This document shows positions 1 through 64,000 of a stretch of DNA of 64,000 nt, in pieces (position 1 is the first letter of the stretch; the number at the start of each line of letters is the position of its first letter). Below the pieces are notes generated by a model. The model had not been told where the DNA came from. It worked only from the letters and a program-made list of their open reading frames with translations, and searched no databases. This DNA comes from Actinobacteria bacterium HGW-Actinobacteria-4 (GTDB lineage Bacteria > Actinomycetota > Actinomycetes > Actinomycetales > Demequinaceae), in assembly GCA_002841315.1 (NCBI GenBank), contig PHEW01000001.1:62001-126000 (forward strand), read 5' to 3'. The position numbers and the translations under genes were made by a program.

Positions 1-615
1 ATGGCGACGCTAGTGGCTACGACGTTGGGCATCGCACTTGCATACCTCCTCGCCAAGGGTCGCTTTCGAGGGCGCGGGCTGCTCGAGGCCATCATCACGC
101 TTCCGATCGTGCTTCCTCCCACAGTGCTGGGGTTCTACCTCTTGACGCTCCTGGGCGTGAACAGCGGGATCGGCCGTGCCTGGGAACGCGTGTTCGGCGG
201 TCCATTAGTGTTCACAGAGACCGCTGCCGTCATCGCCGCCTCGATCTCCGCGCTGCCCTTTGTGGTGCGCACGGCGCGAGCAGCCATCGAGGGGGTTGAC
301 TCACGGCTCGAGGCGCTTGCGAGAGTCGCCGGCCATTCCGAATGGCACGTAGCCCGGCTCGTGACCCTCCCGCTAGCTAGGCGCGGCCTTGCCGCCGGAG
401 TTGCGCTTGGATTCGCGCGCGCGCTGGGCGACTTTGGCGCGACCATCATGGTCGCGGGCAACATTCCTGGCCAAACCCAGACGTTGCCCATTGCCGTCTA
501 CGACGCCACTCAAGCTGGCGATTACGGCACCGCCCACGTGGGTTCGCTGATCTTGGCTGCCATCGCCATCGTGGTGCTCCTGGCAATCTCTCAGTTTGCG
601 GACAGGCGCATATGA
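1..615 (+). CDS. modB: Molybdate ABC transporter permease ModB, 5'-truncated
   Basis: Integral membrane subunit of a molybdate importer. The 204 visible residues contain the permease EAA-loop equivalent (EGVDSRLEALARVAGHSEWH) and the ModB-like stretch GDFGATIMVAGNIPGQTQT, which in E. coli ModB reads as a GEFGATITFVSNIPGETRT-type sequence. From memory E. coli ModB has roughly 20 more N-terminal residues, so the ATG at base 1 is probably internal and the true start lies left of the window. The gene overlaps modC by 4 bp (ATGA), so the two are translationally coupled; a ModA binding protein gene would be expected just upstream. Confidence 0.9.
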   Translation: MATLVATTLGIALAYLLAKGRFRGRGLLEAIITLPIVLPPTVLGFYLLTLLGVNSGIGRAWERVFGGPLVFTETAAVIAASISALPFVVRTARAAIEGVDSRLEALARVAGHSEWHVARLVTLPLARRGLAAGVALGFARALGDFGATIMVAGNIPGQTQTLPIAVYDATQAGDYGTAHVGSLILAAIAIVVLLAISQFADRRI

Positions 616-1337
616 GCAATGTGACCATCACCGCAACAACGGCCACCGGAGGATCATCCGTCCACGCTGATTTCGTGGCGGGACCCGGCATCACCGCGCT
701 GTTTGGCCCCTCCGGCGCCGGCAAGAGCGTCACTCTTGCGACGATCGCCGGCCTGCTCCGGCCCGTGACGGGTACCGTCACGATCGAAGGCACGGTAGTC
801 GCCGACGCTGCCGCCGGTATCCATATGCGCACACAAGAGCGGCGACTCGGAATGGTCTTTCAAGACGCGGCATTGCTATCGCACCGCTCTCCCCTCGACA
901 ACGTCGCGCTGGCCGTACGCGGCGGCGCGGGTGGGCGCGAACGCCGCGAGGTTGCGCGATCGTGGCTTGAGCGCGTCCAGGCGGGGCACCTCGCGCACGC
1001 ACCAACTGCGGCACTATCCGGAGGCGAGCGCCAGCGAGTTGCCCTCGCGCGGGCTCTCGCCGGAGACCCTCGACTGCTGCTCCTGGATGAGCCCTTCAGC
1101 GCGCTCGACCATCACACCCGCGTTGCCCTGCGCCAGCTCGTGCTCGACATCGTCGCCGATCAAGACATCGCCGCGCTACTGGTCACCCACGATGTCGACG
1201 ACATCCTGGCTCTTGCCACGAGCGTCGTGGTCTTTGAGCCCGGTCGCACTGAAGGTACCTACGCTGTGAATGCGCGTGACGTGCCTGCGCTACTGCGAGA
1301 CATGAGGGTCACTCCCCACGGCGACCCGGGACCTTAG
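612..1337 (+). CDS. modC: Molybdate ABC transporter ATP-binding protein ModC (short form)
   Basis: Cytoplasmic ATPase that powers ModB. Walker A GPSGAGKS is at residues 32-39, the ABC signature LSGGE at 135-139 and Walker B LLLLDEP at 155-161, followed by the switch histidine in LLVTHDVDD. At 241 aa it ends soon after the nucleotide-binding domain, while classical ModC proteins are about 350 aa and carry a C-terminal molybdate-binding TOBE/MOP domain; that domain is absent. Substrate assignment rests mainly on the partner ModB. The start ATG overlaps the modB stop. Confidence 0.9.
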   Translation: MSNVTITATTATGGSSVHADFVAGPGITALFGPSGAGKSVTLATIAGLLRPVTGTVTIEGTVVADAAAGIHMRTQERRLGMVFQDAALLSHRSPLDNVALAVRGGAGGRERREVARSWLERVQAGHLAHAPTAALSGGERQRVALARALAGDPRLLLLDEPFSALDHHTRVALRQLVLDIVADQDIAALLVTHDVDDILALATSVVVFEPGRTEGTYAVNARDVPALLRDMRVTPHGDPGP

Positions 1338-1350
1338 GCCCCCCATAAGT

Positions 1351-1362
1351 TACGCAAGCGTA
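1351..1362. promoter_or_regulatory. Inverted repeat TACGC-AA-GCGTA upstream of the nitronate monooxygenase gene
   Basis: A 5-bp-arm palindrome with a 2-bp spacer lies 32 bp before the GTG start at 1395. Its position suggests an operator or the flank of a promoter. It resembles palindromes I recall near actinobacterial lipid-metabolism genes, but I cannot name the regulator. Confidence 0.3.
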
Positions 1363-1394
1363 GGTTAGCCTTGGTAGAACAGAGAGGCTCCCCC

Positions 1395-2906
1395 GTGACA
1401 GCCCACCCCGATGCGCTCGCTCCTGTCCCCCTCCCCACCCGACTGCGCCTGCCGCTTCCCACCGTCATTCAAGGCGGCATGGGTGTGGGTGTGAGTTCGT
1501 GGCGGCTCGCGTCGCAGGTTGCGCAGGCGGGCCAGCTGGGCGTGGTGTCCGGCACCGCGCTGGACCTGGTGCTGGCCCGCCGACTCCAAGACGGCGACCC
1601 CACGGGCGAGTTTCGCCGCGCGCTGGCCGCCTTCCCCGTGCCGGGCGTTGCCGAACGCACCCTTGCCATCTACTTCAAGCCTGGAGGCAGGGCACCTGGG
1701 ACTCCGTACCGCCCCACGCCCCGGCTGTCGATGAATCCGCGTCCCGTCGCTCAAGAACTCACCATCCTGGGCAACTTCGTGGAAGTGTGGCTCGCAAAAG
1801 AGGGCCACGACGGCTTGGTGGGCGTCAACTACCTCGAGAAGATTCAGATGGCCACGCCCGCGTCCGCCTACGGCGCGATGCTCGCCGGGGTCGACTACGT
1901 GCTGATGGGTGCCGGCTTGCCCCGCGACATCCCGCACCTGCTCGACGAACTCGCCCAGCATCGGCCGGTGTCGTTGCCCGTCCACGTCGCTGGCGGCGCG
2001 GACGCCTACACCGCGAACCTGAACCCCGCGAAGTTGTTCGGCACAGACCTGCCTCCCGTGACGCGACCGGCATTCCTCGCGATCGTCTCCGCCCACGTGC
2101 TATCCACGGTGCTGGCCCGCGAGGACCACACCCGTCCAGACGGCTTCGTGGTGGAAGGCCCGCGTGCTGGAGGCCACAACACTCCCCCGCGCGGCAAACT
2201 CGTGGTCGACGACGCCGGGGAACCAGTGTTCGGAGAGCGCGACTACGCCGACATCGCCAAAGTCGCCGCATGTGGCCTTCCCTTCTGGCTTGCCGGGGCC
2301 TACGGCACACCTGAGCGGCTGCTCGAAGCACTATCGCTGGGCGCCGCGGGGGTCCAAGTGGGCACCGTCTTCGCACTCGCCGAAGAGTCCGGCTTCCTGC
2401 CCGAACTGCGCCGCGACCTCGTGGCGAGGCTGAGAGAAGGAACGCTCGAGGTCAAGACAGACCTGCTCGCCTCCCCCACCGGCTTCCCGTTCAAGGTGGC
2501 CCAGGTGCCGGGCACGCTCGCGGCACCCGAGGACCGCGAAGCACGGTTCCGGGTGTGCGACCTCAGCTTTCTGCGCACGCCCTTCATCCGCGACGGCGGA
2601 GCGCTCGACTATCGGTGCCCATCCGAGCCTGTCGCCGTGTATGTGCGCAAGGGCGGCGACGCTGCGGACACCGAGGGCAAGGTATGCCTGTGCAACTCCC
2701 TCGCCGCGAACATCGGCCTGGGGCAGGAGCGCAAAGGCACCGGCGTCGAAAAGACGTTGCTTACCCTAGGCGATGACCTCGCAGGCCCGCGCGAACTCCT
2801 CGAGGTCTACCCCGACGGATGGACCGGACAAGAGGCGGTCGAGTGGCTACTCAGCGCGGTGCTTGAAGGCGTCCCAGCCCTCGATGCGGAACTGGTGAAT
2901 CGGTAG
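1395..2906 (+). CDS. Nitronate monooxygenase / 2-nitropropane dioxygenase family flavoprotein
   Basis: Predicted FMN-dependent TIM-barrel enzyme that oxidises alkyl nitronates or related metabolites. Family signatures are the N-terminal [10 protein letters not shown] loop, the central [11 protein letters not shown] segment, the EGPRAGGHN motif with the likely catalytic His, and the FMN-phosphate loop [15 protein letters not shown]. The 503-aa length, with a C-terminal extension containing [14 protein letters not shown], fits the long actinobacterial subfamily. A TTG start at 1371 is open, but the GTG at 1395 has an AGAGAGG ribosome-binding site 7 bp upstream and is preferred. The 3' end overlaps convergent panD by 60 bp. 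Confidence 0.82.
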
Positions 2907-3323
2907 GCCGGACCGCTCGAGCCCCATACCGTCCGGCACCTGGCCCGGCTCGTCGCCCTCGTCAACAATCACATTGTGAGCGTCCACGAACACCACGTGC
3001 GGCTCGAACGTGCGGGCGTCAGCGTCGCTCAGCATGCCGTAGGCGATCACAATGATGAGGTCGCCCGGCTTGACCAGGTGCGCGGCGGCCCCATTGATGC
3101 AGATCTGGCCGCTGTCAGGCTCGCCGGGGATCGCATAGGTAGTGAGCCGGTTGCCGTTGGTGACGTCCACCACGTCCACCCGCTGGCCCGGGAGGAGGTC
3201 CGCGCGCTCCATGAGGGTCGCGTCAATGGTGATGGAACCCACGTAATGAAGATCAGCCTGCGTCACCGTGGCCCTGTGAATCTTGGAGATCATCATGGGG
3301 CGCTGCAAGGACGGGAAAGACAT
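2847..3323 (-). CDS. panD: Aspartate 1-decarboxylase PanD
   Basis: Converts L-aspartate to beta-alanine for pantothenate synthesis. It is made as a proenzyme that self-cleaves at Gly-Ser to create a pyruvoyl group; the site is visible as [12 protein letters not shown] with Ser at residue 30. The conserved [13 protein letters not shown] segment follows. The ATG at 3323 begins 4 bp after the panC stop and has GGAG upstream; internal ATGs at residues 10-11 would give the more usual N-terminus and cannot be excluded. The C-terminal tail is somewhat longer than in typical PanD and is encoded in DNA that also encodes the end of the convergent flavoprotein gene. Confidence 0.93.
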
Positions 3324-3327
3324 GGGC

Positions 3328-4167
3328 TCAAACTCCGATGCGTGTGGTCACGTTATCAATCAACCGGGTGCTACCCACGCGGGCGGCCACGGCTATCACT
3401 ACCTCTCCACGGTAGTCGCTTGGCACCGGCTGCGCCGACCCCGGGTCAAGGGCCGCGAAGTAGTCCAGGTGGACGCCTGGGGCGTTGGCGAGAATCTCGA
3501 GACCCGCCGCGAGCGTGGCCGGGACGTCCGCGCCTGACGTCGCCACGGCATCGGCCGCCTTGAGCGCCTTGATGAGCGCGAGCGCGTTGACGTGGTCGGC
3601 CTCACTCAGGTGCTGGTTGCGGCTGGAAAGGGCGAGGCCATCAACGCCGCGAACTGTCGGCACGCCCAGGACCTCCACCGGAACATTGAGGTCCCGCACC
3701 ATGGTGCGGATAGCGATCAGCTGCTGCGCATCCTTCTGACCAAACAGGGCGACGTCGGGACCAGTGAGATTCATGAGCTTGAGTACCACAGTCAGCACGC
3801 CGTCAAAGTGCCCGGGCCGGTACTCGCCCTCGAACACGGCACCGAGCGGTCCAGCACTGACCGTGACAATGGGTGTGCCGCCGGGGTAGACATCCTCAAC
3901 GTCGGGCACATAGAGCACATCCACGCCGGCATCGCTCAGCAGCGCGACGTCCCGCTCCACGTCACGCGGATACTTTTCCAGGTCCGCGGGGTCGTTGAAC
4001 TGAAGCGGGTTGACGAAGATCGTCACCACCACCTGGTCGGCGAGTTCCGCCGCCCGGCGGGTGAGCGCCAGGTGACCCTCATGGAGTGCACCCATGGTCA
4101 TCACGACGGCGCGCGTACCCACGCGCGGCAGCGCGGCCAGATCCGCGGAGGTCGTGACGATGTCCAT
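3328..4167 (-). CDS. panC: Pantothenate synthetase (pantoate--beta-alanine ligase) PanC
   Basis: ATP-dependent condensation of pantoate with beta-alanine, the last step of pantothenate synthesis. Nucleotidyltransferase signatures are [10 protein letters not shown] (HIGH-like), FVNPLQF, the [10 protein letters not shown] loop and LSSRNQ (KMSKS equivalent). At 279 aa the length is normal for actinobacterial PanC. It lies between the DUF2520 gene (35 bp upstream) and panD (4 bp downstream) in one leftward operon, so beta-alanine supply and use are co-transcribed. No panB is visible in the window. Confidence 0.95.
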
Positions 4168-4202
4168 GGGGTCTCCTGTGTGGTTTGGGGGAGGGCTTGG
4201 GT

Positions 4203-5075
4203 CTAGCCGAGCGTCGCAATAATGTCAGCGTATTGCGCAGGTCCGATGCGCCCGCCCGCAAGCGCAATGTCAGCCGTCGCGCGGGCCATCGCCCGGTACG
4301 CCGCGAGGGTCTCTGGTTGATCGTGCAGGCTCGCGATGTGCGCCTCGATGGTGCCGACGTCGGCCCTCACCACCGGGCCCGTGAGAGTTGACACCGCCCC
4401 TGGCGCCTCGCTAAGCGCTCCCTCGACGGAGGCGTGCACCAACGGCCCCAACAGCCTGCCCGGCTCCTCCACGCCAATGCGCGCCAGCATGGCCGCGCCC
4501 TGCGCAACCGCCGTGACCGCGTGATTCGCCGCGTGTACCAGGGCAGCGTGATACAGCGGGCGGTCGACGTTAGCGATCTCGATGGGCTCCCCACCCATCT
4601 CCACCACGAGCGCCTGCGCGATGGGGAGCACCGGAGCGGCGGCGCTCACAGCGAACACCGCGTCGGTGAGGCGGGCGCGATCCACGCTGGTGCCCGTAAA
4701 GGTCATCGCCGGGTGAATCGCGAGCGTAAGCACGCCTTGGGCCTGCGCAGGCTCAAGGATCTCGGTGCCATAGCGCCCCGACGTGTGGACGGCGATCTGG
4801 CCCGCGCGCCATGCGCCCACCTTCGCAAGTCCGTCGGTGAGTGGACCAAGCGCATCATCAGGGACCGTCAGGAGCACCAGGTCAGCGGCGCGCACCACCG
4901 CCTCGGGGTCCAGGTGCGGGACGTCGGGAAGCATCGCGTCGATGCGGCTTGCGGAGTCCTCGCTTACCCCCGATGCACCCACCACCTCGTGGCCCGCGGC
5001 GCGCAACGCGGCACCCAGCACGGCGCCCACCCTCCCGGCACCTACAACACCGATCGCGAGGCGTCCGGGCTTCAC
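4203..5075 (-). CDS. Rossmann-fold DUF2520 protein of the pan operon (candidate ketopantoate reductase)
   Basis: NAD(P)-binding protein with an N-terminal Rossmann motif (GVVGAGRVGAVLG), LLTVPDDAL at the end of the dinucleotide domain, the SGRYGTEIL and HPAMTF segments, and a C-terminal helical DUF2520 domain. This architecture equals M. tuberculosis Rv3603c, next to panC there too. The dehydrogenase-like fold in a pantothenate operon suggests ketopantoate reduction, but that is inference. The start is set at GTG 5075: GGAGG lies 7 bp upstream and the GTGA overlaps the preceding stop; the longer ATG frame from 5111 lacks such a site and would overlap the upstream gene by 40 bp. Confidence 0.85.
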   Translation of the reverse strand: MKPGRLAIGVVGAGRVGAVLGAALRAAGHEVVGASGVSEDSASRIDAMLPDVPHLDPEAVVRAADLVLLTVPDDALGPLTDGLAKVGAWRAGQIAVHTSGRYGTEILEPAQAQGVLTLAIHPAMTFTGTSVDRARLTDAVFAVSAAAPVLPIAQALVVEMGGEPIEIANVDRPLYHAALVHAANHAVTAVAQGAAMLARIGVEEPGRLLGPLVHASVEGALSEAPGAVSTLTGPVVRADVGTIEAHIASLHDQPETLAAYRAMARATADIALAGGRIGPAQYADIIATLG

Positions 5076-6652
5076 GCTTGTTCCTCCGCCAACCCCACTG
5101 CCGCCATCCACTGCTCGGGAGTCTGGCGCTGCCTCCCGCGCCTGGCGCGCTCAGCCTGCTGCGTCAACAACTCAATGGCATCAACGACGGCCAGTTGATC
5201 GGCGACCGGAATCACCGGCCCCTTCGTGGAGTGAACCTCGATCGAGGCCAGTCTCAGAGCACGCTGCAGCGGGCCCTGCTTGAGCGACAACGACTGCGTG
5301 CGCTCGTGAGGGACCACAAAGATTTCCTTGACCAGCCACCCGTGGCGAATCAGCAACGCCTTGTCGGTAGCCTTCACGCCACGGAAGCGCCACTGCAAGA
5401 GGTCGTACACCATCGAGCGTCGCGGGCTAGGCGTGAAGCCGCCATCAGCGCCCGTGCCGGACATCGCGCGGGAGATCGTGCTCGCTGGGTCCGGGTCGCC
5501 CATGTCCGGAAGCACCAGCCACAGCGCAGTCAGAGCGTCCTGGCGGGTCCCGACTGGAAGCAGGGTGGACACCGCCGCCGTCTCATCCTGATAGCCCGCC
5601 ACGTTGATGGTGATCCGCCACCAGTCCTTGCGGCGCCACAGCAGCGACTGCTTGAGGTGCACCGCCTGCACTCGCCCCGGAGGTACCGTCTGGCGACGCG
5701 TCTCGAGCAGGCCATGGCGCAGGCGGATCCCGTCCTGAGAGATCGATGCCGCGAACCCAAACCCGCTGTTGAGAATGCTCCAGAAATAGCCCAGCACACC
5801 GGCAACCACAGGGATGGCAGTGACGAACCCGCCGCTGACAGCCACGGCCACCGCCTGATCGATGTTCGCGTCCCACACGAACACTGCCATCACAACGATG
5901 ATCGGAATCGACGCCATCACGACAAAGGGCCAAGACAGCACCATAGAACCCACGAGCCTGCCCAGGTGAACCGCGTACATCTCCCGTTCCGCAGCGGAAG
6001 GGATCGCGGGCACACCTTCCGGCATGTGCGCCAGATCGCGGAGGCTAGGCGCCGGCGCATCGAAGTTGACCGCGACTGCTTGGGCGGCCTCCGCGACAGC
6101 GCCCGCATCCGCTGCCACCGGCGCCGCATGACCTGCGGCGAGCACCAAGATCTCGTTACGCAGGGCATCCGCATCCCCCAGGCGCAAGAACGCGATCTCC
6201 GTGGCCGATCCCTCACCACCCGCAACCTCAATACGCAACTTCGCGAACCCAAAGATGCGTGCCAACAGCGGCTGCACCACATCGACCGCCTGCAGGCGGT
6301 TCAGCCTGGCCTGGCGTTGCTTCCGGGAGATCACGCCGGAACGCTGATACACGGCGTCATCACCAATCCGGTACTGCGTGAAATACCACGACAGATAAGA
6401 CAAGCCGACGATGATGGCGACCACCAGCACGGCTGCGACAATCACCAGCGCAGGGTGGATACCGAGGGCCTCAAACTCGTCAAAGTCATCGAACTCGCCC
6501 GGCTCAACCGGCGATCCCGTCAACCACTGCGGACCAGAGGTGTAGAACCATCCACCGGCAATTGCGGCGAACACTGCCCACCCGCCAAGGATGGGCGACA
6601 CCGGGTGGACGCGCGCCCACTCACGCGGAGCCCGGTAAACGGACTGGCTCAC
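5072..6652 (-). CDS. Large PH-domain (bPH_2, YdbT-like) membrane protein
   Basis: A 526-aa membrane protein with paired transmembrane helices near residues 24-40 and 70-90 and further pairs near 235-290, separated by soluble bacterial pleckstrin-homology-like modules. The recurring bPH_2 pattern (ISRKQRQARLNRLQAVDV; LLETRRQTVPPGRVQAVHLK; FVVPHERTQSLSLKQGPLQ) is seen three times. YdbS/YdbT pairs are membrane proteins of unknown biochemical role, linked in Bacillus to tolerance of bacteriocin-like toxins. It overlaps the smaller PH gene upstream and the DUF2520 gene downstream by 4 bp each. Confidence 0.85.
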   Translation of the reverse strand: MSQSVYRAPREWARVHPVSPILGGWAVFAAIAGGWFYTSGPQWLTGSPVEPGEFDDFDEFEALGIHPALVIVAAVLVVAIIVGLSYLSWYFTQYRIGDDAVYQRSGVISRKQRQARLNRLQAVDVVQPLLARIFGFAKLRIEVAGGEGSATEIAFLRLGDADALRNEILVLAAGHAAPVAADAGAVAEAAQAVAVNFDAPAPSLRDLAHMPEGVPAIPSAAEREMYAVHLGRLVGSMVLSWPFVVMASIPIIVVMAVFVWDANIDQAVAVAVSGGFVTAIPVVAGVLGYFWSILNSGFGFAASISQDGIRLRHGLLETRRQTVPPGRVQAVHLKQSLLWRRKDWWRITINVAGYQDETAAVSTLLPVGTRQDALTALWLVLPDMGDPDPASTISRAMSGTGADGGFTPSPRRSMVYDLLQWRFRGVKATDKALLIRHGWLVKEIFVVPHERTQSLSLKQGPLQRALRLASIEVHSTKGPVIPVADQLAVVDAIELLTQQAERARRGRQRQTPEQWMAAVGLAEEQA

Positions 6653-7128
6653 AGCCCAGCCAGCTTCGCTTCGCCCTGGGTGGTGAGGCGGTCGCGCAGC
6701 CGCGCTGCCTCATCCACAAGGACGCCGCTCAAGTGCGCGTCCGTGCCCGGCGAGGCCGTATGCAGTTGCACCCGCGCAATGCCGAGCATCCGCGACAGCG
6801 GGCCCTGGTGCACCTCGACATACTGCATGCGGCCATACGGGACCACGGTAACCCGACGAAAGAGCCGCCCGCGCTTCACCAACAGATCATCCTCACGCTC
6901 AGCCCACGCATGCGCCTTCACCTGCCACACGATGATCACGGAGAACCAGACGCCCAACGCAGCCGCCGCACCCGCCCCGATCCACAGCCACGGAGTAACC
7001 CACACGGCGAGCACCACCCAGGCGGCGATCGGCACCCCGAACCACAGCCACAGCGTGATCATGCGCGCCGTGATCAAACGAGTCGAGGCATACGTCCAGT
7101 CAGTCCCAGCAGGGTTAAACCATGTCAT
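6649..7128 (-). CDS. Small PH-domain (bPH_2, YdbS-like) membrane protein
   Basis: A 159-aa protein with two hydrophobic helices (about residues 18-60, with the turn rich in Trp and Pro) followed by one bPH_2 module containing LLVKRGRLFRRVTVVPYGRM and QYVEVHQGPLSRMLGIARVQ, the standard YdbS-type pattern. It overlaps the larger PH gene by 4 bp (ATGA), and the two products probably form one membrane complex. The DUF3180 gene ends 26 bp upstream. Confidence 0.85.
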   Translation of the reverse strand: MTWFNPAGTDWTYASTRLITARMITLWLWFGVPIAAWVVLAVWVTPWLWIGAGAAAALGVWFSVIIVWQVKAHAWAEREDDLLVKRGRLFRRVTVVPYGRMQYVEVHQGPLSRMLGIARVQLHTASPGTDAHLSGVLVDEAARLRDRLTTQGEAKLAGL

Positions 7129-7154
7129 GACTGACAGTCTGCCACTGCCGTGGG

Positions 7155-7625
7155 TTACGCCGCTTCCATCTCTGCGGCATCGTCATTGCTTGGCGGGTCA
7201 ACCCTGCACCACCGCTCCGCAATCCACGCAGCCACCATCAGCGCCACGCCGCCGAGCATGGCAATCACCGCTGTGATTGCCACCTCGCGGCGCGGTGCAT
7301 GACTCCAATCCACGGCGAGCGCGAGCGCGTAGCCGCCGCACGCACCGGCCACCAACGCACCGGTAAAGGCCGACGCTTGGGCGAGTACAGCGATGCGGGC
7401 CGCCCTCAGGGCGTTGAGACCCGGCTTCTTGCCACGCACAAACTCGCGTACTTCCCACCCAGCTCCGAGCGACACCGCCGCGAGGGTCAGGGTCACCACC
7501 GTCAATGTCCATGGCAGAGGCATGGGCGAGTTGCCGCGATCGGCCATGACGATCGACACCAGCCAAGCCACCGCGGCGGCAGCTCCCGCCGCGAGTGCGA
7601 GACGCTGCCAGGTCAGCGGAGTCAC
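7155..7625 (-). CDS. DUF3180 four-helix membrane protein
   Basis: A 156-aa protein with four predicted membrane helices (about residues 9-27, 36-55, 81-105 and 118-137) and short loops; no catalytic motif is visible. DUF3180 proteins are found directly after folK in many actinobacteria (M. tuberculosis Rv3605c occupies the same place), which is the main evidence for identity. It starts 2 bp after the folB-folK stop. Function unknown. Confidence 0.82.
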   Translation of the reverse strand: MTPLTWQRLALAAGAAAAVAWLVSIVMADRGNSPMPLPWTLTVVTLTLAAVSLGAGWEVREFVRGKKPGLNALRAARIAVLAQASAFTGALVAGACGGYALALAVDWSHAPRREVAITAVIAMLGGVALMVAAWIAERWCRVDPPSNDDAAEMEAA

Positions 7626-7627
7626 CG

Positions 7628-8671
7628 CTAGCCTCCGGCGGGTGCGACCGCTGCGCGAGGTGGCCAGGGGTCTGCCACCAACTCGACCCCGTGAGCGCCT
7701 ACCGCTGCAGCGAGGTCAGCAACACGACCGCCGCGCGGGCCCCCGAGTTCTGCCTGCGGCTCCATCGCCGCCCACGGAACCAGCACAAATCCGCGCTCAT
7801 GCGCGCGCGGGTGAGGAAGCGTCAGGTCTGCGGTGGAACCTTCCACATCGCTATACGCCACGATGTCGATGTCGAGCGTGCGGGGGCCGTTCACCTCTAA
7901 GCGCTCCCTGCCGTGCACCATCTCGATGCCCTGGCAGGCACCCAGCAACTCACGCGGCGCGAGCGCGGTGTGGATGCGCACCACGGCGTTGAAGTAGTCG
8001 TCTTGGGGTGGACCGCCCACCGGGCGCGAGCGCACCAGCGGCGATGTGGCGCGCACCTCGATCCCAGTGATGCGGTGCAGTTCTCCCACCGCCGCAGCAA
8101 GGGTTGCTTGCGCGTCGCCCATGTTTCCTCCCAAGGCGAGCAGGGCGGGCACAGGCTGCGCGGGGCGGTTGTCGAAGCCGTCATGCGGAGGGCCTGCAGC
8201 GCCGGGCGCGAGGGGGTCGTCAGCCATGCCTGCCGAGGAGCCGATGCGCTTATCCGACCACAACCCACCTGTACGCAGGTCCCGGCGAATCCTGACAATC
8301 ACATCCTGGAACTCCACATGCAAAGGTGCCTGCGGCTTATGGAGCGCGACGTCCACGCAGTGCACGCCGTCCATCGCCAGCACGGCACGAGCAATGTGAT
8401 CCGCGACCGTCTCGATCAACTGGGCTGGATCTCCCGCAATGATCTCGGCAGCACGGTCGGCGATGTCGGAGTAGTTCACGGTCTTGGTGAGGTCGTCCCG
8501 CGCGGCCGCCGCCCTTGTGCTCACGTGCGCCACGACATCCGCCAAGAACACTTGGCCGGTCGCGCGCTCCGTGGCGAGCACTCCATGAAAGCCGGTTACC
8601 CGGATTCCCTGGACCACCACCTGATCGAGCTCTACTCCGTCTTTGACATACGGCGTCACTGTCGTGGTCAT
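7628..8671 (-). CDS. folB-folK: Bifunctional dihydroneopterin aldolase / HPPK (FolB-FolK fusion)
   Basis: Two consecutive folate enzymes in one 347-aa chain. Residues about 1-125 are FolB (VVVQGIRVTGFHGVLATER, TVNYSDIADRAAEII, VALHKPQAPL), which cleaves dihydroneopterin. After a Gly/Pro/Asp-rich linker comes FolK (LLALGGNMGDAQATL, RSRPVGGPPQDDYFNAVV, NGPRTLDIDIVAY, LPHPRAHERGFVLVPW), which pyrophosphorylates 6-hydroxymethyl-dihydropterin. M. tuberculosis has the two as separate neighbours. The ATG at 8671 lies 4 bp after the folP stop and is favoured over an ATG at 8749 that would overlap folP by about 75 bp. Confidence 0.92.
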   Translation of the reverse strand: MTTTVTPYVKDGVELDQVVVQGIRVTGFHGVLATERATGQVFLADVVAHVSTRAAAARDDLTKTVNYSDIADRAAEIIAGDPAQLIETVADHIARAVLAMDGVHCVDVALHKPQAPLHVEFQDVIVRIRRDLRTGGLWSDKRIGSSAGMADDPLAPGAAGPPHDGFDNRPAQPVPALLALGGNMGDAQATLAAAVGELHRITGIEVRATSPLVRSRPVGGPPQDDYFNAVVRIHTALAPRELLGACQGIEMVHGRERLEVNGPRTLDIDIVAYSDVEGSTADLTLPHPRAHERGFVLVPWAAMEPQAELGGPRGGRVADLAAAVGAHGVELVADPWPPRAAVAPAGG

Positions 8672-8675
8672 GTAC

Positions 8676-9521
8676 TCATCGTGCCCCGGTTGACGCATTC
8701 CGCCAAGCGGACGCGACCGCGATTGCGTCACACGCCGCACGGACGTCATGAACGCGGACCGCCCACGCGCCCGCTTGAGCGGCCAGGGCAGTCACCGCAG
8801 TGGTGGCGTGGTCGCGCTGTTCAGGGGGCGGCTGCTGCTCGCCGGACCGGGCGATGGTGGCGCCCAAGAAGCGCTTGCGCGAGGCTCCAATGAGCACGCG
8901 CTGACTTTGGCCACGCGTGCCCACATGACGAAGCTCGTCAAGGTGCGCGAGCAGGGTCCAGTTGTGTTCTCCCACCTTGGCGAAACCCAAGCCGGGGTCG
9001 AGGATGATCCGGTTGCCATCGACCCCTGCGTCGGTGAGCGCTTGGAGGCGCTTGAGTAGCTCATCACGAACCTCGGCGACCACGTCGTCGTAGACGTCGT
9101 GCTGATCCATCGTGGCGGAGTGCGCTCGCCAGTGCATCGCGACATAGTCCACCTCGAGTTCCGCGACAATGCGCGCCATGTCGGGGTCGGCGAGCCCCCC
9201 GGAAACGTCATTGACGTAGCGCGCACCGGCATCCACGGCCGCGCGGGCTGTCGAGCCGCGCATCGTGTCGATGCTGACCGTCACGCCCTCACTTGCGAGC
9301 GCCTCGATCACCGGGAGCACCCGTTCGATCTCGGTGCCTGCGTCTACTCGCGCGGCACCGGGCCGCGTGGATTCCCCGCCTACGTCGACCACGTCGGCCC
9401 CTGCTGCGGCAAGCCCCAAGCCCTGCTGGATGGCAGCATCGGCCGCAAGAAAGTGACCGCCGTCGCTGAAGGAATCCGGCGTGACGTTGAGGATGCCCCA
9501 CACCAAGGTGCGCTCGCTCAC
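8676..9521 (-). CDS. folP: Dihydropteroate synthase FolP
   Basis: Joins 6-hydroxymethyl-dihydropterin pyrophosphate with p-aminobenzoate; the target of sulfonamides. The TIM-barrel signatures are GILNVTPDSFSDGG near the N-terminus, ADVVDVGGESTRPGA, ARYVNDVSGG, IILDPGLGFAK and the C-terminal RVHDV. Its 281-aa length is typical. It sits 6 bp after folE and 4 bp before folB-folK, so four folate steps are encoded in three consecutive genes. Confidence 0.96.
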   Translation of the reverse strand: MSERTLVWGILNVTPDSFSDGGHFLAADAAIQQGLGLAAAGADVVDVGGESTRPGAARVDAGTEIERVLPVIEALASEGVTVSIDTMRGSTARAAVDAGARYVNDVSGGLADPDMARIVAELEVDYVAMHWRAHSATMDQHDVYDDVVAEVRDELLKRLQALTDAGVDGNRIILDPGLGFAKVGEHNWTLLAHLDELRHVGTRGQSQRVLIGASRKRFLGATIARSGEQQPPPEQRDHATTAVTALAAQAGAWAVRVHDVRAACDAIAVASAWRNASTGAR

Positions 9522-9527
9522 GGTGAG

Positions 9528-10151
9528 CTACTTCCCGAGGATGAGGCTCATGGCTTCTGCGCGGGTGGCGCCGTCGCGCATCACGCCGCGCACTGCGGAG
9601 GTCACCGTGCGTGAACCAGGCTTGCGGACGCCGCGCATCGACATGCAGAGATGTTCGGCCTCGATCACCACAATGACGCCGCGGGCGCCAAGGTGCTTGA
9701 CGAGGGCGTCGGCCACTTGGGTGGTGAGGCGTTCCTGGACCTGCGGGCGCTTCGCAAAGACATCGACCAGGCGCGCGAGCTTGGACAGTCCCGTGATGCG
9801 TCCGTCCTCGCCAGGGATGTAGCCCACATGGGCGACGCCGTGGAACGGGACCAGGTGGTGTTCACACGTCGAGTACAGCTCAATGTCTTTGACCAGGATC
9901 ATCTCTTCGTGGCCAAGTTCGAAGACGGCGCTCAGCACATCCGCTGGGTCTTGAGAAAGCCCGGCGAAGAACTCCTCGTAAGCCCGTGCCACGCGGGCGG
10001 GGGTGTCCCGCAGACCGTCGCGGTCAGGATTTTCGCCCACAGCCGCGAGAATCTCCCTCACGGCGGCCTCGATGCGAGGGCGGTCCACCGCGGTGGCGGG
10101 CGGAGTGTCCTGGGCGCCTGCCACAGCGTTCGGGAGCGTCGAGTCGGTCAT
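9528..10151 (-). CDS. folE: GTP cyclohydrolase I FolE
   Basis: First step of tetrahydrofolate synthesis, GTP to 7,8-dihydroneopterin triphosphate. Zn ligands and active-site residues are visible in [15 protein letters not shown] and in [41 protein letters not shown] is the family's central helix. The 207-aa length matches bacterial FolE, with a short variable N-terminal tail. It begins 4 bp after the ftsH stop, as in many actinobacteria. Confidence 0.96.
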
Positions 10152-10155
10152 GTCG

Positions 10156-12192
10156 CTACTCCTTGGAGGAGGCCTTGGGCTTGCGCGCGCCTTGAGTACC
10201 GGCGCGCGGCGACGTGGCTGCGGGCTTGGAGGGAGCCTTGGTGCGCTTGGGGCGCTCCCCGGGAGCCGGAGCCGTCACGCCACGCTGAGGTGCGATCGCC
10301 GTTCCCCAATCGCCGCTGACCCAGCCCTTGCGGAGCGGGATGTGCTTGACCTTGGCGAAGATCTCCGCGAGTTCCTTCTCCGCAAGGGTCTCCTTGTCGA
10401 GCAACTGTTCCGCGAGGGTGTCGAGCAGGGCGCGGTTCATGTTGAGCGCCTTGGTGGCCTCGGCCATCGCGTTGTCGAGCAGCGCGCGCACCTCCGAGTC
10501 CACCACGGCGGCGAGTTCCTCGCTGTAGTCGCGACCGTGGCCCATGTCGCGGCCCATGAAGACCTCTCCGGAAGATCCCGCGAGGCGCACCGATCCTACG
10601 CGCGGGCTCATGCCGTACTCAGTGACCATCGTGCGGGCGGTGTCGGTGGCCTGCGAGATGTCGTTGGAGGCTCCCGTGGTGGGGTCTCCGAACACGATCT
10701 CTTCCGCCATCCGGCCGCCCATCGCGTAGGCCAGCGAGTCGAGCAGTTGGTTGCGGGTCTTCGAGTAGCGATCCTCGGCGGGCATCACCATTGTGTAGCC
10801 CAGGGCGCGGCCGCGGGGCAGGATGGTGACCTTCGTGACGGGGTCGGTGTGGTTCATGGCCGCAGCCACGAGCGCGTGGCCGCCCTCGTGATACGCCGTG
10901 ACACGCTTGTCGTTCTCGTTCATGATGCGCGTGCGCTTCTGAGGGCCGGCGATCACGCGATCAATAGCCTCGTCGAGCGCCTGGGAGTTGATCGAAGTCA
11001 GGTCCTGGCGCGCCGCGAGCAGGGCGGCCTCGTTGAGCACGTTGGCGAGGTCCGCGCCGGTGAAGCCCGGCGTGCGGCGTGCGATGGCTTCGAGGTTGAC
11101 GTCGGGCTCGATGGGCTTGCCCTTGGCGTGCACCTCAAGCACCTTCTGACGGCCCTTGAGGTCAGGGGCGTCCACGCCCACCTGGCGGTCAAAGCGGCCT
11201 GGGCGCAGCAGGGCGGGGTCGAGGATGTCTGGCCGGTTGGTGGCCGCGATCATGATCACGTTGGTGTTGAGGTCAAATCCGTCCATCTCCACCAGCATCT
11301 GGTTGAGAGTCTGTTCGCGCTCGTCGTGCCCGCCGCCCATGCCAGCGCCGCGGTGGCGACCAACAGCGTCGATCTCATCCACAAAGATGATCGCGGGGGC
11401 GTTCTTCTTGGCCTGCTCAAACAGGTCGCGCACGCGGCTCGCGCCTACGCCCACAAACATCTCGACAAAGTCGGAGCCTGAGATGGAGTAGAACGGCACG
11501 CCGGCCTCTCCCGCGACTGCGCGGGCCAGCAGGGTCTTGCCGGTTCCGGGCGGACCGTAGAGCAACACGCCCTTGGGGATCTTGGCACCCAACGCCTGAA
11601 ACTTGGCCGGGGTCTCAAGGAACTCCTCGATCTCGCGCAGTTCCTCGACTGCTTCGTCCACGCCGGCGACGTCCTCGAACTTCACCGTGGGGGTGTCCGG
11701 AGTCACGAGCGTGGCCTTGGACTTGCCGAACTGCATGAGCCGGCCACCGCCGCCGGCACCTTGCATGCTGGACAAGATGAACCAGAACAGGCCCACCAGA
11801 ATCAGAATAGGCAGCAGCGTGAACAGCATGGTCTGCCAGATTGAGCTGCGGGGCACCTGGGAGTCGTAACCCTGGGCCGGATCCGCTTCGCGGACAGCCG
11901 TCACCAGCTCTTCGCCCTGCGGCTCCACATAGAAGAACTGCACACGCGGGGTGAACGTCGCCCACTCCTCGGGGACACCCTCGGGCATCTCCTCGATCAA
12001 CACCATCTCGACGCGCTGGTCCCCGTCGACAATCTCGACTTGGTCCACCACACCAGCTCGGAGCATCGCGAGACCCTCAGAGGTGGCGATCCGGTCCACG
12101 GTGGGCTGGAACAGTCCGGACACAATCCAGCTGAGAATCAACGCGAGCAGGATGATTGGCAGCAGGCGGCGGAAGCTGAGGGCGTTCTTCAT
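10156..12192 (-). CDS. ftsH: ATP-dependent zinc metalloprotease FtsH
   Basis: Membrane-anchored AAA+ protease for membrane-protein quality control. From the start [12 protein letters not shown] there are two N-terminal membrane helices enclosing a periplasmic-side domain, then the AAA module (Walker A GPPGTGKT, Walker [12 protein letters not shown] with [13 protein letters not shown]), then the zinc protease site HEGGH and the third ligand region. The lysine/proline/alanine-rich tail of about 60 residues is common in actinobacterial FtsH. The 12192 ATG is preferred; the frame is open to 12276 but that extension (basic, unconserved-looking) has no supporting features. No good Shine-Dalgarno is seen. 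Confidence 0.95.
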
Positions 12193-12312
12193 GGTGCATA
12201 TGACTCTACGCGAGGCTCTGGCGCGGTTGGTGTGGTTTCGCCCTGAGCGGGACCGCACAAAGGGGCCACTCAGCAACCAGGTTCACGGCTGGCGAGCCAG
12301 ATTCAGGCACAT

Positions 12313-13221
12313 TCAGGGCGCCAAGAGCTGCCACGGGCCCAATGTGGTTGCCGAGCGGCCCGTCCTGATGACCGCCAACACCGCGAGCACCTCCGCGAGC
12401 ATGCGCTCCGGATGCTTGACCACGTCGTCGTAGGTAAATCTGAGCACGGTGTATCCGAGTGCGGCGAGCTTCCGGTCGCGGCGTCTGTCCTCGGCGAAGG
12501 CTCGCTCGTCAGCGTGGTAGGCGCGCCCATCGAGTTCAACGACCAGTGACCCCTCAACTACCAAGTCCACTCGGCCGACTCCCGCGATGCGCACTTGCGG
12601 CTCTACAGTCAGCCCCGCGCCGTCCAAGGTGAAGCGTGTGATCGACTCAAGCAGGGACTCTGATCGGCCGTCGACGTGCGTCGCCAAGAACTCGCGCCGG
12701 CTCCGTGGTGAAACACGGAACGCGGCGATCGCAGACGGCGCGATGAGCCCGCGATTGACGGCGGCGTCGACCAGAACGAGGTGTTCCAGGGGCTCGACGC
12801 AGCGCGCCGCGACGTCGAGCGAGGTAGCAACTGGCGTGGAGAGATTCCGAGGGAGGGCTGCGATGCGCTCAGTCGCGCCGTTGCGTGCCGATCGGTGCAG
12901 CCGGACACCGCGAGACACCCGCGCGTCTCGTAGGGCGAAGCCCCGATCCCGTGGCAACAGTATGTGCGTCTGCCCCGAGCGAGTGAGGAGTGGAAGCCCC
13001 AGCGCATCAAGTGCCGATATGCAGGTGACCTCGCCCCTAAGAATTCGGGCATCGAGCACTGCGCGCGGGGCGTCGGGTAGCGCGTAGCAACCCGCCCACG
13101 CCCGCACGATTCGCCCTTGCGCATGCGCAACCCGCAACTGTTTGGGTGAGACTCCAGCCGCGAGCAGTTCTTCCCGGCGGGCTGCTCCCCCCAAGGTCCC
13201 GAGCACCTGCAAGACATCCAT
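12313..13221 (-). CDS. AbiEi-like winged-helix / DUF559 PD-(D/E)XK nuclease-fold protein
   Basis: A 302-aa protein of the kind annotated as 'type IV toxin-antitoxin AbiEi domain / DUF559'. The N-terminus (LGTLGGAARREELLAAGVS, AHAQGRIVRAWAGCYAL) resembles an AbiEi winged-helix domain. The C-terminus has a VSR/DUF559-type nuclease core with Asp in GVGRVDLVVEG, ExD in LVVELDGRAYH and a downstream basic DRRRDRKLAALGYTVLRF. These residues look intact, so activity on DNA is possible but untested. The gene sits alone between hpt and ftsH, which are usually adjacent in actinobacteria, so it looks like an insertion. No paired toxin gene is seen. Confidence 0.75.
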   Translation of the reverse strand: MDVLQVLGTLGGAARREELLAAGVSPKQLRVAHAQGRIVRAWAGCYALPDAPRAVLDARILRGEVTCISALDALGLPLLTRSGQTHILLPRDRGFALRDARVSRGVRLHRSARNGATERIAALPRNLSTPVATSLDVAARCVEPLEHLVLVDAAVNRGLIAPSAIAAFRVSPRSRREFLATHVDGRSESLLESITRFTLDGAGLTVEPQVRIAGVGRVDLVVEGSLVVELDGRAYHADERAFAEDRRRDRKLAALGYTVLRFTYDDVVKHPERMLAEVLAVLAVIRTGRSATTLGPWQLLAP

Positions 13222-13442
13222 TGAGCCACTGTGCGGTCTCGCCGTTGGCGAGGTGAGGACTCAGCAAGCGGCATTGGAGTTTCGTAGAGAGGCTCGTCCT
13301 GGGGACATCAGTCGACGCCCAGGCAGCGGGGCCAACGAGCAACCCATTCGTGGTTCACGACCTAGGAAACCGAGACGTTGAGCGCTCACAACTGGGTCCA
13401 GTAACGGAAAGTGGTTGCTGAGTGGCCCTGGGGCCAATGGCG

Positions 13443-14000
13443 CTACGCCTCGCCGTACACCTTGGGGTTCAGCACCGCCACGAACGGCAGGGTCCGGTAC
13501 TTCTCATCGAAGTCCAGCCCGTACCCCACCACAAAGTCATTCGGAATGTCGAAGCCCACGTACTTCACGTCCACATCAACCGACGCCGCATCCGGCTTGC
13601 GCAACAGCGCCGCCACCTCGACGGACGCCGCACCTCGCGAGCGCAGGTTGCCAAGCAACCACGAGAGCGTCATGCCGGTGTCCATGATGTCTTCCACGAT
13701 CAGCACGTGGCGCCCCGTCAGGTCCGCGTCCAAGTCCTTAAGAATCCGCACCACGCCAGAACTGCGCGTCCCGGACCCATACGACGACACCGCCATCCAG
13801 TCCATCTGCACCTGAGGAGGCATGCGCCGCGCGAGGTCAGCCATCACCATGACGGCGCCCTTCAGGACGCCCACCAGCAACAACTCTTCGCCCTGGTAGT
13901 CCTCCCGAATCTGAGCTGCGATCTCATCAAGCCGCGTCGCGATTTGCTTCTCGCTCACGATGATTTCGGTGAAGTCGTTCATGTCGAACTGCGCGTTCAC
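13443..14000 (-). CDS. hpt: Hypoxanthine phosphoribosyltransferase Hpt
   Basis: Purine salvage: transfers phosphoribose from PRPP to hypoxanthine or guanine. The PRPP-binding motif is VLIVEDIMDTGMTL, with LLVGVLKGAVMVMADL and the SSYGSGTRSSG loop upstream and the purine-binding YVGFDIPNDFVVGYGLD downstream. 185 aa is normal. The GTG start at 14000 overlaps the tilS stop (GTGA) and has GGGAG about 7 bp upstream; hpt and tilS are therefore coupled. Confidence 0.95.
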   Translation of the reverse strand: MNAQFDMNDFTEIIVSEKQIATRLDEIAAQIREDYQGEELLLVGVLKGAVMVMADLARRMPPQVQMDWMAVSSYGSGTRSSGVVRILKDLDADLTGRHVLIVEDIMDTGMTLSWLLGNLRSRGAASVEVAALLRKPDAASVDVDVKYVGFDIPNDFVVGYGLDFDEKYRTLPFVAVLNPKVYGEA

Positions 14001-15001
14001 TCAGTGCTCCCGGCTCGTTGGGGTGGGGTGATCATTAGCCTGCCATACTCGCGCCGCGCCTCGTAGCCGCCGGGTAGCGACACGGCGCCCTGACCTTTGA
14101 ACACGGTCACCAACTGGTCGAGCGCCGCCACGTGAGTCGCCGTCAGCGGCCCTGCGCCCTCGGCCTCCGCGAGCATCTTGAGCATTCGCGACCGGATGGC
14201 ATCAGGCATCGCGGCGAGCATGTCGCAGCGCCAGCCTTCCCTACGTCCGGCCGATGCTGTGTCGCGTACCGCGAGTCGCGCTTGCCGGTCCAGTTCGTCC
14301 GCGTCGGCTTGGAGCAAGGCAGCCGAGCGCGCCAGGCCCGAGACCACTCCCGGACCCAAGACCTCCGCGAGCGCTGGCATCACCTTGCCGCGCAACTCGG
14401 AGCGCTTGGGGCCGCCGTCTACCTCGTTGGTGGGGTCCATCCACGGCTCGAGTCCCAGCGCCTCACAGGCCGTGACGGTGTCCTGGCGCCGCAATGACAG
14501 GAACGGTCGCACGATCCGCCCACGCCGCGCTGGAATGCCGCTCAGCGCCCGCGCTCCCGAGCCTCGCGCCAACGCAAGCAACACGGTCTCCGCTTGGTCG
14601 TCCATGGTGTGGCCAGTCAAGATGATGGGCGCGAACCCGCCTTCGGCGTCCACCCGCGCATCCAGCGCCGCGTACCGAGCTGCGCGCGCCGCCGCCTCGA
14701 GTCCTCCTTCGCGGCCCACAGTCACGCGCTCCACGAACACGCTGTTCATGCCAGCCTTGCGCACTTGGCTCACTGCGTGCTGCGCCACCGCTTCGCTACC
14801 CGCCTGGAGCCCGTGATCCACGATGATCGCGCCGGGCAAGTACCCCTCCTTGCGGGACACAAAAACCGTTGCGGCGGCCAGCGCGAGCGAGTCGGGACCA
14901 CCGGAGCACGCCACCCATACCCGGGTCCCGATCTCGATGCCGTCAAGAGCCTCCCGCACCGCATTGCGGGAAGCGGACACCGCTGGGTGGGGACCAGTCA
15001 T
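13997..15001 (-). CDS. tilS: tRNA(Ile)-lysidine synthetase TilS
   Basis: Modifies C34 of tRNA-Ile(CAU) to lysidine so that AUA is read as isoleucine. The PP-loop is VACSGGPDSLALAAA near residue 33, followed by IIVDHGLQAGSEAVA, LTGHTMDDQAETVLL, and the GGPKRSELRGKVMPAL region. At about 334 aa it is the short actinobacterial form. The ATG at 15001 overlaps the dacB stop (TGATG) and gives the usual N-terminus MTGPHPAVSA; GTG codons at 15004 and 15010 are alternatives. Confidence 0.93.
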   Translation of the reverse strand: MTGPHPAVSASRNAVREALDGIEIGTRVWVACSGGPDSLALAAATVFVSRKEGYLPGAIIVDHGLQAGSEAVAQHAVSQVRKAGMNSVFVERVTVGREGGLEAAARAARYAALDARVDAEGGFAPIILTGHTMDDQAETVLLALARGSGARALSGIPARRGRIVRPFLSLRRQDTVTACEALGLEPWMDPTNEVDGGPKRSELRGKVMPALAEVLGPGVVSGLARSAALLQADADELDRQARLAVRDTASAGRREGWRCDMLAAMPDAIRSRMLKMLAEAEGAGPLTATHVAALDQLVTVFKGQGAVSLPGGYEARREYGRLMITPPQRAGSTE

Positions 15002-16413
15002 CACTGACACCCGCAGGCGACCAACGCGAACAGCAGGTCGTCGAACGCAGCGCGTGGCCGTTCCTGGCCAGCGGGCATGCCGTCCGCTAGGAACGCGAAA
15101 GCGAGCAACCTGCCGTCAGCCGTCATGACGGTCCCGGCCAACGCCGTAACCCCCGTCAGCGAGCCCGTCTTGGCACGTACCATCCCTGCGGCGTCGGTGT
15201 TCCAATAGCGCTCCCCGACGGTGCCTTCCACGCCGGCCACGGGCAGGAAGTCGAACAGTCCCCGCGCCCCCGGATCCTCGAGCGCCGCGAGCATCGTATC
15301 CGTGAGGTGAAGCGGCGAAATGCGGTTGCGGCTCGAGAACCCGGCGCCGTCGTAGAGCCGTAGGCCCTCGACGTCGATCCCCATCTGCGCCAGCTGGGCG
15401 ATCGTGGCTTGCGCGGCACCCGTGGGGGTTGCGGCGTGCCCGGTCTCGATTGCGAGCACACGGGCCACGTTCTCCGCGATGGTGTTGTCCGAGTACCACA
15501 GCAGGTTCTCCGCCACGAGGGACAGGGGTGCAGATTCCACGCCAGCGATCTCGGTGCCGCCGCGCGACGAGCCCCGGGTGACCTGCGTGACGGTGAGGCC
15601 GTGGCTCCTCAGCGCCACAGCGAAGTCATTGCCCGCGGCGAGCGACGGGTCTGCGTGGCGCTGAGCGTAGAGCTCGTCAGTCATCTTCGCGACGTTCACC
15701 GCAAGGCCAGTCACGCCAGCGGCATAGCCCATGCGCGGGGCGTAGTCGGGCCACTCTGGATTGATGCGCGGGCCCGGAAAGGCGGAATCGTCGACCACCA
15801 CCGTCACCGTTGTCACGCCTTCAAGGGCCGATGCCGCGACCACGGCCTCGGCTAGGTCACCCAGGCCGGCCCAACCGTTCGCGTCGCGCCTCTCCCCGTG
15901 GTGCCCAGCACCTGCCGCCAGCATCATGTCGCCGCCCGCCACAAGAGTGAGGCGTGCCGTCGCGGGATCCCACAGCACTGTGGTGCGGGTCGTGAAGTCG
16001 GGACCGAGCGCACCGAGCGCGGCGACGGCCGTGATGGTCTTAGTGGTGGACGCCGGGACCTGGGTCTCCGCCGCGTCAATGCCAGCGATCAACTCGCCGG
16101 TCAGCACGTCGACGATTGCGACGTTGACTGACCTGCCGGTGCGTGGATCGTCCCGCAACTTCTGCACGAGCGCCTGCACTACAGCCGCATTGGGCAACGG
16201 CGCTTCGGCGGACGCAAGGCTCGCGACTGGTGTCCGGGGAACATCGGCCGATGCTACGGACAAGTGGGCGAGGAACGGTGCCGGCGGTTGCGGCACAGGC
16301 TCGGCAGTGATCCAGCCGGGTACAACGTCATAGGCATCAGCGATCGCGTACGCGCCCGCCCCAACGAGTACCATCCCAACGGTCACTGCCGCCGTCGCCG
16401 CCTTGTGCCGCAC
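15001..16413 (-). CDS. dacB: D-alanyl-D-alanine carboxypeptidase/endopeptidase (PBP4/DacB family)
   Basis: Exported penicillin-binding protein that trims or cleaves peptidoglycan cross-links. The N-terminal hydrophobic segment (residues about 6-26) is a signal or anchor. Active-site motifs are S122-T-T-K125 in PASTTKTITAV, SDN in LLWYSDNTIAEN and KTG in VRAKTGSLTGV. An insertion domain between the first two motifs is typical of the family. It starts with GTG after GGAGGT, is divergent from ppa, and overlaps tilS by 1 bp. M. tuberculosis Rv3627c has the same neighbours. Confidence 0.93.
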   Translation of the reverse strand: MRHKAATAAVTVGMVLVGAGAYAIADAYDVVPGWITAEPVPQPPAPFLAHLSVASADVPRTPVASLASAEAPLPNAAVVQALVQKLRDDPRTGRSVNVAIVDVLTGELIAGIDAAETQVPASTTKTITAVAALGALGPDFTTRTTVLWDPATARLTLVAGGDMMLAAGAGHHGERRDANGWAGLGDLAEAVVAASALEGVTTVTVVVDDSAFPGPRINPEWPDYAPRMGYAAGVTGLAVNVAKMTDELYAQRHADPSLAAGNDFAVALRSHGLTVTQVTRGSSRGGTEIAGVESAPLSLVAENLLWYSDNTIAENVARVLAIETGHAATPTGAAQATIAQLAQMGIDVEGLRLYDGAGFSSRNRISPLHLTDTMLAALEDPGARGLFDFLPVAGVEGTVGERYWNTDAAGMVRAKTGSLTGVTALAGTVMTADGRLLAFAFLADGMPAGQERPRAAFDDLLFALVACGCQ

Positions 16414-16496
16414 GCGTCACCTCCAGTTATGGGCCACACTAGTACCGAGAAAGTCAGCCGACCCCAAGTTTGACCGGACAGTGTGAGGAACCACGC

Positions 16497-17018
16497 ATGG
16501 AATTCGACGTCACCATTGAGATCCCCAAGGGAAGCCGCAATAAGTACGAGGTAGACCACCACACTGGACGCATCAAGTTGGACCGGATGCTGTTTACGTC
16601 TACACGGTATCCCGACGACTACGGGTTCATCGACGGTACCTTGGGGCAGGACGGCGACCCGCTCGACGTGCTCGTGTTGCTTGAAGAGGCGACCTTTCCG
16701 GGATGCCAGATCACGTGCCGCGCCTTGGGCATGTTCCGGATGCGCGACGAGGCCGGCGGCGATGACAAGGTGCTGTGTGTCCCGGTTGCGGACCAGCGCG
16801 CTGCGTGGCGCCAGGAACTCGAAGACGTGAGCGACTTCCACCGCCTCGAGGTCCAGCACTTCTTTGAGGTCTACAAGGACCTGGAGCCGGGAAAGTCAGT
16901 CGAAGGCGCTCACTGGGTGGGCCGTGAAGAAGCTGAAGCGGAGATCAAGGCTTCGTTCGAACGCGCCAAGGGCACGGTCTTTGAGCACATGAATCCGCTG
17001 AACCCTCCACAGCACTGA
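16497..17018 (+). CDS. ppa: Soluble inorganic pyrophosphatase Ppa
   Basis: Cytoplasmic family I pyrophosphatase that hydrolyses PPi to 2 Pi. The signature [11 protein letters not shown] with three metal-binding Asp residues is intact, as are [30 protein letters not shown] and the DVSDF segment. The start at 16497 has GAGGA 7 bp upstream and gives the standard N-terminus [12 protein letters not shown] (173 aa); an in-frame ATG at 16470 adds nine unconserved residues. The window also encodes the membrane pyrophosphatase HppA at 40.2-42.5 kb. Confidence 0.96.
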
Positions 17019-17070
17019 CCCTCCACACAAACCAGAGGGGCGCTCGTAGGCTCCGAAGCGCAGTAACTCG

Positions 17071-18435
17071 CTACGGCCGCCCGGCGTACGGCATGATGTC
17101 GTTCACTGCCCAGTTGTTGTAGACACGAGTCTTCGCGGCAACCCCCGGCACACTTGCCTCGGCCACTTTGCCGTTGCCGATGTAGATCGCGACGTGATAG
17201 ATCTGGCTTGCGTTGCGGTTGGTGCCCCAGAAAATCAAGTCACCTAGACGCAACTGAGAGAAGGAGACCAGCGTTGTTCCGGAGTACTGAGTCCGCGAAC
17301 TTCCGGGAATCGAGTATCCCGCGACGCCCCATGACGCCTGTGTGAGCCCCGAGCAGTCGTATCCGGGACCCGTCTTGCCACCAGCCTGGTACGGGCTTCC
17401 CATGAGCGTGAGCGCATGGTTCACGGCGACTTGGCCGTCGGCTGCCGATGACCTCCACGTGCCGCTCGGTTCAGGGGCGGGCGGCGGGGGCTCCGTGCTG
17501 CCGCCACCAGTGCTACCGCCACCAGTGCTACCGCCACCGGTGCTGCCGCCACCCGTGCTGCCTCCACCGGTGCTGCCGCCTGAACTGCCTGCGTTGGCCG
17601 CAGCCTGTTGCTGCGCCTTGAGCAATGCTGCTTGCTCCCGGGCACGACGCTCGGCAGCAAGGCCAGCTTGCCGTTCGCGTTGGAGTGCTACGGAGGTGCG
17701 CTGAAGTTCGGCGAGGCGCTCGAGCGCTGCCTCCCTGGTGGCCTGTTCGTCGGCGAGTGCTTGCTGGGCATCAGCGCGCGCCTGGATCGCCACTTCAAGG
17801 GCGACTCGCGCTACCTCTTCCGCGGCGGCGGCCTCTTCTGCGGCGATTTCTGCGTACACGCGCATCGTCGAGGCGACCAGTTCCGCTGCCTTGACCTGCT
17901 GCACGGTGGACTCCGCCTCGACGGAGGCGCGGTTGAGCGCCTCCGTGCGGACGATGACATCCTCAAAACCATTGGCACTCACGAGTGCTTCGAACTGACC
18001 AAAGCTACCGCCATCGCGGTAGCTCGCCATGGCAACTCCGCCGAGTTCACCGCGCGCCACGGCGAGTGACGCCTCCGCCTCGTCAAGGCGCTTGTTGGCG
18101 GCAAACAGTTGGCGCTGTGCCTCGATACTCGCGGCTTGGGCCTCACCGTAGCGTTCGTCGGCAAGACGCGCAGCGACGTCGGCGTCATGGACCGCTTGTG
18201 CGAGCTTCACGATTGCGGCATCGAGTTCGGCAACCGTAGAGGCCGCGTCAGCGACAGCGGCCTTCGCGGCCGCAATCTCTGCTTGACCTGGGTAGTCGGC
18301 GGCCACAGCCATGGTGGAGGGCGGCACAACAGCGAGGGCCACGCCCATCAACAGCGTGGCGATCAGGGCAACAATACGGCGTGCAGGCAGGTGCACAGCA
18401 GGGACCACAAGACCATGCTGGGCCCGCATACTCAT
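17071..18435 (-). CDS. Secreted NlpC/P60 peptidoglycan endopeptidase with coiled coil (RipA/RipC-like)
   Basis: Exported cell-wall hydrolase. A signal sequence (RRIVALIATLLMGVALAVV) is followed by about 220 residues of Ala/Glu-rich coiled coil, a GGGST repeat linker, and a C-terminal NlpC/P60 domain with catalytic Cys in GYDCSGLTQASW, His in IYHVAIYIGNG and the LGDLIFWG segment. Such proteins cleave D-iGlu-mesoDAP or equivalent stem-peptide bonds during separation. The coiled coil probably masks or delivers the domain, as in FtsEX-controlled homologues (inference). A GTG at 18474 gives a 13-residue longer form; the ATG at 18435 keeps a normal signal peptide. It is convergent with ppa. Confidence 0.9.
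   Translation of the reverse strand: MSMRAQHGLVVPAVHLPARRIVALIATLLMGVALAVVPPSTMAVAADYPGQAEIAAAKAAVADAASTVAELDAAIVKLAQAVHDADVAARLADERYGEAQAASIEAQRQLFAANKRLDEAEASLAVARGELGGVAMASYRDGGSFGQFEALVSANGFEDVIVRTEALNRASVEAESTVQQVKAAELVASTMRVYAEIAAEEAAAAEEVARVALEVAIQARADAQQALADEQATREAALERLAELQRTSVALQRERQAGLAAERRAREQAALLKAQQQAAANAGSSGGSTGGGSTGGGSTGGGSTGGGSTGGGSTEPPPPAPEPSGTWRSSAADGQVAVNHALTLMGSPYQAGGKTGPGYDCSGLTQASWGVAGYSIPGSSRTQYSGTTLVSFSQLRLGDLIFWGTNRNASQIYHVAIYIGNGKVAEASVPGVAAKTRVYNNWAVNDIMPYAGRP
17495..17580 (-). repeat. 15-bp coding tandem repeat (Gly-Gly-Gly-Ser-Thr linker)
   Basis: About six imperfect copies of a 15-bp unit (forward-strand form gtgctgccgccacca) encode the GGGST linker of the NlpC/P60 protein. 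Third-position differences between copies show the array is not freshly expanded. Copy number could vary between strains without breaking the frame. Confidence 0.8.
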
Positions 18436-18616
18436 CACCACGTTTCGCTTCCGGACCCCACGAAGAGGGGACACTTGCTTCCGATGCTACCTTGCCTCCG
18501 TTATCGGCAACAGGGCAAATACCCTTAACCCGGACAGTTGTGACAAGGTCCACACCACCCCCGGGTGCCGCTCAAGTTGGCTCTGGAGACGCACCGTGCC
18601 CTAGGGTTAATCCGGC

Positions 18617-19813
18617 ATGGATGACGACGGAATCGAAACAGACGCATGGGCCGCAGACAAGGGCCCCGACGTCAGCGCGCCCATTCCGGCCTCGAGCGCA
18701 TGGCGCGAAGGCGACCATCCAGGCCGACGCATGTTCGTCGACATTGGGGATCTCCGCTTGGACGTCGACCCCCTAGGAGTGCTTCCCAACGTCCGCATGG
18801 CGTACGAGACATGGGGCACGCTCAACGATGCTCGCGACAACGCCATTTACGTCGCTCACGCGCTGACCGGTGATTCCCACGTGACCGGCCCGGCCGAGGA
18901 CGGCCACCACACCGGTGGCTGGTGGAACGGCATGGTGGGCCCTGGGCACCCTATCGATACGGACAAGTACTTTGTGGTGTGCGCCAACGTGGTGGGCGGA
19001 TGCCAAGGCACCACCGGACCGTCTTCCGCTCACCCCGACGATGGCCGTCCGTGGGGATCCCGCTTCCCGTACGTGACGCTGCGCGACATGGTGAATGCGG
19101 AGATCGCCGTGACCAACCATCTGGGCATCGAGCGCTGGAAGCTGATGACCGGCCCATCGATGGGCGGTATGCGCGCTATTGAGTGGACGGTCATGGCACC
19201 CGGCAGGGTGGGTGCGATCGCGCCCGTGGGCTCGACGGCGGCCACCACTGCTGACCAGATTGCATGGTCCACCACTCAACTTGCGGCGCTCAAGGCCGAT
19301 CCCAAGTTCCGGGGGGGCGATTACTACGACGCCGCGCCTGGCGACGGTCCACACGTTGGGATGGGAATCGCGCGCATGATCGCGCACACCACCTACCGTT
19401 CAGAGGGCGAACTGGCGACGAGGTTTGGCCGCTCGTACCAAGCGGACTCCAACCCCCTAGGTCAGGGTGGCCGTTTCGCGGTGCAGTCCTACCTCGAGCA
19501 CCATGCCCGCAAGCTCGCGTTGCGCTTTGACGCGAACACGTACGTGCGGCTCGCTCAGTCCATCCAATCGCATGACGTGGGTCGGGGTCGCGGTGGCGTC
19601 GAGGCTGCGCTCGCATCAGTCGACATCCCCGCGCTCATTGTCGCGGTGGACTCGGACCGCCTCTACCCCGTCAAGAACTCCGAGCGGCTTGACGCCGCGC
19701 TGAGCGGCTCGCACGGGGTCAAGATTGTCCATTCCGACGTGGGGCACGACGGCTTCCTCGTGGAGTCGGGACAGCTCAACGCCCACATGCAAGCGTTCCT
19801 CGACAGCCTCTAG
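18617..19813 (+). CDS. metX: Homoserine O-acetyltransferase MetX
   Basis: Alpha/beta hydrolase-fold enzyme that acetylates homoserine with acetyl-CoA in methionine synthesis. The nucleophile Ser is in GPSMGGMRAIEW, the Asp of the triad in VAVDSDRLYPV, and His in SDVGHDGFLVES; YVAHALTGDSHV and NVVGGCQGTTGPSS are typical MetX segments. 398 aa includes a 35-residue variable N-terminus. The usual neighbour metY is absent here, so metX stands alone, divergent from the NlpC gene. No clear Shine-Dalgarno precedes the ATG; a TANNNT-like TAGGGT is at 18602-18607. Confidence 0.93.
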   Translation: MDDDGIETDAWAADKGPDVSAPIPASSAWREGDHPGRRMFVDIGDLRLDVDPLGVLPNVRMAYETWGTLNDARDNAIYVAHALTGDSHVTGPAEDGHHTGGWWNGMVGPGHPIDTDKYFVVCANVVGGCQGTTGPSSAHPDDGRPWGSRFPYVTLRDMVNAEIAVTNHLGIERWKLMTGPSMGGMRAIEWTVMAPGRVGAIAPVGSTAATTADQIAWSTTQLAALKADPKFRGGDYYDAAPGDGPHVGMGIARMIAHTTYRSEGELATRFGRSYQADSNPLGQGGRFAVQSYLEHHARKLALRFDANTYVRLAQSIQSHDVGRGRGGVEAALASVDIPALIVAVDSDRLYPVKNSERLDAALSGSHGVKIVHSDVGHDGFLVESGQLNAHMQAFLDSL

Positions 19814-19823
19814 AGCTGGCGCT

Positions 19824-22676
19824 TCAGTCCTCAGCTACAAGGCGCGTGGCGAGCAGCTGCGCGAGGTGCACTCCCTGGACACTCGCCAAGTCATCCGCCT
19901 GAGTCCGGCAGCTCACGCCGTCGGCCAGATAGACGGCACCCTCCGGGGCATCGCGGAGCGCAGGCAGGAGCGAGTTCTCCGCGATCTGCACTGACACCTC
20001 GTAGTGCCCCTTCTGGATGCCCCAGTTGCCCGCGAGTCCGCAGCAGCCAGAAGCTTCGGTGACCGTGGCGCCAGCGCGCGCCAACAGGTCACGATCTGCG
20101 GCATAGCCCATCACCGAGTACTGGTGACAGTGGGGCTGGACCACGGCGGTGACGTTGTCAAGGCGCGGCGGCGACCATCCGCGGCGCGGTTTGACCGGCG
20201 CGCGCCCTGTCAGCACCTCGGCGAGCGTATAGGTCCCTGCAGCAACGGCGTGTGCCCGAGGATCGTTCGGGAGTAGTTCGGTGAGGTCGCTGCGCAACGT
20301 CGCGGTGCACGACGGCTCGACGCCAACAATGGGGATCCCATTGACGGCGTACGGCCCCAGCACCGTCAAGAGATGGCTCATACGCTTGCGCGCGCCGTCC
20401 AGCTGCCCGGTCGAGATCCAGCTGACGCCGCAGCAGGCGTCTCCCTCGGCAACCATGACTTCTAGCCCTGCGTTCTCGAGCACGGCCACGATCGCCTCAG
20501 GTACCTGCGGGTCCAGACCGTCACTGAAGGAGTCGGCCCACAGCAGCACACGGTTCTCGGTGGAGCCGCTGGTTGCCGGCGCGCGGTGCGCCTTTGCGAC
20601 GGCAGAGCGACGGAACGGCGTGGTGGCAAACTTCGGCAGTGTTCGCCGGGTGTCCAGCCCGGCAACCGACACCACGGTCTTCTGAATCCACGAGGGCGCC
20701 AGCACCGCGTTGACGATGCGCGGTGCCACCCCGATCACCTTGAGCCAACGCGGCAGCCAGCCAATCGAGTAGTGCAACACGGGGCGAAGCTTCCGGCGGT
20801 AGCGGCGGTACGTGACCTCGGCCTTGTAGGCGGCGATGTCCACGCCCGCGGGGCAGTCCGCCGAGCACGCCTTGCAGCTCAGGCACAGGTCCAGGCTCTC
20901 GCGAACCTCTGGCGCATTGAGCCCGCCGATGAGCGTGCCATTGATGGCCTCTTGAAGCACGCGCGCCCGCCCGCGCGTGACGTCCTTCTCATCGCCGGTA
21001 GCCGCGTAGCTGGGGCACATGAACCCCGAGCCCGACTCAATCGAGCCCGAGCGGCACTTGCCCACGCCCGTGCAGCGGTGAACCGCCTCGGTCAGGTCGC
21101 CGTGATCGTGCGCAAAGGCCATGCCTCCGGCCGACGCTGGGGTCGCCTTCGCTGCAGGGCGTCGCAAATCTCGGTCCAGTGGGGCAGGGTCCACCATCAC
21201 GCCGGGATTGAGGAGGCCCTCGGGATCAAAGAGCGCTTTGACCTGGCCAAAGAGGTCGATCGCCTTGGCGCTGTACATCGTGGGTAGTAACTCCGAGCGG
21301 GCACGCCCGTCGCCATGTTCGCCGGACAGCGACCCTCCGTGGCTGGTCACGAGCGCCGCGGCATCTTTCATGAAGCCGCGCAGCGCCCGGCCGTCCTCCT
21401 GGAGCGGGATGTCGAGGCGCACGTGAATGCAGCCGTCGCCAAAGTGACCAAAGGGCTGGCCCGTGACTCCGTGGCGTTCCATCAAAGCGTCGAAGTCGCG
21501 CAGGTAGGCACCCAGGCGGTCCGGCGGAACAGCTGCGTCTTCCCAGCCGGGCCAGGCCTCGCGGCCGTCAGGGGTGCGACCAGACAGACCCGCGCCGTCA
21601 GCGCGGATAGCCCACAAGGCCGCGGCCTCGACAGGGTCGCGCACTATCCGGTAGCTTCCCGTGCCGGCCTCGGCGGCGAGGGCGGCCATGTTCGCCTCCG
21701 CCTCATCTTGCGACGCTCCACCCACCTCGACAAACAGCCACCCTGCTCCCGGCGGCAGGTCCGGAATGGCCTGTCCGCCGCGGCTTGAGCGGATCCGTTC
21801 CACCAAGCGCGCGTCCAAGCCCTCCACCGCCTGAGGCGCGTGGCGCAACATCGGGACCACGGCATCGGCCGCTGTGGGCATGTCCGTGTATCCGAACGCG
21901 GCCATGATGCGCGTGTGGGGTACCTCGACGAGTTTGAGGGTGGCTTCGAGCGTGGTGGCGAGCGTGCCCTCGGTGCCCACCAAGAAGCGGGCAAGCTGAG
22001 CGCCAACCTCGGGGAGCAGGTGTTCCAGAGAGTAGCCGCTGACTTGACGCTGGAAGCGGCCAAACTCGGTGCGGATCAGCGACAGGTTCGCGGCCACCAG
22101 TTCCTCGAGGCCGGGAACAACACCAAGCCCGGTGGATGCCTCGTAACGCCGGCCCGCGCCGTCGATGACGTCGAGTGAAATGGTGTTGTCCGAGGTGCGC
22201 CCAAACGCCACGGCGTGTGGACCACAGGCGTTGTTGCCGATCATCCCGCCCAAGGTGGCGCGGTTCTGGGTGCTGGGGTCAGGGCCAAAGCGCAGGCCGT
22301 GCGGAGCCACGTGCTTCTGCAGGCTGCTCATGATCACGCCGGGCTGGACACGCGCAGTCCGCGCTTCGATGTCCACGTCGAGGATGCGGTTCAAGTGCCG
22401 ACTGGTGTCGATCACCACCCCTGGGCCAATGGCGTTGCCTGCGACCGAGGTGCCACCGCCGCGCATCGTGACGCTCGCGCCGGCGGCCCGAGCAGTGGTG
22501 AGCGCCGCGATGAGGTCGTCGGTGTCGCGCGGGAACACCACCACCTGGGGAACCACCCGGTAATTGGACGCATCGGTGGAATACTCGGCGCGGCGACGGG
22601 TGGCAGCGGAGACTTCGCCCGCGACGGCATCGCTGAGGGCGGCGGCGAGGTCGAGGGCCTCGGGAGCGATCGTCAC
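19824..22676 (-). CDS. FAD-linked oxidase / 4Fe-4S protein fusion (GlcD-GlcF / D-lactate dehydrogenase type)
   Basis: A 950-aa fused dehydrogenase. The N-terminal half is a VAO-type FAD-binding oxidase (MRGGGTSVAGNAIGPG, HFGDGCIHVRLD, LSGEHGDGRARSELL). The middle carries two 4Fe-4S clusters (CTGVGKCR with GFMCPSYA, and CLSCKACSADCPAGVD). The C-terminus has two CCG-type cysteine-rich modules (DACCGVSW; SGCCGLAGNWG). It probably oxidises D-2-hydroxyacids such as D-lactate or glycolate and passes electrons to quinone; the substrate is not determined. The GTG at 22676 is chosen; the frame stays open to 22940 but that stretch is low-complexity and overlaps the divergent DUF1801 gene. Confidence 0.88.
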   Translation of the reverse strand: MTIAPEALDLAAALSDAVAGEVSAATRRRAEYSTDASNYRVVPQVVVFPRDTDDLIAALTTARAAGASVTMRGGGTSVAGNAIGPGVVIDTSRHLNRILDVDIEARTARVQPGVIMSSLQKHVAPHGLRFGPDPSTQNRATLGGMIGNNACGPHAVAFGRTSDNTISLDVIDGAGRRYEASTGLGVVPGLEELVAANLSLIRTEFGRFQRQVSGYSLEHLLPEVGAQLARFLVGTEGTLATTLEATLKLVEVPHTRIMAAFGYTDMPTAADAVVPMLRHAPQAVEGLDARLVERIRSSRGGQAIPDLPPGAGWLFVEVGGASQDEAEANMAALAAEAGTGSYRIVRDPVEAAALWAIRADGAGLSGRTPDGREAWPGWEDAAVPPDRLGAYLRDFDALMERHGVTGQPFGHFGDGCIHVRLDIPLQEDGRALRGFMKDAAALVTSHGGSLSGEHGDGRARSELLPTMYSAKAIDLFGQVKALFDPEGLLNPGVMVDPAPLDRDLRRPAAKATPASAGGMAFAHDHGDLTEAVHRCTGVGKCRSGSIESGSGFMCPSYAATGDEKDVTRGRARVLQEAINGTLIGGLNAPEVRESLDLCLSCKACSADCPAGVDIAAYKAEVTYRRYRRKLRPVLHYSIGWLPRWLKVIGVAPRIVNAVLAPSWIQKTVVSVAGLDTRRTLPKFATTPFRRSAVAKAHRAPATSGSTENRVLLWADSFSDGLDPQVPEAIVAVLENAGLEVMVAEGDACCGVSWISTGQLDGARKRMSHLLTVLGPYAVNGIPIVGVEPSCTATLRSDLTELLPNDPRAHAVAAGTYTLAEVLTGRAPVKPRRGWSPPRLDNVTAVVQPHCHQYSVMGYAADRDLLARAGATVTEASGCCGLAGNWGIQKGHYEVSVQIAENSLLPALRDAPEGAVYLADGVSCRTQADDLASVQGVHLAQLLATRLVAED

Positions 22677-22782
22677 TCGCTCATTCTGGCATGCGTGGCG
22701 CAGCGGAATACCAGGTCTACGGTCCGGTACCGGGTGCCGCCGGTCGCTACACTGAGGATTCGGCCCCGACCGAGGAGACCTC

Positions 22783-23205
22783 ATGGCGGCACAGCAGCCT
22801 GCGATGTCCCCGTCAGCCTTGCCCGTTACGGATGTTCTTGACCGAGCCACCGGCCCACGGCGCGCCGAAGCCGACGAACTACTTACCATCCACGGCGAGG
22901 TCAGTGGCGAACAGCCGGTGGTGTGGGCGGGCCGCATCATCGGGTTCGGGGAGTACGAGTACCGCTACGAAACCGGGCACTCTGGTCGTGCTCCCCTGCT
23001 CGCCTACGCGCCCGGTCCCACCAAGCACACCATCTACCTGGTCAACGACTTCTCAGAGCGTTGGCCCGATCTCATGGCTCAGCTAGGCACGTACCGTGCC
23101 AGCAAAGTCTGCCTGTACCTCGCTCGCCTCACCGGCGTTGATCGCGATGCGCTACGTGAACTCCTGGAGCGCTCGCTCTCTGAGACGCGCCCAGGACAAC
23201 GGTGA
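22783..23205 (+). CDS. DUF1801 domain protein
   Basis: A 140-aa cytoplasmic protein with the DUF1801 (YdhG-like) pattern: LTIHGEVSGEQPVVWAGRII, a central FGEYEYRYETGHSG strand pair, and a C-terminal SKVCLYLARLTGVDRDALRE helix. Function of this fold is unknown, possibly small-ligand or iron-chaperone related in distant members. The ATG has GAGGAGA 3-9 bp upstream. It stands alone, divergent from the FAD/Fe-S gene. Confidence 0.8.
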   Translation: MAAQQPAMSPSALPVTDVLDRATGPRRAEADELLTIHGEVSGEQPVVWAGRIIGFGEYEYRYETGHSGRAPLLAYAPGPTKHTIYLVNDFSERWPDLMAQLGTYRASKVCLYLARLTGVDRDALRELLERSLSETRPGQR

Positions 23206-23233
23206 GCAGGGCTGGAGTGTGAGGGGCCACGCG

Positions 23234-23309
23234 TGGAGCCGCCTAAGAGAATCGAACTCTTGACCTTCTCATTACGAGTGAGATGCTCTACCGACTGAGC
23301 TAAGGCGGC
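23234..23309 (-). tRNA. tRNA-Thr (anticodon CGU)
   Basis: Read on the minus strand, GCCGCCT pairs with AGGCGGC as a 7-bp acceptor stem. TTAGCTCAGTCGGTAGAGC forms the D arm, TCTCA/TGAGA encloses the loop CTCGTAA with anticodon CGT, and a GTTCGATTC T loop follows. The sequence ends in an encoded CCA (76 nt including CCA). It reads ACG codons. The S33 hydrolase gene ends upstream of its 5' end. Confidence 0.97.
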
Positions 23310-23353
23310 GTACCCTCGCCAGAGCGAGGGCAACGAGCAGACAGTCTATCTGC

Positions 23354-24895
23354 TCAACAACGCAATCCCGAATCAGGAAGCACACCGTCAACAAGGTACG
23401 CGTCAACGGCATCGATCACGCATTGGTTGGAACGCCCGTAGGCGGTGTGGCCATCGCCTTGATAGGTCAACAATCCGGCCCCCAGGCGCTCCGCGAGAGA
23501 CACCGACCACTTGTAGGGAGTAGCCGGATCGTTGGTGGTGCCCACCACCAACATCGTGTTCGCGGTGGCAGCGGCGTCCAGTGTGGTGATCTCTTCGCGC
23601 GCCGTCCACGGCCAGCCATCGCAGCCCAACCCGGACGCGAACCACCACCCGAACGTGGGCGACAGCTCGATGGACGACGCCTCGAACTCGCGCACGTCCG
23701 CCAGGGTGGTGGACTCCCCACCGCCGTCATCGAGGCAGCCAATCGCGGTGAAGGCTTCCGTCGAGTTGCCGTTGTACTCGCCAGTGACGCTGTTGCGGTC
23801 AAAGTAAAAGTTCGCCAGTTCGTAGACGATGGTGGCCTGGTTCAAGGTGATGATCTCGTTGAGCGCCAACTGCAGGTACGGCCACGAGGCCTCGTCGTAG
23901 AGCGTCACCACCACGCCATAGATCATCAGGTTGCCGTTGACCTCGGCGTCGCTCGCCGTGTCGAAACCCTGGTCGCGCGCCGTGATGATCAGTTCCGCGA
24001 CCTTCGCGCGAGCCACCTCGACATCGTCCCCCAGCAGGCACATCTCCTGCGGCACACACCACTGCAGGAACTCGGTCAGCGCGTCCTCGAACCCCTCCGC
24101 CTGGCCCTCTGACAGTTCCTCGGGAGGCAGCAGGAAGTCCACGGCACCGTCAAGCACGATCCTGCCCACGTTGTGCGGGTACAGCTGCGCATACGTGGCA
24201 CCCAGTTGGGTGCCGTAGGAGTAGCCCAGGTAATGGAGCTCACTGTCGCCCACCACCGCACGAATCACGTCCATGTCACGAGCGGCGCTGATGGTGTCGA
24301 CGTTCTCCACCACGGGGCCGGAGATGTCGAGGCACCTCTGCGCGAAGTCCGCGACCGCCTGGCGGGCGGCCTCGACGTCGGCCTCGGTCTCGATCACGGT
24401 GTCAGCAATGTAGAACGCGTCGAGCTCTGCCCCATCGCCACACTTCACGGGAGTCGAAGAACCCACCCCGCGCGGGTCAAAGCCAATCACGTCATAACTG
24501 TCCAGGAGACGGTCTCCCGCGCTCGACACAAAGTACTCCGTGAGGTCGAGGCCGGACCCGCCGGGCCCCCCGGGGTTGATAAGCAATGAGCCGATGCGGT
24601 CGCCCTGATTGCCCGCCGCGTGACGATTCACAGCGATCTCGATGGTGTCGCCGTTGGGCTTGGACCAGTCCAGCGGCACCAGGATGGTCGCGCAGTCGAG
24701 CGCGCCGCAGCGTTCCCACTGAACCTGCTGCCCATAGACCCGGGACTCCTCAAAGGGCACCGGATCGTCGCTCGCCGGGCCCAACGTGTCCGCCGCGCTG
24801 GGGCTGGGCTTGCCGAAGTCGGGCAAGCAAGCGGTGAGTGAGAGAAGGACCACCAGGGCACCGGCAGTGGCGGTCAGCGAACGGCGAAAAGTCAT
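23354..24895 (-). CDS. Secreted alpha/beta-hydrolase lipoprotein (peptidase S33, TAP-like C-terminus)
   Basis: A 513-aa exported hydrolase related to Streptomyces tripeptidyl aminopeptidases. The signal peptide ends in a lipobox (LSLTAC), so the mature protein should be lipid-anchored. The fold shows LLINPGGPGGSGLDL (oxyanion region), the nucleophile elbow GYSYGTQLGATYA, and the C-terminal TAP-like domain with TNDPATPYKW and YQGDGHTAYGRS supplying Asp and His. Cysteine pairs suggest disulfides. Substrate could be peptides or esters. It is 23 bp downstream of holB on the same strand. Confidence 0.88.
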   Translation of the reverse strand: MTFRRSLTATAGALVVLLSLTACLPDFGKPSPSAADTLGPASDDPVPFEESRVYGQQVQWERCGALDCATILVPLDWSKPNGDTIEIAVNRHAAGNQGDRIGSLLINPGGPGGSGLDLTEYFVSSAGDRLLDSYDVIGFDPRGVGSSTPVKCGDGAELDAFYIADTVIETEADVEAARQAVADFAQRCLDISGPVVENVDTISAARDMDVIRAVVGDSELHYLGYSYGTQLGATYAQLYPHNVGRIVLDGAVDFLLPPEELSEGQAEGFEDALTEFLQWCVPQEMCLLGDDVEVARAKVAELIITARDQGFDTASDAEVNGNLMIYGVVVTLYDEASWPYLQLALNEIITLNQATIVYELANFYFDRNSVTGEYNGNSTEAFTAIGCLDDGGGESTTLADVREFEASSIELSPTFGWWFASGLGCDGWPWTAREEITTLDAAATANTMLVVGTTNDPATPYKWSVSLAERLGAGLLTYQGDGHTAYGRSNQCVIDAVDAYLVDGVLPDSGLRC

Positions 24896-24918
24896 GAGGC
24901 TAACTTAGCCGATTCCGC

Positions 24919-26067
24919 CTAGGCTCCCGCCGGGACCCGGGGCCTCAAGGCAACGGCCATGGCCTCGAGCGCGAGCAGCGGTTGAACGTTAGCCGCGAGC
25001 CTGATGCGCGCCTGACCCAACGCGTCCAGGCACCGCATGGTGTCGGCCAACTCGGTCCGCGCGGCAATCTGCTCGATGTGCCCCGCATGCGCAGTGTTCA
25101 CCATGGGCACCGCGGCCCCCACCTGGGTCACGGCGACGTCACGGTAGAACGAGAGCAGGTCCACGATGGCACGGTCCAGCACGTCGCGCTTGTGCCGCGT
25201 GGCGCGCCGCTTCTGGTCCTCTTCCAACTGCTTCACCTGGGATCGCAACGAGGGTGGCAGGCGCCCGCCGTCGTCGGCGCCGAGCGTTCGCAACAGCGCG
25301 TTGCGCTCCTCGATGTCGCGTTCCTCGGTCGCGGCCTTGGCATCGGCGTCGGCCACCGCGACCAGGTTGGCTGCCGCCAGCACGGCGTCGCCCACCCCGC
25401 GGATGTCGGTGGCGATGGCGAGTACCTCGTCGCGACGAGCGCGCGCAGCGGGGTCACGGGCCAGGCGCCGGGCGATCCCGATGTGACTCTGCGCCGCGCT
25501 CGCACACTCCAGCGCGAGGTCCTGAGCGATCCCGTCGCGCTCGACCAGCAACCGCGCCACGGCGTCGGTGCTGGGCATCGCCAGGTGCACCACCCTGGCA
25601 CGGGAGCGGATCGTGATGGCCACGTCTTCTGCCGACGGCGCGCACAGCAGCCATACGGTTCGCGGCGGCGGCTCTTCGATCGACTTCAACAACAGGTTTG
25701 AGGTCCGCTCCGTCATGCGGTCAGCATCCTCGATCACAAGGACACGCCACCTGCCCTGGCTGGGAGCGTTCTGCGCAATGCCCACCAGGTCACGCACCTC
25801 GTCGATGCTGATGGTGACCTTCTCCGTGGCAACGAGGGTGACGTCGGCGTGAGTGCCCGCGAGCGCAGTCTGGCACTCGTGACACGTGCCGCACCCGCCT
25901 GCCGGGCACTGCAGTGCGGCCGCAAAGGCGCGCGCCGCGATGGACCGGCCCGACCCCGGCGGGCCTGTGATCAGCCACGCGTGAGTCATCGCCGCCGAGT
26001 TCTCGGCAGCGGCTTGGAGCGGCACCACGGCGGCCTCTTGACCCGCGACCTGCGCCCACACACTCAT
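24919..26067 (-). CDS. holB: DNA polymerase III delta' subunit HolB
   Basis: Clamp-loader subunit that helps load the beta clamp. Walker A-like GPPGSGRSIAARAFAAA at about residues 35-50 is followed by the zinc-binding Cys cluster in CPAGGCGTCHEC, the sensor VLVIEDADRMTERTSNLLLK and the SRARVVHL region. 382 aa is usual for actinobacteria. It overlaps tmk by 4 bp; this tmk-holB pair is common in Micrococcales. Confidence 0.94.
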   Translation of the reverse strand: MSVWAQVAGQEAAVVPLQAAAENSAAMTHAWLITGPPGSGRSIAARAFAAALQCPAGGCGTCHECQTALAGTHADVTLVATEKVTISIDEVRDLVGIAQNAPSQGRWRVLVIEDADRMTERTSNLLLKSIEEPPPRTVWLLCAPSAEDVAITIRSRARVVHLAMPSTDAVARLLVERDGIAQDLALECASAAQSHIGIARRLARDPAARARRDEVLAIATDIRGVGDAVLAAANLVAVADADAKAATEERDIEERNALLRTLGADDGGRLPPSLRSQVKQLEEDQKRRATRHKRDVLDRAIVDLLSFYRDVAVTQVGAAVPMVNTAHAGHIEQIAARTELADTMRCLDALGQARIRLAANVQPLLALEAMAVALRPRVPAGA

Positions 26068-26687
26068 GAGCGCATGCCCAGCGCTGCCGTGGTCGCCACT
26101 CGGACGTCAGCGGCCACGTCTTCCACGGTGCGCGCCGCGTTAATCACGGCGTAGCGCTCTGGTGCGCGGGCGGCGAGATCGAGGTAAGCCTGACGAATCT
26201 GGACGGAGTGCTCAGCCGTTTCCCGCTCGAGGCGATCCAGGTCACGGTCCATCCGGCCGGCAATCGGCGCCGTATCGAGCACGATGGTCAGGTCCGGCAG
26301 CAGTCCCTCGGTGGCCCACCGCGAGATTCGCTCCACCTCGTCGCCTAGGCCACGCGCGCCGCCCTGGTACACGATTGAACTGTCCACGTAGCGGTCTTGG
26401 ACCACCACGTCTCCGCGTTCCAGCGCCGGCCTCACCAGAGTGCCCACATGGTGCGCGCGATCCGCGGCATACAGGAGCGCCTCCGCCCGCGGGTCAACGT
26501 GATCGCCGTGCATCACCGCTTCGCGCAGCTCGCGGCCCAGGTCGGTCCCGCCCGGCTCGCGCGTCGTCACCACCGTGTGGCTGCCACCGCCTGCGGACCG
26601 CAAATGCTCCGCCAGGAGATCGATCTGGGTGGACTTTCCCACGCCGTCGCCGCCTTCGAACACGATGTAGAAGCCGGGGTATGCCAT
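26064..26687 (-). CDS. tmk: Thymidylate kinase Tmk
   Basis: Phosphorylates dTMP to dTDP. The P-loop is FEGGDGVGKSTQ at the N-terminus, with TTREPGGTDLGRELR, LYAADRAHHV and the DRYVDSSIVYQG substrate motif; the LID region (GRMDRDLDRLERE) is present. 207 aa is normal. It begins a short leftward operon, tmk-holB-S33 hydrolase, with the SGNH lipoprotein gene divergent. Confidence 0.95.
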   Translation of the reverse strand: MAYPGFYIVFEGGDGVGKSTQIDLLAEHLRSAGGGSHTVVTTREPGGTDLGRELREAVMHGDHVDPRAEALLYAADRAHHVGTLVRPALERGDVVVQDRYVDSSIVYQGGARGLGDEVERISRWATEGLLPDLTIVLDTAPIAGRMDRDLDRLERETAEHSVQIRQAYLDLAARAPERYAVINAARTVEDVAADVRVATTAALGMRS

Positions 26688-26796
26688 GGGTCATACGCTA
26701 CCGCGCCGCACCGACCCTCACCTCAGTCTCCACACCAAACCATCACCGTAGCCACGCCGAACCCTCCTAGAGTAGAAACAAGCAAAGGAGCGGCCG

Positions 26797-27498
26797 ATGC
26801 CGGTGTCACGTCGCGTACACAACTTTGCCTTTGCGGCGGCCGCCGCCGGTGCGGTAGCCCTGAGCGGGTGCGTCCCTACCCAGCCCGAACCGACCGCGCC
26901 CAAGCCAACCCCAGCATCGGCCGAGATCACGGTGCTGTTCCTAGGGGACTCCTACACCGAAGGCACCGGGCTGACCCCTGACGAGGTGCCGCTACGGTGG
27001 TCCACGCAGCTCGCCCAGCAACTGGGGTGGCGGGAGATCAACGCGGGCTGCAATGGTTCGGGGTACACGCGGCCCGGCCTGAGGTGCGGCACCACGTATG
27101 AGCAGCGCATTGCCCTGCTGACGGATCCAGTGCCTGACGTCGTGGTGGTCTCGGGCGGGGTGAATGATCTGGGCGCGAGTCGCGAGCAGATCGAGGCGGA
27201 CGTGGCGGCGACGTACGCGACCCTCCGGGCAACATTCCCCGAGGCCACCATCTACGCAGTGGGCGGGATCTACTACACGGGCTCCGAGCGGCCCGAGGTG
27301 TTGCAGTTCCTCAACGACGCGGTGCGGGACGCGGCGGAGCGCGAAGGAGTGGTGTTCATTGACATCGGCGAACCACTGTTGGGGCGGCCGGACCTCATGG
27401 CCCCCGACGGTCTGCATCCCAATCCCGAGGGGCACACCGTCATCAAGGACCTGACGGTCGCTGGCTTGGTGCCGCCCCACGCTGTGAATGCCGGGTAA
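26797..27498 (+). CDS. SGNH/GDSL hydrolase lipoprotein
   Basis: A 233-aa predicted exported esterase or acyl hydrolase. The N-terminal signal ends in a lipobox (ALSGC), then a Pro/Thr-rich tether. The catalytic blocks are FLGDSYTEG (block I, Ser), the glycine in GCNGSGYTRPG (block II), GGVNDLG (block III, Asn) and DGLHPNPEGH (block V, Asp/His). The start has AAGGAG, with one copy of the dispersed GCATCGGCCG word (reverse form, 26791-26800) overlapping the ATG. The stop codon directly abuts the stop of the convergent oxidoreductase gene. Confidence 0.88.
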   Translation: MPVSRRVHNFAFAAAAAGAVALSGCVPTQPEPTAPKPTPASAEITVLFLGDSYTEGTGLTPDEVPLRWSTQLAQQLGWREINAGCNGSGYTRPGLRCGTTYEQRIALLTDPVPDVVVVSGGVNDLGASREQIEADVAATYATLRATFPEATIYAVGGIYYTGSERPEVLQFLNDAVRDAAEREGVVFIDIGEPLLGRPDLMAPDGLHPNPEGHTVIKDLTVAGLVPPHAVNAG

Positions 27499-28494
27499 TT
27501 ACTCGCCGGGGTAGGTCAGGCCAATCTGTGCACGGACCTCGTCCATGATCGCCATGACGTCGAGGCTGTGGTCCAGCGTCATGCGCGGGCTCTCGGTGTC
27601 CCCTGCCGCGATGCGGTTGGCAACCTCCGCGGCCTCGAACGCATAGCCGTTGGGGAAGTCGCCGTCGAAGGTCCAACTGGTGCCGTCCTTGCGCTTCACG
27701 GTGAAGGACGTGGGCCGGTAGAAGTCGCCCGCCACTTCGATGCGGCCCTCGGTGCCCGCAATCACCGCAGTGGTGGGAGTCTGCGCCCACAACGTGGTGT
27801 GCAGCGTCGCCTGCGCGCGGGGGCCGTAGTTGAGGATGACGCTGACTTGGCCATCAACGCCAGTCTCGGTGAGCTGCCCCACCGAGGTCACGGAGTCCGG
27901 TACGCCCAGGATGTCGTACGCAAAGGAAATCGGGTACACGCCCAAGTCCAGCAACGTGCCCCCGGCAAGCTCCGGGTTCATGAGGCGCTCAACGTGAGTG
28001 AGCTGCTGGCCGTGGTCCGCCTGAATCGACACAACATCGCCGATGTCCCCGCGGGCAATGACGTCCCGGAGCTCGATGACATGCGGCAGGTGGCGCGTCC
28101 ACATAGCCTCCATGCAGAACACCCCCTTGGCGCGGGCCGCGGCCACGATCTCGCGAGCCTGAGAGACGTTGAGCGCGAAGGCCTTCTCCACCAGCACGTG
28201 CTTTCCCGCCTCGATCGCGAGCAGCGCGTGGTCGCGGTGGTGGCTGTGTGGCGAGGCGATGTAGATCGCGTCCACGTTGGGGTCCGCGACCAGCTCTTCA
28301 TACGAGCCGTATGCCGTGCCGCCCTGGAACTCGTCAGCAAACGCCTGCGCGCGTTCAAGCGACCGCGAGCCAACCGCCACGATAGAGGACTGCGTGTGCA
28401 CGTTAACAGCATTGGCGAATGCTTTGCAGATCCCACCCGGGGCGAGAATGCCCCAGCGAATAGCAGGGGCAGTTGACGGCAAGGGCGTAGTCAT
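27499..28494 (-). CDS. Gfo/Idh/MocA-family oxidoreductase (1)
   Basis: A 331-aa NAD(P)-dependent dehydrogenase, probably acting on a sugar, inositol or related polyol. The N-terminal Rossmann part has IRWGILAPGGICKAF and VAVGSRSLERAQAFADEF; AIYIASPHSHHRDHALLAI and VLVEKAFALN follow. The family's usual E-K-P motif is E-K-A here, shared with the second copy. The C-terminal alpha/beta domain contains GGTLLDLGVYPI. It lies 96 bp downstream of the paralogue, so it could be transcribed with it. Confidence 0.88.
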   Translation of the reverse strand: MTTPLPSTAPAIRWGILAPGGICKAFANAVNVHTQSSIVAVGSRSLERAQAFADEFQGGTAYGSYEELVADPNVDAIYIASPHSHHRDHALLAIEAGKHVLVEKAFALNVSQAREIVAAARAKGVFCMEAMWTRHLPHVIELRDVIARGDIGDVVSIQADHGQQLTHVERLMNPELAGGTLLDLGVYPISFAYDILGVPDSVTSVGQLTETGVDGQVSVILNYGPRAQATLHTTLWAQTPTTAVIAGTEGRIEVAGDFYRPTSFTVKRKDGTSWTFDGDFPNGYAFEAAEVANRIAAGDTESPRMTLDHSLDVMAIMDEVRAQIGLTYPGE

Positions 28495-28590
28495 GGGAAC
28501 AACGGTACCCGAGACGGAGCGCCGCCCCGTGACCTGGGGGGTAGTAGGTCACGGGACGGCACGGTCATGGGAAGCCACGAATCCGTCTTG

Positions 28591-29652
28591 CTACGTTGCG
28601 GGGCTGTCCTCTCCCGGGAAGACCACGCCTAGTTGCCGGCGGGCCTCGTCCATCACTGCCATGACATCCAGCGTGGCCGAGTGCGGCATCACAGCGCTCT
28701 CGATCGCCCCCGCGCTCACGCACCGAGCCACCTCCGCGACCTGGTACTGCCAACCCAACTCAACGTGCTGCGAGAACTCGACCGAGCGTCGGCCGTCGCG
28801 CGTCAGCGTGAAGCCCGTGGGCGCGTAGTAGTCGTGGCCAAAATCGATGCGACCCCGGGTGCCAGAGATCGAGGCGAGCCGGGCCGTGTCCACCTCAAAG
28901 GTGGACAGCGCGGTACCCATGGAGCGGCGCTCCGGGTAGTCCATGATGACGGTCTCACGCAGGTCCACGCCGGTGGGGGCGAGGGCGCCAATGGCACGCA
29001 CGGATGCCGGCGCGCCCAGGAAGTCATGGATGAAGTTGATGGGGTAGACGCCCAAGTCCAGCAGCGCGCCCCCGGCAAGGTCAGGGTTGAAGTTGCGGCT
29101 CTGGGGGTCGTACTCGGGGGAGCCGCCAAAGTCGGCACTCACGTGGACCACCTCGCCGATCGCGCCCTCGCTGACCAGCCGGCGAGCCTCGACCATGTGC
29201 GGCAGGAACCGCGTCCACACGGCCTCCATCACAAATACTCGTGCGGCGCGGGCCGCGTCGATGACCTCGCGGGCCTGCGCCGCGTTGCGCGTGAACGCCT
29301 TCTCCACTAGCACAGGCTTGCCCGCGGCGATGGCGAGCAGCGCATGGTCGCGGTGAAGTCCGTGGGGTGTGGCGATGTAGACGGCGTCTACCTGGGGATC
29401 TTCGACCAGGCGCTCGTAGGCACCGTCGCCCGAACGCACCGTGTCCACACCGTGCTTCTTGGCGTAAAGGTTGGAGCGGTGCGAATCGCGCGAGGCAATC
29501 GACTGGACCCGCGACTGGGTGTGACCATTCACGGACCGCGCAAACACGTCGGCTATGTAGCCTGCACCAATGACACCCCACCTCAATGCAGGGGCTGACT
29601 GCGCAGTCGCGAGCCGGTGGTGCATGGGAGCTGACGGGACGGTGACAGTCAC
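28591..29652 (-). CDS. Gfo/Idh/MocA-family oxidoreductase (2), coupled to a sigma operon
   Basis: A 353-aa paralogue of the gene just downstream, with LRWGVIGAGYIADVFARSV, IASRDSHRSNLYA, PVLVEKAFTRNAAQAR and GGALLDLGVYPINFIHDFLG; again EKA replaces EKP. The GTG start at 29652 overlaps the stop of the membrane partner gene by 4 bp (GTGA), and GGAGG lies 7 bp upstream, so translation is coupled to the ECF operon at 29649-31117. That makes it a candidate output gene of that sigma factor. An ATG nine codons in is an alternative start. Substrate unknown. Confidence 0.87.
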   Translation of the reverse strand: MTVTVPSAPMHHRLATAQSAPALRWGVIGAGYIADVFARSVNGHTQSRVQSIASRDSHRSNLYAKKHGVDTVRSGDGAYERLVEDPQVDAVYIATPHGLHRDHALLAIAAGKPVLVEKAFTRNAAQAREVIDAARAARVFVMEAVWTRFLPHMVEARRLVSEGAIGEVVHVSADFGGSPEYDPQSRNFNPDLAGGALLDLGVYPINFIHDFLGAPASVRAIGALAPTGVDLRETVIMDYPERRSMGTALSTFEVDTARLASISGTRGRIDFGHDYYAPTGFTLTRDGRRSVEFSQHVELGWQYQVAEVARCVSAGAIESAVMPHSATLDVMAVMDEARRQLGVVFPGEDSPAT

Positions 29653-30569
29653 GGTGAAGCCTCCGGGATCTGAGAAAAGTCAAGGGCACTCCACGAGCGG
29701 TGGGTCGCGAGCAGCACCGTGTTGCCCCGGTGGTCTGACAGGAACACGTCCACCTGCAGGTACCTCAGGTAGTGAGGTTCGTTGAAGTCCTTGCCCTCGG
29801 AGTAGTAGCAGTAGTCGGTCTCGTGGATGGGACCGGACTGAATCAGAGCAGCCGGGCGCGCGCCGCCGTCGCCGCCCTCAACAGTGACCGTGGGGTTCGC
29901 ATCGAGCTTGCTCGCGAACCACACCGTGTCGAACTCACCCACCGACCAGGAGGCAGATCGCAACATCAGGTGGGGGGCGATCGCCGTGTCAGCCTCAAGT
30001 TGGAAGCCAAGCGCAGGGCGATCACTTCGCGACGACGCCACGTGCGTGCTGCCCTGCGCAAGCAACTGTGGCCCGGTGTAGAGCAAGAATTGCGGCCTAC
30101 CAAAGGTGAGGAGCTGCTTGGCGGAATCCTGGTGGTACTCCCATCCCAGCGGGAAGTGAGACAAGTCAGGACCCTCACACATCTGCTTCGAGCTCACCGT
30201 CGCGTAGGGCTGGAACTCCTCAGGTTCAACCGGCGGAATGTCAACGATCTCCCCGCGGGAGGTGACCAGCGAAATGGAACCGTCCGAAAGCACGGTGATC
30301 GCCCCGTTGGTGCCAACAATCTCAACCTCGGTGCCCGGAAGGGCGGGCGCCTCCATGCCGTCAAGAAGGCGAGGCGCGATCGCGGCTCCCGCTCCTGCTA
30401 CCAGGACAGTGACTGCTGTGACGCCGGCGATGCTTCGCCGGCGGCGGCGCACACCCCGCTCGATTCGCTCTTCCATCGAGTCGAGCGTGCCGCGCGCATT
30501 GAGGCTGGCGCTAGCGTTTGTTCCTGCCTCGCGAGACAGTGCCGACAGTCGCTCGATCATGTCGCTCAT
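29649..30569 (-). CDS. Sigma-A-pair partner: single-pass membrane protein, candidate anti-sigma/sensor
   Basis: A 306-aa protein of unknown family. About 45 cytoplasmic residues ending in a basic run (RGVRRRRRS) precede one membrane helix (about 46-69); the remaining ~235 residues are exported, beta-rich, and contain Cys in KQMCEGPDL and DYCYYSEGKDF. There is no HxxxCxxC zinc anti-sigma motif. The ATG overlaps the sigma stop (ATGA) and has GGAG 6 bp before it. The layout repeats in five other pairs here, which is the reason to propose anti-sigma function; that is inference. Confidence 0.72.
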   Translation of the reverse strand: MSDMIERLSALSREAGTNASASLNARGTLDSMEERIERGVRRRRRSIAGVTAVTVLVAGAGAAIAPRLLDGMEAPALPGTEVEIVGTNGAITVLSDGSISLVTSRGEIVDIPPVEPEEFQPYATVSSKQMCEGPDLSHFPLGWEYHQDSAKQLLTFGRPQFLLYTGPQLLAQGSTHVASSRSDRPALGFQLEADTAIAPHLMLRSASWSVGEFDTVWFASKLDANPTVTVEGGDGGARPAALIQSGPIHETDYCYYSEGKDFNEPHYLRYLQVDVFLSDHRGNTVLLATHRSWSALDFSQIPEASP

Positions 30570-31117
30570 CGCGGACTCCTCCCGCCTTCGAATCCCACCA
30601 CGCGGATGGCCTCGTCGTCGTCGCGCTCTTCGTGCTCCCCCAGGAGAGGGCGGAGCGCTGCGGCAGCATCGTGAAGGTAGCGCTTGACGGTTCCTGGACG
30701 GACTTTCATTGCTTGCGCGATCTCCGGGACCGTGAGGTCATCCCAGTAGCGAAGCGCGATAGCCACACGCTGCTGGGCTGTGAGGTTGGTGAGGGCTGCG
30801 GAAACCGCGACCTTGTTCGAGATGGCCTGCACTGAATCCTGAAGCGTCTCGCCGAGGGCCTGCGTGGGCGCGTTCTTGCGGAAGCGGGCCTCTTTGCGGG
30901 CGCGGTCAATGGTGAGGGTCTTCATGGTGAGGCGCACGTATTGCTCTGCGGCGGCAACTTCGGATAGTCGAGGGCGGCGAATGAGCGTCTTCACAATCGC
31001 CTCCTGAACTAGCTCTTCGGCATCCGTTTGGTTGCCCGTCAACACGTACCCGTAGGCGGCAAGGCGCGGTCCAGCATCGCGCGTGATCTGCGCAAGTATG
31101 TGACCCACGTTGGCCAT
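30566..31117 (-). CDS. SigE-family ECF RNA polymerase sigma factor (pair A)
   Basis: A 183-aa group-4 sigma factor. Region 2 contains LAAYGYVLTGNQTDAEELVQ and YVRLTMKTLTIDRARKEARF; region 4 has LTAQQRVAIALRYWDDLTVP and the recognition helix RPGTVKRYLHDA. No extra domains. AAGGGGG precedes the ATG. A CAACG-N16-CGTT element sits upstream (31140-31164, minus strand). It probably binds that class of promoter and so may control its own operon. Confidence 0.9.
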   Translation of the reverse strand: MANVGHILAQITRDAGPRLAAYGYVLTGNQTDAEELVQEAIVKTLIRRPRLSEVAAAEQYVRLTMKTLTIDRARKEARFRKNAPTQALGETLQDSVQAISNKVAVSAALTNLTAQQRVAIALRYWDDLTVPEIAQAMKVRPGTVKRYLHDAAAALRPLLGEHEERDDDEAIRVVGFEGGRSPR

Positions 31118-31139
31118 GCCGCCCCCTTGTTGACCAGAA

Positions 31140-31164
31140 AACGCTGAGGTAGCTCAAAGCGTTG
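31140..31164 (-). promoter_or_regulatory. Predicted ECF promoter, CAACG-N16-CGTT (pair A)
   Basis: On the minus strand CAACG occupies 31164-31160 and CGTT 31143-31140, separated by 16 bp, ending 23 bp before the sigma start codon at 31117. The same spaced word is found before four other sigma genes in the window. Confidence 0.65.
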
Positions 31165-31309
31165 TGAGGAATCTCCAGGAACTTCCAGGTTACGGCGTGG
31201 GGCTGGCGCCACCGAGCAACCAGATCCGTGCGCACGGCACTTCAGCTCGGCGCGCGCCAGAGTGCGTGCGGCAGAGTGCGTGCGCGCTGTGCAGTCGGTC
31301 AGGAGCGGA

Positions 31310-32731
31310 TCAGGCGTCGCCCAGGTAGACCCAGGTCATGACGTCGGGCGTCGCCCAGGGCTCACCCGGGTTCTCGCGCTCGATGGTTTCCCAGTCCGCG
31401 CCTTCGATGATCAACCACACCGCACCAGAGATTGCGGGGATCGGCTGCACATAGTCGCAGTCATCACTGGTTCCGGGAGGCGAACCCGCACCCGCTCTGC
31501 CCAACAGTCGCCACAGACCCACATCGCCCGTGTCTGGCTCTTGCCAGTTGGACCCACGCGTCCAGCCCACGCTGGGGCTGGGATCACCAGCAGAGACGTA
31601 ATCCGCCAACAGCCAGGCGTTGAGCCCCAGGTACCAGGCCCTGAAGGAGTCATCCTCAACGATCGCCACTGGGTCTGCTCCCCACCACTCGGATGTGATG
31701 GGTTGGAGGCCCGGAATCGTGACGTCGTAGCTGACGGTCTCAGCGCTGGGGTGCAGCGCCGCCCGCTGGTCCGCGAGTGGCGTGCAGCTATCGATGTTTG
31801 GCGTGGGCACCACGAACGCCTGGTAGACATCCCCCTCCGGTGCTCGCAGTTCTGCGGCTCCTTCTGGCGCGGGATCCGGCGTAGCGGGGTCCTTGACAGG
31901 CACCTCAAGTCCCCACCAACTCGCCACGCCGGTGTAGTCCACCAGGAGCGGCTCGAGCGGGATCACGACGGTAAGGATAGGTTCGATGATTGACGCGCCC
32001 ACGGCCTGCGCGATCAGTACCGCCTGATACTCGCCCTCGACATCCGTGGGTAGTTCTTCGTTTCCGCACTGGCCTGGCAGCGGCGAGCCGTATCGACTCT
32101 GCATCGTCCACGTGTCACCCGCGCCGCCTCCATAGCCACCGTCCGTGAAGCCAACCGCGGCCACATGCCCATCAACGACAAGTGCCGGGACCAGAGACCA
32201 TCCGTATGGTGGCGCCGCCTGAACAGAGGACCCGTCGACTTCCCACACGAGCCCCTCGAACCCGGCCCACACTCGTCTGGGCGGGAGCACCTGATCGCTG
32301 TCGGTGGTCACCCACGCGCGCACGGCGAAGGTCGCCTTGACGTCCTCCGCCCAATCAGCATCGTGCACCGTGACTCCGGGCTCAAGGGTCCACGGATCCC
32401 CGCACTGCGGGCCTCTTCCTGCATCGAGGAGGAACGGCGCATCGACAACCGGCGCATCCCCCGCGCCGTCGATCTCGATGGTCCAACTCTTGGCCACGTC
32501 GTCGATGCTCGAGGGGCCTACCACTGCTGGCCCTCCGGGCAACGCCGCCCACACCACCACACTGAGCGTGACAGCACCAGCGACGATACCCGCGCCGCCC
32601 CACGCCTGCGCCCGTCGCCCGTAGCGCACCCGCGCCCCGAGAGTCTCACGCGTCTCCACTGACACCAAGTCCCGTGCGGCATCCCCCGACGCCGCCGCCC
32701 CGTGCTTGCTCAGTTCATCGTGAAGGTCCAT
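31310..32731 (-). CDS. Sigma-B-pair partner: single-pass membrane protein, candidate anti-sigma/sensor
   Basis: A 473-aa protein: about 40 cytoplasmic residues with RYGRRAQAW before one helix (about 45-67), then a ~400-residue exported part. Exported Cys residues occur in GPQCGDPW, GQCGNEEL, DSCTPLAD and SDDCDYVQ, suggesting disulfides. It starts at ATG 32731, 8 bp after GAGAGG and 1 bp after the sigma stop; the GTG at 32740 lies too close to that ribosome-binding site. Family not recognised. It is the second longest of the six partners, and its exported region probably holds more than one module. Confidence 0.7.
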   Translation of the reverse strand: MDLHDELSKHGAAASGDAARDLVSVETRETLGARVRYGRRAQAWGGAGIVAGAVTLSVVVWAALPGGPAVVGPSSIDDVAKSWTIEIDGAGDAPVVDAPFLLDAGRGPQCGDPWTLEPGVTVHDADWAEDVKATFAVRAWVTTDSDQVLPPRRVWAGFEGLVWEVDGSSVQAAPPYGWSLVPALVVDGHVAAVGFTDGGYGGGAGDTWTMQSRYGSPLPGQCGNEELPTDVEGEYQAVLIAQAVGASIIEPILTVVIPLEPLLVDYTGVASWWGLEVPVKDPATPDPAPEGAAELRAPEGDVYQAFVVPTPNIDSCTPLADQRAALHPSAETVSYDVTIPGLQPITSEWWGADPVAIVEDDSFRAWYLGLNAWLLADYVSAGDPSPSVGWTRGSNWQEPDTGDVGLWRLLGRAGAGSPPGTSDDCDYVQPIPAISGAVWLIIEGADWETIERENPGEPWATPDVMTWVYLGDA

Positions 32732-32732
32732 G

Positions 32733-33263
32733 TCACTCACCTCTCTCGATCACGGCGATGCGCTCCACGTCGAAGTCTTCATTGCCGATGACGGCAGCGA
32801 GCTTGTCGAGCGCGTTGGACAAGTACCGCTTCACGGTGCCGTCCGCAAGACCCATGGCGGCCGCCACAGCGGGCACCGTGAGGTCATCGAAGTAGCGAAG
32901 CACCACCGCTACCCGCTCTTGCGGGCTCAGTGTCACGAGCGCCCGCCCCATTGCGTCCTGCGCGGCCACTGCGTCAGCGGGGTCATCCCCTGCCGTCGTG
33001 GCCACCTGGCCCGGCATTGCCCTGCGCCACAGCCCTTCCCGTCGCATCGCGTCAATGTGGAGCGTGCGCATGGCGGCGCGCACGTAGCCTTCGGCGGCGC
33101 GCACGTTGGGGATCCTCCTGCGGCGCACAAACACCTTGACGATGGCGTCCTGGACTAGGTCCTCGCCAGCGTGCTGGGAGCCCGTCAGCAAGTACCCGTA
33201 GGTCGCAAGGCGGGGCGCAGCGGCATCAAGCAACTCGCCTAGCACCTCATCGAAACCGGCCAC
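32733..33263 (-). CDS. SigE-family ECF RNA polymerase sigma factor (pair B)
   Basis: A 176-aa group-4 sigma factor with region 2 (LATYGYLLTGSQHAGEDLVQ, YVRAAMRTLHIDAMRREGLW) and region 4 (LSPQERVAVVLRYFDDLTVP, helix ADGTVKRYLSNA). The frame is open to 33443, inside topA, but the GTG at 33263 has GAGAGGGGG just upstream and makes the N-terminus the same length as in the other five sigma factors, so it is preferred over ATG 33281. A CAACG-N17-CGTT element lies 22 bp upstream. Confidence 0.88.
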   Translation of the reverse strand: MAGFDEVLGELLDAAAPRLATYGYLLTGSQHAGEDLVQDAIVKVFVRRRRIPNVRAAEGYVRAAMRTLHIDAMRREGLWRRAMPGQVATTAGDDPADAVAAQDAMGRALVTLSPQERVAVVLRYFDDLTVPAVAAAMGLADGTVKRYLSNALDKLAAVIGNEDFDVERIAVIERGE

Positions 33264-33284
33264 GGGTCCCCCTCTCGACATATG

Positions 33285-33310
33285 AACGAGCGAACCACCG
33301 TGGACCGTTG
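33285..33310 (-). promoter_or_regulatory. Predicted ECF promoter, CAACG-N17-CGTT (pair B)
   Basis: On the minus strand CAACG is at 33310-33306 and CGTT at 33288-33285 with 17 bp between, inside the 52-bp gap between the topA stop and the sigma GTG. A copy of the shared element of the sigma pairs. Confidence 0.62.
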
Positions 33311-33315
33311 TAGTG

Positions 33316-36021
33316 CTACTCCTTCTTAGGCGCTGCCTTCTTCGCAGGAGCCTTCTTCGCAGCAGGCTTCTTCTTCGCCACTGGCTTCTTCTTGGCCGGA
33401 GCGCGCTTCTTCTTGACCGGCCCGCGCGCACGCTTGTCGGCAAGCAACTCCACGGCGCGTTCGTGAGTCATGTCCTCCACAGTGTCGCCACGGGGGATCG
33501 TCACGTTGGTCTCGCCGTCGGTGATGTACTCGCCAAAGCGGCCAGCCTTGATCACGATGGGCTTCTCGTTGGTGGGGTCCACTCCCAACTCCTTGAGAGG
33601 CGGTGCAGCCACCCGGCCCCGGCCACGCTTCGGCTCCGCGTAGATCGCGAGCGCCGCTGGCAGGTCGATGTCGAGCAACTGGTCCTCGGTCTCGAGCGAG
33701 CGCGAGTCGGTCCCCTTCTTGAGGTACGGGCCGTATCGACCGTTCTGGGCGGTGATCTCTTCGCCGTCCTCGGCCACACCCACCACGCGCGGCAGGCTCA
33801 TCAGGATCACTGCGTCGTCCAAGGACACGGTCTCGAGCTGCATGGACTTGAACAGCGACGCGGTCTTGGGGCGGTCCTTGGAATCCTCTGGCAACACCTC
33901 AGTGACGTACGGCCCAAAGCGACCGGCCTTCGCCACGATCATGAGCCCAGTCTCCGGGTGCAGACCCAGTTCGCGCTCGTCACCGCCCTGGTTCTTGAAG
34001 AGATCCTCGGACAGTGCAACGGTCAACTCATCAGGCGCGACGTCCTCCGGGACCGATGCTCGTTGCAGTTCGCCGTCAACCTCGCGCTCCACGTAGGGCC
34101 CATAGCGGCCCACGCGCAGGGAAATGCCTTCTCCCACCTCGAAGGTGTTGATGGCGCGCGCGTCGATATCGCCCAGGTCCTCGACCAGGTGCTTGAGGCC
34201 CTCTTCGCGCCCGTGGGTCTTGGACCCGGAGCCAAAGTAGAACTCACTCAGCCACGCGGCGCGGTCGGCCTCGCCAGCGGCGATCTTGTCGAGCCCCAGT
34301 TCCATGTCCGCGGTGAAGTCGTAGTCGATCAGCCAGTCGAAGTGCTGCTCGAGCAGCCCCACAATCGAGAACGCGATCCACGTGGGGATCAGCGCCTGCT
34401 TGTCGATCCGCACATACCCGCGCGCCACGATTAAGTCCACCGTGCTCGCGTACGTCGACGGCCGGCCAAACTTACGGTCCTCGAGCTCCTTGATCATGGA
34501 GCCCTGCGTGAACCGTGGCGGCGGCGTGGTCGCGTGGGTTACGGGCTCGAGTCCCGCGGCACTCACCGCCTGGCCCTCGGCCAATTGCGGGAGCCGCTTG
34601 TCGTCCTCGTCCTTGGCGACCGCAGCTTCGTCCTCTTCATAGCGAGACTTCTCGCGGGACTCTTCGTAGGCGGCTAGGAATCCGGGCTTCGTGATGATGG
34701 TGCCGGACGCGGAGAACTCCACCGCGTGCTTGGCGCTCGACGTCGCGCCAATACGCACGGTGGACGTGGTGCCCTCGGCATCGGCCATCTGCGACGCTAC
34801 GGTGCGCTTCCAGATCAGCTCGTACATCTTGAACTCGTCGCCGCGCAGTTCGGCACGCACGGACTCGGGAGTGCGGAACTTGTCACCCGACGGGCGAATC
34901 GCCTCGTGCGCTTCTTGCGCGTTGGTGTCCTTGGTGGCGTAGGCGCGGGGGGCCGATGCTACGGCGTCAGGGCCGTACAGTTCAGTGGCCTGGGCGCGGG
35001 CGGCCCGCACGGCCTCGCCGGACAGCGACGGCGAGTCGGTACGCATATAGGTGATGTAACCGCGCTCGTACAGGCCTTGGGCGGTGCGCATTGCGTCGCG
35101 AGCTCCAAGACGGAGCTTGCGCGACGCCTCCTGGATCAGCGTGGACGTAATAAACGGAGCCGCAGGGCGACGCTTGTACGGCTTCGAGTCCATGCCGTTG
35201 ACCACGAAGTCTGCGTGCGCGAGCCCGGCGGCCAGGGCCGCAGCCGCCCCAGCGGTCAGGTGCGTCACCTTGTCGTTGGTCAGCTGCCCGCGGTCGTCGA
35301 AGTCCTTGCCTGTGGCGACCCGCTTACCGTCCACCAAGGTGAGCTTGGCGTCAAAGGCCTTGCCAGCATCGGCGCCATCTTTGGCCTGGAACGTTGCCTG
35401 CAGGTCCCAGTACTCGGCGGACTGGAACGCCATGCGTTCGCGTTCGCGGTCCACGACCAGGCGGAGCGCGATGGACTGCACGCGGCCAGCGCTCAGTCCG
35501 GGGCCCACCTTGCGCCACAGCACGGGCGACACCTCGTAGCCGTAGAGGCGGTCGAGCACGCGGCGCGCTTCCTGGGCCTCAACCAGCTCCATGTCCACCT
35601 CGCGGGGCGACTCCATGGCGCGCAGAATGCCCTCTTTGGTGATCTCGTGGAACGCGAGCCGCTTGACGGGAACGGTGGGCTTGAGCACCTCAAGCAGGTG
35701 CCACGCGATGGCTTCTCCCTCGCGGTCCTCATCTGTTGCCAGGTAGACCTCGGTGGCGTCCTTGACCAGCCGCTTGATGTCAGCGACTACCTTCTTCTTC
35801 TCCGGGCTCACCACGTAGTACGGCGTGAAGCCGTTCTCGATGTCCACGGCGAATTTGCCCACGCTACCTTCGCGCTTGCCGGCGGGGAGCTCGCTGGGCT
35901 GCGGCAGGTCGCGGATATGTCCCACACTCGAGACCACGTCATACTCGTCGCCAAGGTAGCCACCAATGGTGCGCGACTTGGTGGGTGACTCGACGATGAC
36001 GAGCTTGCGTCCGGTGGCCAT
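33316..36021 (-). CDS. topA: DNA topoisomerase I TopA
   Basis: Type IA topoisomerase that relaxes negative supercoils. The TOPRIM domain opens with KLVIVESPTKSRTIGGYLG and contains ATDEDREGEAIAWHL; the active-site Tyr is in RGYITYMRTDSPSLS. The C-terminal region carries repeated Topo_C modules (GRFGPYVTEV, GRYGPYLKKG, GRFGEYITDG) and ends in a Lys/Ala/Pro-rich tail, as in other actinobacteria. Start MATGRKLVIVE at 36021 has AGGAAG-type sequence upstream; the open frame to 36087 is not conserved-looking. 901 aa is standard. Confidence 0.96.
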   Translation of the reverse strand: MATGRKLVIVESPTKSRTIGGYLGDEYDVVSSVGHIRDLPQPSELPAGKREGSVGKFAVDIENGFTPYYVVSPEKKKVVADIKRLVKDATEVYLATDEDREGEAIAWHLLEVLKPTVPVKRLAFHEITKEGILRAMESPREVDMELVEAQEARRVLDRLYGYEVSPVLWRKVGPGLSAGRVQSIALRLVVDRERERMAFQSAEYWDLQATFQAKDGADAGKAFDAKLTLVDGKRVATGKDFDDRGQLTNDKVTHLTAGAAAALAAGLAHADFVVNGMDSKPYKRRPAAPFITSTLIQEASRKLRLGARDAMRTAQGLYERGYITYMRTDSPSLSGEAVRAARAQATELYGPDAVASAPRAYATKDTNAQEAHEAIRPSGDKFRTPESVRAELRGDEFKMYELIWKRTVASQMADAEGTTSTVRIGATSSAKHAVEFSASGTIITKPGFLAAYEESREKSRYEEDEAAVAKDEDDKRLPQLAEGQAVSAAGLEPVTHATTPPPRFTQGSMIKELEDRKFGRPSTYASTVDLIVARGYVRIDKQALIPTWIAFSIVGLLEQHFDWLIDYDFTADMELGLDKIAAGEADRAAWLSEFYFGSGSKTHGREEGLKHLVEDLGDIDARAINTFEVGEGISLRVGRYGPYVEREVDGELQRASVPEDVAPDELTVALSEDLFKNQGGDERELGLHPETGLMIVAKAGRFGPYVTEVLPEDSKDRPKTASLFKSMQLETVSLDDAVILMSLPRVVGVAEDGEEITAQNGRYGPYLKKGTDSRSLETEDQLLDIDLPAALAIYAEPKRGRGRVAAPPLKELGVDPTNEKPIVIKAGRFGEYITDGETNVTIPRGDTVEDMTHERAVELLADKRARGPVKKKRAPAKKKPVAKKKPAAKKAPAKKAAPKKE

Positions 36022-36173
36022 CAGACCTACTTCCTGGAGAGTGCGGGATCGCGTCTGTATATAAGGAGCGACGTGCACAGAATACATACCTCTGGGAAAC
36101 TCGCGACGACCACGTGTGAATCGCGCGCCGCGGCAGGGTCAGTGGTAGCGAACATCGATGACACCATGGACCC

Positions 36174-36983
36174 ATGGATACCCGTGCCGTCGAACAGGCC
36201 ATGAGAGATGTCGCCGATGCTGAGATTAGGCCCCGCTTCAGGGCTCTGGCTGAGGGGGACATCAGTACCAAGAGCGGGCCTCATGACTTCGTAACAGTCG
36301 CAGACACCGCCGCTGAACGTGCACTCACGATCCTGCTCCGCGACATCCGGGACATACCCGTAGTCGGTGAGGAAGCATCGGCCGCTGATCCCTTGTTGGA
36401 GGGCACACTCGCCGACGTCCCCGCGGCGTGGGTGGTGGATCCCGTCGATGGCACAGCGAACTTTGTGAAGGGCTCGCCCACGTATGCGGTGATGGTCGCG
36501 CTGGTGGAGAACGGTGCCGCCACCGCCGGGTGGATCCTGCATCCGGAGACCGGCGACATGTTCGCGGCGCAGGCCGGCCAGGGCGCCACCTTGAACGGTG
36601 AGCGGCTCGCGCCCACAGCTCCACGCGATGGCGACCTGCAAGGCCTACGCGCCGCACTCGCAGTGACCTACGCGCCACGGGAGATGGCGGAGGGCTTTGA
36701 GCGGGTGGCGAACACGATGCAGTCGTCCGGTGTCACGCGCATGTGCGCCGGCTTTGACTACGCGGACCTCGCGACGGGTGCCCTCGACGTCATGATGTTC
36801 TTCCGCACCAAAGCGTGGGATCATGCGCCGGGGGCTGTCATTGTGCGCGAATGCGGATTCGCGGTACGGCGGCTGGACGGTAGCGACTACCTGCCCGCCG
36901 TGCCTGGCGAGCCGTTGCTGATCGCTCCGGAACAAGTATGGGGTGAGGTCCGGGACCGGTTGGTCGCCGCAGTCGCGCAGTAG
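36174..36983 (+). CDS. Inositol monophosphatase-family phosphatase (HisN-like)
   Basis: A 269-aa Mg-dependent phosphomonoesterase. Metal-binding motifs are VVGEEAS (Glu), WVVDPVDGTANFVKG (Asp, Asp, Gly-Thr) and AWDHAPGAVIVRECG (Asp). The DFVTVADTAAERAL segment is the family's N-terminal signature. Candidates are inositol-1-phosphate, histidinol-phosphate or fructose-1,6-bisphosphate phosphatase; sequence alone does not choose, though HisN-type proteins look similar. No clear Shine-Dalgarno. Divergent from topA and convergent with nrdG. Confidence 0.88.
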   Translation: MDTRAVEQAMRDVADAEIRPRFRALAEGDISTKSGPHDFVTVADTAAERALTILLRDIRDIPVVGEEASAADPLLEGTLADVPAAWVVDPVDGTANFVKGSPTYAVMVALVENGAATAGWILHPETGDMFAAQAGQGATLNGERLAPTAPRDGDLQGLRAALAVTYAPREMAEGFERVANTMQSSGVTRMCAGFDYADLATGALDVMMFFRTKAWDHAPGAVIVRECGFAVRRLDGSDYLPAVPGEPLLIAPEQVWGEVRDRLVAAVAQ

Positions 36984-36999
36984 CTCGGGCACTGCTTGG

Positions 37000-37722
37000 T
37001 CAGCGTCGCTCCAGCTCGGGATGGTCTTCGTGAGGGAGCACATCAAACAGTCGCCGGCCTCCCAGCGCCTGCGCGTACTCGGGGTTGGTGCCGTCGGGCC
37101 TCACCTCTTGGAGGACGGGACGATCGATGCCCCGCGCGGAGAGTTGGTCGATGAGGCTGAGGACCTGCCCACGCGATTGAATGGTGGGGTCCACGGTGAT
37201 GCGCACCTCGAAGTCCACGCCGGAGCGTCGCACCAGGTCCAGTGACTGCCACGCTCGCTCCCCTGATGAGTCGATGCCCGTGATCTCGCCGTAGAGGTGC
37301 GGGCTGGCCTTGACGTCGAGCCCCACCCAGTCCACGAGCGGGAGCACGCGTGCCAGTCTCGCCGGGAATGCGCCAGCAGTGTGAAGCCCCACGTTGAACC
37401 CCATCGCGCGGACCGCGTGAATCGCCGGGAGCAAGGCGGCCTGGCGGGTAGGCTCGCCGCCGCTGAACACCACGGCATCAAGTTTTCCGGTGCGCGTCTC
37501 GAGCAGCGTGATGACATCCTGCCACGCAATAGTTCCCGGAACGCGCGGGGATTGCAGCGCCGGGTTATGACAGTAGGTGCAGCGCCATGGGCAGCCCTGC
37601 AGGAACAGGGTTGCGGACAGGTGGCCCGGCCAGTCGACCATCGAGAACGGCTCAACGCCGCCGATCACGATGTCCGCGGCTGTGGGTTCAGTCAGGACAC
37701 TCGTCTCGCCCATGTCACTCAT
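37000..37722 (-). CDS. nrdG: Anaerobic ribonucleotide reductase activating enzyme NrdG (NrdG2 type)
   Basis: Radical SAM enzyme that installs the glycyl radical on NrdD. The SAM cluster motif is FLQGCPWRCTYCHNP (CxxxCxxC), followed by VVFSGGEPTRQA, the GGEP loop that binds SAM. About 240 aa makes it the longer NrdG2-like type rather than the ~155-aa enterobacterial NrdG. The ATG at 37722 is chosen; 37713 is an alternative and the frame extends to 37761. It lies 106 bp downstream of nrdD and is presumably in the same NrdR-controlled operon. Confidence 0.92.
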   Translation of the reverse strand: MSDMGETSVLTEPTAADIVIGGVEPFSMVDWPGHLSATLFLQGCPWRCTYCHNPALQSPRVPGTIAWQDVITLLETRTGKLDAVVFSGGEPTRQAALLPAIHAVRAMGFNVGLHTAGAFPARLARVLPLVDWVGLDVKASPHLYGEITGIDSSGERAWQSLDLVRRSGVDFEVRITVDPTIQSRGQVLSLIDQLSARGIDRPVLQEVRPDGTNPEYAQALGGRRLFDVLPHEDHPELERR

Positions 37723-37828
37723 GGTGGTACCGCTCAGCACCCACGCGCGACCCCTCCGCACCCACGTTGGGACAGAGGTGACCTCTGAGGCTAGAGTGCT
37801 CCATCATCGGCCACACTGGACTCACGCG

Positions 37829-39736
37829 TCACAAACTGGGTGCGGACGGTTCAAGGGGAGCGCCCGCTCCCGCACCCACACCAACTCCCACCAGCGTGGA
37901 CTCGTGGAAGTGCTGGCGCTCGGCGTGTTCGCCCTTCTTGCCGATGTTGAACGACTGCACAGGACGGTGATATCCCATGACGCGAGTCCAGACCTCGCAC
38001 TCGACCAGAGGTGCATCCGGGTGCTCAAGCGCGCACAGCGGGCAGGTGGGCTGCTCGCCGTCAAGGTAGCCGTGGTTGGGGCAGATCGAGAACGTGGGAG
38101 TGATGGTGATGTAGGGCAAGCGCGCGGTCTCGAGGGTGCGCCGCACCAGCGCCTTGCAGGCCGCCGCTGACGAAATCCGTTCGCTCATGTAGAGATGCAG
38201 CACCGTGCCGCCGGTGTACTTGGACTGCAGTTCCTCCTGGCGCGCTACTGCCTCGAACGGGTCGTCGGTGAAACCCACCGGGAGCTGGCTGGAGTTGGTG
38301 TAGTACGGGTTGGTGTCGCTGCCGGCTTGCAGGATCGCGGGGTAGCGGCGGCGGTCCTCCTTGGCGAACCTGTACGTGGTGCCCTCCGCGGGGGTGGCCT
38401 CCAGGTTGTAGAGGTGGCCGGTCGCTTCTTGGAACTCGACCATCCTGGCGCGCACGTGATCAAGCAGCGCCGACGCCATGGCGTGCCCTTCCGGCGAGGT
38501 GATGTCGTGGCGGTCGGCCGTGAAGTTGCGGATCATCTCGTTGATGCCGTTAACGCCAATCGTGGAGAAGTGGTTGCGCAGAGTCCCCAGGTAGCGCTGC
38601 GTGTAAGGGAACAGGCCGCCGTCGATGGCGTCCTGAATCACCGTACGCTTCTTCTCGAGAGTGTCGCGGGCCACCTCGAGCAGGCGGTCTAGCTCGCGGT
38701 AGAGCGCGGGCAAATCACCGCTGCCGGAGCCGTCCGTGGCCGCCACGCTCTGTGCGCCGTACAGATAGCCCAGGCGCGCCATGTTGATGGTGACCACGCC
38801 CACGGAGCCGGTCTGTTCCGCGGATCCAAACAGCCCGTTGCCGCGCTTGAGGAGTTCGCGCAGGTCGAGTTGCAGGCGGCAGCACATCGAGCGAACCATG
38901 TGCGGCTCGAGGTCTGAGCTGATGAAGTTCTGGAAGTACGGCAGTCCGTACTTGGCGGTCATCCCGAACAGCAAGTCAGCATTGGGGCTGTCCCAGTCGA
39001 AGTCCTTGGTGATGTTGTAGGTGGGAATCGGGAACGTGAAGACGCGGCCCTGGTTGTCACCGGTGGTCATGACGTCGATGTACGCACGGTTGATCATGTC
39101 CATCTCCACCTGGAGCTCACCGTAGGTGAAGTCCATCTCGCGGCCGCCCACGCTGGGGACTTGGTCACGGAGGTCCTCGGGGCACACCCAGTCAAAGGTG
39201 AGGTTGGTGAACGGGGTCTGCGTGCCCCACCGCGACGGTACGTTGAGGTTGTAGATCAGTTCCTGGATCCCCTGGCGCACCTCTTTGTAGGTGAGGTTCT
39301 CGAGGCGGATGAACGGCGCCATGTAGGTGTCAAAGCTTGAGAACGCCTGCGCGCCCGCCCACTCGTTCTGGAGGGTCCCTAGGAAGTTGACAATTTGACC
39401 TACGGCCGACGAAAAGTGCTTGGCGGGGCTGGCCTCAACCTTGCCGGGAACCCCGTTGAAGCCTTCCGCCAGGAGCGTGCGCAGGGACCATCCGGCGCAG
39501 TACCCGGAAAACATGTCAAGGTCGTGGATGTGGAGGTCGCCGGCGCGGTGCGCCTCGCCGGCCTCGGGCGCATAGACGTGGCTGAGCCAGTAGTTGGCAA
39601 TGACCTTGCCTGCAGTATTGAGGATGAGGCCGCCCAGCGAGTAGCCCTGATTTGCGTTGGCGTTGACCCGCCAGTCACGCTGGTGCAGGTATTCCTCAAC
39701 GCTGTCTTCGACGTTGATGAGTGGGCTGTCGGCCAT
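37829..39736 (-). CDS. nrdD: Anaerobic (class III) ribonucleoside-triphosphate reductase NrdD
   Basis: Oxygen-sensitive glycyl-radical enzyme making dNTPs. Key features: LHIHDLDMFSGYCAGW, MCCRLQLDLREL near the substrate site, GSVGVVTINMARLGYL, the C-terminal zinc region CPNHGYLDGEQPTCPLC, and the glycyl-radical loop TRVMGYHRPVQSFNIGKKGE. No ATP-cone is apparent at the N-terminus, and 635 aa is shorter than cone-bearing forms. ATG 39736 follows AAGGGAGA. Two NrdR boxes lie 51-97 bp upstream. Presence of nrdDG indicates capacity for DNA synthesis without oxygen. Confidence 0.95.
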   Translation of the reverse strand: MADSPLINVEDSVEEYLHQRDWRVNANANQGYSLGGLILNTAGKVIANYWLSHVYAPEAGEAHRAGDLHIHDLDMFSGYCAGWSLRTLLAEGFNGVPGKVEASPAKHFSSAVGQIVNFLGTLQNEWAGAQAFSSFDTYMAPFIRLENLTYKEVRQGIQELIYNLNVPSRWGTQTPFTNLTFDWVCPEDLRDQVPSVGGREMDFTYGELQVEMDMINRAYIDVMTTGDNQGRVFTFPIPTYNITKDFDWDSPNADLLFGMTAKYGLPYFQNFISSDLEPHMVRSMCCRLQLDLRELLKRGNGLFGSAEQTGSVGVVTINMARLGYLYGAQSVAATDGSGSGDLPALYRELDRLLEVARDTLEKKRTVIQDAIDGGLFPYTQRYLGTLRNHFSTIGVNGINEMIRNFTADRHDITSPEGHAMASALLDHVRARMVEFQEATGHLYNLEATPAEGTTYRFAKEDRRRYPAILQAGSDTNPYYTNSSQLPVGFTDDPFEAVARQEELQSKYTGGTVLHLYMSERISSAAACKALVRRTLETARLPYITITPTFSICPNHGYLDGEQPTCPLCALEHPDAPLVECEVWTRVMGYHRPVQSFNIGKKGEHAERQHFHESTLVGVGVGAGAGAPLEPSAPSL

Positions 39737-39786
39737 GATGTCTCCCTTGACGCACGGTTTCCTATTGGCGGTGTCGCGGGCCCGAA

Positions 39787-39833
39787 CCACAATATCTAGG
39801 GGATTCTGGGCATTCTGCGACTACATCTAGTAG
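39787..39833 (-). promoter_or_regulatory. Tandem NrdR boxes upstream of nrdDG
   Basis: Two 16-bp sites have cores CAATATCTAG (39790-39799) and CTACATCTAG (39821-39830). Against the published NrdR consensus core CWATATATWG they match at 9 and 8 of 10 positions. Their 31-bp centre spacing (about three helical turns) is the arrangement expected for cooperative NrdR binding. They lie just upstream of nrdD, so ATP/dATP-sensing NrdR repression of nrdDG is likely. Confidence 0.75.
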
Positions 39834-40073
39834 TTTGCGCCCGATGCCGGGGCGGGTCTTGGGACCTTGGTCCTATTCGCGGCTAGGTCGGCTTAAAGGC
39901 GATGCTCGCCGTCCGCACGGCACCTGGACTGAACCATCGGCGTGTCGCGCGGGTACGGGGTGTGACGCTCCGAGAGCGCCCACAATCCGCCGTGCGGACG
40001 GCACCGACGGCGGGGCAAATGCGACCAGTGGGTGCGGAATCGCGCCGGAATCGTGCCATATCTGACCAGTACG

Positions 40074-40126
40074 GTGCGGGGGGAGGTTGGATGGCGCGGT
40101 GTGCGGGGGGAGGTTGGATGGCGCGG
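40074..40126. repeat. Two direct 26-bp repeats, 27-bp period
   Basis: A 26-bp unit starting gtgcggggggaggttggatg is present without mismatch at 40074-40099 and 40101-40126, separated by 1 bp. No function is apparent; it lies between nrdD and the hppA terminator. Confidence 0.85.
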
Positions 40127-40153
40127 CTTTGCCCCACCGGGTGGACAGACGAA

Positions 40154-40185
40154 GTGACGCGGGGGTGGGGGCACCCCCGCGTCAC
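40154..40185 (-). terminator. Hairpin terminator downstream of hppA
   Basis: A perfect 14-bp inverted repeat (GTGACGCGGGGGTG / CACCCCCGCGTCAC) with a 4-nt loop starts 41 nt after the hppA stop. It lacks a strong U-tract on either strand, so it may act as an L-shaped or I-shaped high-GC terminator or as a 3'-end stabiliser. Confidence 0.65.
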
Positions 40186-40225
40186 AGCTGGTGGGGAGGC
40201 GTGGGTTGACCCGCACGCGCCGCCC

Positions 40226-42541
40226 CTACTTCTTCAAGAATACCTGCGAATGACCCTGCGAGGCGGCTGCGCGGTCCGCCACACCCTCCAGGTCAGGGGC
40301 GTGCGAGCGGCGCGACGCCAACGCGACCGCCACGATCGCGATCACTGCCGCAATGGCCGCAATCCCGTACCGCAGCCACGGGTTCGCACCCTCGCCGTAG
40401 CTCAACACCACCACAGCGGGCGCGATGAGCAACGCGACCAGGTTCATCACCTTGAGTAGCGGGTTGATCGCCGGTCCGGCGGTGTCCTTGAAGGGGTCGC
40501 CGATGGTGTCCGCAATCACCGTCGCCTCATGGGCAGGCGAGTACTTGCCGCCATGGTGGCCGTCTTCCACAATCTTCTTGGCGTTGTCCCACGTTCCACC
40601 GGAATTCGCGAGGAACACTGCCATGAGCACGCCCGTGCCGATGGCGCCGGCCAGGAAGCCCGCTAGAGCGCCCACACCCAGCGCGAAGCCCACAAACACG
40701 GGCGCGGTTGCCGCCAACAGACCCGGCGTCGCAAGTTCGCGCAACGAGTCCCGGGTGCAGATGTCCACCACGCGCCCGTAGAGCGGACGCTCGGTGCCGA
40801 GCATGATGCCGGGCATCTCGCGGAACTGGCGGCGCACCTCGAACACAATCGCCCCTGCAGCGCGGGTCACGGCGTCGATCGCGAGGCCCGAGAACAGGAA
40901 CACGGTGGCTCCACCGATGATCACGCCCACCAGCGTGAGCGGGTGAATCACTTCGTAGCTGAAGTCCGGCACGGCGCCAGCCACGCCAGCGACTGCCTGC
41001 GCCACCGAGTCCGCGTAGGCCCCGAATAGCGCGCTCGCAGCGAGCACCGCCGTGGCAATCGCAATGCCCTTGGTGATGGCCTTGGTGGTGTTGCCCACGG
41101 CGTCCAGGTCGGTGAGGATCTGCGAAGCCTCCTCGTCGACTTCACCCGACATCTCGGCGATGCCCTGCGCGTTGTCGCTGACCGGACCGAACGTGTCCAT
41201 GGCCACGATGATTCCCACCGTGGTGAGCAGGCCACATCCCGCGAGCGCCACCAGGAACAGCGCGAGCGTCACAGAACCACCTGCCACAAAGAACAGGATC
41301 ACAATCGCGCCGGCGATGACAGTTGCGGTGTAGACGGCAGACTCCAGGCCCAGCCCAATCCCGGACAGCACCACCGTGGCGGCACCAGTCCGCGAAGTCT
41401 CCGCAACGCGCAGGGTGGGGCGGGATGCCGTGTCAGTGAAGTAGCCCGTGAGCCACAGGATCAGCCCCGCGAGACCAATGCCCACGAACACGGCGATCGA
41501 CGCGATGATTCGAGGGTCACCCTCGGCGTCGGCAACCCGCGCGCCCACAAACTCACCGAAGGTCGACGGCAAGTAGGCGAAGGCGGCGATGGCCGCGAGC
41601 CCGGCGCCAACGGCCGCCGAGATGTAGAAGCCACGGTTGATGGCCTTGAGCCCGGACTCGTTCTCGCGCACCTTGGTGATGTACACCGCGAGCGCCGCCG
41701 TGAGCGCGCCAATGGCCGTCACAATCAGCGGGAACACGAGGCCCTGCTCGCCAAAGGCGGCCTTGCCCAGGATCAGCGCGGCCACCAGGGTGACGGCATA
41801 GGACTCGAACAGGTCAGCGGCCATACCCGCGCAGTCACCCACGTTGTCGCCAACGTTGTCGGCAATGGTCGCGGGGTTGCGGGGATCGTCCTCAGGAATG
41901 TGGTTCTCGACCTTTCCTACCAAGTCAGCCCCAACGTCGGCTGCCTTGGTGAAGATGCCACCACCCACGCGCATGAACATCGCAAGGAGTGCAGCACCGA
42001 AGCCAAAGCCCTCGAGCACCACCGCGGCGTCACCGCGGTAGAGCAGCACCACGCTCGCGGCGCCCAGGAGCCCAAGCCCCACCACGGACATGCCCACGGC
42101 GCCGCCGGTGCGGAACGCGATGCGCGCGCCGTTGATGCGGCCGTTGGGTTCGGTCGCTGCTTGGGTTACGCGCACGTTGGCGCGCACCGCGAGCCACATG
42201 CCCATGTACCCAATCGCGGCAGAGAATCCCGCGCCCACAAGGAAGAAGATGGACCGGCCAATGCGCACGCCGCTGTCGCCCGGGAGTAGGAATAACAGCG
42301 CGAACACGATGACCGCGAAGAGCACAAGGGTGCGCATCTGCCTACTGAGATACGCGGAGGCACCTTCCTGGACGGCTTGAGCGATCTCTTGCATCTTGGG
42401 AGTGCCTTCCTTGGCACTCAGCACCTGTTGGCGCAAGACGTACGAGAAGATGAGCGAGACCGCAGCGATAGCTGCGATGACGGCCACGATGGTGAGGCTG
42501 GATGAGCCTACTTCCACCTCCGGGTAAGCGGTGAAACGCAT
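40226..42541 (-). CDS. hppA: K+-independent H+-translocating membrane pyrophosphatase HppA
   Basis: A 771-aa pump with about 16 membrane helices that couples PPi hydrolysis to proton export. The substrate site is GADLVGKVENHIPEDDPRNP followed by IADNVGDNVGDCAGMAADLF; the second acidic site is near GPVSDNAQGIAEMSG, and the third near GGTWDNAKKIVEDG. GNTTKAITKG carries Lys where potassium-dependent enzymes have Ala, the known marker of K+-independent H+-pumps. With the soluble Ppa gene at 16.5 kb the cell has both ways to use PPi. A hairpin follows the gene. Confidence 0.95.
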   Translation of the reverse strand: MRFTAYPEVEVGSSSLTIVAVIAAIAAVSLIFSYVLRQQVLSAKEGTPKMQEIAQAVQEGASAYLSRQMRTLVLFAVIVFALLFLLPGDSGVRIGRSIFFLVGAGFSAAIGYMGMWLAVRANVRVTQAATEPNGRINGARIAFRTGGAVGMSVVGLGLLGAASVVLLYRGDAAVVLEGFGFGAALLAMFMRVGGGIFTKAADVGADLVGKVENHIPEDDPRNPATIADNVGDNVGDCAGMAADLFESYAVTLVAALILGKAAFGEQGLVFPLIVTAIGALTAALAVYITKVRENESGLKAINRGFYISAAVGAGLAAIAAFAYLPSTFGEFVGARVADAEGDPRIIASIAVFVGIGLAGLILWLTGYFTDTASRPTLRVAETSRTGAATVVLSGIGLGLESAVYTATVIAGAIVILFFVAGGSVTLALFLVALAGCGLLTTVGIIVAMDTFGPVSDNAQGIAEMSGEVDEEASQILTDLDAVGNTTKAITKGIAIATAVLAASALFGAYADSVAQAVAGVAGAVPDFSYEVIHPLTLVGVIIGGATVFLFSGLAIDAVTRAAGAIVFEVRRQFREMPGIMLGTERPLYGRVVDICTRDSLRELATPGLLAATAPVFVGFALGVGALAGFLAGAIGTGVLMAVFLANSGGTWDNAKKIVEDGHHGGKYSPAHEATVIADTIGDPFKDTAGPAINPLLKVMNLVALLIAPAVVVLSYGEGANPWLRYGIAAIAAVIAIVAVALASRRSHAPDLEGVADRAAASQGHSQVFLKK

Positions 42542-42642
42542 TCGTCCTCCTTGACGACTAACTTCCCGGCAACACCGTTGTCACCGAGAAGCAGGTATCT
42601 GGGGAGTCTAGGGGACGATGGGCGTAGGTGCGAGCGCGCACC

Positions 42643-42667
42643 CAACGTTCCGCTTCAGGTGTGCGTC
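42643..42667 (+). promoter_or_regulatory. Predicted ECF promoter, CAACG-N16-CGTC (pair C)
   Basis: CAACG at 42643-42647 and CGTC at 42664-42667 are 16 bp apart, 45 bp before the sigma ATG. A copy of the element shared by five sigma operons. Confidence 0.68.
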
Positions 42668-42712
42668 GTAACTGCGAACATAACTAGCCCCACCGGGTAA
42701 CAAGGAGCCAGC

Positions 42713-43267
42713 ATGGCCGAATGGCGAGAAACAATGGAGCAGCTTGTTCGCGACCGCGAACGCGCGCTGCTCGGTTACGCATACCTTGTGTGCGGTAACC
42801 CCACCCAGGCGCAGGACCTAGTACAAGACGCCTTGGTACGCACCTTTTCCAAACCGCGGCCCGGCCTCAGCGCAGTCAAGGCTGAGGGATACGTGCGCCG
42901 CGCCATCACCTCTGTGTATATCGACCAGTACCGCCGCAATCAACGGTGGAAGAGGGTCCAACACCTGTTCCAACCGTCCGAGCTGGCCGCCGACGGCTTC
43001 GCGGCCATCGAGGCAGGCGGAAACGTGGCCGATGCCCTGGCGGGGTTGCCGGCCCGGGTGCGCGCTTGCGTGGTGTTGCGGTACTTCGATGACCTGACCG
43101 TTCCAGAGATTGGCCGCCAGCTAGGGATAGCGCCCGGCACCGTGAAGAGGTACCTCAGCGATGGGATTGCGCAGCTAGAGCTCGCGCTTGGCCCGCTTGA
43201 GGACGCAGATGTATCCACTGCGGACGTGGTCGATGTGACCGCGCGCCGCTCGCACGAGAGGAACTGA
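42713..43267 (+). CDS. SigE-family ECF RNA polymerase sigma factor (pair C)
   Basis: A 184-aa group-4 sigma factor. Region 2: LLGYAYLVCGNPTQAQDLVQ and YVRRAITSVYIDQYRRNQRW; region 4: LPARVRACVVLRYFDDLTVP with recognition helix APGTVKRYLSDG. AAGGAG is 6 bp before the ATG. Its partner gene begins 2 bp after the stop. The gene is divergent from hppA, and the CAACG/CGTC element lies in the shared intergenic region. Confidence 0.9.
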   Translation: MAEWRETMEQLVRDRERALLGYAYLVCGNPTQAQDLVQDALVRTFSKPRPGLSAVKAEGYVRRAITSVYIDQYRRNQRWKRVQHLFQPSELAADGFAAIEAGGNVADALAGLPARVRACVVLRYFDDLTVPEIGRQLGIAPGTVKRYLSDGIAQLELALGPLEDADVSTADVVDVTARRSHERN

Positions 43268-43269
43268 TC

Positions 43270-44994
43270 ATGACAAAGCTTTCGGATGCTTTGAGGGGTG
43301 CCGCTGATCGCGCTCCCGTTGATGGCGTGAGCATTCACGCGGACGTCACTGCCCGACGGGTGTCGCGCCAGCGCGGCATGCGCGGGGCGGCCAACGGCCT
43401 CGTAGGCGTGGGCGCGGTGACGCTGCTTGCCGTGGGCATCATGGCTCCCGGCATGGGTGGAGTTGCTGACGCACCCGCCAACGCGGGCAAAGATGGCTTG
43501 CGCAATGACATGGCGACGGCCGAGGGTGCCGGGGACATGATGTTCACGGGCTACGGCATGTGCGGTGTGTACCAGAGCGACTACACCTGGGGCGAGCCAT
43601 ACGTCGAGTTGACGGCGGCAATCCCCGGAGCCGAAGGCACGGAGCTTGACGGCGGCAGCACTGTTGACGTTGTCCTCACCACCACCAAGCTCGAGGACGT
43701 TGCGCTCAATAGCGAGCCTCCCGCCATTTATGTGTTGTGGGACGGCATGATCGTGGGCCAGGTGCCGTGGGAGCAGTTCGAAGCTTCTGACTTCGCCATG
43801 GGCAACGACGTTGCCGGGGAAGTCACGGTCCCGTTGACGTTGGTGAACTGCTGGGACGGTGAGAGCCTGCCAGGCGGGAAGTACGAGGTGGTGGTGAACC
43901 AGTCGTACTTTGGTGCGCAGACCGAGCCCACCCCGGTGGACCCCGAACCGCGTCCCATCGAGCCTCAGCCAGTGGACCCCACAGATTCGCCCAGCCCCGA
44001 GGACGGCGTGGCGAGCCCTGACAAGCCCGTTGACGACACCATGTTCATTGGTGGTTCGGAGATCTACTTCTCCGTGAGCGCCAGCGCTGGCACCATTGTG
44101 GTTGCCGGGGATGTCCCCGAGGACCCATTCGGCAAGTACATCCCCAAGCAGCTCACCGCTGATGATCTGCCTGACAACTACCTCTCTCCCGAGGCAGCCA
44201 GGGAACTGTTCTTGGCGAACGTGACCAATGAGCCGTGGAACATGGCCGCAGGTACCAGCCGGTGGATCATGCGGGCGAACTCGCAGGAGCCTTACGATGA
44301 CACCTCATGGATGCGCAACTACTACGGATGCGTGTGGGATGGTTCGCAAAGCACGAGCTTCCCTGAGCGGTCCGCAGAGTTGGACTTGCTGAAGTACACG
44401 GCCTCGATTCCGTCGAGCATGTCCGTGAGCTACGGCTGGGTCGTTGACGGCAACCCGCTGATCAACGTGACGCTCCAGAACACGTCGGACTACGCCATTC
44501 CCGGCATCTACGGTCAGCCCAGCGCCGAGTTGTACTTGGTGCGCGATGGTCGCGTGGTTGCCGAGGCCTACCCGGCGAACGTTGACCGTAGCGGCAATGG
44601 TGGGTTCTGGGCTGAGCCTGCTCTTGGGGGCGGCGTCGAAGCGGCGTTGGCCAGCTTGGGTCTGCTCGAGTCCGGCAACTCCGTCTCTGGTGCGTACTTG
44701 TGGCGCGAGGTCAACGGTTGCTGGAACGAACAGAATGGTCAGTTGCCTGTAGCCGCCGGCACGTACACGGTGCTTGCTGCTCAGAGCCTCTACATCACCT
44801 CTGGCATCGAGTCCTACTACTACGGCGGTGTGTTCGACGGGGCAACCATGGAGAAGGTAGTGCCGTTTGAAGGCTCCGGATCTGACCAGGCCATGAGTGA
44901 ACCGGCCATCATGCCGGCTCCGGACTGGGGCACTTTCCAGACCACCGACCTCCAGATGTGGACATCGCTTGGAACGGTGACCATCACGAATTAG
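43270..44994 (+). CDS. Sigma-C-pair partner: membrane protein with two repeated exported modules
   Basis: A 574-aa protein, the largest partner. About 40 cytoplasmic residues (VSRQRGMRGA) precede one helix (43-62). The exported part has an internal duplication: module 1 from Cys98 to Cys194, ending CWDGESLPGGKYEVVVNQSY, and module 2 from Cys353 to Cys484, ending CWNEQNGQLPVAAGTYTV then LAAQSLY. An acidic Pro-rich linker (about 218-255) separates them. The pattern suggests Ig-like beta domains closed by a disulfide (inference). Family not recognised. A strong hairpin terminator follows. Confidence 0.72.
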   Translation: MTKLSDALRGAADRAPVDGVSIHADVTARRVSRQRGMRGAANGLVGVGAVTLLAVGIMAPGMGGVADAPANAGKDGLRNDMATAEGAGDMMFTGYGMCGVYQSDYTWGEPYVELTAAIPGAEGTELDGGSTVDVVLTTTKLEDVALNSEPPAIYVLWDGMIVGQVPWEQFEASDFAMGNDVAGEVTVPLTLVNCWDGESLPGGKYEVVVNQSYFGAQTEPTPVDPEPRPIEPQPVDPTDSPSPEDGVASPDKPVDDTMFIGGSEIYFSVSASAGTIVVAGDVPEDPFGKYIPKQLTADDLPDNYLSPEAARELFLANVTNEPWNMAAGTSRWIMRANSQEPYDDTSWMRNYYGCVWDGSQSTSFPERSAELDLLKYTASIPSSMSVSYGWVVDGNPLINVTLQNTSDYAIPGIYGQPSAELYLVRDGRVVAEAYPANVDRSGNGGFWAEPALGGGVEAALASLGLLESGNSVSGAYLWREVNGCWNEQNGQLPVAAGTYTVLAAQSLYITSGIESYYYGGVFDGATMEKVVPFEGSGSDQAMSEPAIMPAPDWGTFQTTDLQMWTSLGTVTITN

Positions 44995-45023
44995 ACTATT
45001 AGACAGGGCTTCACGGCCCGGTG

Positions 45024-45059
45024 AAGCGGCCCTCTATCCCCCCGGTAGGAGGGCCGCTT
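45024..45059 (+). terminator. Rho-independent-type terminator of the pair C operon
   Basis: An 11-bp perfect stem (AAGCGGCCCTC / GAGGGCCGCTT) with a 14-nt loop begins 30 bp after the partner stop and is followed by a short T run. A smaller hairpin, CTTCAC(45009-45014)/GTGAAG(45021-45026), overlaps its left arm, so the two cannot form together. Confidence 0.8.
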
Positions 45060-45189
45060 TGCTGTCCGGGGCGCGAGAGCCTCATGTGGATTACCTCACA
45101 CTTCACCTTCCACCCCATGGTTTTCTTGATGCCGCCCGTATTAACTCTTAGAAGCACTCCACACCCGGCGCCGTAGGAAATGAGGGACC

Positions 45190-45753
45190 ATGGCTACTTG
45201 GAACTACACCCTGGATCAGTTGGTACGCAAGCGCGGTAGCGCGCTGGTTGCCTACGGATACCTGCTGACCGGGAACTCCCGAGACGCCGAGGACCTCTTC
45301 CACGACGCCGTGGTGCGGACCTTCTCTCGCGGCAAAGGCAACGTGAGCCTGCCCGAGGCCGAATCCTACGTGCGCCGCGCCATGTTCACGGCCCACATCG
45401 ACGCGGGCCGCAAAGACAGCAACTGGCGCCGCGTCCTTCACTTAGTCAAGAGCGACGAGTCCCAGTCCTCGCCTGCAGCATCGGTTGAGTTCCGTACCGA
45501 CCTGCAAGAGGCTCTCCGCCACCTCACCCCACGCGAACGCGCATGCACCGTGCTGCGCTTCTACGACGACCTCACCGCGGTGGCGATTGGCCGCGAGTTG
45601 GGGATCTCGGAAGGCGCCGTGCGCCGCTACCTGTCAGACGCCGCTGTGAAGTTGCGCGGCCAGCTTGGATCGTTCGAGGACGACCCCACTCAAGGGGTCT
45701 CTCTCGCGGAAGTGTACGAACCCACCCTCGGAAAGAAAGCGACACTGTCATGA
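45190..45753 (+). CDS. SigE-family ECF RNA polymerase sigma factor (pair D, divergent)
   Basis: A 187-aa group-4 sigma factor with region 2 (LVAYGYLLTGNSRDAEDLFH, YVRRAMFTAHIDAGRKDSNW) and region 4 (LTPRERACTVLRFYDDLTAV). The recognition helix SEGAVRRYLSDA differs from the GTVKRYLSD form of most other pairs, and LTAVAIGRELGIS replaces the LTVPEIA-type start of the helix-turn-helix. No CAACG-N16/17-CGT element was found upstream, unlike the other five. A GAGGGA site precedes the ATG. It may answer to a different promoter set. Confidence 0.88.
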   Translation: MATWNYTLDQLVRKRGSALVAYGYLLTGNSRDAEDLFHDAVVRTFSRGKGNVSLPEAESYVRRAMFTAHIDAGRKDSNWRRVLHLVKSDESQSSPAASVEFRTDLQEALRHLTPRERACTVLRFYDDLTAVAIGRELGISEGAVRRYLSDAAVKLRGQLGSFEDDPTQGVSLAEVYEPTLGKKATLS

Positions 45754-46538
45754 GCATCAACCAGAAGATGAACAATCTGGGCGACATCGGAGCCCAAGGC
45801 TACGACCCGTCTAGCGAAGTGCTGACCCAGCTGGTGTCACGCACCCGCCGCCAGCGCGCGTTCCGCCAGGGCACCTCCGCCCTCGCGGGGTCGGTTGGCG
45901 CCGTGGCACTGGCGCTAGTCACCGTCCAGGTGGTTGCCGCCGTCGAGCAGGACCCGGCCAAGCAGGACCGCCACTTCCCCGACAACGTACCGGTGGTCGA
46001 GAAGATCATCGACAAGCCCGCACCGCCGGAGCCGGTAGACATCAAGCCGATCATCGAGAAGCTTGAGGCCGCGGCCAAAGAGCAGGCTGACCTTGAGAAG
46101 AAGGCTGCCGACGAGGCCGCCAAGAAGGCTGCTGAAGAGGCCGCTGCCAAGGCTGCTGCGGAGAAGGAAGCCAGCAAGCCTAAGGAGACCTCGAAGCCCA
46201 AGGAAACGACGGCTCCGTCAACCTGCACTGCCAAGCCGTACGACACCTATATCGATCACGCCGAGAAGTGCAAGAACGACCAACTTCACAAGTATGCCAA
46301 GCCCGGCTACATCGAGTATGACCACTGGAAGTTCGGCAAGATCACCGCGTGGACGGACGCCGCGACAGGCCTGAGCCACTGGGGCGTGTACTACGGGGGA
46401 AAACTACGGATTGCCAGCTCAGCGAGTAGCTCCTGGGCGGACAACGGTTGGTACTACCCGGAGAGTTGGAGCGGTAGCACCTGCTATGGCAAGACTGTTG
46501 AAGGCGTGAACGAGTCCTGCTACGACAACAGGCAGTAG
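45750..46538 (+). CDS. Sigma-D-pair partner: membrane protein with Lys/Ala coiled coil and Cys-rich end
   Basis: A 262-aa protein that keeps the shared layout (41 cytoplasmic residues, RTRRQRAFRQ, one helix about 44-65) but has a different exported part. After a Pro/Glu-rich tether, residues about 105-140 form a Lys/Ala/Glu coiled coil, followed by a K-E-T-S-K-P linker and a ~70-residue aromatic end domain with four Cys (STCTAKPYD, AEKCKNDQ, STCYGKT, ESCYDN). This could span or contact peptidoglycan (inference). ATG overlaps the sigma stop (ATGA). Confidence 0.72.
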   Translation: MSINQKMNNLGDIGAQGYDPSSEVLTQLVSRTRRQRAFRQGTSALAGSVGAVALALVTVQVVAAVEQDPAKQDRHFPDNVPVVEKIIDKPAPPEPVDIKPIIEKLEAAAKEQADLEKKAADEAAKKAAEEAAAKAAAEKEASKPKETSKPKETTAPSTCTAKPYDTYIDHAEKCKNDQLHKYAKPGYIEYDHWKFGKITAWTDAATGLSHWGVYYGGKLRIASSASSSWADNGWYYPESWSGSTCYGKTVEGVNESCYDNRQ

Positions 46539-46603
46539 CGGAACGCCTGTCCTAACGAGCAAGAAACAGCGTTGATCCCCCTACAGCGCTGACGCCACAG
46601 ATT

Positions 46604-46654
46604 CCCGGCGGCGATACGGATCCCTCAGCCCGTATCGCCGCCGGGTTCTTTCTT
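46604..46654 (+). terminator. Strong rho-independent terminator of the pair D operon
   Basis: A perfect 16-bp stem (CCCGGCGGCGATACGG at 46604-46619, its complement at 46630-46645) with a 10-nt loop, followed by TTCTTTCTT. The right arm also encodes the last residues of the convergent TadE-like gene. Confidence 0.92.
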
Positions 46655-47047
46655 GTCCGAAGTACCCGCCCGTGCACCTCGCACCGCCGTCCACGCGCCC
46701 TGAGTGACCTCCACATAGACGGTGACGGCACCCCCGGAGTCAACGAAGCACTCCGCGAGGCGCGCACCGTTGCGCGAAGCGACATCGGCCGCTGTGGCGC
46801 ACACCCGCTCGTGGACACGCGCCGTGTCCATACCGCGTGCGCGCAGGTCACGGGCTTCCACCGCCGCCGCAAGGGCGGCAACGTCCGCGACGCCCTGAGC
46901 CCGCACACCGGCAGTATGGGCTGCGGCGCTCAGGCCCACCACGGCGGCGGCCAGCGCCACGATCGAGATCAGCGCGATCGCGAGCGCCGTTCCGCTGCCG
47001 CGATCGGTCCTTTCCCGCCGAGTCCCACGGCCTGAGACCCGCGTCAC
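46625..47047 (-). CDS. TadE-like protein of the 'helicase/secretion neighbourhood' family (Rv3654c-like)
   Basis: A 140-aa protein with a prepilin-like N-terminus (RGSGTALAIALISIVALAAA, one helix) and an exported C-terminus with two Cys (RVCATAAD, ECFVDSGG). Unlike true TadE it lacks Glu after the cleavage-site-like Gly-Ser. It corresponds in place and length to M. tuberculosis Rv3654c. GTG start overlaps the TadE stop by 4 bp. The final codons lie in the stem of the opposing terminator. Confidence 0.8.
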   Translation of the reverse strand: MTRVSGRGTRRERTDRGSGTALAIALISIVALAAAVVGLSAAAHTAGVRAQGVADVAALAAAVEARDLRARGMDTARVHERVCATAADVASRNGARLAECFVDSGGAVTVYVEVTQGAWTAVRGARAGTSDKKEPGGDTG

Positions 47048-47376
47048 CGCTGATCCTTCGCGACCGCGCTGGCCTGGGCCGCCGGCACTAGCCCACGCGC
47101 GGGAATCTCAACACGTACAGTGACCCAGCCCTCGGCCCGGTTCACGCTGACGTGCGCTGCCGCACCGGCAACGCGGTGGGCAGCGGCAACCGCAGCTCCG
47201 TCACCCTCCACGATGGCCACCCGAGCGCCCGTCGATGCCGCCTGGTGGACGCGCATGCTGTCCTGCCCCCACGCAACCCCGCCCATCACCACTCCAAGCA
47301 TGGCCACGAAGGCAGGCAGGACCATCGCGAACTCTACTGTCGCCGAGCCGCGATCTCCGTGCATCGCCCGAGCCAT
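47044..47376 (-). CDS. TadE-family pseudopilin
   Basis: A 110-aa minor pilin-like protein: RGSATVEFAMVLPAFVAML is the canonical TadE N-terminus with a Gly-Ser junction and Glu at +5, followed by one helix and a small exported domain (QAASTGARVAIVEGDGAAVA). The ATG at 47376 overlaps the stop of the DUF4244 gene (TGATG). The frame is open to 47532 but the extension lies within the DUF4244 gene. Confidence 0.87.
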   Translation of the reverse strand: MARAMHGDRGSATVEFAMVLPAFVAMLGVVMGGVAWGQDSMRVHQAASTGARVAIVEGDGAAVAAAHRVAGAAAHVSVNRAEGWVTVRVEIPARGLVPAAQASAVAKDQR

Positions 47377-47570
47377 CAGCCCAGCGCGGACGTCACGATG
47401 CCCATGAGCAGTTCGCGCACCTCCGGGGATCGCAGCAGTACCGCGAGCAGTCCCGCGAACCCGGCTGCCGCGACCGTGACCAGCGCATACTCGGTGGTTG
47501 CCATGCCACTGTCGTCGTGCAGGTCTCGCCAAGCTGGCACGGATGACGAAGTGGATGTGTGGTCGTTCAT
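47376..47570 (-). CDS. DUF4244 small Flp/pilin-like protein
   Basis: A 64-aa protein with a hydrophilic leader, then DDSGMATTEYALVTVAAAGF, which has the Gly/Met junction and Glu-Tyr of Flp-type pilins, one helix, and a short tail. This is the likely major pilin or a related subunit of the tad machine (compare Rv3656c). ATG has AAGGGAGA upstream. Confidence 0.85.
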   Translation of the reverse strand: MNDHTSTSSSVPAWRDLHDDSGMATTEYALVTVAAAGFAGLLAVLLRSPEVRELLMGIVTSALG

Positions 47571-47701
47571 GACTGTCTCCCTTGGTGTGGTTGTGAACCT
47601 GGATGGGTGTGAGACCAGCGTGTTCTGCGGGTACGGCCGACGCTGGGCCGCGGGCGGTTTCCGTGGACAGGGGCGCAGCGGCGCGGGCTTGGGGACATCG
47701 G

Positions 47702-48730
47702 TCACCAACTGAGTGAGGTGCTCGAGGCCACGGCGACCAGCATGGGCACCAGGCCCACGAGCCCGAATGCGGGCAAGAGGCAGAACGTCAACGGCAGGGC
47801 CATGCGCACGCCGAGTTCGCCCACGGCCTTCTCCGAGGCCAGCCGGGTCTCAAGACGCACGCTCTGGGAGGTGGCGCGTAACAGCGCCCGCGGCGCCGTC
47901 CCCGCAGTCCACGCTGAACGCAGCGCACGCTCGAGCACCTGGAGCGACTCCGGGCAGTCACTCCACGCGCGTCGCCACGTGTCACCCAGGGCCAATGCGG
48001 ACGCCACGTGCTCGAGCGCACCGCCCTCCGGCCCGCCCATCGCCACGCCCACCGCTGCTACGGCCCCGCGCACATCGAGCCCGGAGGCAAGCGCCGCGTC
48101 CATGAGCGCCAGGATCAGCGGAATCGGGAGTGCGTCACGGGCCTCGCCGCCGACATCGGAGCCGCCGCTGGCGCGTTCAGCGGCGTCCACGAGCGAGCGC
48201 ATCCACCTGCGCCCACCCCACATCAGCGTGCCCGCCACCACCATCAGCACCCACCCCAGCGGCGTCACCAACAGCACCGTCAGCGCACGCGTATCGATCA
48301 GTGCGCCCAGCCCCAACCCCATGGCGGGCAACCACTGGAGCACGGTGGCGCTCAGCCGAGGTCCGGCGATGGCGGCCTCCCGGGCCGCACGCGCCTCGCG
48401 CTCGATCTGCACGTGCTCCCCCACCACCTCCAGGACGTCTGCGAGGGGTGCTCCGGCGGAGTGCGCGAGCGCGCAGGCGGCGCGCACGGCGTCCCACACG
48501 GGATCGCCCCCCTGCTCTTCGGTCCCAAGCTGCGTTCCGGTCCCACGCCGTGCACCCGGCATGCCGCGATGGTCGACTTCTTCGATACCCGCGGCAGCCC
48601 ATGCCGCCGCCGGAGACGCCCCGGAGCGCAGCAGTCCCACCACTTCCGCGAGCACTAGCGCGGGCTCGCGAGGACTCTCTGGGACAGGTCCGGTGTCAGT
48701 GTTACGCCACTGAGAGAGTTGCGCCCACAC
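47702..48730 (-). CDS. TadB/TadC-type pilus assembly membrane protein (apparent fusion)
   Basis: Inner-membrane platform of the tad (Flp) pilus or secretion machine. One ~340-aa chain shows two type II secretion F-like halves: a TadB-like part (GAPLADVLEVVGEHVQIERE, then a helix pair near 150-190) and a TadC-like part (DALPIPLILALMDAALASGL, ending in LPLTFCLLPAFGLVGLVPML). Many actinobacteria have two separate genes here. Start is uncertain: GTG 48730 has GGTGAGGT 5 bp upstream and overlaps the ATPase gene by 29 bp; the frame extends to 48808. Confidence 0.82.
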   Translation of the reverse strand: MWAQLSQWRNTDTGPVPESPREPALVLAEVVGLLRSGASPAAAWAAAGIEEVDHRGMPGARRGTGTQLGTEEQGGDPVWDAVRAACALAHSAGAPLADVLEVVGEHVQIEREARAAREAAIAGPRLSATVLQWLPAMGLGLGALIDTRALTVLLVTPLGWVLMVVAGTLMWGGRRWMRSLVDAAERASGGSDVGGEARDALPIPLILALMDAALASGLDVRGAVAAVGVAMGGPEGGALEHVASALALGDTWRRAWSDCPESLQVLERALRSAWTAGTAPRALLRATSQSVRLETRLASEKAVGELGVRMALPLTFCLLPAFGLVGLVPMLVAVASSTSLSW

Positions 48731-49799
48731 GCGGCACCTCACCCCATGCCAGGCTTTGCAGTCGCTCCCAGGCTGCGTGGTGCTCCACACGCCCGGCGTC
48801 ATCGACAACCACGGCCGGGATCACGCGCAGTTCCCCGCCGCGCACATCAAGCACGCCCAGCTCGGCAATCCGCCGCCCGTGAGCGCCGCGCTCCACATGA
48901 ACAACCACCTCGAACGCCGCGGCGGCGAACAGGTCTACGGCCCGCGCACTCATGCCCGCGAGCGCACCCAGGGCTCCCAGCCGCGCCGGCACATCCCCGG
49001 CAGAGTTGGCGTGCACGGTCATCATGCCGCCGCGGTGCCCGGTGTTAAAGGCGGCGAGTACCTCGCGGATCTCGACCCCTCGGCATTCGCCAAGTACCAC
49101 GCGATCGGGCCGCATTCGTAGCGCCTCGCGCACCAACCGCGCGAGCCCCACCTCGCCAGCACCATCGACGTTGGCGGGCCGCTCCACCAAGCGCACCACG
49201 TGCGGATGGGAGGGCATGACTTCGCCCGCATCCTCGATCACCACAATGCGCTCGGAGGCAGCCACCACGGACAGCAAGGACGCCATCAGAGTGGTCTTGC
49301 CCGCGCCGGTGGCCCCGCTGATCAATACGGACACGCGCGCGGCCACCAAGCCCTCGAGGAGCCCCACCAGTGCGGGCGCCAGCATTCCGCCGTTCACGAG
49401 GTCCCCAAGCGTCAGCGCGCCGGTGCGCACGGTACGCAGCGACAGAATCGCGCATCCGTCCGCTACCGGCGGCAGCGCCGCGTGCAGGCGCATCCCTCCC
49501 GGAAGCCTGGCGTCCACCAGCGGTGAGGCGTCATCCAACCGGCGTCCACCTACCGATGCCAACCTGACCGCAAGCTCCCTCACCTGGGCTGCGGACCCAA
49601 ACCCGGCATCGGCCCGCTCCAGGCCCAAGCCACGGTCCAACCAGACCTCGCCGGGCCCATTCACCACGATGTCGGTGAGCCCGGGTGTTCTCAGCAGCGG
49701 GGCGAGCGGCCCCCACAAGGCGGCGCCATCGTCAAGGCGAGTGGCGTCGTCAAGGCGAGTGTTGTCGTCAAGCACAAGGTGGGCGTCAAGAGTGTCCAT
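48702..49799 (-). CDS. tadA: TadA/CpaF-family pilus assembly ATPase
   Basis: Hexameric secretion ATPase driving pilus assembly. Walker A ISGATGAGKTTLMASLL, the Asp/His-box region LLRTPGLTDIVVNGPGEVW, Walker B-like DRVVLGECRG and the His box FNTGHRGGMMTVHANS are all present. From ATG 49799 the protein is 365 aa, short because the usual long N-terminal helical domain is reduced. The N-terminus has a repeated DD-x-TRLDD pattern encoded by direct repeats. No CpaE/Ssd gene lies upstream, where M. tuberculosis has Rv3660c. Confidence 0.9.
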   Translation of the reverse strand: MDTLDAHLVLDDNTRLDDATRLDDGAALWGPLAPLLRTPGLTDIVVNGPGEVWLDRGLGLERADAGFGSAAQVRELAVRLASVGGRRLDDASPLVDARLPGGMRLHAALPPVADGCAILSLRTVRTGALTLGDLVNGGMLAPALVGLLEGLVAARVSVLISGATGAGKTTLMASLLSVVAASERIVVIEDAGEVMPSHPHVVRLVERPANVDGAGEVGLARLVREALRMRPDRVVLGECRGVEIREVLAAFNTGHRGGMMTVHANSAGDVPARLGALGALAGMSARAVDLFAAAAFEVVVHVERGAHGRRIAELGVLDVRGGELRVIPAVVVDDAGRVEHHAAWERLQSLAWGEVPRVGATLSVA

Positions 49800-49950
49800 C
49801 CGGCTATGGTCGGCGACCCTGCACCCACGCGACTCGCGCGACCAGCCCAGCCGGGGCATCGGCCGCAATCGGGACGCCTGTGGACATCAGTGCCAAAACG
49901 GGCTCCCCATGTTCCCCAAGAGTCGATACGCTAATGCCCAAGGAGGTGCC

Positions 49951-50751
49951 ATGGCCAAGCGCAAGGGACCACGGACGGCAGCATTCTTTGATCTCGACAA
50001 GACGATCATTGCGACAACGTCGTCGATTGCCTTTACGCGCCCGTTCTTCAAGGGCGGGCTCATCACGCGCGCCGACGCCCTCCGCACCGCGTACGCCCAG
50101 TTCCTGTTCCTGATTGGTGGCGCCGACGAACGCCAAACCACCCGCCTACGCGACGCCCTCAGCGAGCTCGTCAAGGGCTGGGAGGTGGCGCGGGTCAATG
50201 AGCTCGTGGAAGAGACCGTCAAGGAACTCATTGACCCGGTGGTCTATGAGGAGGCAATCGAACTCATTCGCCGCCACCAGGCCAACGGTCGCGACGTGGT
50301 CATTGTCAGCGCGTCAGGCTCGGACCTGGTGCGACCCATCTCCGAGTTGCTGGGCGCGGATCACATGATCGCGTCCGCCATGGAAGTCAAGAACGGCTTC
50401 TACACCGGCGTGATCAACTTCTACGCCTACGGGCCGCGCAAGGCTGAGGCGATTCTGGCCCTCGCTGAGGAGCGCGGCTACGAGCTCGACGACTGCTACG
50501 CGTATTCCGACTCCATCACCGACGCCCCCATGCTCAACGTGGTGGGCCACGGATTCGCCGTCAACCCCGACCGCACCATGCGCCGGGCAGCCGAGCTCAA
50601 CGGCTGGGGAATCCTGCGATTCAAGAAGCCCGTGGGCTTGCGTCAGGGAACACGGGCGGCGTCCTACATCGTGTCCTTCACCCTGGTCGCGCTGGCCTTC
50701 CTCGCGGCGCTACTGTACTACCGCTCGCGCAAGCGCCGGCAGTCTCACTAA
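49951..50751 (+). CDS. HAD-IB family phosphatase with C-terminal membrane helix
   Basis: A 266-aa SerB-like HAD hydrolase. Motif I is AFFDLDKTIIATTSS, motif II VVIVSASGSDL, and motif III/IV lie in YGPRKAEAILALAEERG and DCYAYSDSITDAPML. A helix at about 238-258 followed by RSRKRRQ anchors it to the membrane. It equals the HAD gene next to the tad ATPase in M. tuberculosis (Rv3661). The perfect AAGGAGG 5 bp before ATG 49951 fixes the start; the frame is open far upstream but without support. Substrate unknown, possibly a lipid phosphate. Confidence 0.9.
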   Translation: MAKRKGPRTAAFFDLDKTIIATTSSIAFTRPFFKGGLITRADALRTAYAQFLFLIGGADERQTTRLRDALSELVKGWEVARVNELVEETVKELIDPVVYEEAIELIRRHQANGRDVVIVSASGSDLVRPISELLGADHMIASAMEVKNGFYTGVINFYAYGPRKAEAILALAEERGYELDDCYAYSDSITDAPMLNVVGHGFAVNPDRTMRRAAELNGWGILRFKKPVGLRQGTRAASYIVSFTLVALAFLAALLYYRSRKRRQSH

Positions 50752-50771
50752 GAGCCCGGCAGGCTGAGTTC

Positions 50772-51683
50772 ATGCCAACCAGCAGCGGCACCGTCCGCGT
50801 GGCCGCAATCCTGACCGGCACGCTCGTGGCCTTGGTCGTGTTAGGCGCGACAGCATCGGCCGGTACCGCACCACCATTATTTGAGCCCGCGCCGGACACC
50901 TATCCCAGCGACGGCGTGCGCGTCATGTTCCTGGGCGACTCCATCACGGGATCGCCCGGCTGCTGGCGGTCCCTGGTGTGGCGCGACCTCACGGACGCTG
51001 GCCTCGACCTCGGGATGGTGGGCACCCTCCACACGGACGAGTGCGGGGGCCTGACCAATGCCTCTGGCGACACTTGGGATCCGGATCACGCCGGGTTCGC
51101 TGGCATCAGGACCTCCGGCGTATTTGTGCGCATCGCGACCGAAGGGCTGTTGCAACGCACGGAGCCGGACGTGGTGGCGATGCTGCTGGGCACCAATGAC
51201 TTCTGGTCGGGGGCGAACGCCGACGCCGTCCTCAGCCAATACACCGCGCTGTTGGAGCTCATGCGCCGCGACAACCCTGACATCGTGTTGGTGGTGGGCA
51301 CCGTGTTGCCCATGAGCGCGGACCAATGCTCAGGGTGCCAGGCACAGATCGATGCACTCAACGCGCAGCTTGACCAGTGGGCGGCCGATGCTTCCACGGC
51401 TCAGTCCCCTGTGTCGATTGCCGTCCTGCACCAGGGCTTCGACGTTGACCTCCACACCTACGACGGCGTCCACCCCAACGAGGCCGGCAACGAACTCATC
51501 GCGCAGGGGTGGGTGCCCGCGTTGAGCGAGGCGGTCGCGTACCGGGACACGGCTGGCGGCGGTGGATTCCACCCTGTGGCGCAGTTGGCGCTGTTCATTG
51601 GACTCACCGGGGCAATCTGGTTGGTGCTGCGCAACACCAGGCTCAGGCGCGAACAGCTCGAGGGCGAAGCCCCCCAACGTTAA
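50772..51683 (+). CDS. SGNH/GDSL hydrolase with signal peptide and C-terminal anchor
   Basis: A 303-aa exported esterase-like protein. A signal helix (about 12-30) is followed by MFLGDSITGSPG (block I), the Gly-rich TNASGDTWDPDHAGFAG region, LLGTNDFWSG (block III) and DGVHPNEAGNEL (block V with Asp and His). A C-terminal helix (about 273-292) ends in RLRREQ, a sign of membrane anchoring facing outward. Disulfides are likely (CWRSL, DECGG, QCSGCQ). The end of the gene contains the pair E promoter-like element. Confidence 0.88.
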   Translation: MPTSSGTVRVAAILTGTLVALVVLGATASAGTAPPLFEPAPDTYPSDGVRVMFLGDSITGSPGCWRSLVWRDLTDAGLDLGMVGTLHTDECGGLTNASGDTWDPDHAGFAGIRTSGVFVRIATEGLLQRTEPDVVAMLLGTNDFWSGANADAVLSQYTALLELMRRDNPDIVLVVGTVLPMSADQCSGCQAQIDALNAQLDQWAADASTAQSPVSIAVLHQGFDVDLHTYDGVHPNEAGNELIAQGWVPALSEAVAYRDTAGGGGFHPVAQLALFIGLTGAIWLVLRNTRLRREQLEGEAPQR

Positions 51684-51699
51684 GCCCACCCTGCCCGTT
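51675..51699 (+). promoter_or_regulatory. Predicted ECF promoter, CAACG-N16-CGTT (pair E)
   Basis: CAACG at 51675-51679 and CGTT at 51696-51699, 16 bp apart, ending 39 bp before the sigma ATG. The upstream box lies in the last codons of the SGNH gene. Confidence 0.65.
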
Positions 51700-51738
51700 C
51701 AAGCCCATAACAGGGCAGAGTAAGGACCAGGGGGCCGG

Positions 51739-52287
51739 ATGAGCGAGTGGCGCGAGTTGATCGACGAGGTTGCGCGCACCCGCCACGGCTCGCTCGTGGG
51801 ATACGGGGTACTTCTCACGGCTTCGCGCCCCGCCGCCGAAGACCTCGTCCAAGACGCCATGGTCAAGGTGTTCTCCCGCGTGCGCACGGTCCCCAACGCC
51901 GCCGCCGCAGACCAGTACATCCGCCGCGCGATGCTCACGATCTTCTTGGACCAGACCCGCCGGAACTCGAACTGGCGGCGCCTGCGCCCGGTCATCGCTA
52001 CGGCCGATGCCGTGGCCGGGCATGCCGACGCCGTCGCCAACGCGCAAGACGTGCGGGAGGCACTTGCGGCGCTGAGTCCCCGCGAACGCGCATGCGTGGT
52101 GTTGCGGCATTTTGACGATCTGACCGTGCCGCAGATCGCGGAGCGCACCGGGCTCGCTGCGGGGACCGTGAAGCGCTACTTGAGTGATGGCATGAAGAAG
52201 ATGGGCGCGGAGCTCGCGCCCGAGGAGCACGAAGAACACCTCGAGCACATCCAGGTGTCTGTGGTGGAAGTCAGGAGTAGGTCATGA
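51739..52287 (+). CDS. SigE-family ECF RNA polymerase sigma factor (pair E)
   Basis: A 182-aa group-4 sigma factor. Region 2: LVGYGVLLTASRPAAEDLVQ and YIRRAMLTIFLDQTRRNSNW; region 4: LSPRERACVVLRHFDDLTVP with recognition helix AAGTVKRYLSDG. It starts after an AGGGGG site. The partner ATG overlaps the stop by 4 bp. A CAACG-N16-CGTT element precedes it. Confidence 0.9.
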   Translation: MSEWRELIDEVARTRHGSLVGYGVLLTASRPAAEDLVQDAMVKVFSRVRTVPNAAAADQYIRRAMLTIFLDQTRRNSNWRRLRPVIATADAVAGHADAVANAQDVREALAALSPRERACVVLRHFDDLTVPQIAERTGLAAGTVKRYLSDGMKKMGAELAPEEHEEHLEHIQVSVVEVRSRS

Positions 52288-53429
52288 GAGATCTCGGGAT
52301 GGAACTGCGCGGGCTCGCAGCGGCGGAGAGTGACACGCCCGTGTTCGCGAGCAAGGTAGCCGATGCTGTCGCACGGCGGGCGGGGAAGCGCCGGCTGGTC
52401 AAGAGGTCGGCAGTCGGCGCCGGGTCCGCGCTCGCGGTAGGAAGTCTGGCCGTCGGCGCAGTGATGCAGGCGGCACACTTTGACTTCGCGCCTTTCAGTG
52501 GCGTCGAAGCGACGGGCACCGCCACGCCATCGCCCGAGACGTACCTGGCGGTCGCGTATGAATGGGAAGCGGTCGAGCAGGCATTCCGGGACGCAGACCT
52601 GATGCCCGGCTGCGGCGAACCCGCAGCCTTCGAGCCCCGGACGGAGCACGGTCTCACCGTCACTTTGGAACTCGCGCCTCCAGGGATCTCAGCCGACTAC
52701 CACACGTTCAAGGTGGGCTTCCACAACGCCAGCGACGATGAACTCACCTTCATCGCTAACACTCCTGCCATCGTGCTGGTGCAGGGCGGCAGGGTGGCCT
52801 CCGATCCCAATTTCTTCCAGGGACCGACGAAATCCATCAACACCGACCCGGAAAGGCCGACCGGAGGCAACTCAAACGTCCTCTTCGAGAACGGCTTCAC
52901 CTGCGCAGGCATCAAGGCATGGGACGACCACTGGAAGCTATGGCCCGGCGAGGGAGCGAGCGTGGAGGACAGGAACCACTGGGAAACGGTAGCGAATCAG
53001 ATCAGTAACGGACCACTCAGTCCCGGCGAGTACACGGCCTACGCGTGGAGCCCCGTGGTGTTCGGCGATCAGGCGGGCATTGCTCGCGTGTGGCGTGAGG
53101 ACGGCTACTACTACCCATATGACATCGCCAATCCCGCGTACCCGTCGAGTCCCCTCTATGGTGATGAGTCGATGTTGCAGTACTGCTACTCGGAGGTTGA
53201 GGATCCCTCTACTGGCGAGACAACCCGATGGGATGGAGTGCTGCCAGACGACCCCAATGGGTTCTCGTGGGCCATCGAGGGTGTGGAAGGCGAGGTCGTC
53301 CATTTCGGTTGCGAAGTCCCGCCGGAGATCCTCGCTGACAAACTCCGCCGCCTGGTCCCGGAGAGCTACATCAACGACTACGAGATGACCTACATCATCT
53401 CCGAACCCATCACGTTCACCGTCGAGTAA
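52284..53429 (+). CDS. Sigma-E-pair partner: single-pass membrane protein, candidate anti-sigma/sensor
   Basis: A 381-aa protein: about 40 cytoplasmic residues ending RRAGKRRLVKRS, one helix (about 43-62), then an exported domain. It contains LMPGCGEPAAFEP (Cys110), a beta-rich stretch with AIVLVQGGRVAS, Cys in NGFTCAGIKAW, LSPGEYTAYAW, and a C-terminal YIISEPITFTVE. Partner F shares the PGCGE motif, a dG-x-V strand, the L-P/S-x-G-x-Y turn and a closing GEP-x-x-VTL-like end, so the two are homologous. AGGAG is 6 bp before ATG. No known domain recognised. Confidence 0.72.
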   Translation: MRDLGMELRGLAAAESDTPVFASKVADAVARRAGKRRLVKRSAVGAGSALAVGSLAVGAVMQAAHFDFAPFSGVEATGTATPSPETYLAVAYEWEAVEQAFRDADLMPGCGEPAAFEPRTEHGLTVTLELAPPGISADYHTFKVGFHNASDDELTFIANTPAIVLVQGGRVASDPNFFQGPTKSINTDPERPTGGNSNVLFENGFTCAGIKAWDDHWKLWPGEGASVEDRNHWETVANQISNGPLSPGEYTAYAWSPVVFGDQAGIARVWREDGYYYPYDIANPAYPSSPLYGDESMLQYCYSEVEDPSTGETTRWDGVLPDDPNGFSWAIEGVEGEVVHFGCEVPPEILADKLRRLVPESYINDYEMTYIISEPITFTVE

Positions 53430-53496
53430 GCACATTCGCACGGGCGCGAGGCTTGCCGGGCCCAAGCACTCGCCTCACGCCCCTAGCGAAAACCGC

Positions 53497-53525
53497 TTGC
53501 GCGTCCGTTTTGTCCGTTTTACCCT
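53497..53525 (+). promoter_or_regulatory. Predicted leaderless promoter of the small membrane protein gene
   Basis: TTGCGC (53497-53502), a 17-bp spacer and TACCCT (53520-53525). The GTG start at 53532 is 7 nt after the -10 hexamer, so transcription should begin at the start codon. The spacer is a 9-bp direct repeat (gtccgtttt twice, 53503-53520). Confidence 0.5.
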
Positions 53526-53531
53526 TATCTG

Positions 53532-53924
53532 GTGATACTCAAGCATCCACTACTCCTGGTAGCGGCCGGCATGGCCATGGCCTGCGGCGTCCTGGCCGGA
53601 TTCGCCTCCGCACCAATGGGCGGTCCCCCTGCCCCAGAAGGTGTGGCGGAGGCCCGCGGCAACCCGCACGTCCCAGACCCCGCCAGTAACCACGAACTCG
53701 ATGCCGCATTCGTGGCCAACGTTCCTGTTGACCCGGATGCTGCGGGCGTCGAGCTCGACAACGCAACCGCCGCGGGCGTCGGCCCCGAAAGCACCGCTGA
53801 CGTCGGTCTGGCTGTGCTCATCGGGATCATGGCGCTCATCTCCTTTGCGATCATCGCGATGGCCAATCCCGCTCGCGGCCACAGTAGAGCCCCGCCACAA
53901 CCGAACCCGCGTACCTTTCCGTAG
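53532..53924 (+). CDS. Small two-helix membrane protein of unknown function
   Basis: A 130-aa protein with an N-terminal helix (about 5-26), an acidic exported loop rich in Pro, Ala and Asp (PHVPDPASNHELDAAFVANV), a second helix (about 90-110) and a basic Pro-rich tail. No known domain. It has no ribosome-binding site but sits exactly one promoter spacing downstream of a -10-like hexamer, consistent with leaderless translation. It lies between sigma pairs E and F and its 3' end contains the pair F promoter-like element. Confidence 0.6.
   Translation: MILKHPLLLVAAGMAMACGVLAGFASAPMGGPPAPEGVAEARGNPHVPDPASNHELDAAFVANVPVDPDAAGVELDNATAAGVGPESTADVGLAVLIGIMALISFAIIAMANPARGHSRAPPQPNPRTFP
53898..53923 (+). 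promoter_or_regulatory. Predicted ECF promoter, CAACC-N17-CGTA (pair F)
   Basis: CAACC at 53898-53902 and CGTA at 53920-53923 with a 17-bp spacer, 32 bp before the sigma ATG. It differs from the other copies in the fifth base of the upstream box and the last base of the downstream box. Confidence 0.55.
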
Positions 53925-53955
53925 TAGAGGGTAGAGACACTACCGAGGGGATGCG

Positions 53956-54522
53956 ATGGGCAGTTGGCAGGGGTTCTACGACGAACTCGCACACGCGCGC
54001 TACCCCGCGCTGCTCGCCTACGCCGTCACGCTCACCGCCAACCGCGCCGACGCCGAGGACCTCGTCCACGACGCCCTGGTCCGCACCTTCTCCAAGGGCC
54101 GCCGCCTCGACAACGCCGTCCACGCCGAACGCTACGTGCGCCGCGCCATCGCATCGATCTACATCGACCGCCAGCGCAAGCGCGCATCCTGGTGGCGCGC
54201 CGCCCCGCGCCTCGCGACCACCGACTCCGTCCCGGACGCCACACCGGAGATCGACCACCGCAGCGAGATCGCCAACGCCCTCGCACACCTCTCCCCACAA
54301 GTGCGCGCCGCTATCGTGCTGCACTATCTTGACGACCTGTCCGTGGAGCAAGCGGCGCGAGTGATGCACGTGAGCGTCGGCGCCGTGAAGCGGTATCTGT
54401 CAGACGGCCGCGGCGCCCTGCGCCAAGCCCTAGGCGCCTCCCTCCTCGAGGCCCCGGACACCACCTACGACCTGGCCGACGTGGTCAGCGTCCAACCCGC
54501 CAAGGCAAGGAGGCGGTCATGA
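53956..54522 (+). CDS. SigE-family ECF RNA polymerase sigma factor (pair F)
   Basis: A 188-aa group-4 sigma factor. Region 2: LLAYAVTLTANRADAEDLVH and YVRRAIASIYIDRQRKRASW; region 4: LSPQVRAAIVLHYLDDLSVE with recognition helix SVGAVKRYLSDG. ATG 53956 follows GAGGGG; an overlapping out-of-frame ATG at 53951 is ignored. The partner ATG overlaps the stop by 4 bp. The coding DNA is very rich in C at third positions. Confidence 0.9.
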   Translation: MGSWQGFYDELAHARYPALLAYAVTLTANRADAEDLVHDALVRTFSKGRRLDNAVHAERYVRRAIASIYIDRQRKRASWWRAAPRLATTDSVPDATPEIDHRSEIANALAHLSPQVRAAIVLHYLDDLSVEQAARVMHVSVGAVKRYLSDGRGALRQALGASLLEAPDTTYDLADVVSVQPAKARRRS

Positions 54523-55514
54523 GCGACCCCATTCGCAGCGCCGTGCACGAGCTCTTCGCGTCGCGCGAGAGCACCCTCCGCGGCACCTCCTTTGCGGCCG
54601 ATGCTCGCGCCAGAGGTCTCATCCGTCGCCGTCGCGCGGCGCGCCAGGCAGGCACGATTGCCGGCGTGCTCGTGGGCGTCGTCGCCCTCGGCGTAGGTGC
54701 GATGGCTGCGGTCGATCATGGAACCGTCGGTCCGTCGAGTAGACCGGGAGTAGCCGGAGTCATCACGCTCGATATCGCTGGGGACACCACGTTTGCGATG
54801 GATGGTGTACTCCCGGGCTGCGGTGAAGCGGCACCAGTGACAGTGCTCCGCAGCGGCGGCTTCGCGTTCGAGCCCATGGGGCGCTCGAAGGTCACGGCGG
54901 GCAATACGGCCGGCAGCGAGGCGCGTCTCATGGGGGATGTGGTGTCTGACTCAGCCAACCCCGTGTCGGTGGCGATCAATGGCCCGGCGGGCGTGATCGT
55001 GAAAGACGGCGTGGTGGTGGGATACACGTCCTGGACTCCAGAAGCGTTCGCCACGCTCGAGCGCGGGGACACCGCGAGGGTGTCATCGACAGTGGGTCAC
55101 ACGGTGACGGTGTGCGTGGATGGGCTACCCGCGACCAAGGAGTTCTTGCCAGCCGGCACCTACGACATCTATCCCGTGATCCATGTGATCGGTTCGCGCG
55201 AGGCGGCCGCGTGGCGGGTACTGCGTGAGGGCCATGCACTTGCCGAGCCCGGCAACGAGCTCCTGCCCGCGGGATACCCAGGTTCGCCGTTCTGCGAAGA
55301 CATCATCGCGACGCTGGCGGAAGACTTGCGCTTCAACGGCCCGGGTCCGGGCGGCAACCTGCCGTACGAGTGCACGGACGGCTCAGTCATCGACATCTCG
55401 GCTGGCACGATCACCGTCCCGTATCCAGGGAAGTACTTCACTGGCGACGTGGACGCGATCCTGATCGGAGAGCCCGTGGAGGTCACGCTTGTGGAGGGCT
55501 ACTACGAGAACTAG
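54519..55514 (+). CDS. Sigma-F-pair partner: single-pass membrane protein, candidate anti-sigma/sensor
   Basis: A 331-aa protein: about 44 cytoplasmic residues with GLIRRRRAARQ, one helix (45-64), then an exported domain. It has LPGCGEAAPV (Cys101), GPAGVIVKDGVVVGYTSW, TVTVCVDGLPATKEF, LPAGTYDIYPVIHV, and a C-terminal region with further Cys (SPFCEDII, LPYECTDG) ending in GDVDAILIGEPVEVTLVEGY. It is clearly related to partner E. AAGGAGG is 5 bp before the ATG. Function as a sensor or anti-sigma is inferred from position and layout. Confidence 0.72.
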   Translation: MSDPIRSAVHELFASRESTLRGTSFAADARARGLIRRRRAARQAGTIAGVLVGVVALGVGAMAAVDHGTVGPSSRPGVAGVITLDIAGDTTFAMDGVLPGCGEAAPVTVLRSGGFAFEPMGRSKVTAGNTAGSEARLMGDVVSDSANPVSVAINGPAGVIVKDGVVVGYTSWTPEAFATLERGDTARVSSTVGHTVTVCVDGLPATKEFLPAGTYDIYPVIHVIGSREAAAWRVLREGHALAEPGNELLPAGYPGSPFCEDIIATLAEDLRFNGPGPGGNLPYECTDGSVIDISAGTITVPYPGKYFTGDVDAILIGEPVEVTLVEGYYEN

Positions 55515-55635
55515 TCCCAGCATCGGCCGCCTGTTGCTCCGGGTCACAGTCGTACAACGGTTGTGAAGAACCCACAAATCTGTCAGCAGGTTTGCGTAGA
55601 ATGTGGCTTAACAACCCCAGCCACGGAGGCTCTCA

Positions 55636-55761
55636 ATGCGCAAGTTCATCACGTTCGCTTTGGTGGGCGTGGGCGCACTCGCATTGGGGGTTCTCGCGGC
55701 TCAGATGTATGACGACTTCCGTGCGGACGACAGTACGGCGCTACCGTCACCTAGCGCGTAG
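55636..55761 (+). CDS. 41-aa single-helix membrane protein
   Basis: The frame from ATG 55636 to TAG 55761 encodes 41 residues: MRKFITFALVGVGALALGVL, then AAQMYDDFRADD and a Ser/Pro end, i.e. one membrane helix with a short acidic tail. GGAGG lies 7 bp upstream, and a TAGAAT -10-like hexamer lies in the preceding leader. The last 11 bp overlap the convergent DUF1990 gene. No family recognised; it follows sigma pair F but is 121 bp away. Confidence 0.6.
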   Translation: MRKFITFALVGVGALALGVLAAQMYDDFRADDSTALPSPSA

Positions 55762-56323
55762 TCACCCTCCGTGCAGGCACCGCGTCGCGAGCTATCCCGC
55801 GTGCCGCGCGCACGTACCTGCGGGTCGCGCGCGCACGGAGCATGCGGCACACCGGCCCTGTCATGCGGGCCGCCCACGTTGCAGGTTGCGAGAACTCGGT
55901 GACGTGAAACTCGATACCGCCGTCGGGCACCAGGACCGCGAGGAACGATTCCTCGCCGCGTAGCGGGTGGCCCGGCAGGGTCCCATAGACAAACCCGGCG
56001 CGGCCCGGTTCATCGACCACGGCTATCACCCTGCACGTCAAGAGGATGGGAAGGTGCCACGGGCGCAGCACCACAGTGTCGCCCTGGGCGAGAGCGGCGC
56101 TACCGGCAAGGCGCGCGAGTCCGCTGCGGCGCTGGATCTCTCCCGTCAGCATCCCGGTGCGCAAGCGTTCGAACTCCTCGACCGTCTCCCCCACGCGAAC
56201 GCTCACGCGATCATGGTCATAGCCGGGCGGGAGCTGGTCAGTGAGCGATGCACCGATCTCGCTGTACGTGGGCGCAGTATCTCGGAGTGCGGCAACCTGC
56301 CTGCGTACGGAACGGCGAGTCAT
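55751..56323 (-). CDS. DUF1990 family protein
   Basis: A 190-aa protein with the DUF1990 pattern: TYSEIGASLTDQLPPGYDHD, the central VVLRPWHLPILLTCRVIAVV, then DEPGRAGFVYGTLPGHPLRG and FHVTEFSQPATWAARMTG. The fold is thought to resemble lipocalin/START-like ligand binders; function unknown. ATG 56323 is used; the frame is open further to 56656 but that part overlaps the next gene out of frame. Confidence 0.83.
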   Translation of the reverse strand: MTRRSVRRQVAALRDTAPTYSEIGASLTDQLPPGYDHDRVSVRVGETVEEFERLRTGMLTGEIQRRSGLARLAGSAALAQGDTVVLRPWHLPILLTCRVIAVVDEPGRAGFVYGTLPGHPLRGEESFLAVLVPDGGIEFHVTEFSQPATWAARMTGPVCRMLRARATRRYVRAARGIARDAVPARRVTTR

Positions 56324-56364
56324 GATGACGCAGGGGAGAGCGGGGTCACGGGTGGCTCGGGGCG

Positions 56365-56640
56365 TCAGCCGGTCTTGCGGCGAAACTCCTTGACCGGGTG
56401 GCCCTTGGCGTCGCCGTGCATATTTGATCCAGGTCCTTGCGAGCCCACGCCTGGCTTGCCGCCCTGCTTGTGGTTGCCCGCGGCCTCCGCCATGACCTCT
56501 TGGGGTTCGCCCTTCTCGACGTCCTTGAGGAACTTCGCGGCGTCCTTGTCGCGAAGCATCACCGCGAGCTTGCCGTGCTGGAAGATGGCGACCTCGCCTG
56601 TAGTGCGGGACCGGTACTCGAAACCTTCTGCTGCTGACAT
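56365..56640 (-). CDS. Small conserved hypothetical protein (91 aa)
   Basis: Starts MSAAEGFEYRSRTTGEVAIF, with QHGKLAVMLRDKDAAKFLKD and VEKGEPQEVMAEAAGNHKQG, ending basic and glycine-rich. It resembles short actinobacterial proteins with the pattern F-Y-R-x-(R/N)-x-G-E-V-x-I-x-H-x-G that have no assigned function. No ribosome-binding site is seen before the ATG. Divergent from the alpha/alpha-toroid gene. Confidence 0.65.
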   Translation of the reverse strand: MSAAEGFEYRSRTTGEVAIFQHGKLAVMLRDKDAAKFLKDVEKGEPQEVMAEAAGNHKQGGKPGVGSQGPGSNMHGDAKGHPVKEFRRKTG

Positions 56641-56726
56641 AGGGCAATCGTCGCACGACCGGGACCTATGCGCTATGCCGCACCCGCAAACGCAGTGCCA
56701 AACTGAGGGCATAAAGGGGGCGAAGC

Positions 56727-57587
56727 ATGACGTCGGTGTCGGAACTCGAGCACCGTCAGCACCGTGACGGTTCCTTTGGTGCGCGCCCCGACGCCGCCGG
56801 TCGGGTGGTCTCCACCATCTTTGCCGCCCGCTCACTGCTAGAAGGCGGCGCCACCGACTCCCCCGCCCTGCCCGCCGCGCTCGACTACCTCACCGCCACC
56901 GCGATCATCGACGGCGGCGGCTCGATCGACGGCACGCGCAATGGAGTGCTTCCCTGCTACACCGGCATGCTCGCTAACCTGCTCGTGAGCGCGGGGCGGT
57001 TGGACGATGCTCGGCCACTGTTGGAGTGGATTGTGAAGTACCAGCCCATCACCTTTGGCGGCATGGTCTACCTCCAGCCATCAGGCCCGGGCTGGGGCGA
57101 GTACCTCCATCGCCGCTACGGCGGGTGCATGCGCTCCACCACCTGCATGCTGGGCCTGGTCCCCACCATCTCCGCCCTCGTGGCGGCGCGTGCAGCCGGG
57201 GTTGATATTGCAGCCGACGCCCACCTCGACGCGATGCGCAGACTACTCATTGATCGGCACCTGATGATCGGGCGCTCGGGCGCGGTCATGCCGCTGTCCG
57301 GACGGACCACCAACGATCCCACTGGGACCCGCTGGTTGCTGCCAGCGTTCCCTCGCGACTATGTGATCGACCTAATCGACCTGCTCTCGCTCGCCGTCGC
57401 GCTGGACGTGCCGCGTGAGGCCATGCAAGAGGCGCGCGAGCTTCTCGAGTCGTGGCGCCTGCCGGACGGAACTTGGCCCATGCTCGGCAAGCGGCGCATC
57501 CTCGACGCCTACCGCCCTGAGTCGGTGAGCAGCCGTCAGCCCAGTGCGATCATCACTGCACGGGTGCGTGCGCTCGAGCTTGGGTGA
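56727..57587 (+). CDS. Prenyltransferase/squalene-oxidase-repeat (alpha/alpha toroid) protein
   Basis: A 286-aa helical protein whose ends carry QW-like repeats (HRQHRDGSFGARPD and WRLPDGTWPMLGKRR) as in terpenoid cyclase/prenyltransferase toroids. The DxDD and related cyclase catalytic motifs are not evident. RYGGCMRSTTCMLGLVPTIS contains conserved-looking Cys. Enzyme activity is uncertain; it may be a catalytically altered toroid. GGGGCGAAG precedes the ATG. Confidence 0.7.
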   Translation: MTSVSELEHRQHRDGSFGARPDAAGRVVSTIFAARSLLEGGATDSPALPAALDYLTATAIIDGGGSIDGTRNGVLPCYTGMLANLLVSAGRLDDARPLLEWIVKYQPITFGGMVYLQPSGPGWGEYLHRRYGGCMRSTTCMLGLVPTISALVAARAAGVDIAADAHLDAMRRLLIDRHLMIGRSGAVMPLSGRTTNDPTGTRWLLPAFPRDYVIDLIDLLSLAVALDVPREAMQEARELLESWRLPDGTWPMLGKRRILDAYRPESVSSRQPSAIITARVRALELG

Positions 57588-57641
57588 CGTTGGGCTTTCA
57601 CGAGCGCGTCACATGTCCAGCCCCGCCGTTCACCGCGACGC

Positions 57642-57685
57642 CACATTGTGTGCAGCACTCAATGCAGCACTTTGTGTAGCATTGT
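57642..57685. promoter_or_regulatory. Repeat-rich operator/promoter of the toxin-antitoxin operon
   Basis: Contains two copies of TGCAGCACT 13 bp apart (57651-57659, 57664-57672) and related TTGTGT words at 57646 and 57672, ending in a TAGCAT -10-like hexamer (57677-57682). Direct repeats over the promoter fit autoregulation by the antitoxin. Confidence 0.45.
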
Positions 57686-57734
57686 CTCCACAGAGCACAT
57701 CAACGCACCCGATGAACCTCGAAAGCAGCGCGCC

Positions 57735-58013
57735 ATGAACTCAGCACTTCGCCACAAGGTCGCCAAGCGCACGTCGCTTCCGCTCACGGTTCAGGATCTA
57801 GAAGATCTGTCCGCCATCAGTGGGTCGCCGGCTGCGCTTGACGCACTCGACGTGGACGCATCAATGTCAGAGGCGGCGCTCTTGCACCGCGTGTTCCAGC
57901 TGGGAGTCAAGCGTGCCTACGAGTTACTCGACGAGGTTGGGTACGCGCAACTCGCCACCGACCCGGAGCGCGCCGAGTTCCAGCGCATCTCCAAAGCCCG
58001 CCGCCGCGGCTAG
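57735..58013 (+). CDS. Antitoxin of a PemK/MazF-type pair
   Basis: A 92-aa helical, acidic protein (LTVQDLEDLSAISGSPAALD, MSEAALLHRVFQLGVKRAYE) encoded 12 bp before the toxin gene. Its class is not recognised with certainty; identity rests on size, position and the repeat-rich promoter. The central helix could form a ribbon or helical DNA-binding dimer. ATG at 57735. Confidence 0.65.
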   Translation: MNSALRHKVAKRTSLPLTVQDLEDLSAISGSPAALDALDVDASMSEAALLHRVFQLGVKRAYELLDEVGYAQLATDPERAEFQRISKARRRG

Positions 58014-58025
58014 GGCCGGTGCGCC

Positions 58026-58346
58026 ATGACCACCTTCACGCGCGGCCAGGTCTATTGGGCGACCTTCGACGAAGCCGTGGGCCGCAAGCCGTGGCTCGTA
58101 GTCTCGAACAACGCTCGCAACCGACGCCTTGAGGACGTGTTGGTCGCGCGGATCACGAGCACCCCCAAGCCACACATCAGCTCGATTGTGGAGCTACCTC
58201 ACGGTGAGTGCGTCGCGGGTAGCGTGCTGTGCGACGACATCATCGCGATGGACGAGCACGACGCGCCGGAACTTGCGGGGGCCCTGTCCCCCAGCACCAT
58301 GCGACGGGTCGACGCGGCACTCGCCGCTGCTCTGGGGCTCGGGTAG
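58026..58346 (+). CDS. PemK/MazF-family endoribonuclease toxin
   Basis: A 106-aa toxin. [24 protein letters not shown] is the MazF N-terminal signature, [10 protein letters not shown] the following strand, [13 protein letters not shown] the conserved acidic segment, and the C-terminal helix is [20 protein letters not shown]. Such proteins cleave mRNA, often at short sequence motifs. It is 12 bp downstream of the putative antitoxin and ends 17 bp before the acs promoter. Confidence 0.87.
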
Positions 58347-58363
58347 TTGGTCCCGCACAGGGG

Positions 58364-58392
58364 TTTACTTAAGGTTCCTAACAAACTATAGT
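58364..58392 (+). promoter_or_regulatory. Predicted leaderless promoter of acs
   Basis: TTTACT (58364-58369), a 17-bp spacer, and TATAGT (58387-58392). The acs ATG at 58399 is 7 nt after the -10 box, where the +1 base would fall, and no ribosome-binding site is present. Confidence 0.7.
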
Positions 58393-58398
58393 GACCGC

Positions 58399-60396
58399 AT
58401 GGCCACTGTTGTCCCCGCATTGGCGAATCTCCACACGGAGACGCGCGCCTTCCCCCCGTCCCCCGAGTTTGCCGCGCAGGCGAACGCCCAACCGGGCATC
58501 TACGAGCAAGCAGACCAAGACCGCGTCGCGTTCTGGGCGGATCAGGCTCGCAGCCTCGCCTGGGCTACTCCGTTCACCGAGACCCTCGACTGGTCGGACG
58601 CCCCCGCAGCCAAGTGGTTTGCGGACGGCACCCTCAATGCCTGCGACAACGCCGTGGACCGCCACGTGCGCGAAGGCCGCGGTGACCGCGTCGCGTTCCA
58701 CTTTGAGGGAGAGCCCGGCGACACCCGCACCCTCACCTACGCCGACATGCACCGCGAGGTCCAGAAGGCGGCGAACGCCCTCGAGTCGCTCGGCGTCAGC
58801 AAGGGTGATCGCGTCGCGATCTACCTACCCCAAATCCCCGAAGCCGTGATCTCGATGCTGGCTTGCGCGCGCATCGGCGCCATTCACTCTGTTGTCTTTG
58901 GTGGGTTCAGTGCGGAGAGCCTCCGCCAGCGAATCGACGATGCTGAGGCTAGCTTGGTCATCACGGCCGACGGCGGCAACCGGCGCGGCAAGCATTTGGC
59001 GCTCAAGCCGCTGGTGGACGAGGCCCTCGCTGCCGGAGACCACCACCCCGAGCCGTGCGCCACCGTCAAGCACGTGCTCACGGTCCAGCGCACCGGGCAA
59101 GATACTCATTGGGAAAAGGGCCGCGACGTGTGGTGGCACGATGTTGTGGACCCTGCGAGCGACTCCCACGAGCCTGTCATGGTCGAGGCCGAGCACCCGC
59201 TGTTCATCCTCTACACCTCTGGAACCACGGGCAGCCCCAAGGGACTGTTTCATTCCACCGGCGGCTACCTCACTGGCGTAGCGACCACCCACAAGATGGT
59301 GTTCGACCTCAAGCCGGAAACGGACGTCTACTGGTGCTCCGCGGACGTGGGCTGGATCACGGGCCACAGCTACATCGTGTACGGACCCATGACCAACGGT
59401 GCCACCCAGGTGCTCTACGAGGGAACCCCCAACACCCCTCACGAGGGCCGCTGGTGGGAGATCATCCAGAAGTACGGCGTGACCATCTTCTATACCGCGC
59501 CCACCGCGATCCGCACGTTCATGAAGTGGGGGGAGGCGATCCCGAATCAGTACGACCTCACCTCGCTGCGGCTGCTGGGCTCCGTGGGCGAACCCATCAA
59601 CCCCGAGGCGTGGATGTGGTACCGCCGCGTGATCGGCGGCGACCGCTGCCCCGTGGTCGACACCTGGTGGCAGACCGAGACCGGATCGATCATGATCTCG
59701 CCCCTGCCTGGGGTCACCGCGACCAAGCCGGGCTCCGCGCAGAAGCCCATGCCCGGAGTGGGCGTGGACGTGGTGGACGATCACGGCGATCCCGTGCCCG
59801 ACGGCAGCGGCGGCTACCTGGTCCTGACCGAGCCATGGCCGTCCATGCTGCGCGGCATCTGGGGTGACCGCCCACGATACGAACGCACGTACTGGAGCAG
59901 GTTCCCCGGCCTCTACTTTGCGGGCGACGGTGCCAAGAAGGACGCCGACGGCGACATCTGGCTGCTAGGACGCGTGGATGACGTGATGAACGTGTCCGGA
60001 CACAGGCTCTCGACCACCGAAGTGGAGCACGCGCTGGTGTCGCACCCGTGGGTCGCGGAGGCCGCCGTGGTGGGCGCGAGTGATGACGTGACCGGCCAGG
60101 CGGTGGTGGCGTTCGTAATCATCCGCTCCGACGCCGTGGACCTCAACGAGGACGGGCACGAGGTTGCCGTGGCTCTCCGCAACCATGTGAGCCACGAGAT
60201 TGGGCCCATCGCGAAGCCGCGCACCATCCTGGTGGTAACCGAGGTGCCCAAGACCCGTTCGGGCAAGATCATGCGGCGCCTGCTGCGCGACGTCGCGGAA
60301 CACAGGCCGGTGGGTGACGTCACTACGCTCGCGGATTCGACCGTCATGGACGCGATCACCGCGGGGCTCGAGGCCGGCAAGGCCGACGAGGACTAG
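58399..60396 (+). CDS. acs: Acetyl-CoA synthetase Acs
   Basis: AMP-forming acetate activation to acetyl-CoA. The P-loop is [41 protein letters not shown], and the C-terminal [11 protein letters not shown] (with the regulatory Lys that is acetylated in homologues) are intact. 665 aa matches the family. The long open frame from 58129 is an upstream artefact across the toxin gene. The ATG falls at the predicted transcription start. Position matches M. tuberculosis acs (Rv3667). Confidence 0.96.
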
Positions 60397-60430
60397 CTCG
60401 GGGACTCGGAAGATGGCGTGGCCCAGGACC

Positions 60431-61831
60431 TCACCATGAGGCGATGGCACCCCGGACGTGCGCCGAGGTGAAGTGTGATCCTGGCTCAAAAGCGAGGCTC
60501 GCGACGGCAAGCCCGTTGTCAAGAAACAACTCGACGGTGCAGACGTCGATCACCAACCGACAGGGCCCCACGATCGGGCGAGCGAGGCGAGAGAGTGACT
60601 CTGTTGTCATCGGGCGGGACGCCGCTCCGTCGAGCCATCGCGTGGCGGTGACGCGGAGCGTGAGTTCACGATCATCCCACTCGAGAGTCGCACACTCCCC
60701 TGTCGAGGTCTCCACGACCACCGCGCCCACCGCTCCGGACACGACGCCGACGTCAACAAAGATCGCGCCCAGTGCCACCGGCAACTCTGTCGACCCGAAT
60801 GCATCGACCGATGCGCGTTCGCTTCCGACCGTCGATGGTGCTGCTCCCGCCGATCCCCCCACCGGCCACTGAGTGAGTAAGGGTTGACCGTCGACGCTGA
60901 GAAGCCCAAGGGTGCGCGCGAGTGAGAGCACTCCGCGCCATGAGGTACGTCGGCCTCGCCGCGCCCAACGCCAGTTCGCCATCCAAGCCATCCACAAAGG
61001 CTGAGGTGCGAGACGGAATGACTGCGCGGCGTAAAAGTCTGGACCACAATCAACTGGCCGAAACCTACTACCCACACCTGGCGTGAACGAGCGACCATCG
61101 AACTCTCCGACGATGTACTTCATCGCTGTCGCCGTCTCCGGACCACCTTCCATCCAGCCGACGGTAAGGACCCAATGATGGCGACCCTCATCGTCGGCGA
61201 GCCGCACAAGAGAGGGCGTCTCGAGCGTCGGCGCATCGGCGCCGGGCTCCGCGAACCGCGACAGAAGTTCCCACTCGATCATGGTTCTTGATCGGTAGAA
61301 CTCCACTCCGGGCCCAGCAGTGAGCATCATGACCCACCACGTGTCTTCGGGTTCACCGCTCTCACCAACCCACTCGAAGACGACCGGATCCCGGAAGTCT
61401 CTGCGATTGTTCGGAGAGCGCAAGACTGGATCACGACGCGGTCTGGACCATGTGAAACCGCCGTCGGTCGAGACTGCGATGCATTGTGTCTCCTCGCCCT
61501 CATGGTGGCGAGTGAAGAACGCGACCAGGGTCTGCGGCCCGAAACCTAGCAGGTCGTTGCGATCAACAACACACGACCCAGAGAAGATCATCCCGTCCGC
61601 GTCAGGGTACAACGCAATCGGCTGATGATGCCAGGTCACCAAGTCGGAACTTGTGGCGTGCCCCCAGTGCATGGGCCCCCAGTCGGACTTGTTGGGGTAT
61701 GCCTGGTAGTACACGTGGTAAGTCGCGCCCACGAGCACGAGGCCGTTCGGGTCGCTCAACCACCCCGACGGCGGCGTGATGTGCGCGGTCGGTCGATCAG
61801 GGCCAGCGGCCCGCTCATCAGAGACCGTCAC
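60431..61831 (-). CDS. Glycoside hydrolase family 32 (sucrose/fructan hydrolase)
   Basis: A 466-aa five-bladed beta-propeller plus C-terminal beta-sandwich. The nucleophile Asp is in SGWLSDPNGLV, RDP in RRDFRDPVVF, and the acid/base Glu in TLETPSLVRL, where the usual E-C-P is E-T-P. FSGSCVVDRND is also typical. No signal peptide is present, so it acts on imported sugar, e.g. sucrose, sucrose-6-phosphate or short fructo-oligosaccharides. Its GTG start overlaps the LacI stop (GTGA). It ends the leftward permease-LacI-GH32 operon. Confidence 0.9.
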   Translation of the reverse strand: MTVSDERAAGPDRPTAHITPPSGWLSDPNGLVLVGATYHVYYQAYPNKSDWGPMHWGHATSSDLVTWHHQPIALYPDADGMIFSGSCVVDRNDLLGFGPQTLVAFFTRHHEGEETQCIAVSTDGGFTWSRPRRDPVLRSPNNRRDFRDPVVFEWVGESGEPEDTWWVMMLTAGPGVEFYRSRTMIEWELLSRFAEPGADAPTLETPSLVRLADDEGRHHWVLTVGWMEGGPETATAMKYIVGEFDGRSFTPGVGSRFRPVDCGPDFYAAQSFRLAPQPLWMAWMANWRWARRGRRTSWRGVLSLARTLGLLSVDGQPLLTQWPVGGSAGAAPSTVGSERASVDAFGSTELPVALGAIFVDVGVVSGAVGAVVVETSTGECATLEWDDRELTLRVTATRWLDGAASRPMTTESLSRLARPIVGPCRLVIDVCTVELFLDNGLAVASLAFEPGSHFTSAHVRGAIASW

Positions 61832-62862
61832 GACAGTGACGCAGTCGATTCGCGCTGCACGAACTCAAGCGGTATGCGATGCTCAACGCGCCGAGCGACT
61901 GTCGGAGCATCGAGTAAAGTCTCGACTGCCCAGCGGCCCATCTTGTAGTGGGGCAGCTGGAACGTCGACAAAGGCGGATCAGTCATGAGCGCGACAAGCT
62001 CCTGGTTGTCAATGCCTACTACAGATAGGTCGTCAGGAACACGCCGACGCGCAACGCGCGCCGCCCGAATTGCTCCAGCAGCCATGCGGTCGTTGAAGCA
62101 GAACATCGCAGTGACATCCGGGCAGCGATCAATAATGGCACCGCCGGCCCGCACTCCACCGTCAAACTCATCGATATCGGCAGCCACCAGCGTCTGATCA
62201 AACTCCAGACCCGCGTCCATGAGCGCTCCACGATAGCCCGCAATTCGCTCGTGGGCCGCCGGAATATCGGCGCTGCTGGTGACAAAGCCGATGCGCTGAT
62301 GCCCGAGCCCCACGAGGTGAGAAGTGGCTTGCCGCGCACCGGCAAACTCGTCAGGGGTGACCGAAGGATGATTCCCGCGTGGCGCACGGATGTCGAGGAG
62401 CACGGTCGGCACTAAGTCGAGCAACTCAGGAACGTCCCGATACTGGTGGTACATCGTGGCGTAGATGATTCCGTCGACGCGGCGATCAAGCATTGTCAGG
62501 ATCGCGCGCTCCTCGACTTCGGGGTCGCCTCCGGAGTTCATCAAGAGCAACACCTTGCCGCGCTCCCATGCGGCATCTTGGGAGCCCTGGACCATCGCAC
62601 CGGCATGAGGAGTACTGGCGATGACGTCGGACACGAAGCCAATCGTGTCGGTAGCGTTTCTCTTGAGCCCCACGGCAATTGCGTTACGCCTATAGCCCAT
62701 CTCCTGCGCGATACGCAGGACGCGGTCGCGGGTGCCGTGCGGAATTCCGGCATCGACTCCCGCGAGTACCCGAGACACCGTCGAGGCCGAAACCTCCGCA
62801 GCCCGAGCGACATCGGTCTGTGTCACCGGCCGGTACCGATGTGCCCGTTGCCACTCAGCCAC
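61828..62862 (-). CDS. LacI-family transcriptional regulator of the GH32/ABC operon
   Basis: A 344-aa repressor. The HTH is QTDVARAAEVSASTVSRVLA with the hinge region RRNAIAVGLKRNATDTIGFV; the periplasmic-binding-like ligand domain contains VDGIIYATMYHQYRD, LGHQRIGFVTSSADIP and SVVGIDNQELVALM. Presumed effector is a sugar or fructan breakdown product. The GTG at 62862 overlaps the permease gene by 8 bp and follows a GGCGGGGG site; a TTG at 62889 gives 9 extra residues. No operator is visible in the window because the promoter lies to the right. Confidence 0.9.
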   Translation of the reverse strand: MAEWQRAHRYRPVTQTDVARAAEVSASTVSRVLAGVDAGIPHGTRDRVLRIAQEMGYRRNAIAVGLKRNATDTIGFVSDVIASTPHAGAMVQGSQDAAWERGKVLLLMNSGGDPEVEERAILTMLDRRVDGIIYATMYHQYRDVPELLDLVPTVLLDIRAPRGNHPSVTPDEFAGARQATSHLVGLGHQRIGFVTSSADIPAAHERIAGYRGALMDAGLEFDQTLVAADIDEFDGGVRAGGAIIDRCPDVTAMFCFNDRMAAGAIRAARVARRRVPDDLSVVGIDNQELVALMTDPPLSTFQLPHYKMGRWAVETLLDAPTVARRVEHRIPLEFVQRESTASLS

Positions 62863-63688
62863 GAATCGCCCCCGCCGTGACCCCTTCAACTATGCGCCGT
62901 TGGGCGAAGGCATAGACAGCAATCAGAGGCAAGCTCACGAGCACAACGTGCGTGAAGACATAGTTCCACGCGGTCGCTTGGCTGATCCCACTCGATAGAC
63001 GGTAGAGCCCGAGCGGCAAAGTCGCGTGTTCGGGGTTGGCGATCAAGAAGAGAGGGCCGTAAAAGTCATTCCAGACCAACACAGTGACGACCACGAAGGT
63101 TGTCAGCATTACCGGCGACATCAGCGGTAGAACCACCGAGACAAAGGTGCGTGCGCGCGACGCGCCATCCATCGACGCCGCCTCTTCCAACTCGCGTGGT
63201 AGGCCTCGCGCAAATCCGGTCATCAGGAAGATTACCATCGAAATGCGGGCACCAACAGTGAAGAGGATGAGGCCAAGTTGGGTGCCTTGGAGGCCGACTT
63301 GCTGCATGAGGAACACGAGCGGAACGACAGGTAGCGGCAACAAGACCCCGACCACGGCGGTCCAGTACAACACGGCCATGACGCGGGATCGGGAACGCGC
63401 AAAGGCCCACGCGGCCGGAGCACCAATCGCAAGAAGAGCCCCTACTGAGACGCCGGTGATCAACAAGCTGTTGCCGAGCCCGCGCAGGTAGTCGCTTTGC
63501 TCGAAGACCGCAACGTAGTTCGCTACTAGCGCCCATTGGGTGGGCAGTCCGATGTCAAGCGCAGCGGCCTCCGTCTGGGTCTTGAATGAGTTGACAACGA
63601 CCATCCACAGAGGCACGCCCACCAGGGCGACCGCAACGACGGACAACGCCACAAGCCGCGCCGATCGAGCAACGAAGCGAGCATTCAT
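62855..63688 (-). CDS. Carbohydrate ABC transporter permease, MalG-type
   Basis: A 277-aa inner-membrane protein with six helices and the EAA loop EEAASMDGASRARTFVSVVL, in which EAA-x3-G is followed by the conserved LP. The N-terminus (VGVPLWMVVVNSFKTQTEAA) is typical of MalG-like subunits. ATG 63688 overlaps the stop of the preceding permease (ATGA). Paired with the GH32 enzyme, the importer probably brings in sucrose or fructo-oligosaccharides. Confidence 0.92.
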   Translation of the reverse strand: MNARFVARSARLVALSVVAVALVGVPLWMVVVNSFKTQTEAAALDIGLPTQWALVANYVAVFEQSDYLRGLGNSLLITGVSVGALLAIGAPAAWAFARSRSRVMAVLYWTAVVGVLLPLPVVPLVFLMQQVGLQGTQLGLILFTVGARISMVIFLMTGFARGLPRELEEAASMDGASRARTFVSVVLPLMSPVMLTTFVVVTVLVWNDFYGPLFLIANPEHATLPLGLYRLSSGISQATAWNYVFTHVVLVSLPLIAVYAFAQRRIVEGVTAGAIRG

Positions 63689-64000
63689 GATTGCATTTCC
63701 CTTCTGCGCAACCACAACACGAGCGGCACCGCGACAGCGATGACCATCACGGTCACCACTAGCGAGGTCATCGATGCGAGGCCGAAGTAGCCCGCTCCGA
63801 ATTGGTTGACCGTCAGCACGTTCAAGACCCGCGTTGCGGAGCCGGGCCCACCGCCTGTCATCGCGACAATGATGTCGAAGGCGCTCATGGCACCCACGAG
63901 CGTGACGGTGATGTTGTACGTGAAGGCAGGCGCCAGGAAAGGCAACTTCACGTGGCGAAAGATGTGCCACGCAGACGCGCCGTCGGTGCGCGCCGCTTCC
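63685..64000 (-). CDS. Carbohydrate ABC transporter permease, MalF-type, cut by window edge
   Basis: Only the last ~104 codons are inside the window. The minus-strand frame begins with EAARTDGASAWHIFRHVKLP, the EAA-x3-G-x9-LP cytoplasmic loop, so the gene continues right of 64000. The following helices (ITVTLVGAMSAFDIIVAMTG; VVTVMVIAVAVPLVLWL) match MalF-type C-termini. A solute-binding protein gene is expected further upstream. Confidence 0.9.
   Translation of the reverse strand, partial: EAARTDGASAWHIFRHVKLPFLAPAFTYNITVTLVGAMSAFDIIVAMTGGGPGSATRVLNVLTVNQFGAGYFGLASMTSLVVTVMVIAVAVPLVLWLRRREMQS

Follow-up and report, generated by a model that had tools for sequence, protein, structure and literature searches.

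Related ECF sigma factor genes with predicted private promoters in a small actinobacterial genome

It is an open question how a small genome keeps closely related sigma factors from cross-talk, and the locus described here bears on it. The window, a stretch of 64,000 nucleotides from the Demequina bacterium Actinobacteria bacterium HGW-Actinobacteria-4 (contig PHEW01000001.1), contains six related sigma genes, S1 to S6, and seven further relatives reside outside, bringing the number in the genome to 13. An earlier note on this DNA had described a shared word before five of the six operons and proposed that the encoded sigmas autoregulate and probably recognize each other's promoters, with many sensors feeding one promoter class. 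We favor, with a probability of about 0.83, a family of ECF sigma factors with private promoters, in which each word would be read by its own sigma, letters and residues would change together, S3 would act on lipoprotein genes and the paralogues would be mostly insulated. This reading builds on the observed word and its conservation, on the mostly overlapping genes for a sigma and a partner with one transmembrane segment (TM) and on the observed covariation.

Sigma genes, promoter words and partner genes of the window

The features of the six operons are listed below, with likely gene starts taken from the calls of a simple script, families predicted from model matches and promoter scores referring to a held-out model trained without this genome.

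30566..31117, minus strand: S1, ECF sigma factor, 183 aa
31140..31164, minus strand: S1 promoter, CAACG-N16-CGTT, 23.1 bits
29649..30569, minus strand: S1 partner, predicted anti-sigma/sensor with short cytoplasmic end and one TM near residue 47
32733..33263, minus strand: S2, ECF sigma factor, 176 aa from the GTG at 33263 (start inferred)
33285..33310, minus strand: S2 promoter, CAACG-N17-CGTT, directly after a topA-like gene, 14.5 bits
31310..32740, minus strand: S2 partner, predicted anti-sigma/sensor, start ambiguous
42713..43267, plus strand: S3, ECF sigma factor that is the core member in the genus, with DUF4349 lipoprotein and serpin genes as predicted targets
42643..42667, plus strand: S3 promoter, CAACG-N16-CGTC, 25.0 bits
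43270..44994, plus strand: S3 partner, with two short cytoplasmic helices, one TM and outside Ig-like beta domains, all predicted
45190..45753, plus strand: S4, ECF sigma factor, R145 in the helix predicted to read the -35 element (GAVRRYLS)
45116..45140, plus strand: S4 variant promoter, CATGG-N16-CGTA, 14.7 bits
45750..46538, plus strand: S4 partner, predicted anti-sigma/sensor, TM near residue 47
51739..52287, plus strand: S5, ECF sigma factor
51675..51699, plus strand: S5 promoter, CAACG-N16-CGTT, 22.1 bits
52284..53429, plus strand: S5 partner, predicted anti-sigma/sensor, TM near residue 43
53956..54522, plus strand: S6, ECF sigma factor, S129 replacing T129
53898..53923, plus strand: S6 promoter, CAACC-N17-CGTA, weak, 10.2 bits
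54519..55514, plus strand: S6 partner, predicted anti-sigma/sensor, TM near residue 41

All six sigmas match TIGR02937 at E-values up to 1e-3 (S3 with 67.6 bits at a cut-off of 42.9) and can, by their match to the ECF model, be assigned to the predicted ECF factors (group IV), a type defined by having sigma2 and sigma4 as its only domains, joined by a short linker. In PF04542, S1, S2, S3 and S6 are found above the cut-off and S5 below (21.9 vs 24), while S4 is not listed. The best E-value of the six for SigE-fam_strep (TIGR02983) is 5.6e-36, and S3, with 119.9 bits, misses the cut-off of this family at 141.55 bits. A helix G(T/A)VKRYLS had been ascribed to five of the sigmas; it is present in four, and S1 at 31.1 kb carries GTVKRYLH.

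The coordinates and strands of the five words CAAC(G/C)-N16/17-CGT (the strict word) were borne out by our analysis, and each precedes a sigma gene; the distances from their ends to the likely starts of S1, S2, S3, S5 and S6 are 22, 21, 45, 39 and 32 bp. The sixth gene, at 45190, is not promoterless, since it carries a variant that had been overlooked (p ~0.002 in the held-out model); two close relatives of S4 have CAAGG-N16-CGTA. The strict word is found 444 times on both strands of the 2.52 Mb genome, compared to 343 matches of a backward-read control. Because its genome-wide density is only 0.013 per 150 bp, its presence before five of six window sigmas corresponds to p ~2e-9, a value to be read with the caveat that the word itself was picked from these sites. 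Within the window, the N16 form has 11 matches with 4.1 expected, a number reached in none of 100 shuffles, and the N17 form four with 3.7 expected. Raw frequency in the window thus carries little information, and it is the placement that is decisive.

Across the larger family, the open reading frame after 157 of 181 sigma genes has at least 100 aa and a TM that begins no later than residue 110, at a median overlap of 4 nt. The cytoplasmic part of these partners encompasses about 40 aa. While all 78 pairs of own sigmas are recognizably related, the same holds for the outside domains of the partners in only one of 78 pairs. In the analyses of partner sequences, such as the survey of TMs and overlaps, five of the 13 own partner sequences are cut by the end of the locus. 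Among the six partners of the window, no Pfam family of the zinc-type class I anti-sigma domain (ASDI) was found at E-values up to 1, and with a cytoplasmic part of about 40 aa compared to a domain of about 100 aa, often with Hx3Cx2C, they probably do not belong to this class. The S1 partner matches no Pfam family above its cut-off, and residues 22-72 of the S6 partner show a weak match, below cut-off, to the Rv2743c family. In the S3 partner, helices are predicted at 4-14 and 24-39, a stretch modeled with low confidence (block pLDDT ~36-51).

The classical definition of ECF factors rested on AAC/CGT promoters and autoregulation, and according to a later estimate, about 55% autoregulate (PMC8103513; also PMC3817407). 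The operons of this genome resemble the autoregulated ECF/anti-sigma operons described there in their AAC/CGT elements, the spacer of 16-17 bp and the mostly overlapping gene for a one-TM partner (PMC8103513, PMC3817407), but differ from them in that a single clade accounts for 13 copies in 2.5 Mb of genome, in that the outside domains are largely unrelated, and in that the cytoplasmic stretch of each partner is so short. Latter feature is reminiscent of CnrY, a class II anti-sigma factor that holds CnrH by a short cytoplasmic part, two helices of which wrap around the sigma (PMC7406223); for the S3 partner, this likeness is one of two helices predicted ahead of the membrane span.

Conservation of the promoter word in paralogues and relatives

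A fair test is provided by the seven paralogues beyond the window, which had not been seen when the word was proposed, and the strict word precedes four of them (p ~1e-6). Altogether, 12 of the 13 related sigma genes have a variant of one promoter word upstream. Beyond this genome, the strict word was detected before 53 of 70 paralogues from whole genomes of other Demequina (0.6 expected from shuffles) and before 68 of 80 from contigs of other genera (0.65 expected). The Demequina paralogues were taken from six of 24 Demequina relatives, among the matches listed, the other relatives contributing one locus each. In more distant ECF factors (40-100 bits) it was found in one of four cases in this genome and one of five in other Demequina.

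For a two-block model of the promoter, 222 sigma matches were reduced to 192 distinct proteins, 181 of which, with at least 100 bits and at least 100 bp of upstream sequence, were counted. In Demequina, Cellulomonas and their kin, 173 of these 181 genes exceed the 99th percentile of shuffled sequences, and no site was found by the model at the remaining eight. With the held-out model, 11 of the 13 own sites surpass its corresponding percentile of 10.6 bits, and S6 (10.2 bits) and p17 (8.2 bits) fall below. On the basis of this conservation across genera and of the covariation described below, the five sites are almost certainly ECF-type promoters, and the autoregulation claimed in the earlier note stands as a well-supported prediction.

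Promoter letters, sigma residues and competing readings

For the analysis of covariation, we used those 175 of the 181 genes with a site above 9 bits, filtered to 126 sequences (below 75% identity) or 162 (below 90%). The letters of the -35 element vary mainly with domain 4 (T129, K145, D150) and the -10 letter with domain 2. A lysine at residue 145 is accompanied by C at the third -35 base in 121 of 121 cases, an arginine or serine by G in three of five; position 145 is K in most relatives, and in S4 and its own relatives this residue and the -35 element are altered together. Bases 4 and 6 of the -35 element covary with T129, which does not constitute a strict code, as CAACC is found with 17 of 80 T129 sigmas, and position 5 covaries more with sigma2. 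For the third base of the -10 element, the mean corrected mutual information is 0.099 with sigma2 columns compared to 0.028 for sigma4. Such covariation is confounded by descent, and the analysis was repeated with identity strata and on a tree. In the whole-domain average stratified by identity, the -35 positions show no significant preference for sigma4 (p 0.16-0.85) and only the -10 favors sigma2 (p 2e-4); in the tree-based analysis, T129 and D150 are the only residues that would remain after correction over alignment columns.

The tracking of residues in the adjacent sigma by promoter letters thus supports autoregulation and argues against the pooling of all promoters in one class. The likely cross-recognition proposed initially, by which paralogous sigmas would read each other's promoters and many sensors would converge on one output, is unsupported in this form, and we consider it unlikely. 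In its favor, the core CAAC...CGT is common to the family, and S1 (31.1 kb), S5 (51.7 kb) and p19 (on contig C3, outside the window) share identical letters and spacer, with S2 (33.3 kb) differing from them only in the spacer, which makes cross-talk among these four operons plausible. Several orthologue groups also have mixed letters, such as the S2 group at -35 (three CAACG, four CAACC), the S6 group at -10 (two CGTA, two CGTG) and those of p10 and p11, and cross-talk between ECF sigmas is described for B. subtilis (PMC3817407). Against this stand ten combinations of letters and spacer in 13 operons, which are kept within the groups of S3 (CGTC in 32 of 34, the full CAACG/CGTC/N16 combination in 30 of 34), p19 (CGTT in 13 of 15), S4 (CGTA in 3/3) and S1 (CGTT in 3/3), besides the joint change in S4 and its relatives. 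The functionally analogous SigI factors are mostly specific (PMC6056542).

It is improbable that all operons are transcribed by an outside sigma or by a core member, for instance S3, from words that would then not be autoregulatory. Of 25 Demequina genomes, at least 23 encode S3-like sigmas, which have the most canonical letters, and S3-type words also precede non-sigma genes, but a common reader would leave the variants that track the adjacent sigma unexplained and S4-type CAAGG/CATGG promoters without a reader. That the five words are non-functional matches in GC-rich DNA is, finally, very improbable. The N17 form is no commoner in the window than expected, ten of the 15 matches to both forms lie away from sigma genes and 15 of 25 class-G matches in the genome are located inside genes; the occurrence of the word before held-out paralogues, the 173 relatives and, as shown below, DUF4349 genes nevertheless speaks strongly against chance.

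In the favored arrangement of private promoters, the words would serve as -35 and -10 elements, each likely read by the sigma encoded directly downstream. The short cytoplasmic end of the partner would keep the sigma bound, to be released by a signal from outside; the freed sigma would then activate its own operon along with a few targets. For the most part, the paralogues would be insulated by private letters at the final -35 positions and at base 4 of the -10 element, together with the spacer, and cross-talk could occur only between those few operons whose letters are all identical. By function, this organization can be compared to SigI/RsgI of C. thermocellum, where paralogues at 36-45% identity have their own anti-sigma genes and promoters combine a common core with a specificity region; there, an A-tract and CGAA and cellulosome targets are described, instead of ECF factors, CAAC/CGT and predicted lipoprotein and serpin targets (PMC6056542).

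Predicted targets of S3 and implications

The pattern CCAACGNTT-N13-CGTC has 47 matches in 25 Demequina genomes, compared to two for the backward pattern. Of these sites, 21 are located before genes for S3-like sigmas, another 21 before those for predicted secreted lipoproteins, defined by a signal peptide and a lipobox judged by eye, and five before other genes; for six sites, the gene was attributed on the basis of position (five sigmas, one serpin). All 26 DUF4349 lipoprotein genes of Demequina have the promoter at a distance of exactly 8 nt from the ATG, whereas it was found at none of 23 genes examined in other families (from 36 matches outside Demequina, 24 of them with loci). Serpin genes in Demequina carry the promoter in 13 of 18 cases. 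S3 (CAACG...CGTC) shares its letters with these predicted secreted lipoprotein genes, which would constitute its regulon and whose leaderless mRNAs, encoding the DUF4349 protein and the serpin, it would drive. In this genome, the link to S3 rests on the relatives, because its own serpin site (CGTT with N17) and DUF4349 site (CAACC) deviate from the S3 letters. Since the same word precedes predicted secreted lipoprotein genes in many Demequina, it likely switches on a program of cell-envelope protection.

Taken further, and with somewhat less than even odds, the family may represent a natural orthogonal array, where a single ECF type would have given rise to about a dozen copies, each acquiring a new extracellular sensor and drifting to private letters matched by its contact residues, with the core copy S3 controlling a genus-wide envelope-protection regulon of leaderless lipoprotein mRNAs for DUF4349 proteins and a serpin protease inhibitor. 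As duplicated sigmas, sensors and promoters are found side by side with named residues and bases, the question of cross-talk becomes directly testable, the predicted setters of the respective promoter bases being T129, K145 and residues of domain 2 near 51, 69 and 73. The S3 regulon, if true, would give DUF4349 lipoproteins a regulatory context. For bacterial serpins, it would add control by a predicted ECF promoter to the routes described in the actinobacterial genus Bifidobacterium, where the serpin is protease-inducible and regulated by a two-component system in B. breve and under carbohydrate control in B. longum (PMC8012564).

Sigma operons and the placement of their promoter word

The Demequina genome (2.52 Mb on 17 contigs), for which all 15 top matches in a named collection belong to this genus, contains, between 29.6 and 55.5 kb of the window, six operons (S1-S6). 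In each, an ECF sigma gene precedes one that encodes a protein with a single transmembrane (TM) segment, the two genes mostly overlapping by 4 nt. Clade members scoring above 160 bits number 13 in the genome, seven of them outside the window, and sigma clusters within about 13-31 kb are also kept in several relatives. Between the operons lie genes which we take to encode an anaerobic ribonucleotide reductase and activase (37000-39790) and, divergent from S3 (42713), presumably a membrane proton pyrophosphatase-like protein (40226-42541).

That ECF operons have AAC/CGT promoters and regulate themselves is textbook knowledge, though according to a later estimate about 55% of ECFs are autoregulated (PMC8103513, PMC3817407). 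Our search of the open-licence literature found neither this Demequina array or its sigma-promoter letter code nor any connection of DUF4349 or serpin genes with ECFs, and the sigma group may already be numbered in the ECF classification, with a published motif. An earlier note had described the word CAAC(G/C)-N16/17-CGT(C/T/A), a predicted pair of -35 and -10 elements, in front of five of the six operons, and we find it at exactly these positions:

31140-31164, minus strand, CAACG-N16-CGTT
33285-33310, minus strand, CAACG-N17-CGTT
42643-42667, plus strand, CAACG-N16-CGTC
51675-51699, plus strand, CAACG-N16-CGTT
53898-53923, plus strand, CAACC-N17-CGTA

At 33285-33316, only a few bases separate a topA-like gene, with its stop codon, from the start of the S2 promoter. 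Raw counts in the window are little informative (11 matches of the N16 word vs 4.1 expected and four of the N17 word vs 3.7 expected, with 10 of the 15 located away from sigma genes); what is informative is placement. The 444 matches in the genome correspond to 0.013 per 150 bp and strand, and the strict word is found within 150 bp upstream of 9 of the 13 own paralogues. Since it was picked from five of these 13 sites, the clean test is offered by the seven paralogues outside the window, four of which carry it (p about 1e-6). Among sigma relatives, it precedes 53 of 70 in other Demequina whole genomes, 16 of 17 on named Demequina contigs and 68 of 80 on contigs of other genera, where shuffles expect 0.6, 0.1 and 0.65, respectively. 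Matches on the reverse strand (1/13, 10/70, 6/17 and 3/80 for own, Demequina genomes, named contigs and other genera) are likely due to CAACG...CGTTG reading the same on both strands. Distant ECFs (40-100 bits) show the word in one of four cases in this genome and one of five in other Demequina. With a two-block model, a site exceeding the 99th percentile of shuffles is found for 173 of 181 sigma genes, including 12 of the 13 in this genome. Under a held-out model, trained without this genome from a generic AAC/CGT seed, 11 of the 13 own sites exceed the 99th percentile of that model's shuffles, with S6 (10.2 bits) and p17, an operon outside the window (8.2 bits), below. A nearly palindromic site (ACAACG...CGTTGT, 23.9 bits; G000:C12:21856-21881, L218), whose neighbours, named by eye, are an ftsY-like gene and a gene for a predicted secreted protein, reads as promoter in both directions.

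The sixth operon, S4 (45190), had been taken for one without the word. In its two nearest relatives (L136 and L137), CCCCAAGG...CCGTA stands about equally far away; their gapless alignment with the region upstream of S4 reveals the variant CCCCATGG-N-CCGTATTA. A promoter is therefore recognisable at all six operons of the window, one of which, that of S4, looks rewired. In a Promicromonospora sister group (L083, L089, L093, L111), CATCG replaces CAACG at -35, possibly another rewiring event.

Covariation of sigma factors and promoter letters

If the adjacent sigma factor reads the promoter, its letters should covary with contact residues, those of the -35 element with sigma4 and those of the -10 element with sigma2. 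Across 126 sequences kept below 75% identity, columns 129, 131, 130 and 125 show the strongest covariation with -35 base 4, and columns 51, 73, 84 and 48 show it with -10 base 3; for this -10 base, the mean corrected information is 0.099 for sigma2 vs 0.028 for sigma4. Base 3 of the -35 element is C in 121/121 sigmas with K145 and G in three of five with R or S. Identity-stratified pairs again return K145 as top column for this base and T129 for -35 base 6; on the tree, -35 base 3 changes twice, each time together with K145 (in the S4 group and in the Sanguibacter sequence L101), and sigma2 contains all five of the top columns for the -10 base. Descent is only partly removed from these tests, identity-stratified whole-domain averages are significant for -10 bases only, -35 position 5 leans toward sigma2 against the expectation of sigma4 and the tree p values of most single columns fail after correction. 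Despite these limits, the pattern would still be predicted neither by a chance word nor by a single outside sigma factor.

Possibly private letters and partner proteins

When -35 word, -10 word and spacer are taken together, the 13 own operons show 10 different combinations, p17 and p08 being counted with sites on the weaker side; CAACG/CGTT/16 is common to three. Within orthologue groups, letters are kept for S3 (CGTC, 32/34), p19 (CGTT, 13/15), S4 (CGTA, 3/3) and S1 (CGTT, 3/3), the S2 group is mixed at -35 (three CAACG, four CAACC; -10 CGTT in 6/7), the S6 group at -10 (two CGTA, two CGTG), and the p10 and p11 groups each contain several variants. Each of the 78 sigma pairs in this genome shows recognisable relatedness (30-54% identity); the extracellular domains of their partners are related in one of 78 pairs (BLAST E up to 0.01), with five partner sequences cut by locus ends. 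In C. thermocellum, the SigI paralogues share 36-45% identity and are reported to be mostly specific for their own promoters (PMC6056542). Based on the 10 combinations, the letters kept in some groups, the largely unrelated outside domains and the SigI comparison, we predict mostly insulated channels instead of the many sensors feeding one promoter class envisaged in the earlier note. Cross-talk is possible among S1, S5 and p19, perhaps also S2.

Behind 157 of 181 sigma genes lies an ORF of 100 aa or more in which a TM segment starts no later than residue 110 (median about 44). The cytoplasmic end of the partners (~40 residues) shows a loose leucine pattern and, next to the membrane, a stretch rich in arginine. 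Class I anti-sigma domains average 101 residues and are thus much longer than this end, which resembles the two-helix type of CnrY; both types are described in PMC7406223. A structure model of the S3 partner contains, at low confidence, two helices in its cytoplasmic part, and its outside part is predicted to form Ig-like beta domains. A Pfam search of the six window partners returned no family above its cut-off; weak matches below it are those to Rv2743c for the S6 partner (18.6 bits, cut-off 27.7) and to Big_11 for the S1 partner (13.8, cut-off 25).

Candidate target genes of the S3-type promoter

A stricter S3-type word, CCAACGNTT-N13-CGTC, has 47 matches in 25 Demequina genomes vs two for a backward control, and none in this genome. 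Downstream genes, six of them assigned by position, encode 21 S3-like sigmas, 13 DUF4349 lipoproteins, two serpins, three members each of two unnamed lipoprotein families and five others. These unnamed families are short predicted lipoproteins from other Demequina (L247, L266, L268 and L250, L256, L279).

DUF4349 genes (23, found in 23 of the 25 genomes, plus three in further Demequina) all have a site of at least 16.8 bits, which invariably contains CGTC and stops 8 nt short of the ATG, a distance from which leaderless mRNA is predicted; in this genome it reads CAACC-N16-CGTC. By comparison, 71 same-length windows downstream score at most 10.85. As a negative control, 23 of the 36 DUF4349 genes found in other families were examined, and no score exceeds 10.7. 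Serpin genes (18 in 17 of 31 Demequina genomes) carry the site in 13 cases; it is missing at the second, tandem copy of this genome and at four others. The serpin of this genome (PF00079, E 1.4e-81) has CAACG-N17-CGTT at C1:222294; the tandem genes (L228 and L245; G000:C1:222376 and 223654) are 74% identical over the first 135 residues, and only the first has an ECF-type promoter. A wider class-G scan of this genome gave 25 matches vs 10 for the backward control, 15 inside genes and 10 intergenic according to a simple gene caller, and five of these 10 belong to sigma operons.

S3-like sigmas are present in at least 23 of the 25 Demequina genomes (21 by the S3-type word, plus this genome and G012). 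Owing to this distribution and to the identical letters, S3 would be the best candidate for the reader of the CGTC targets.
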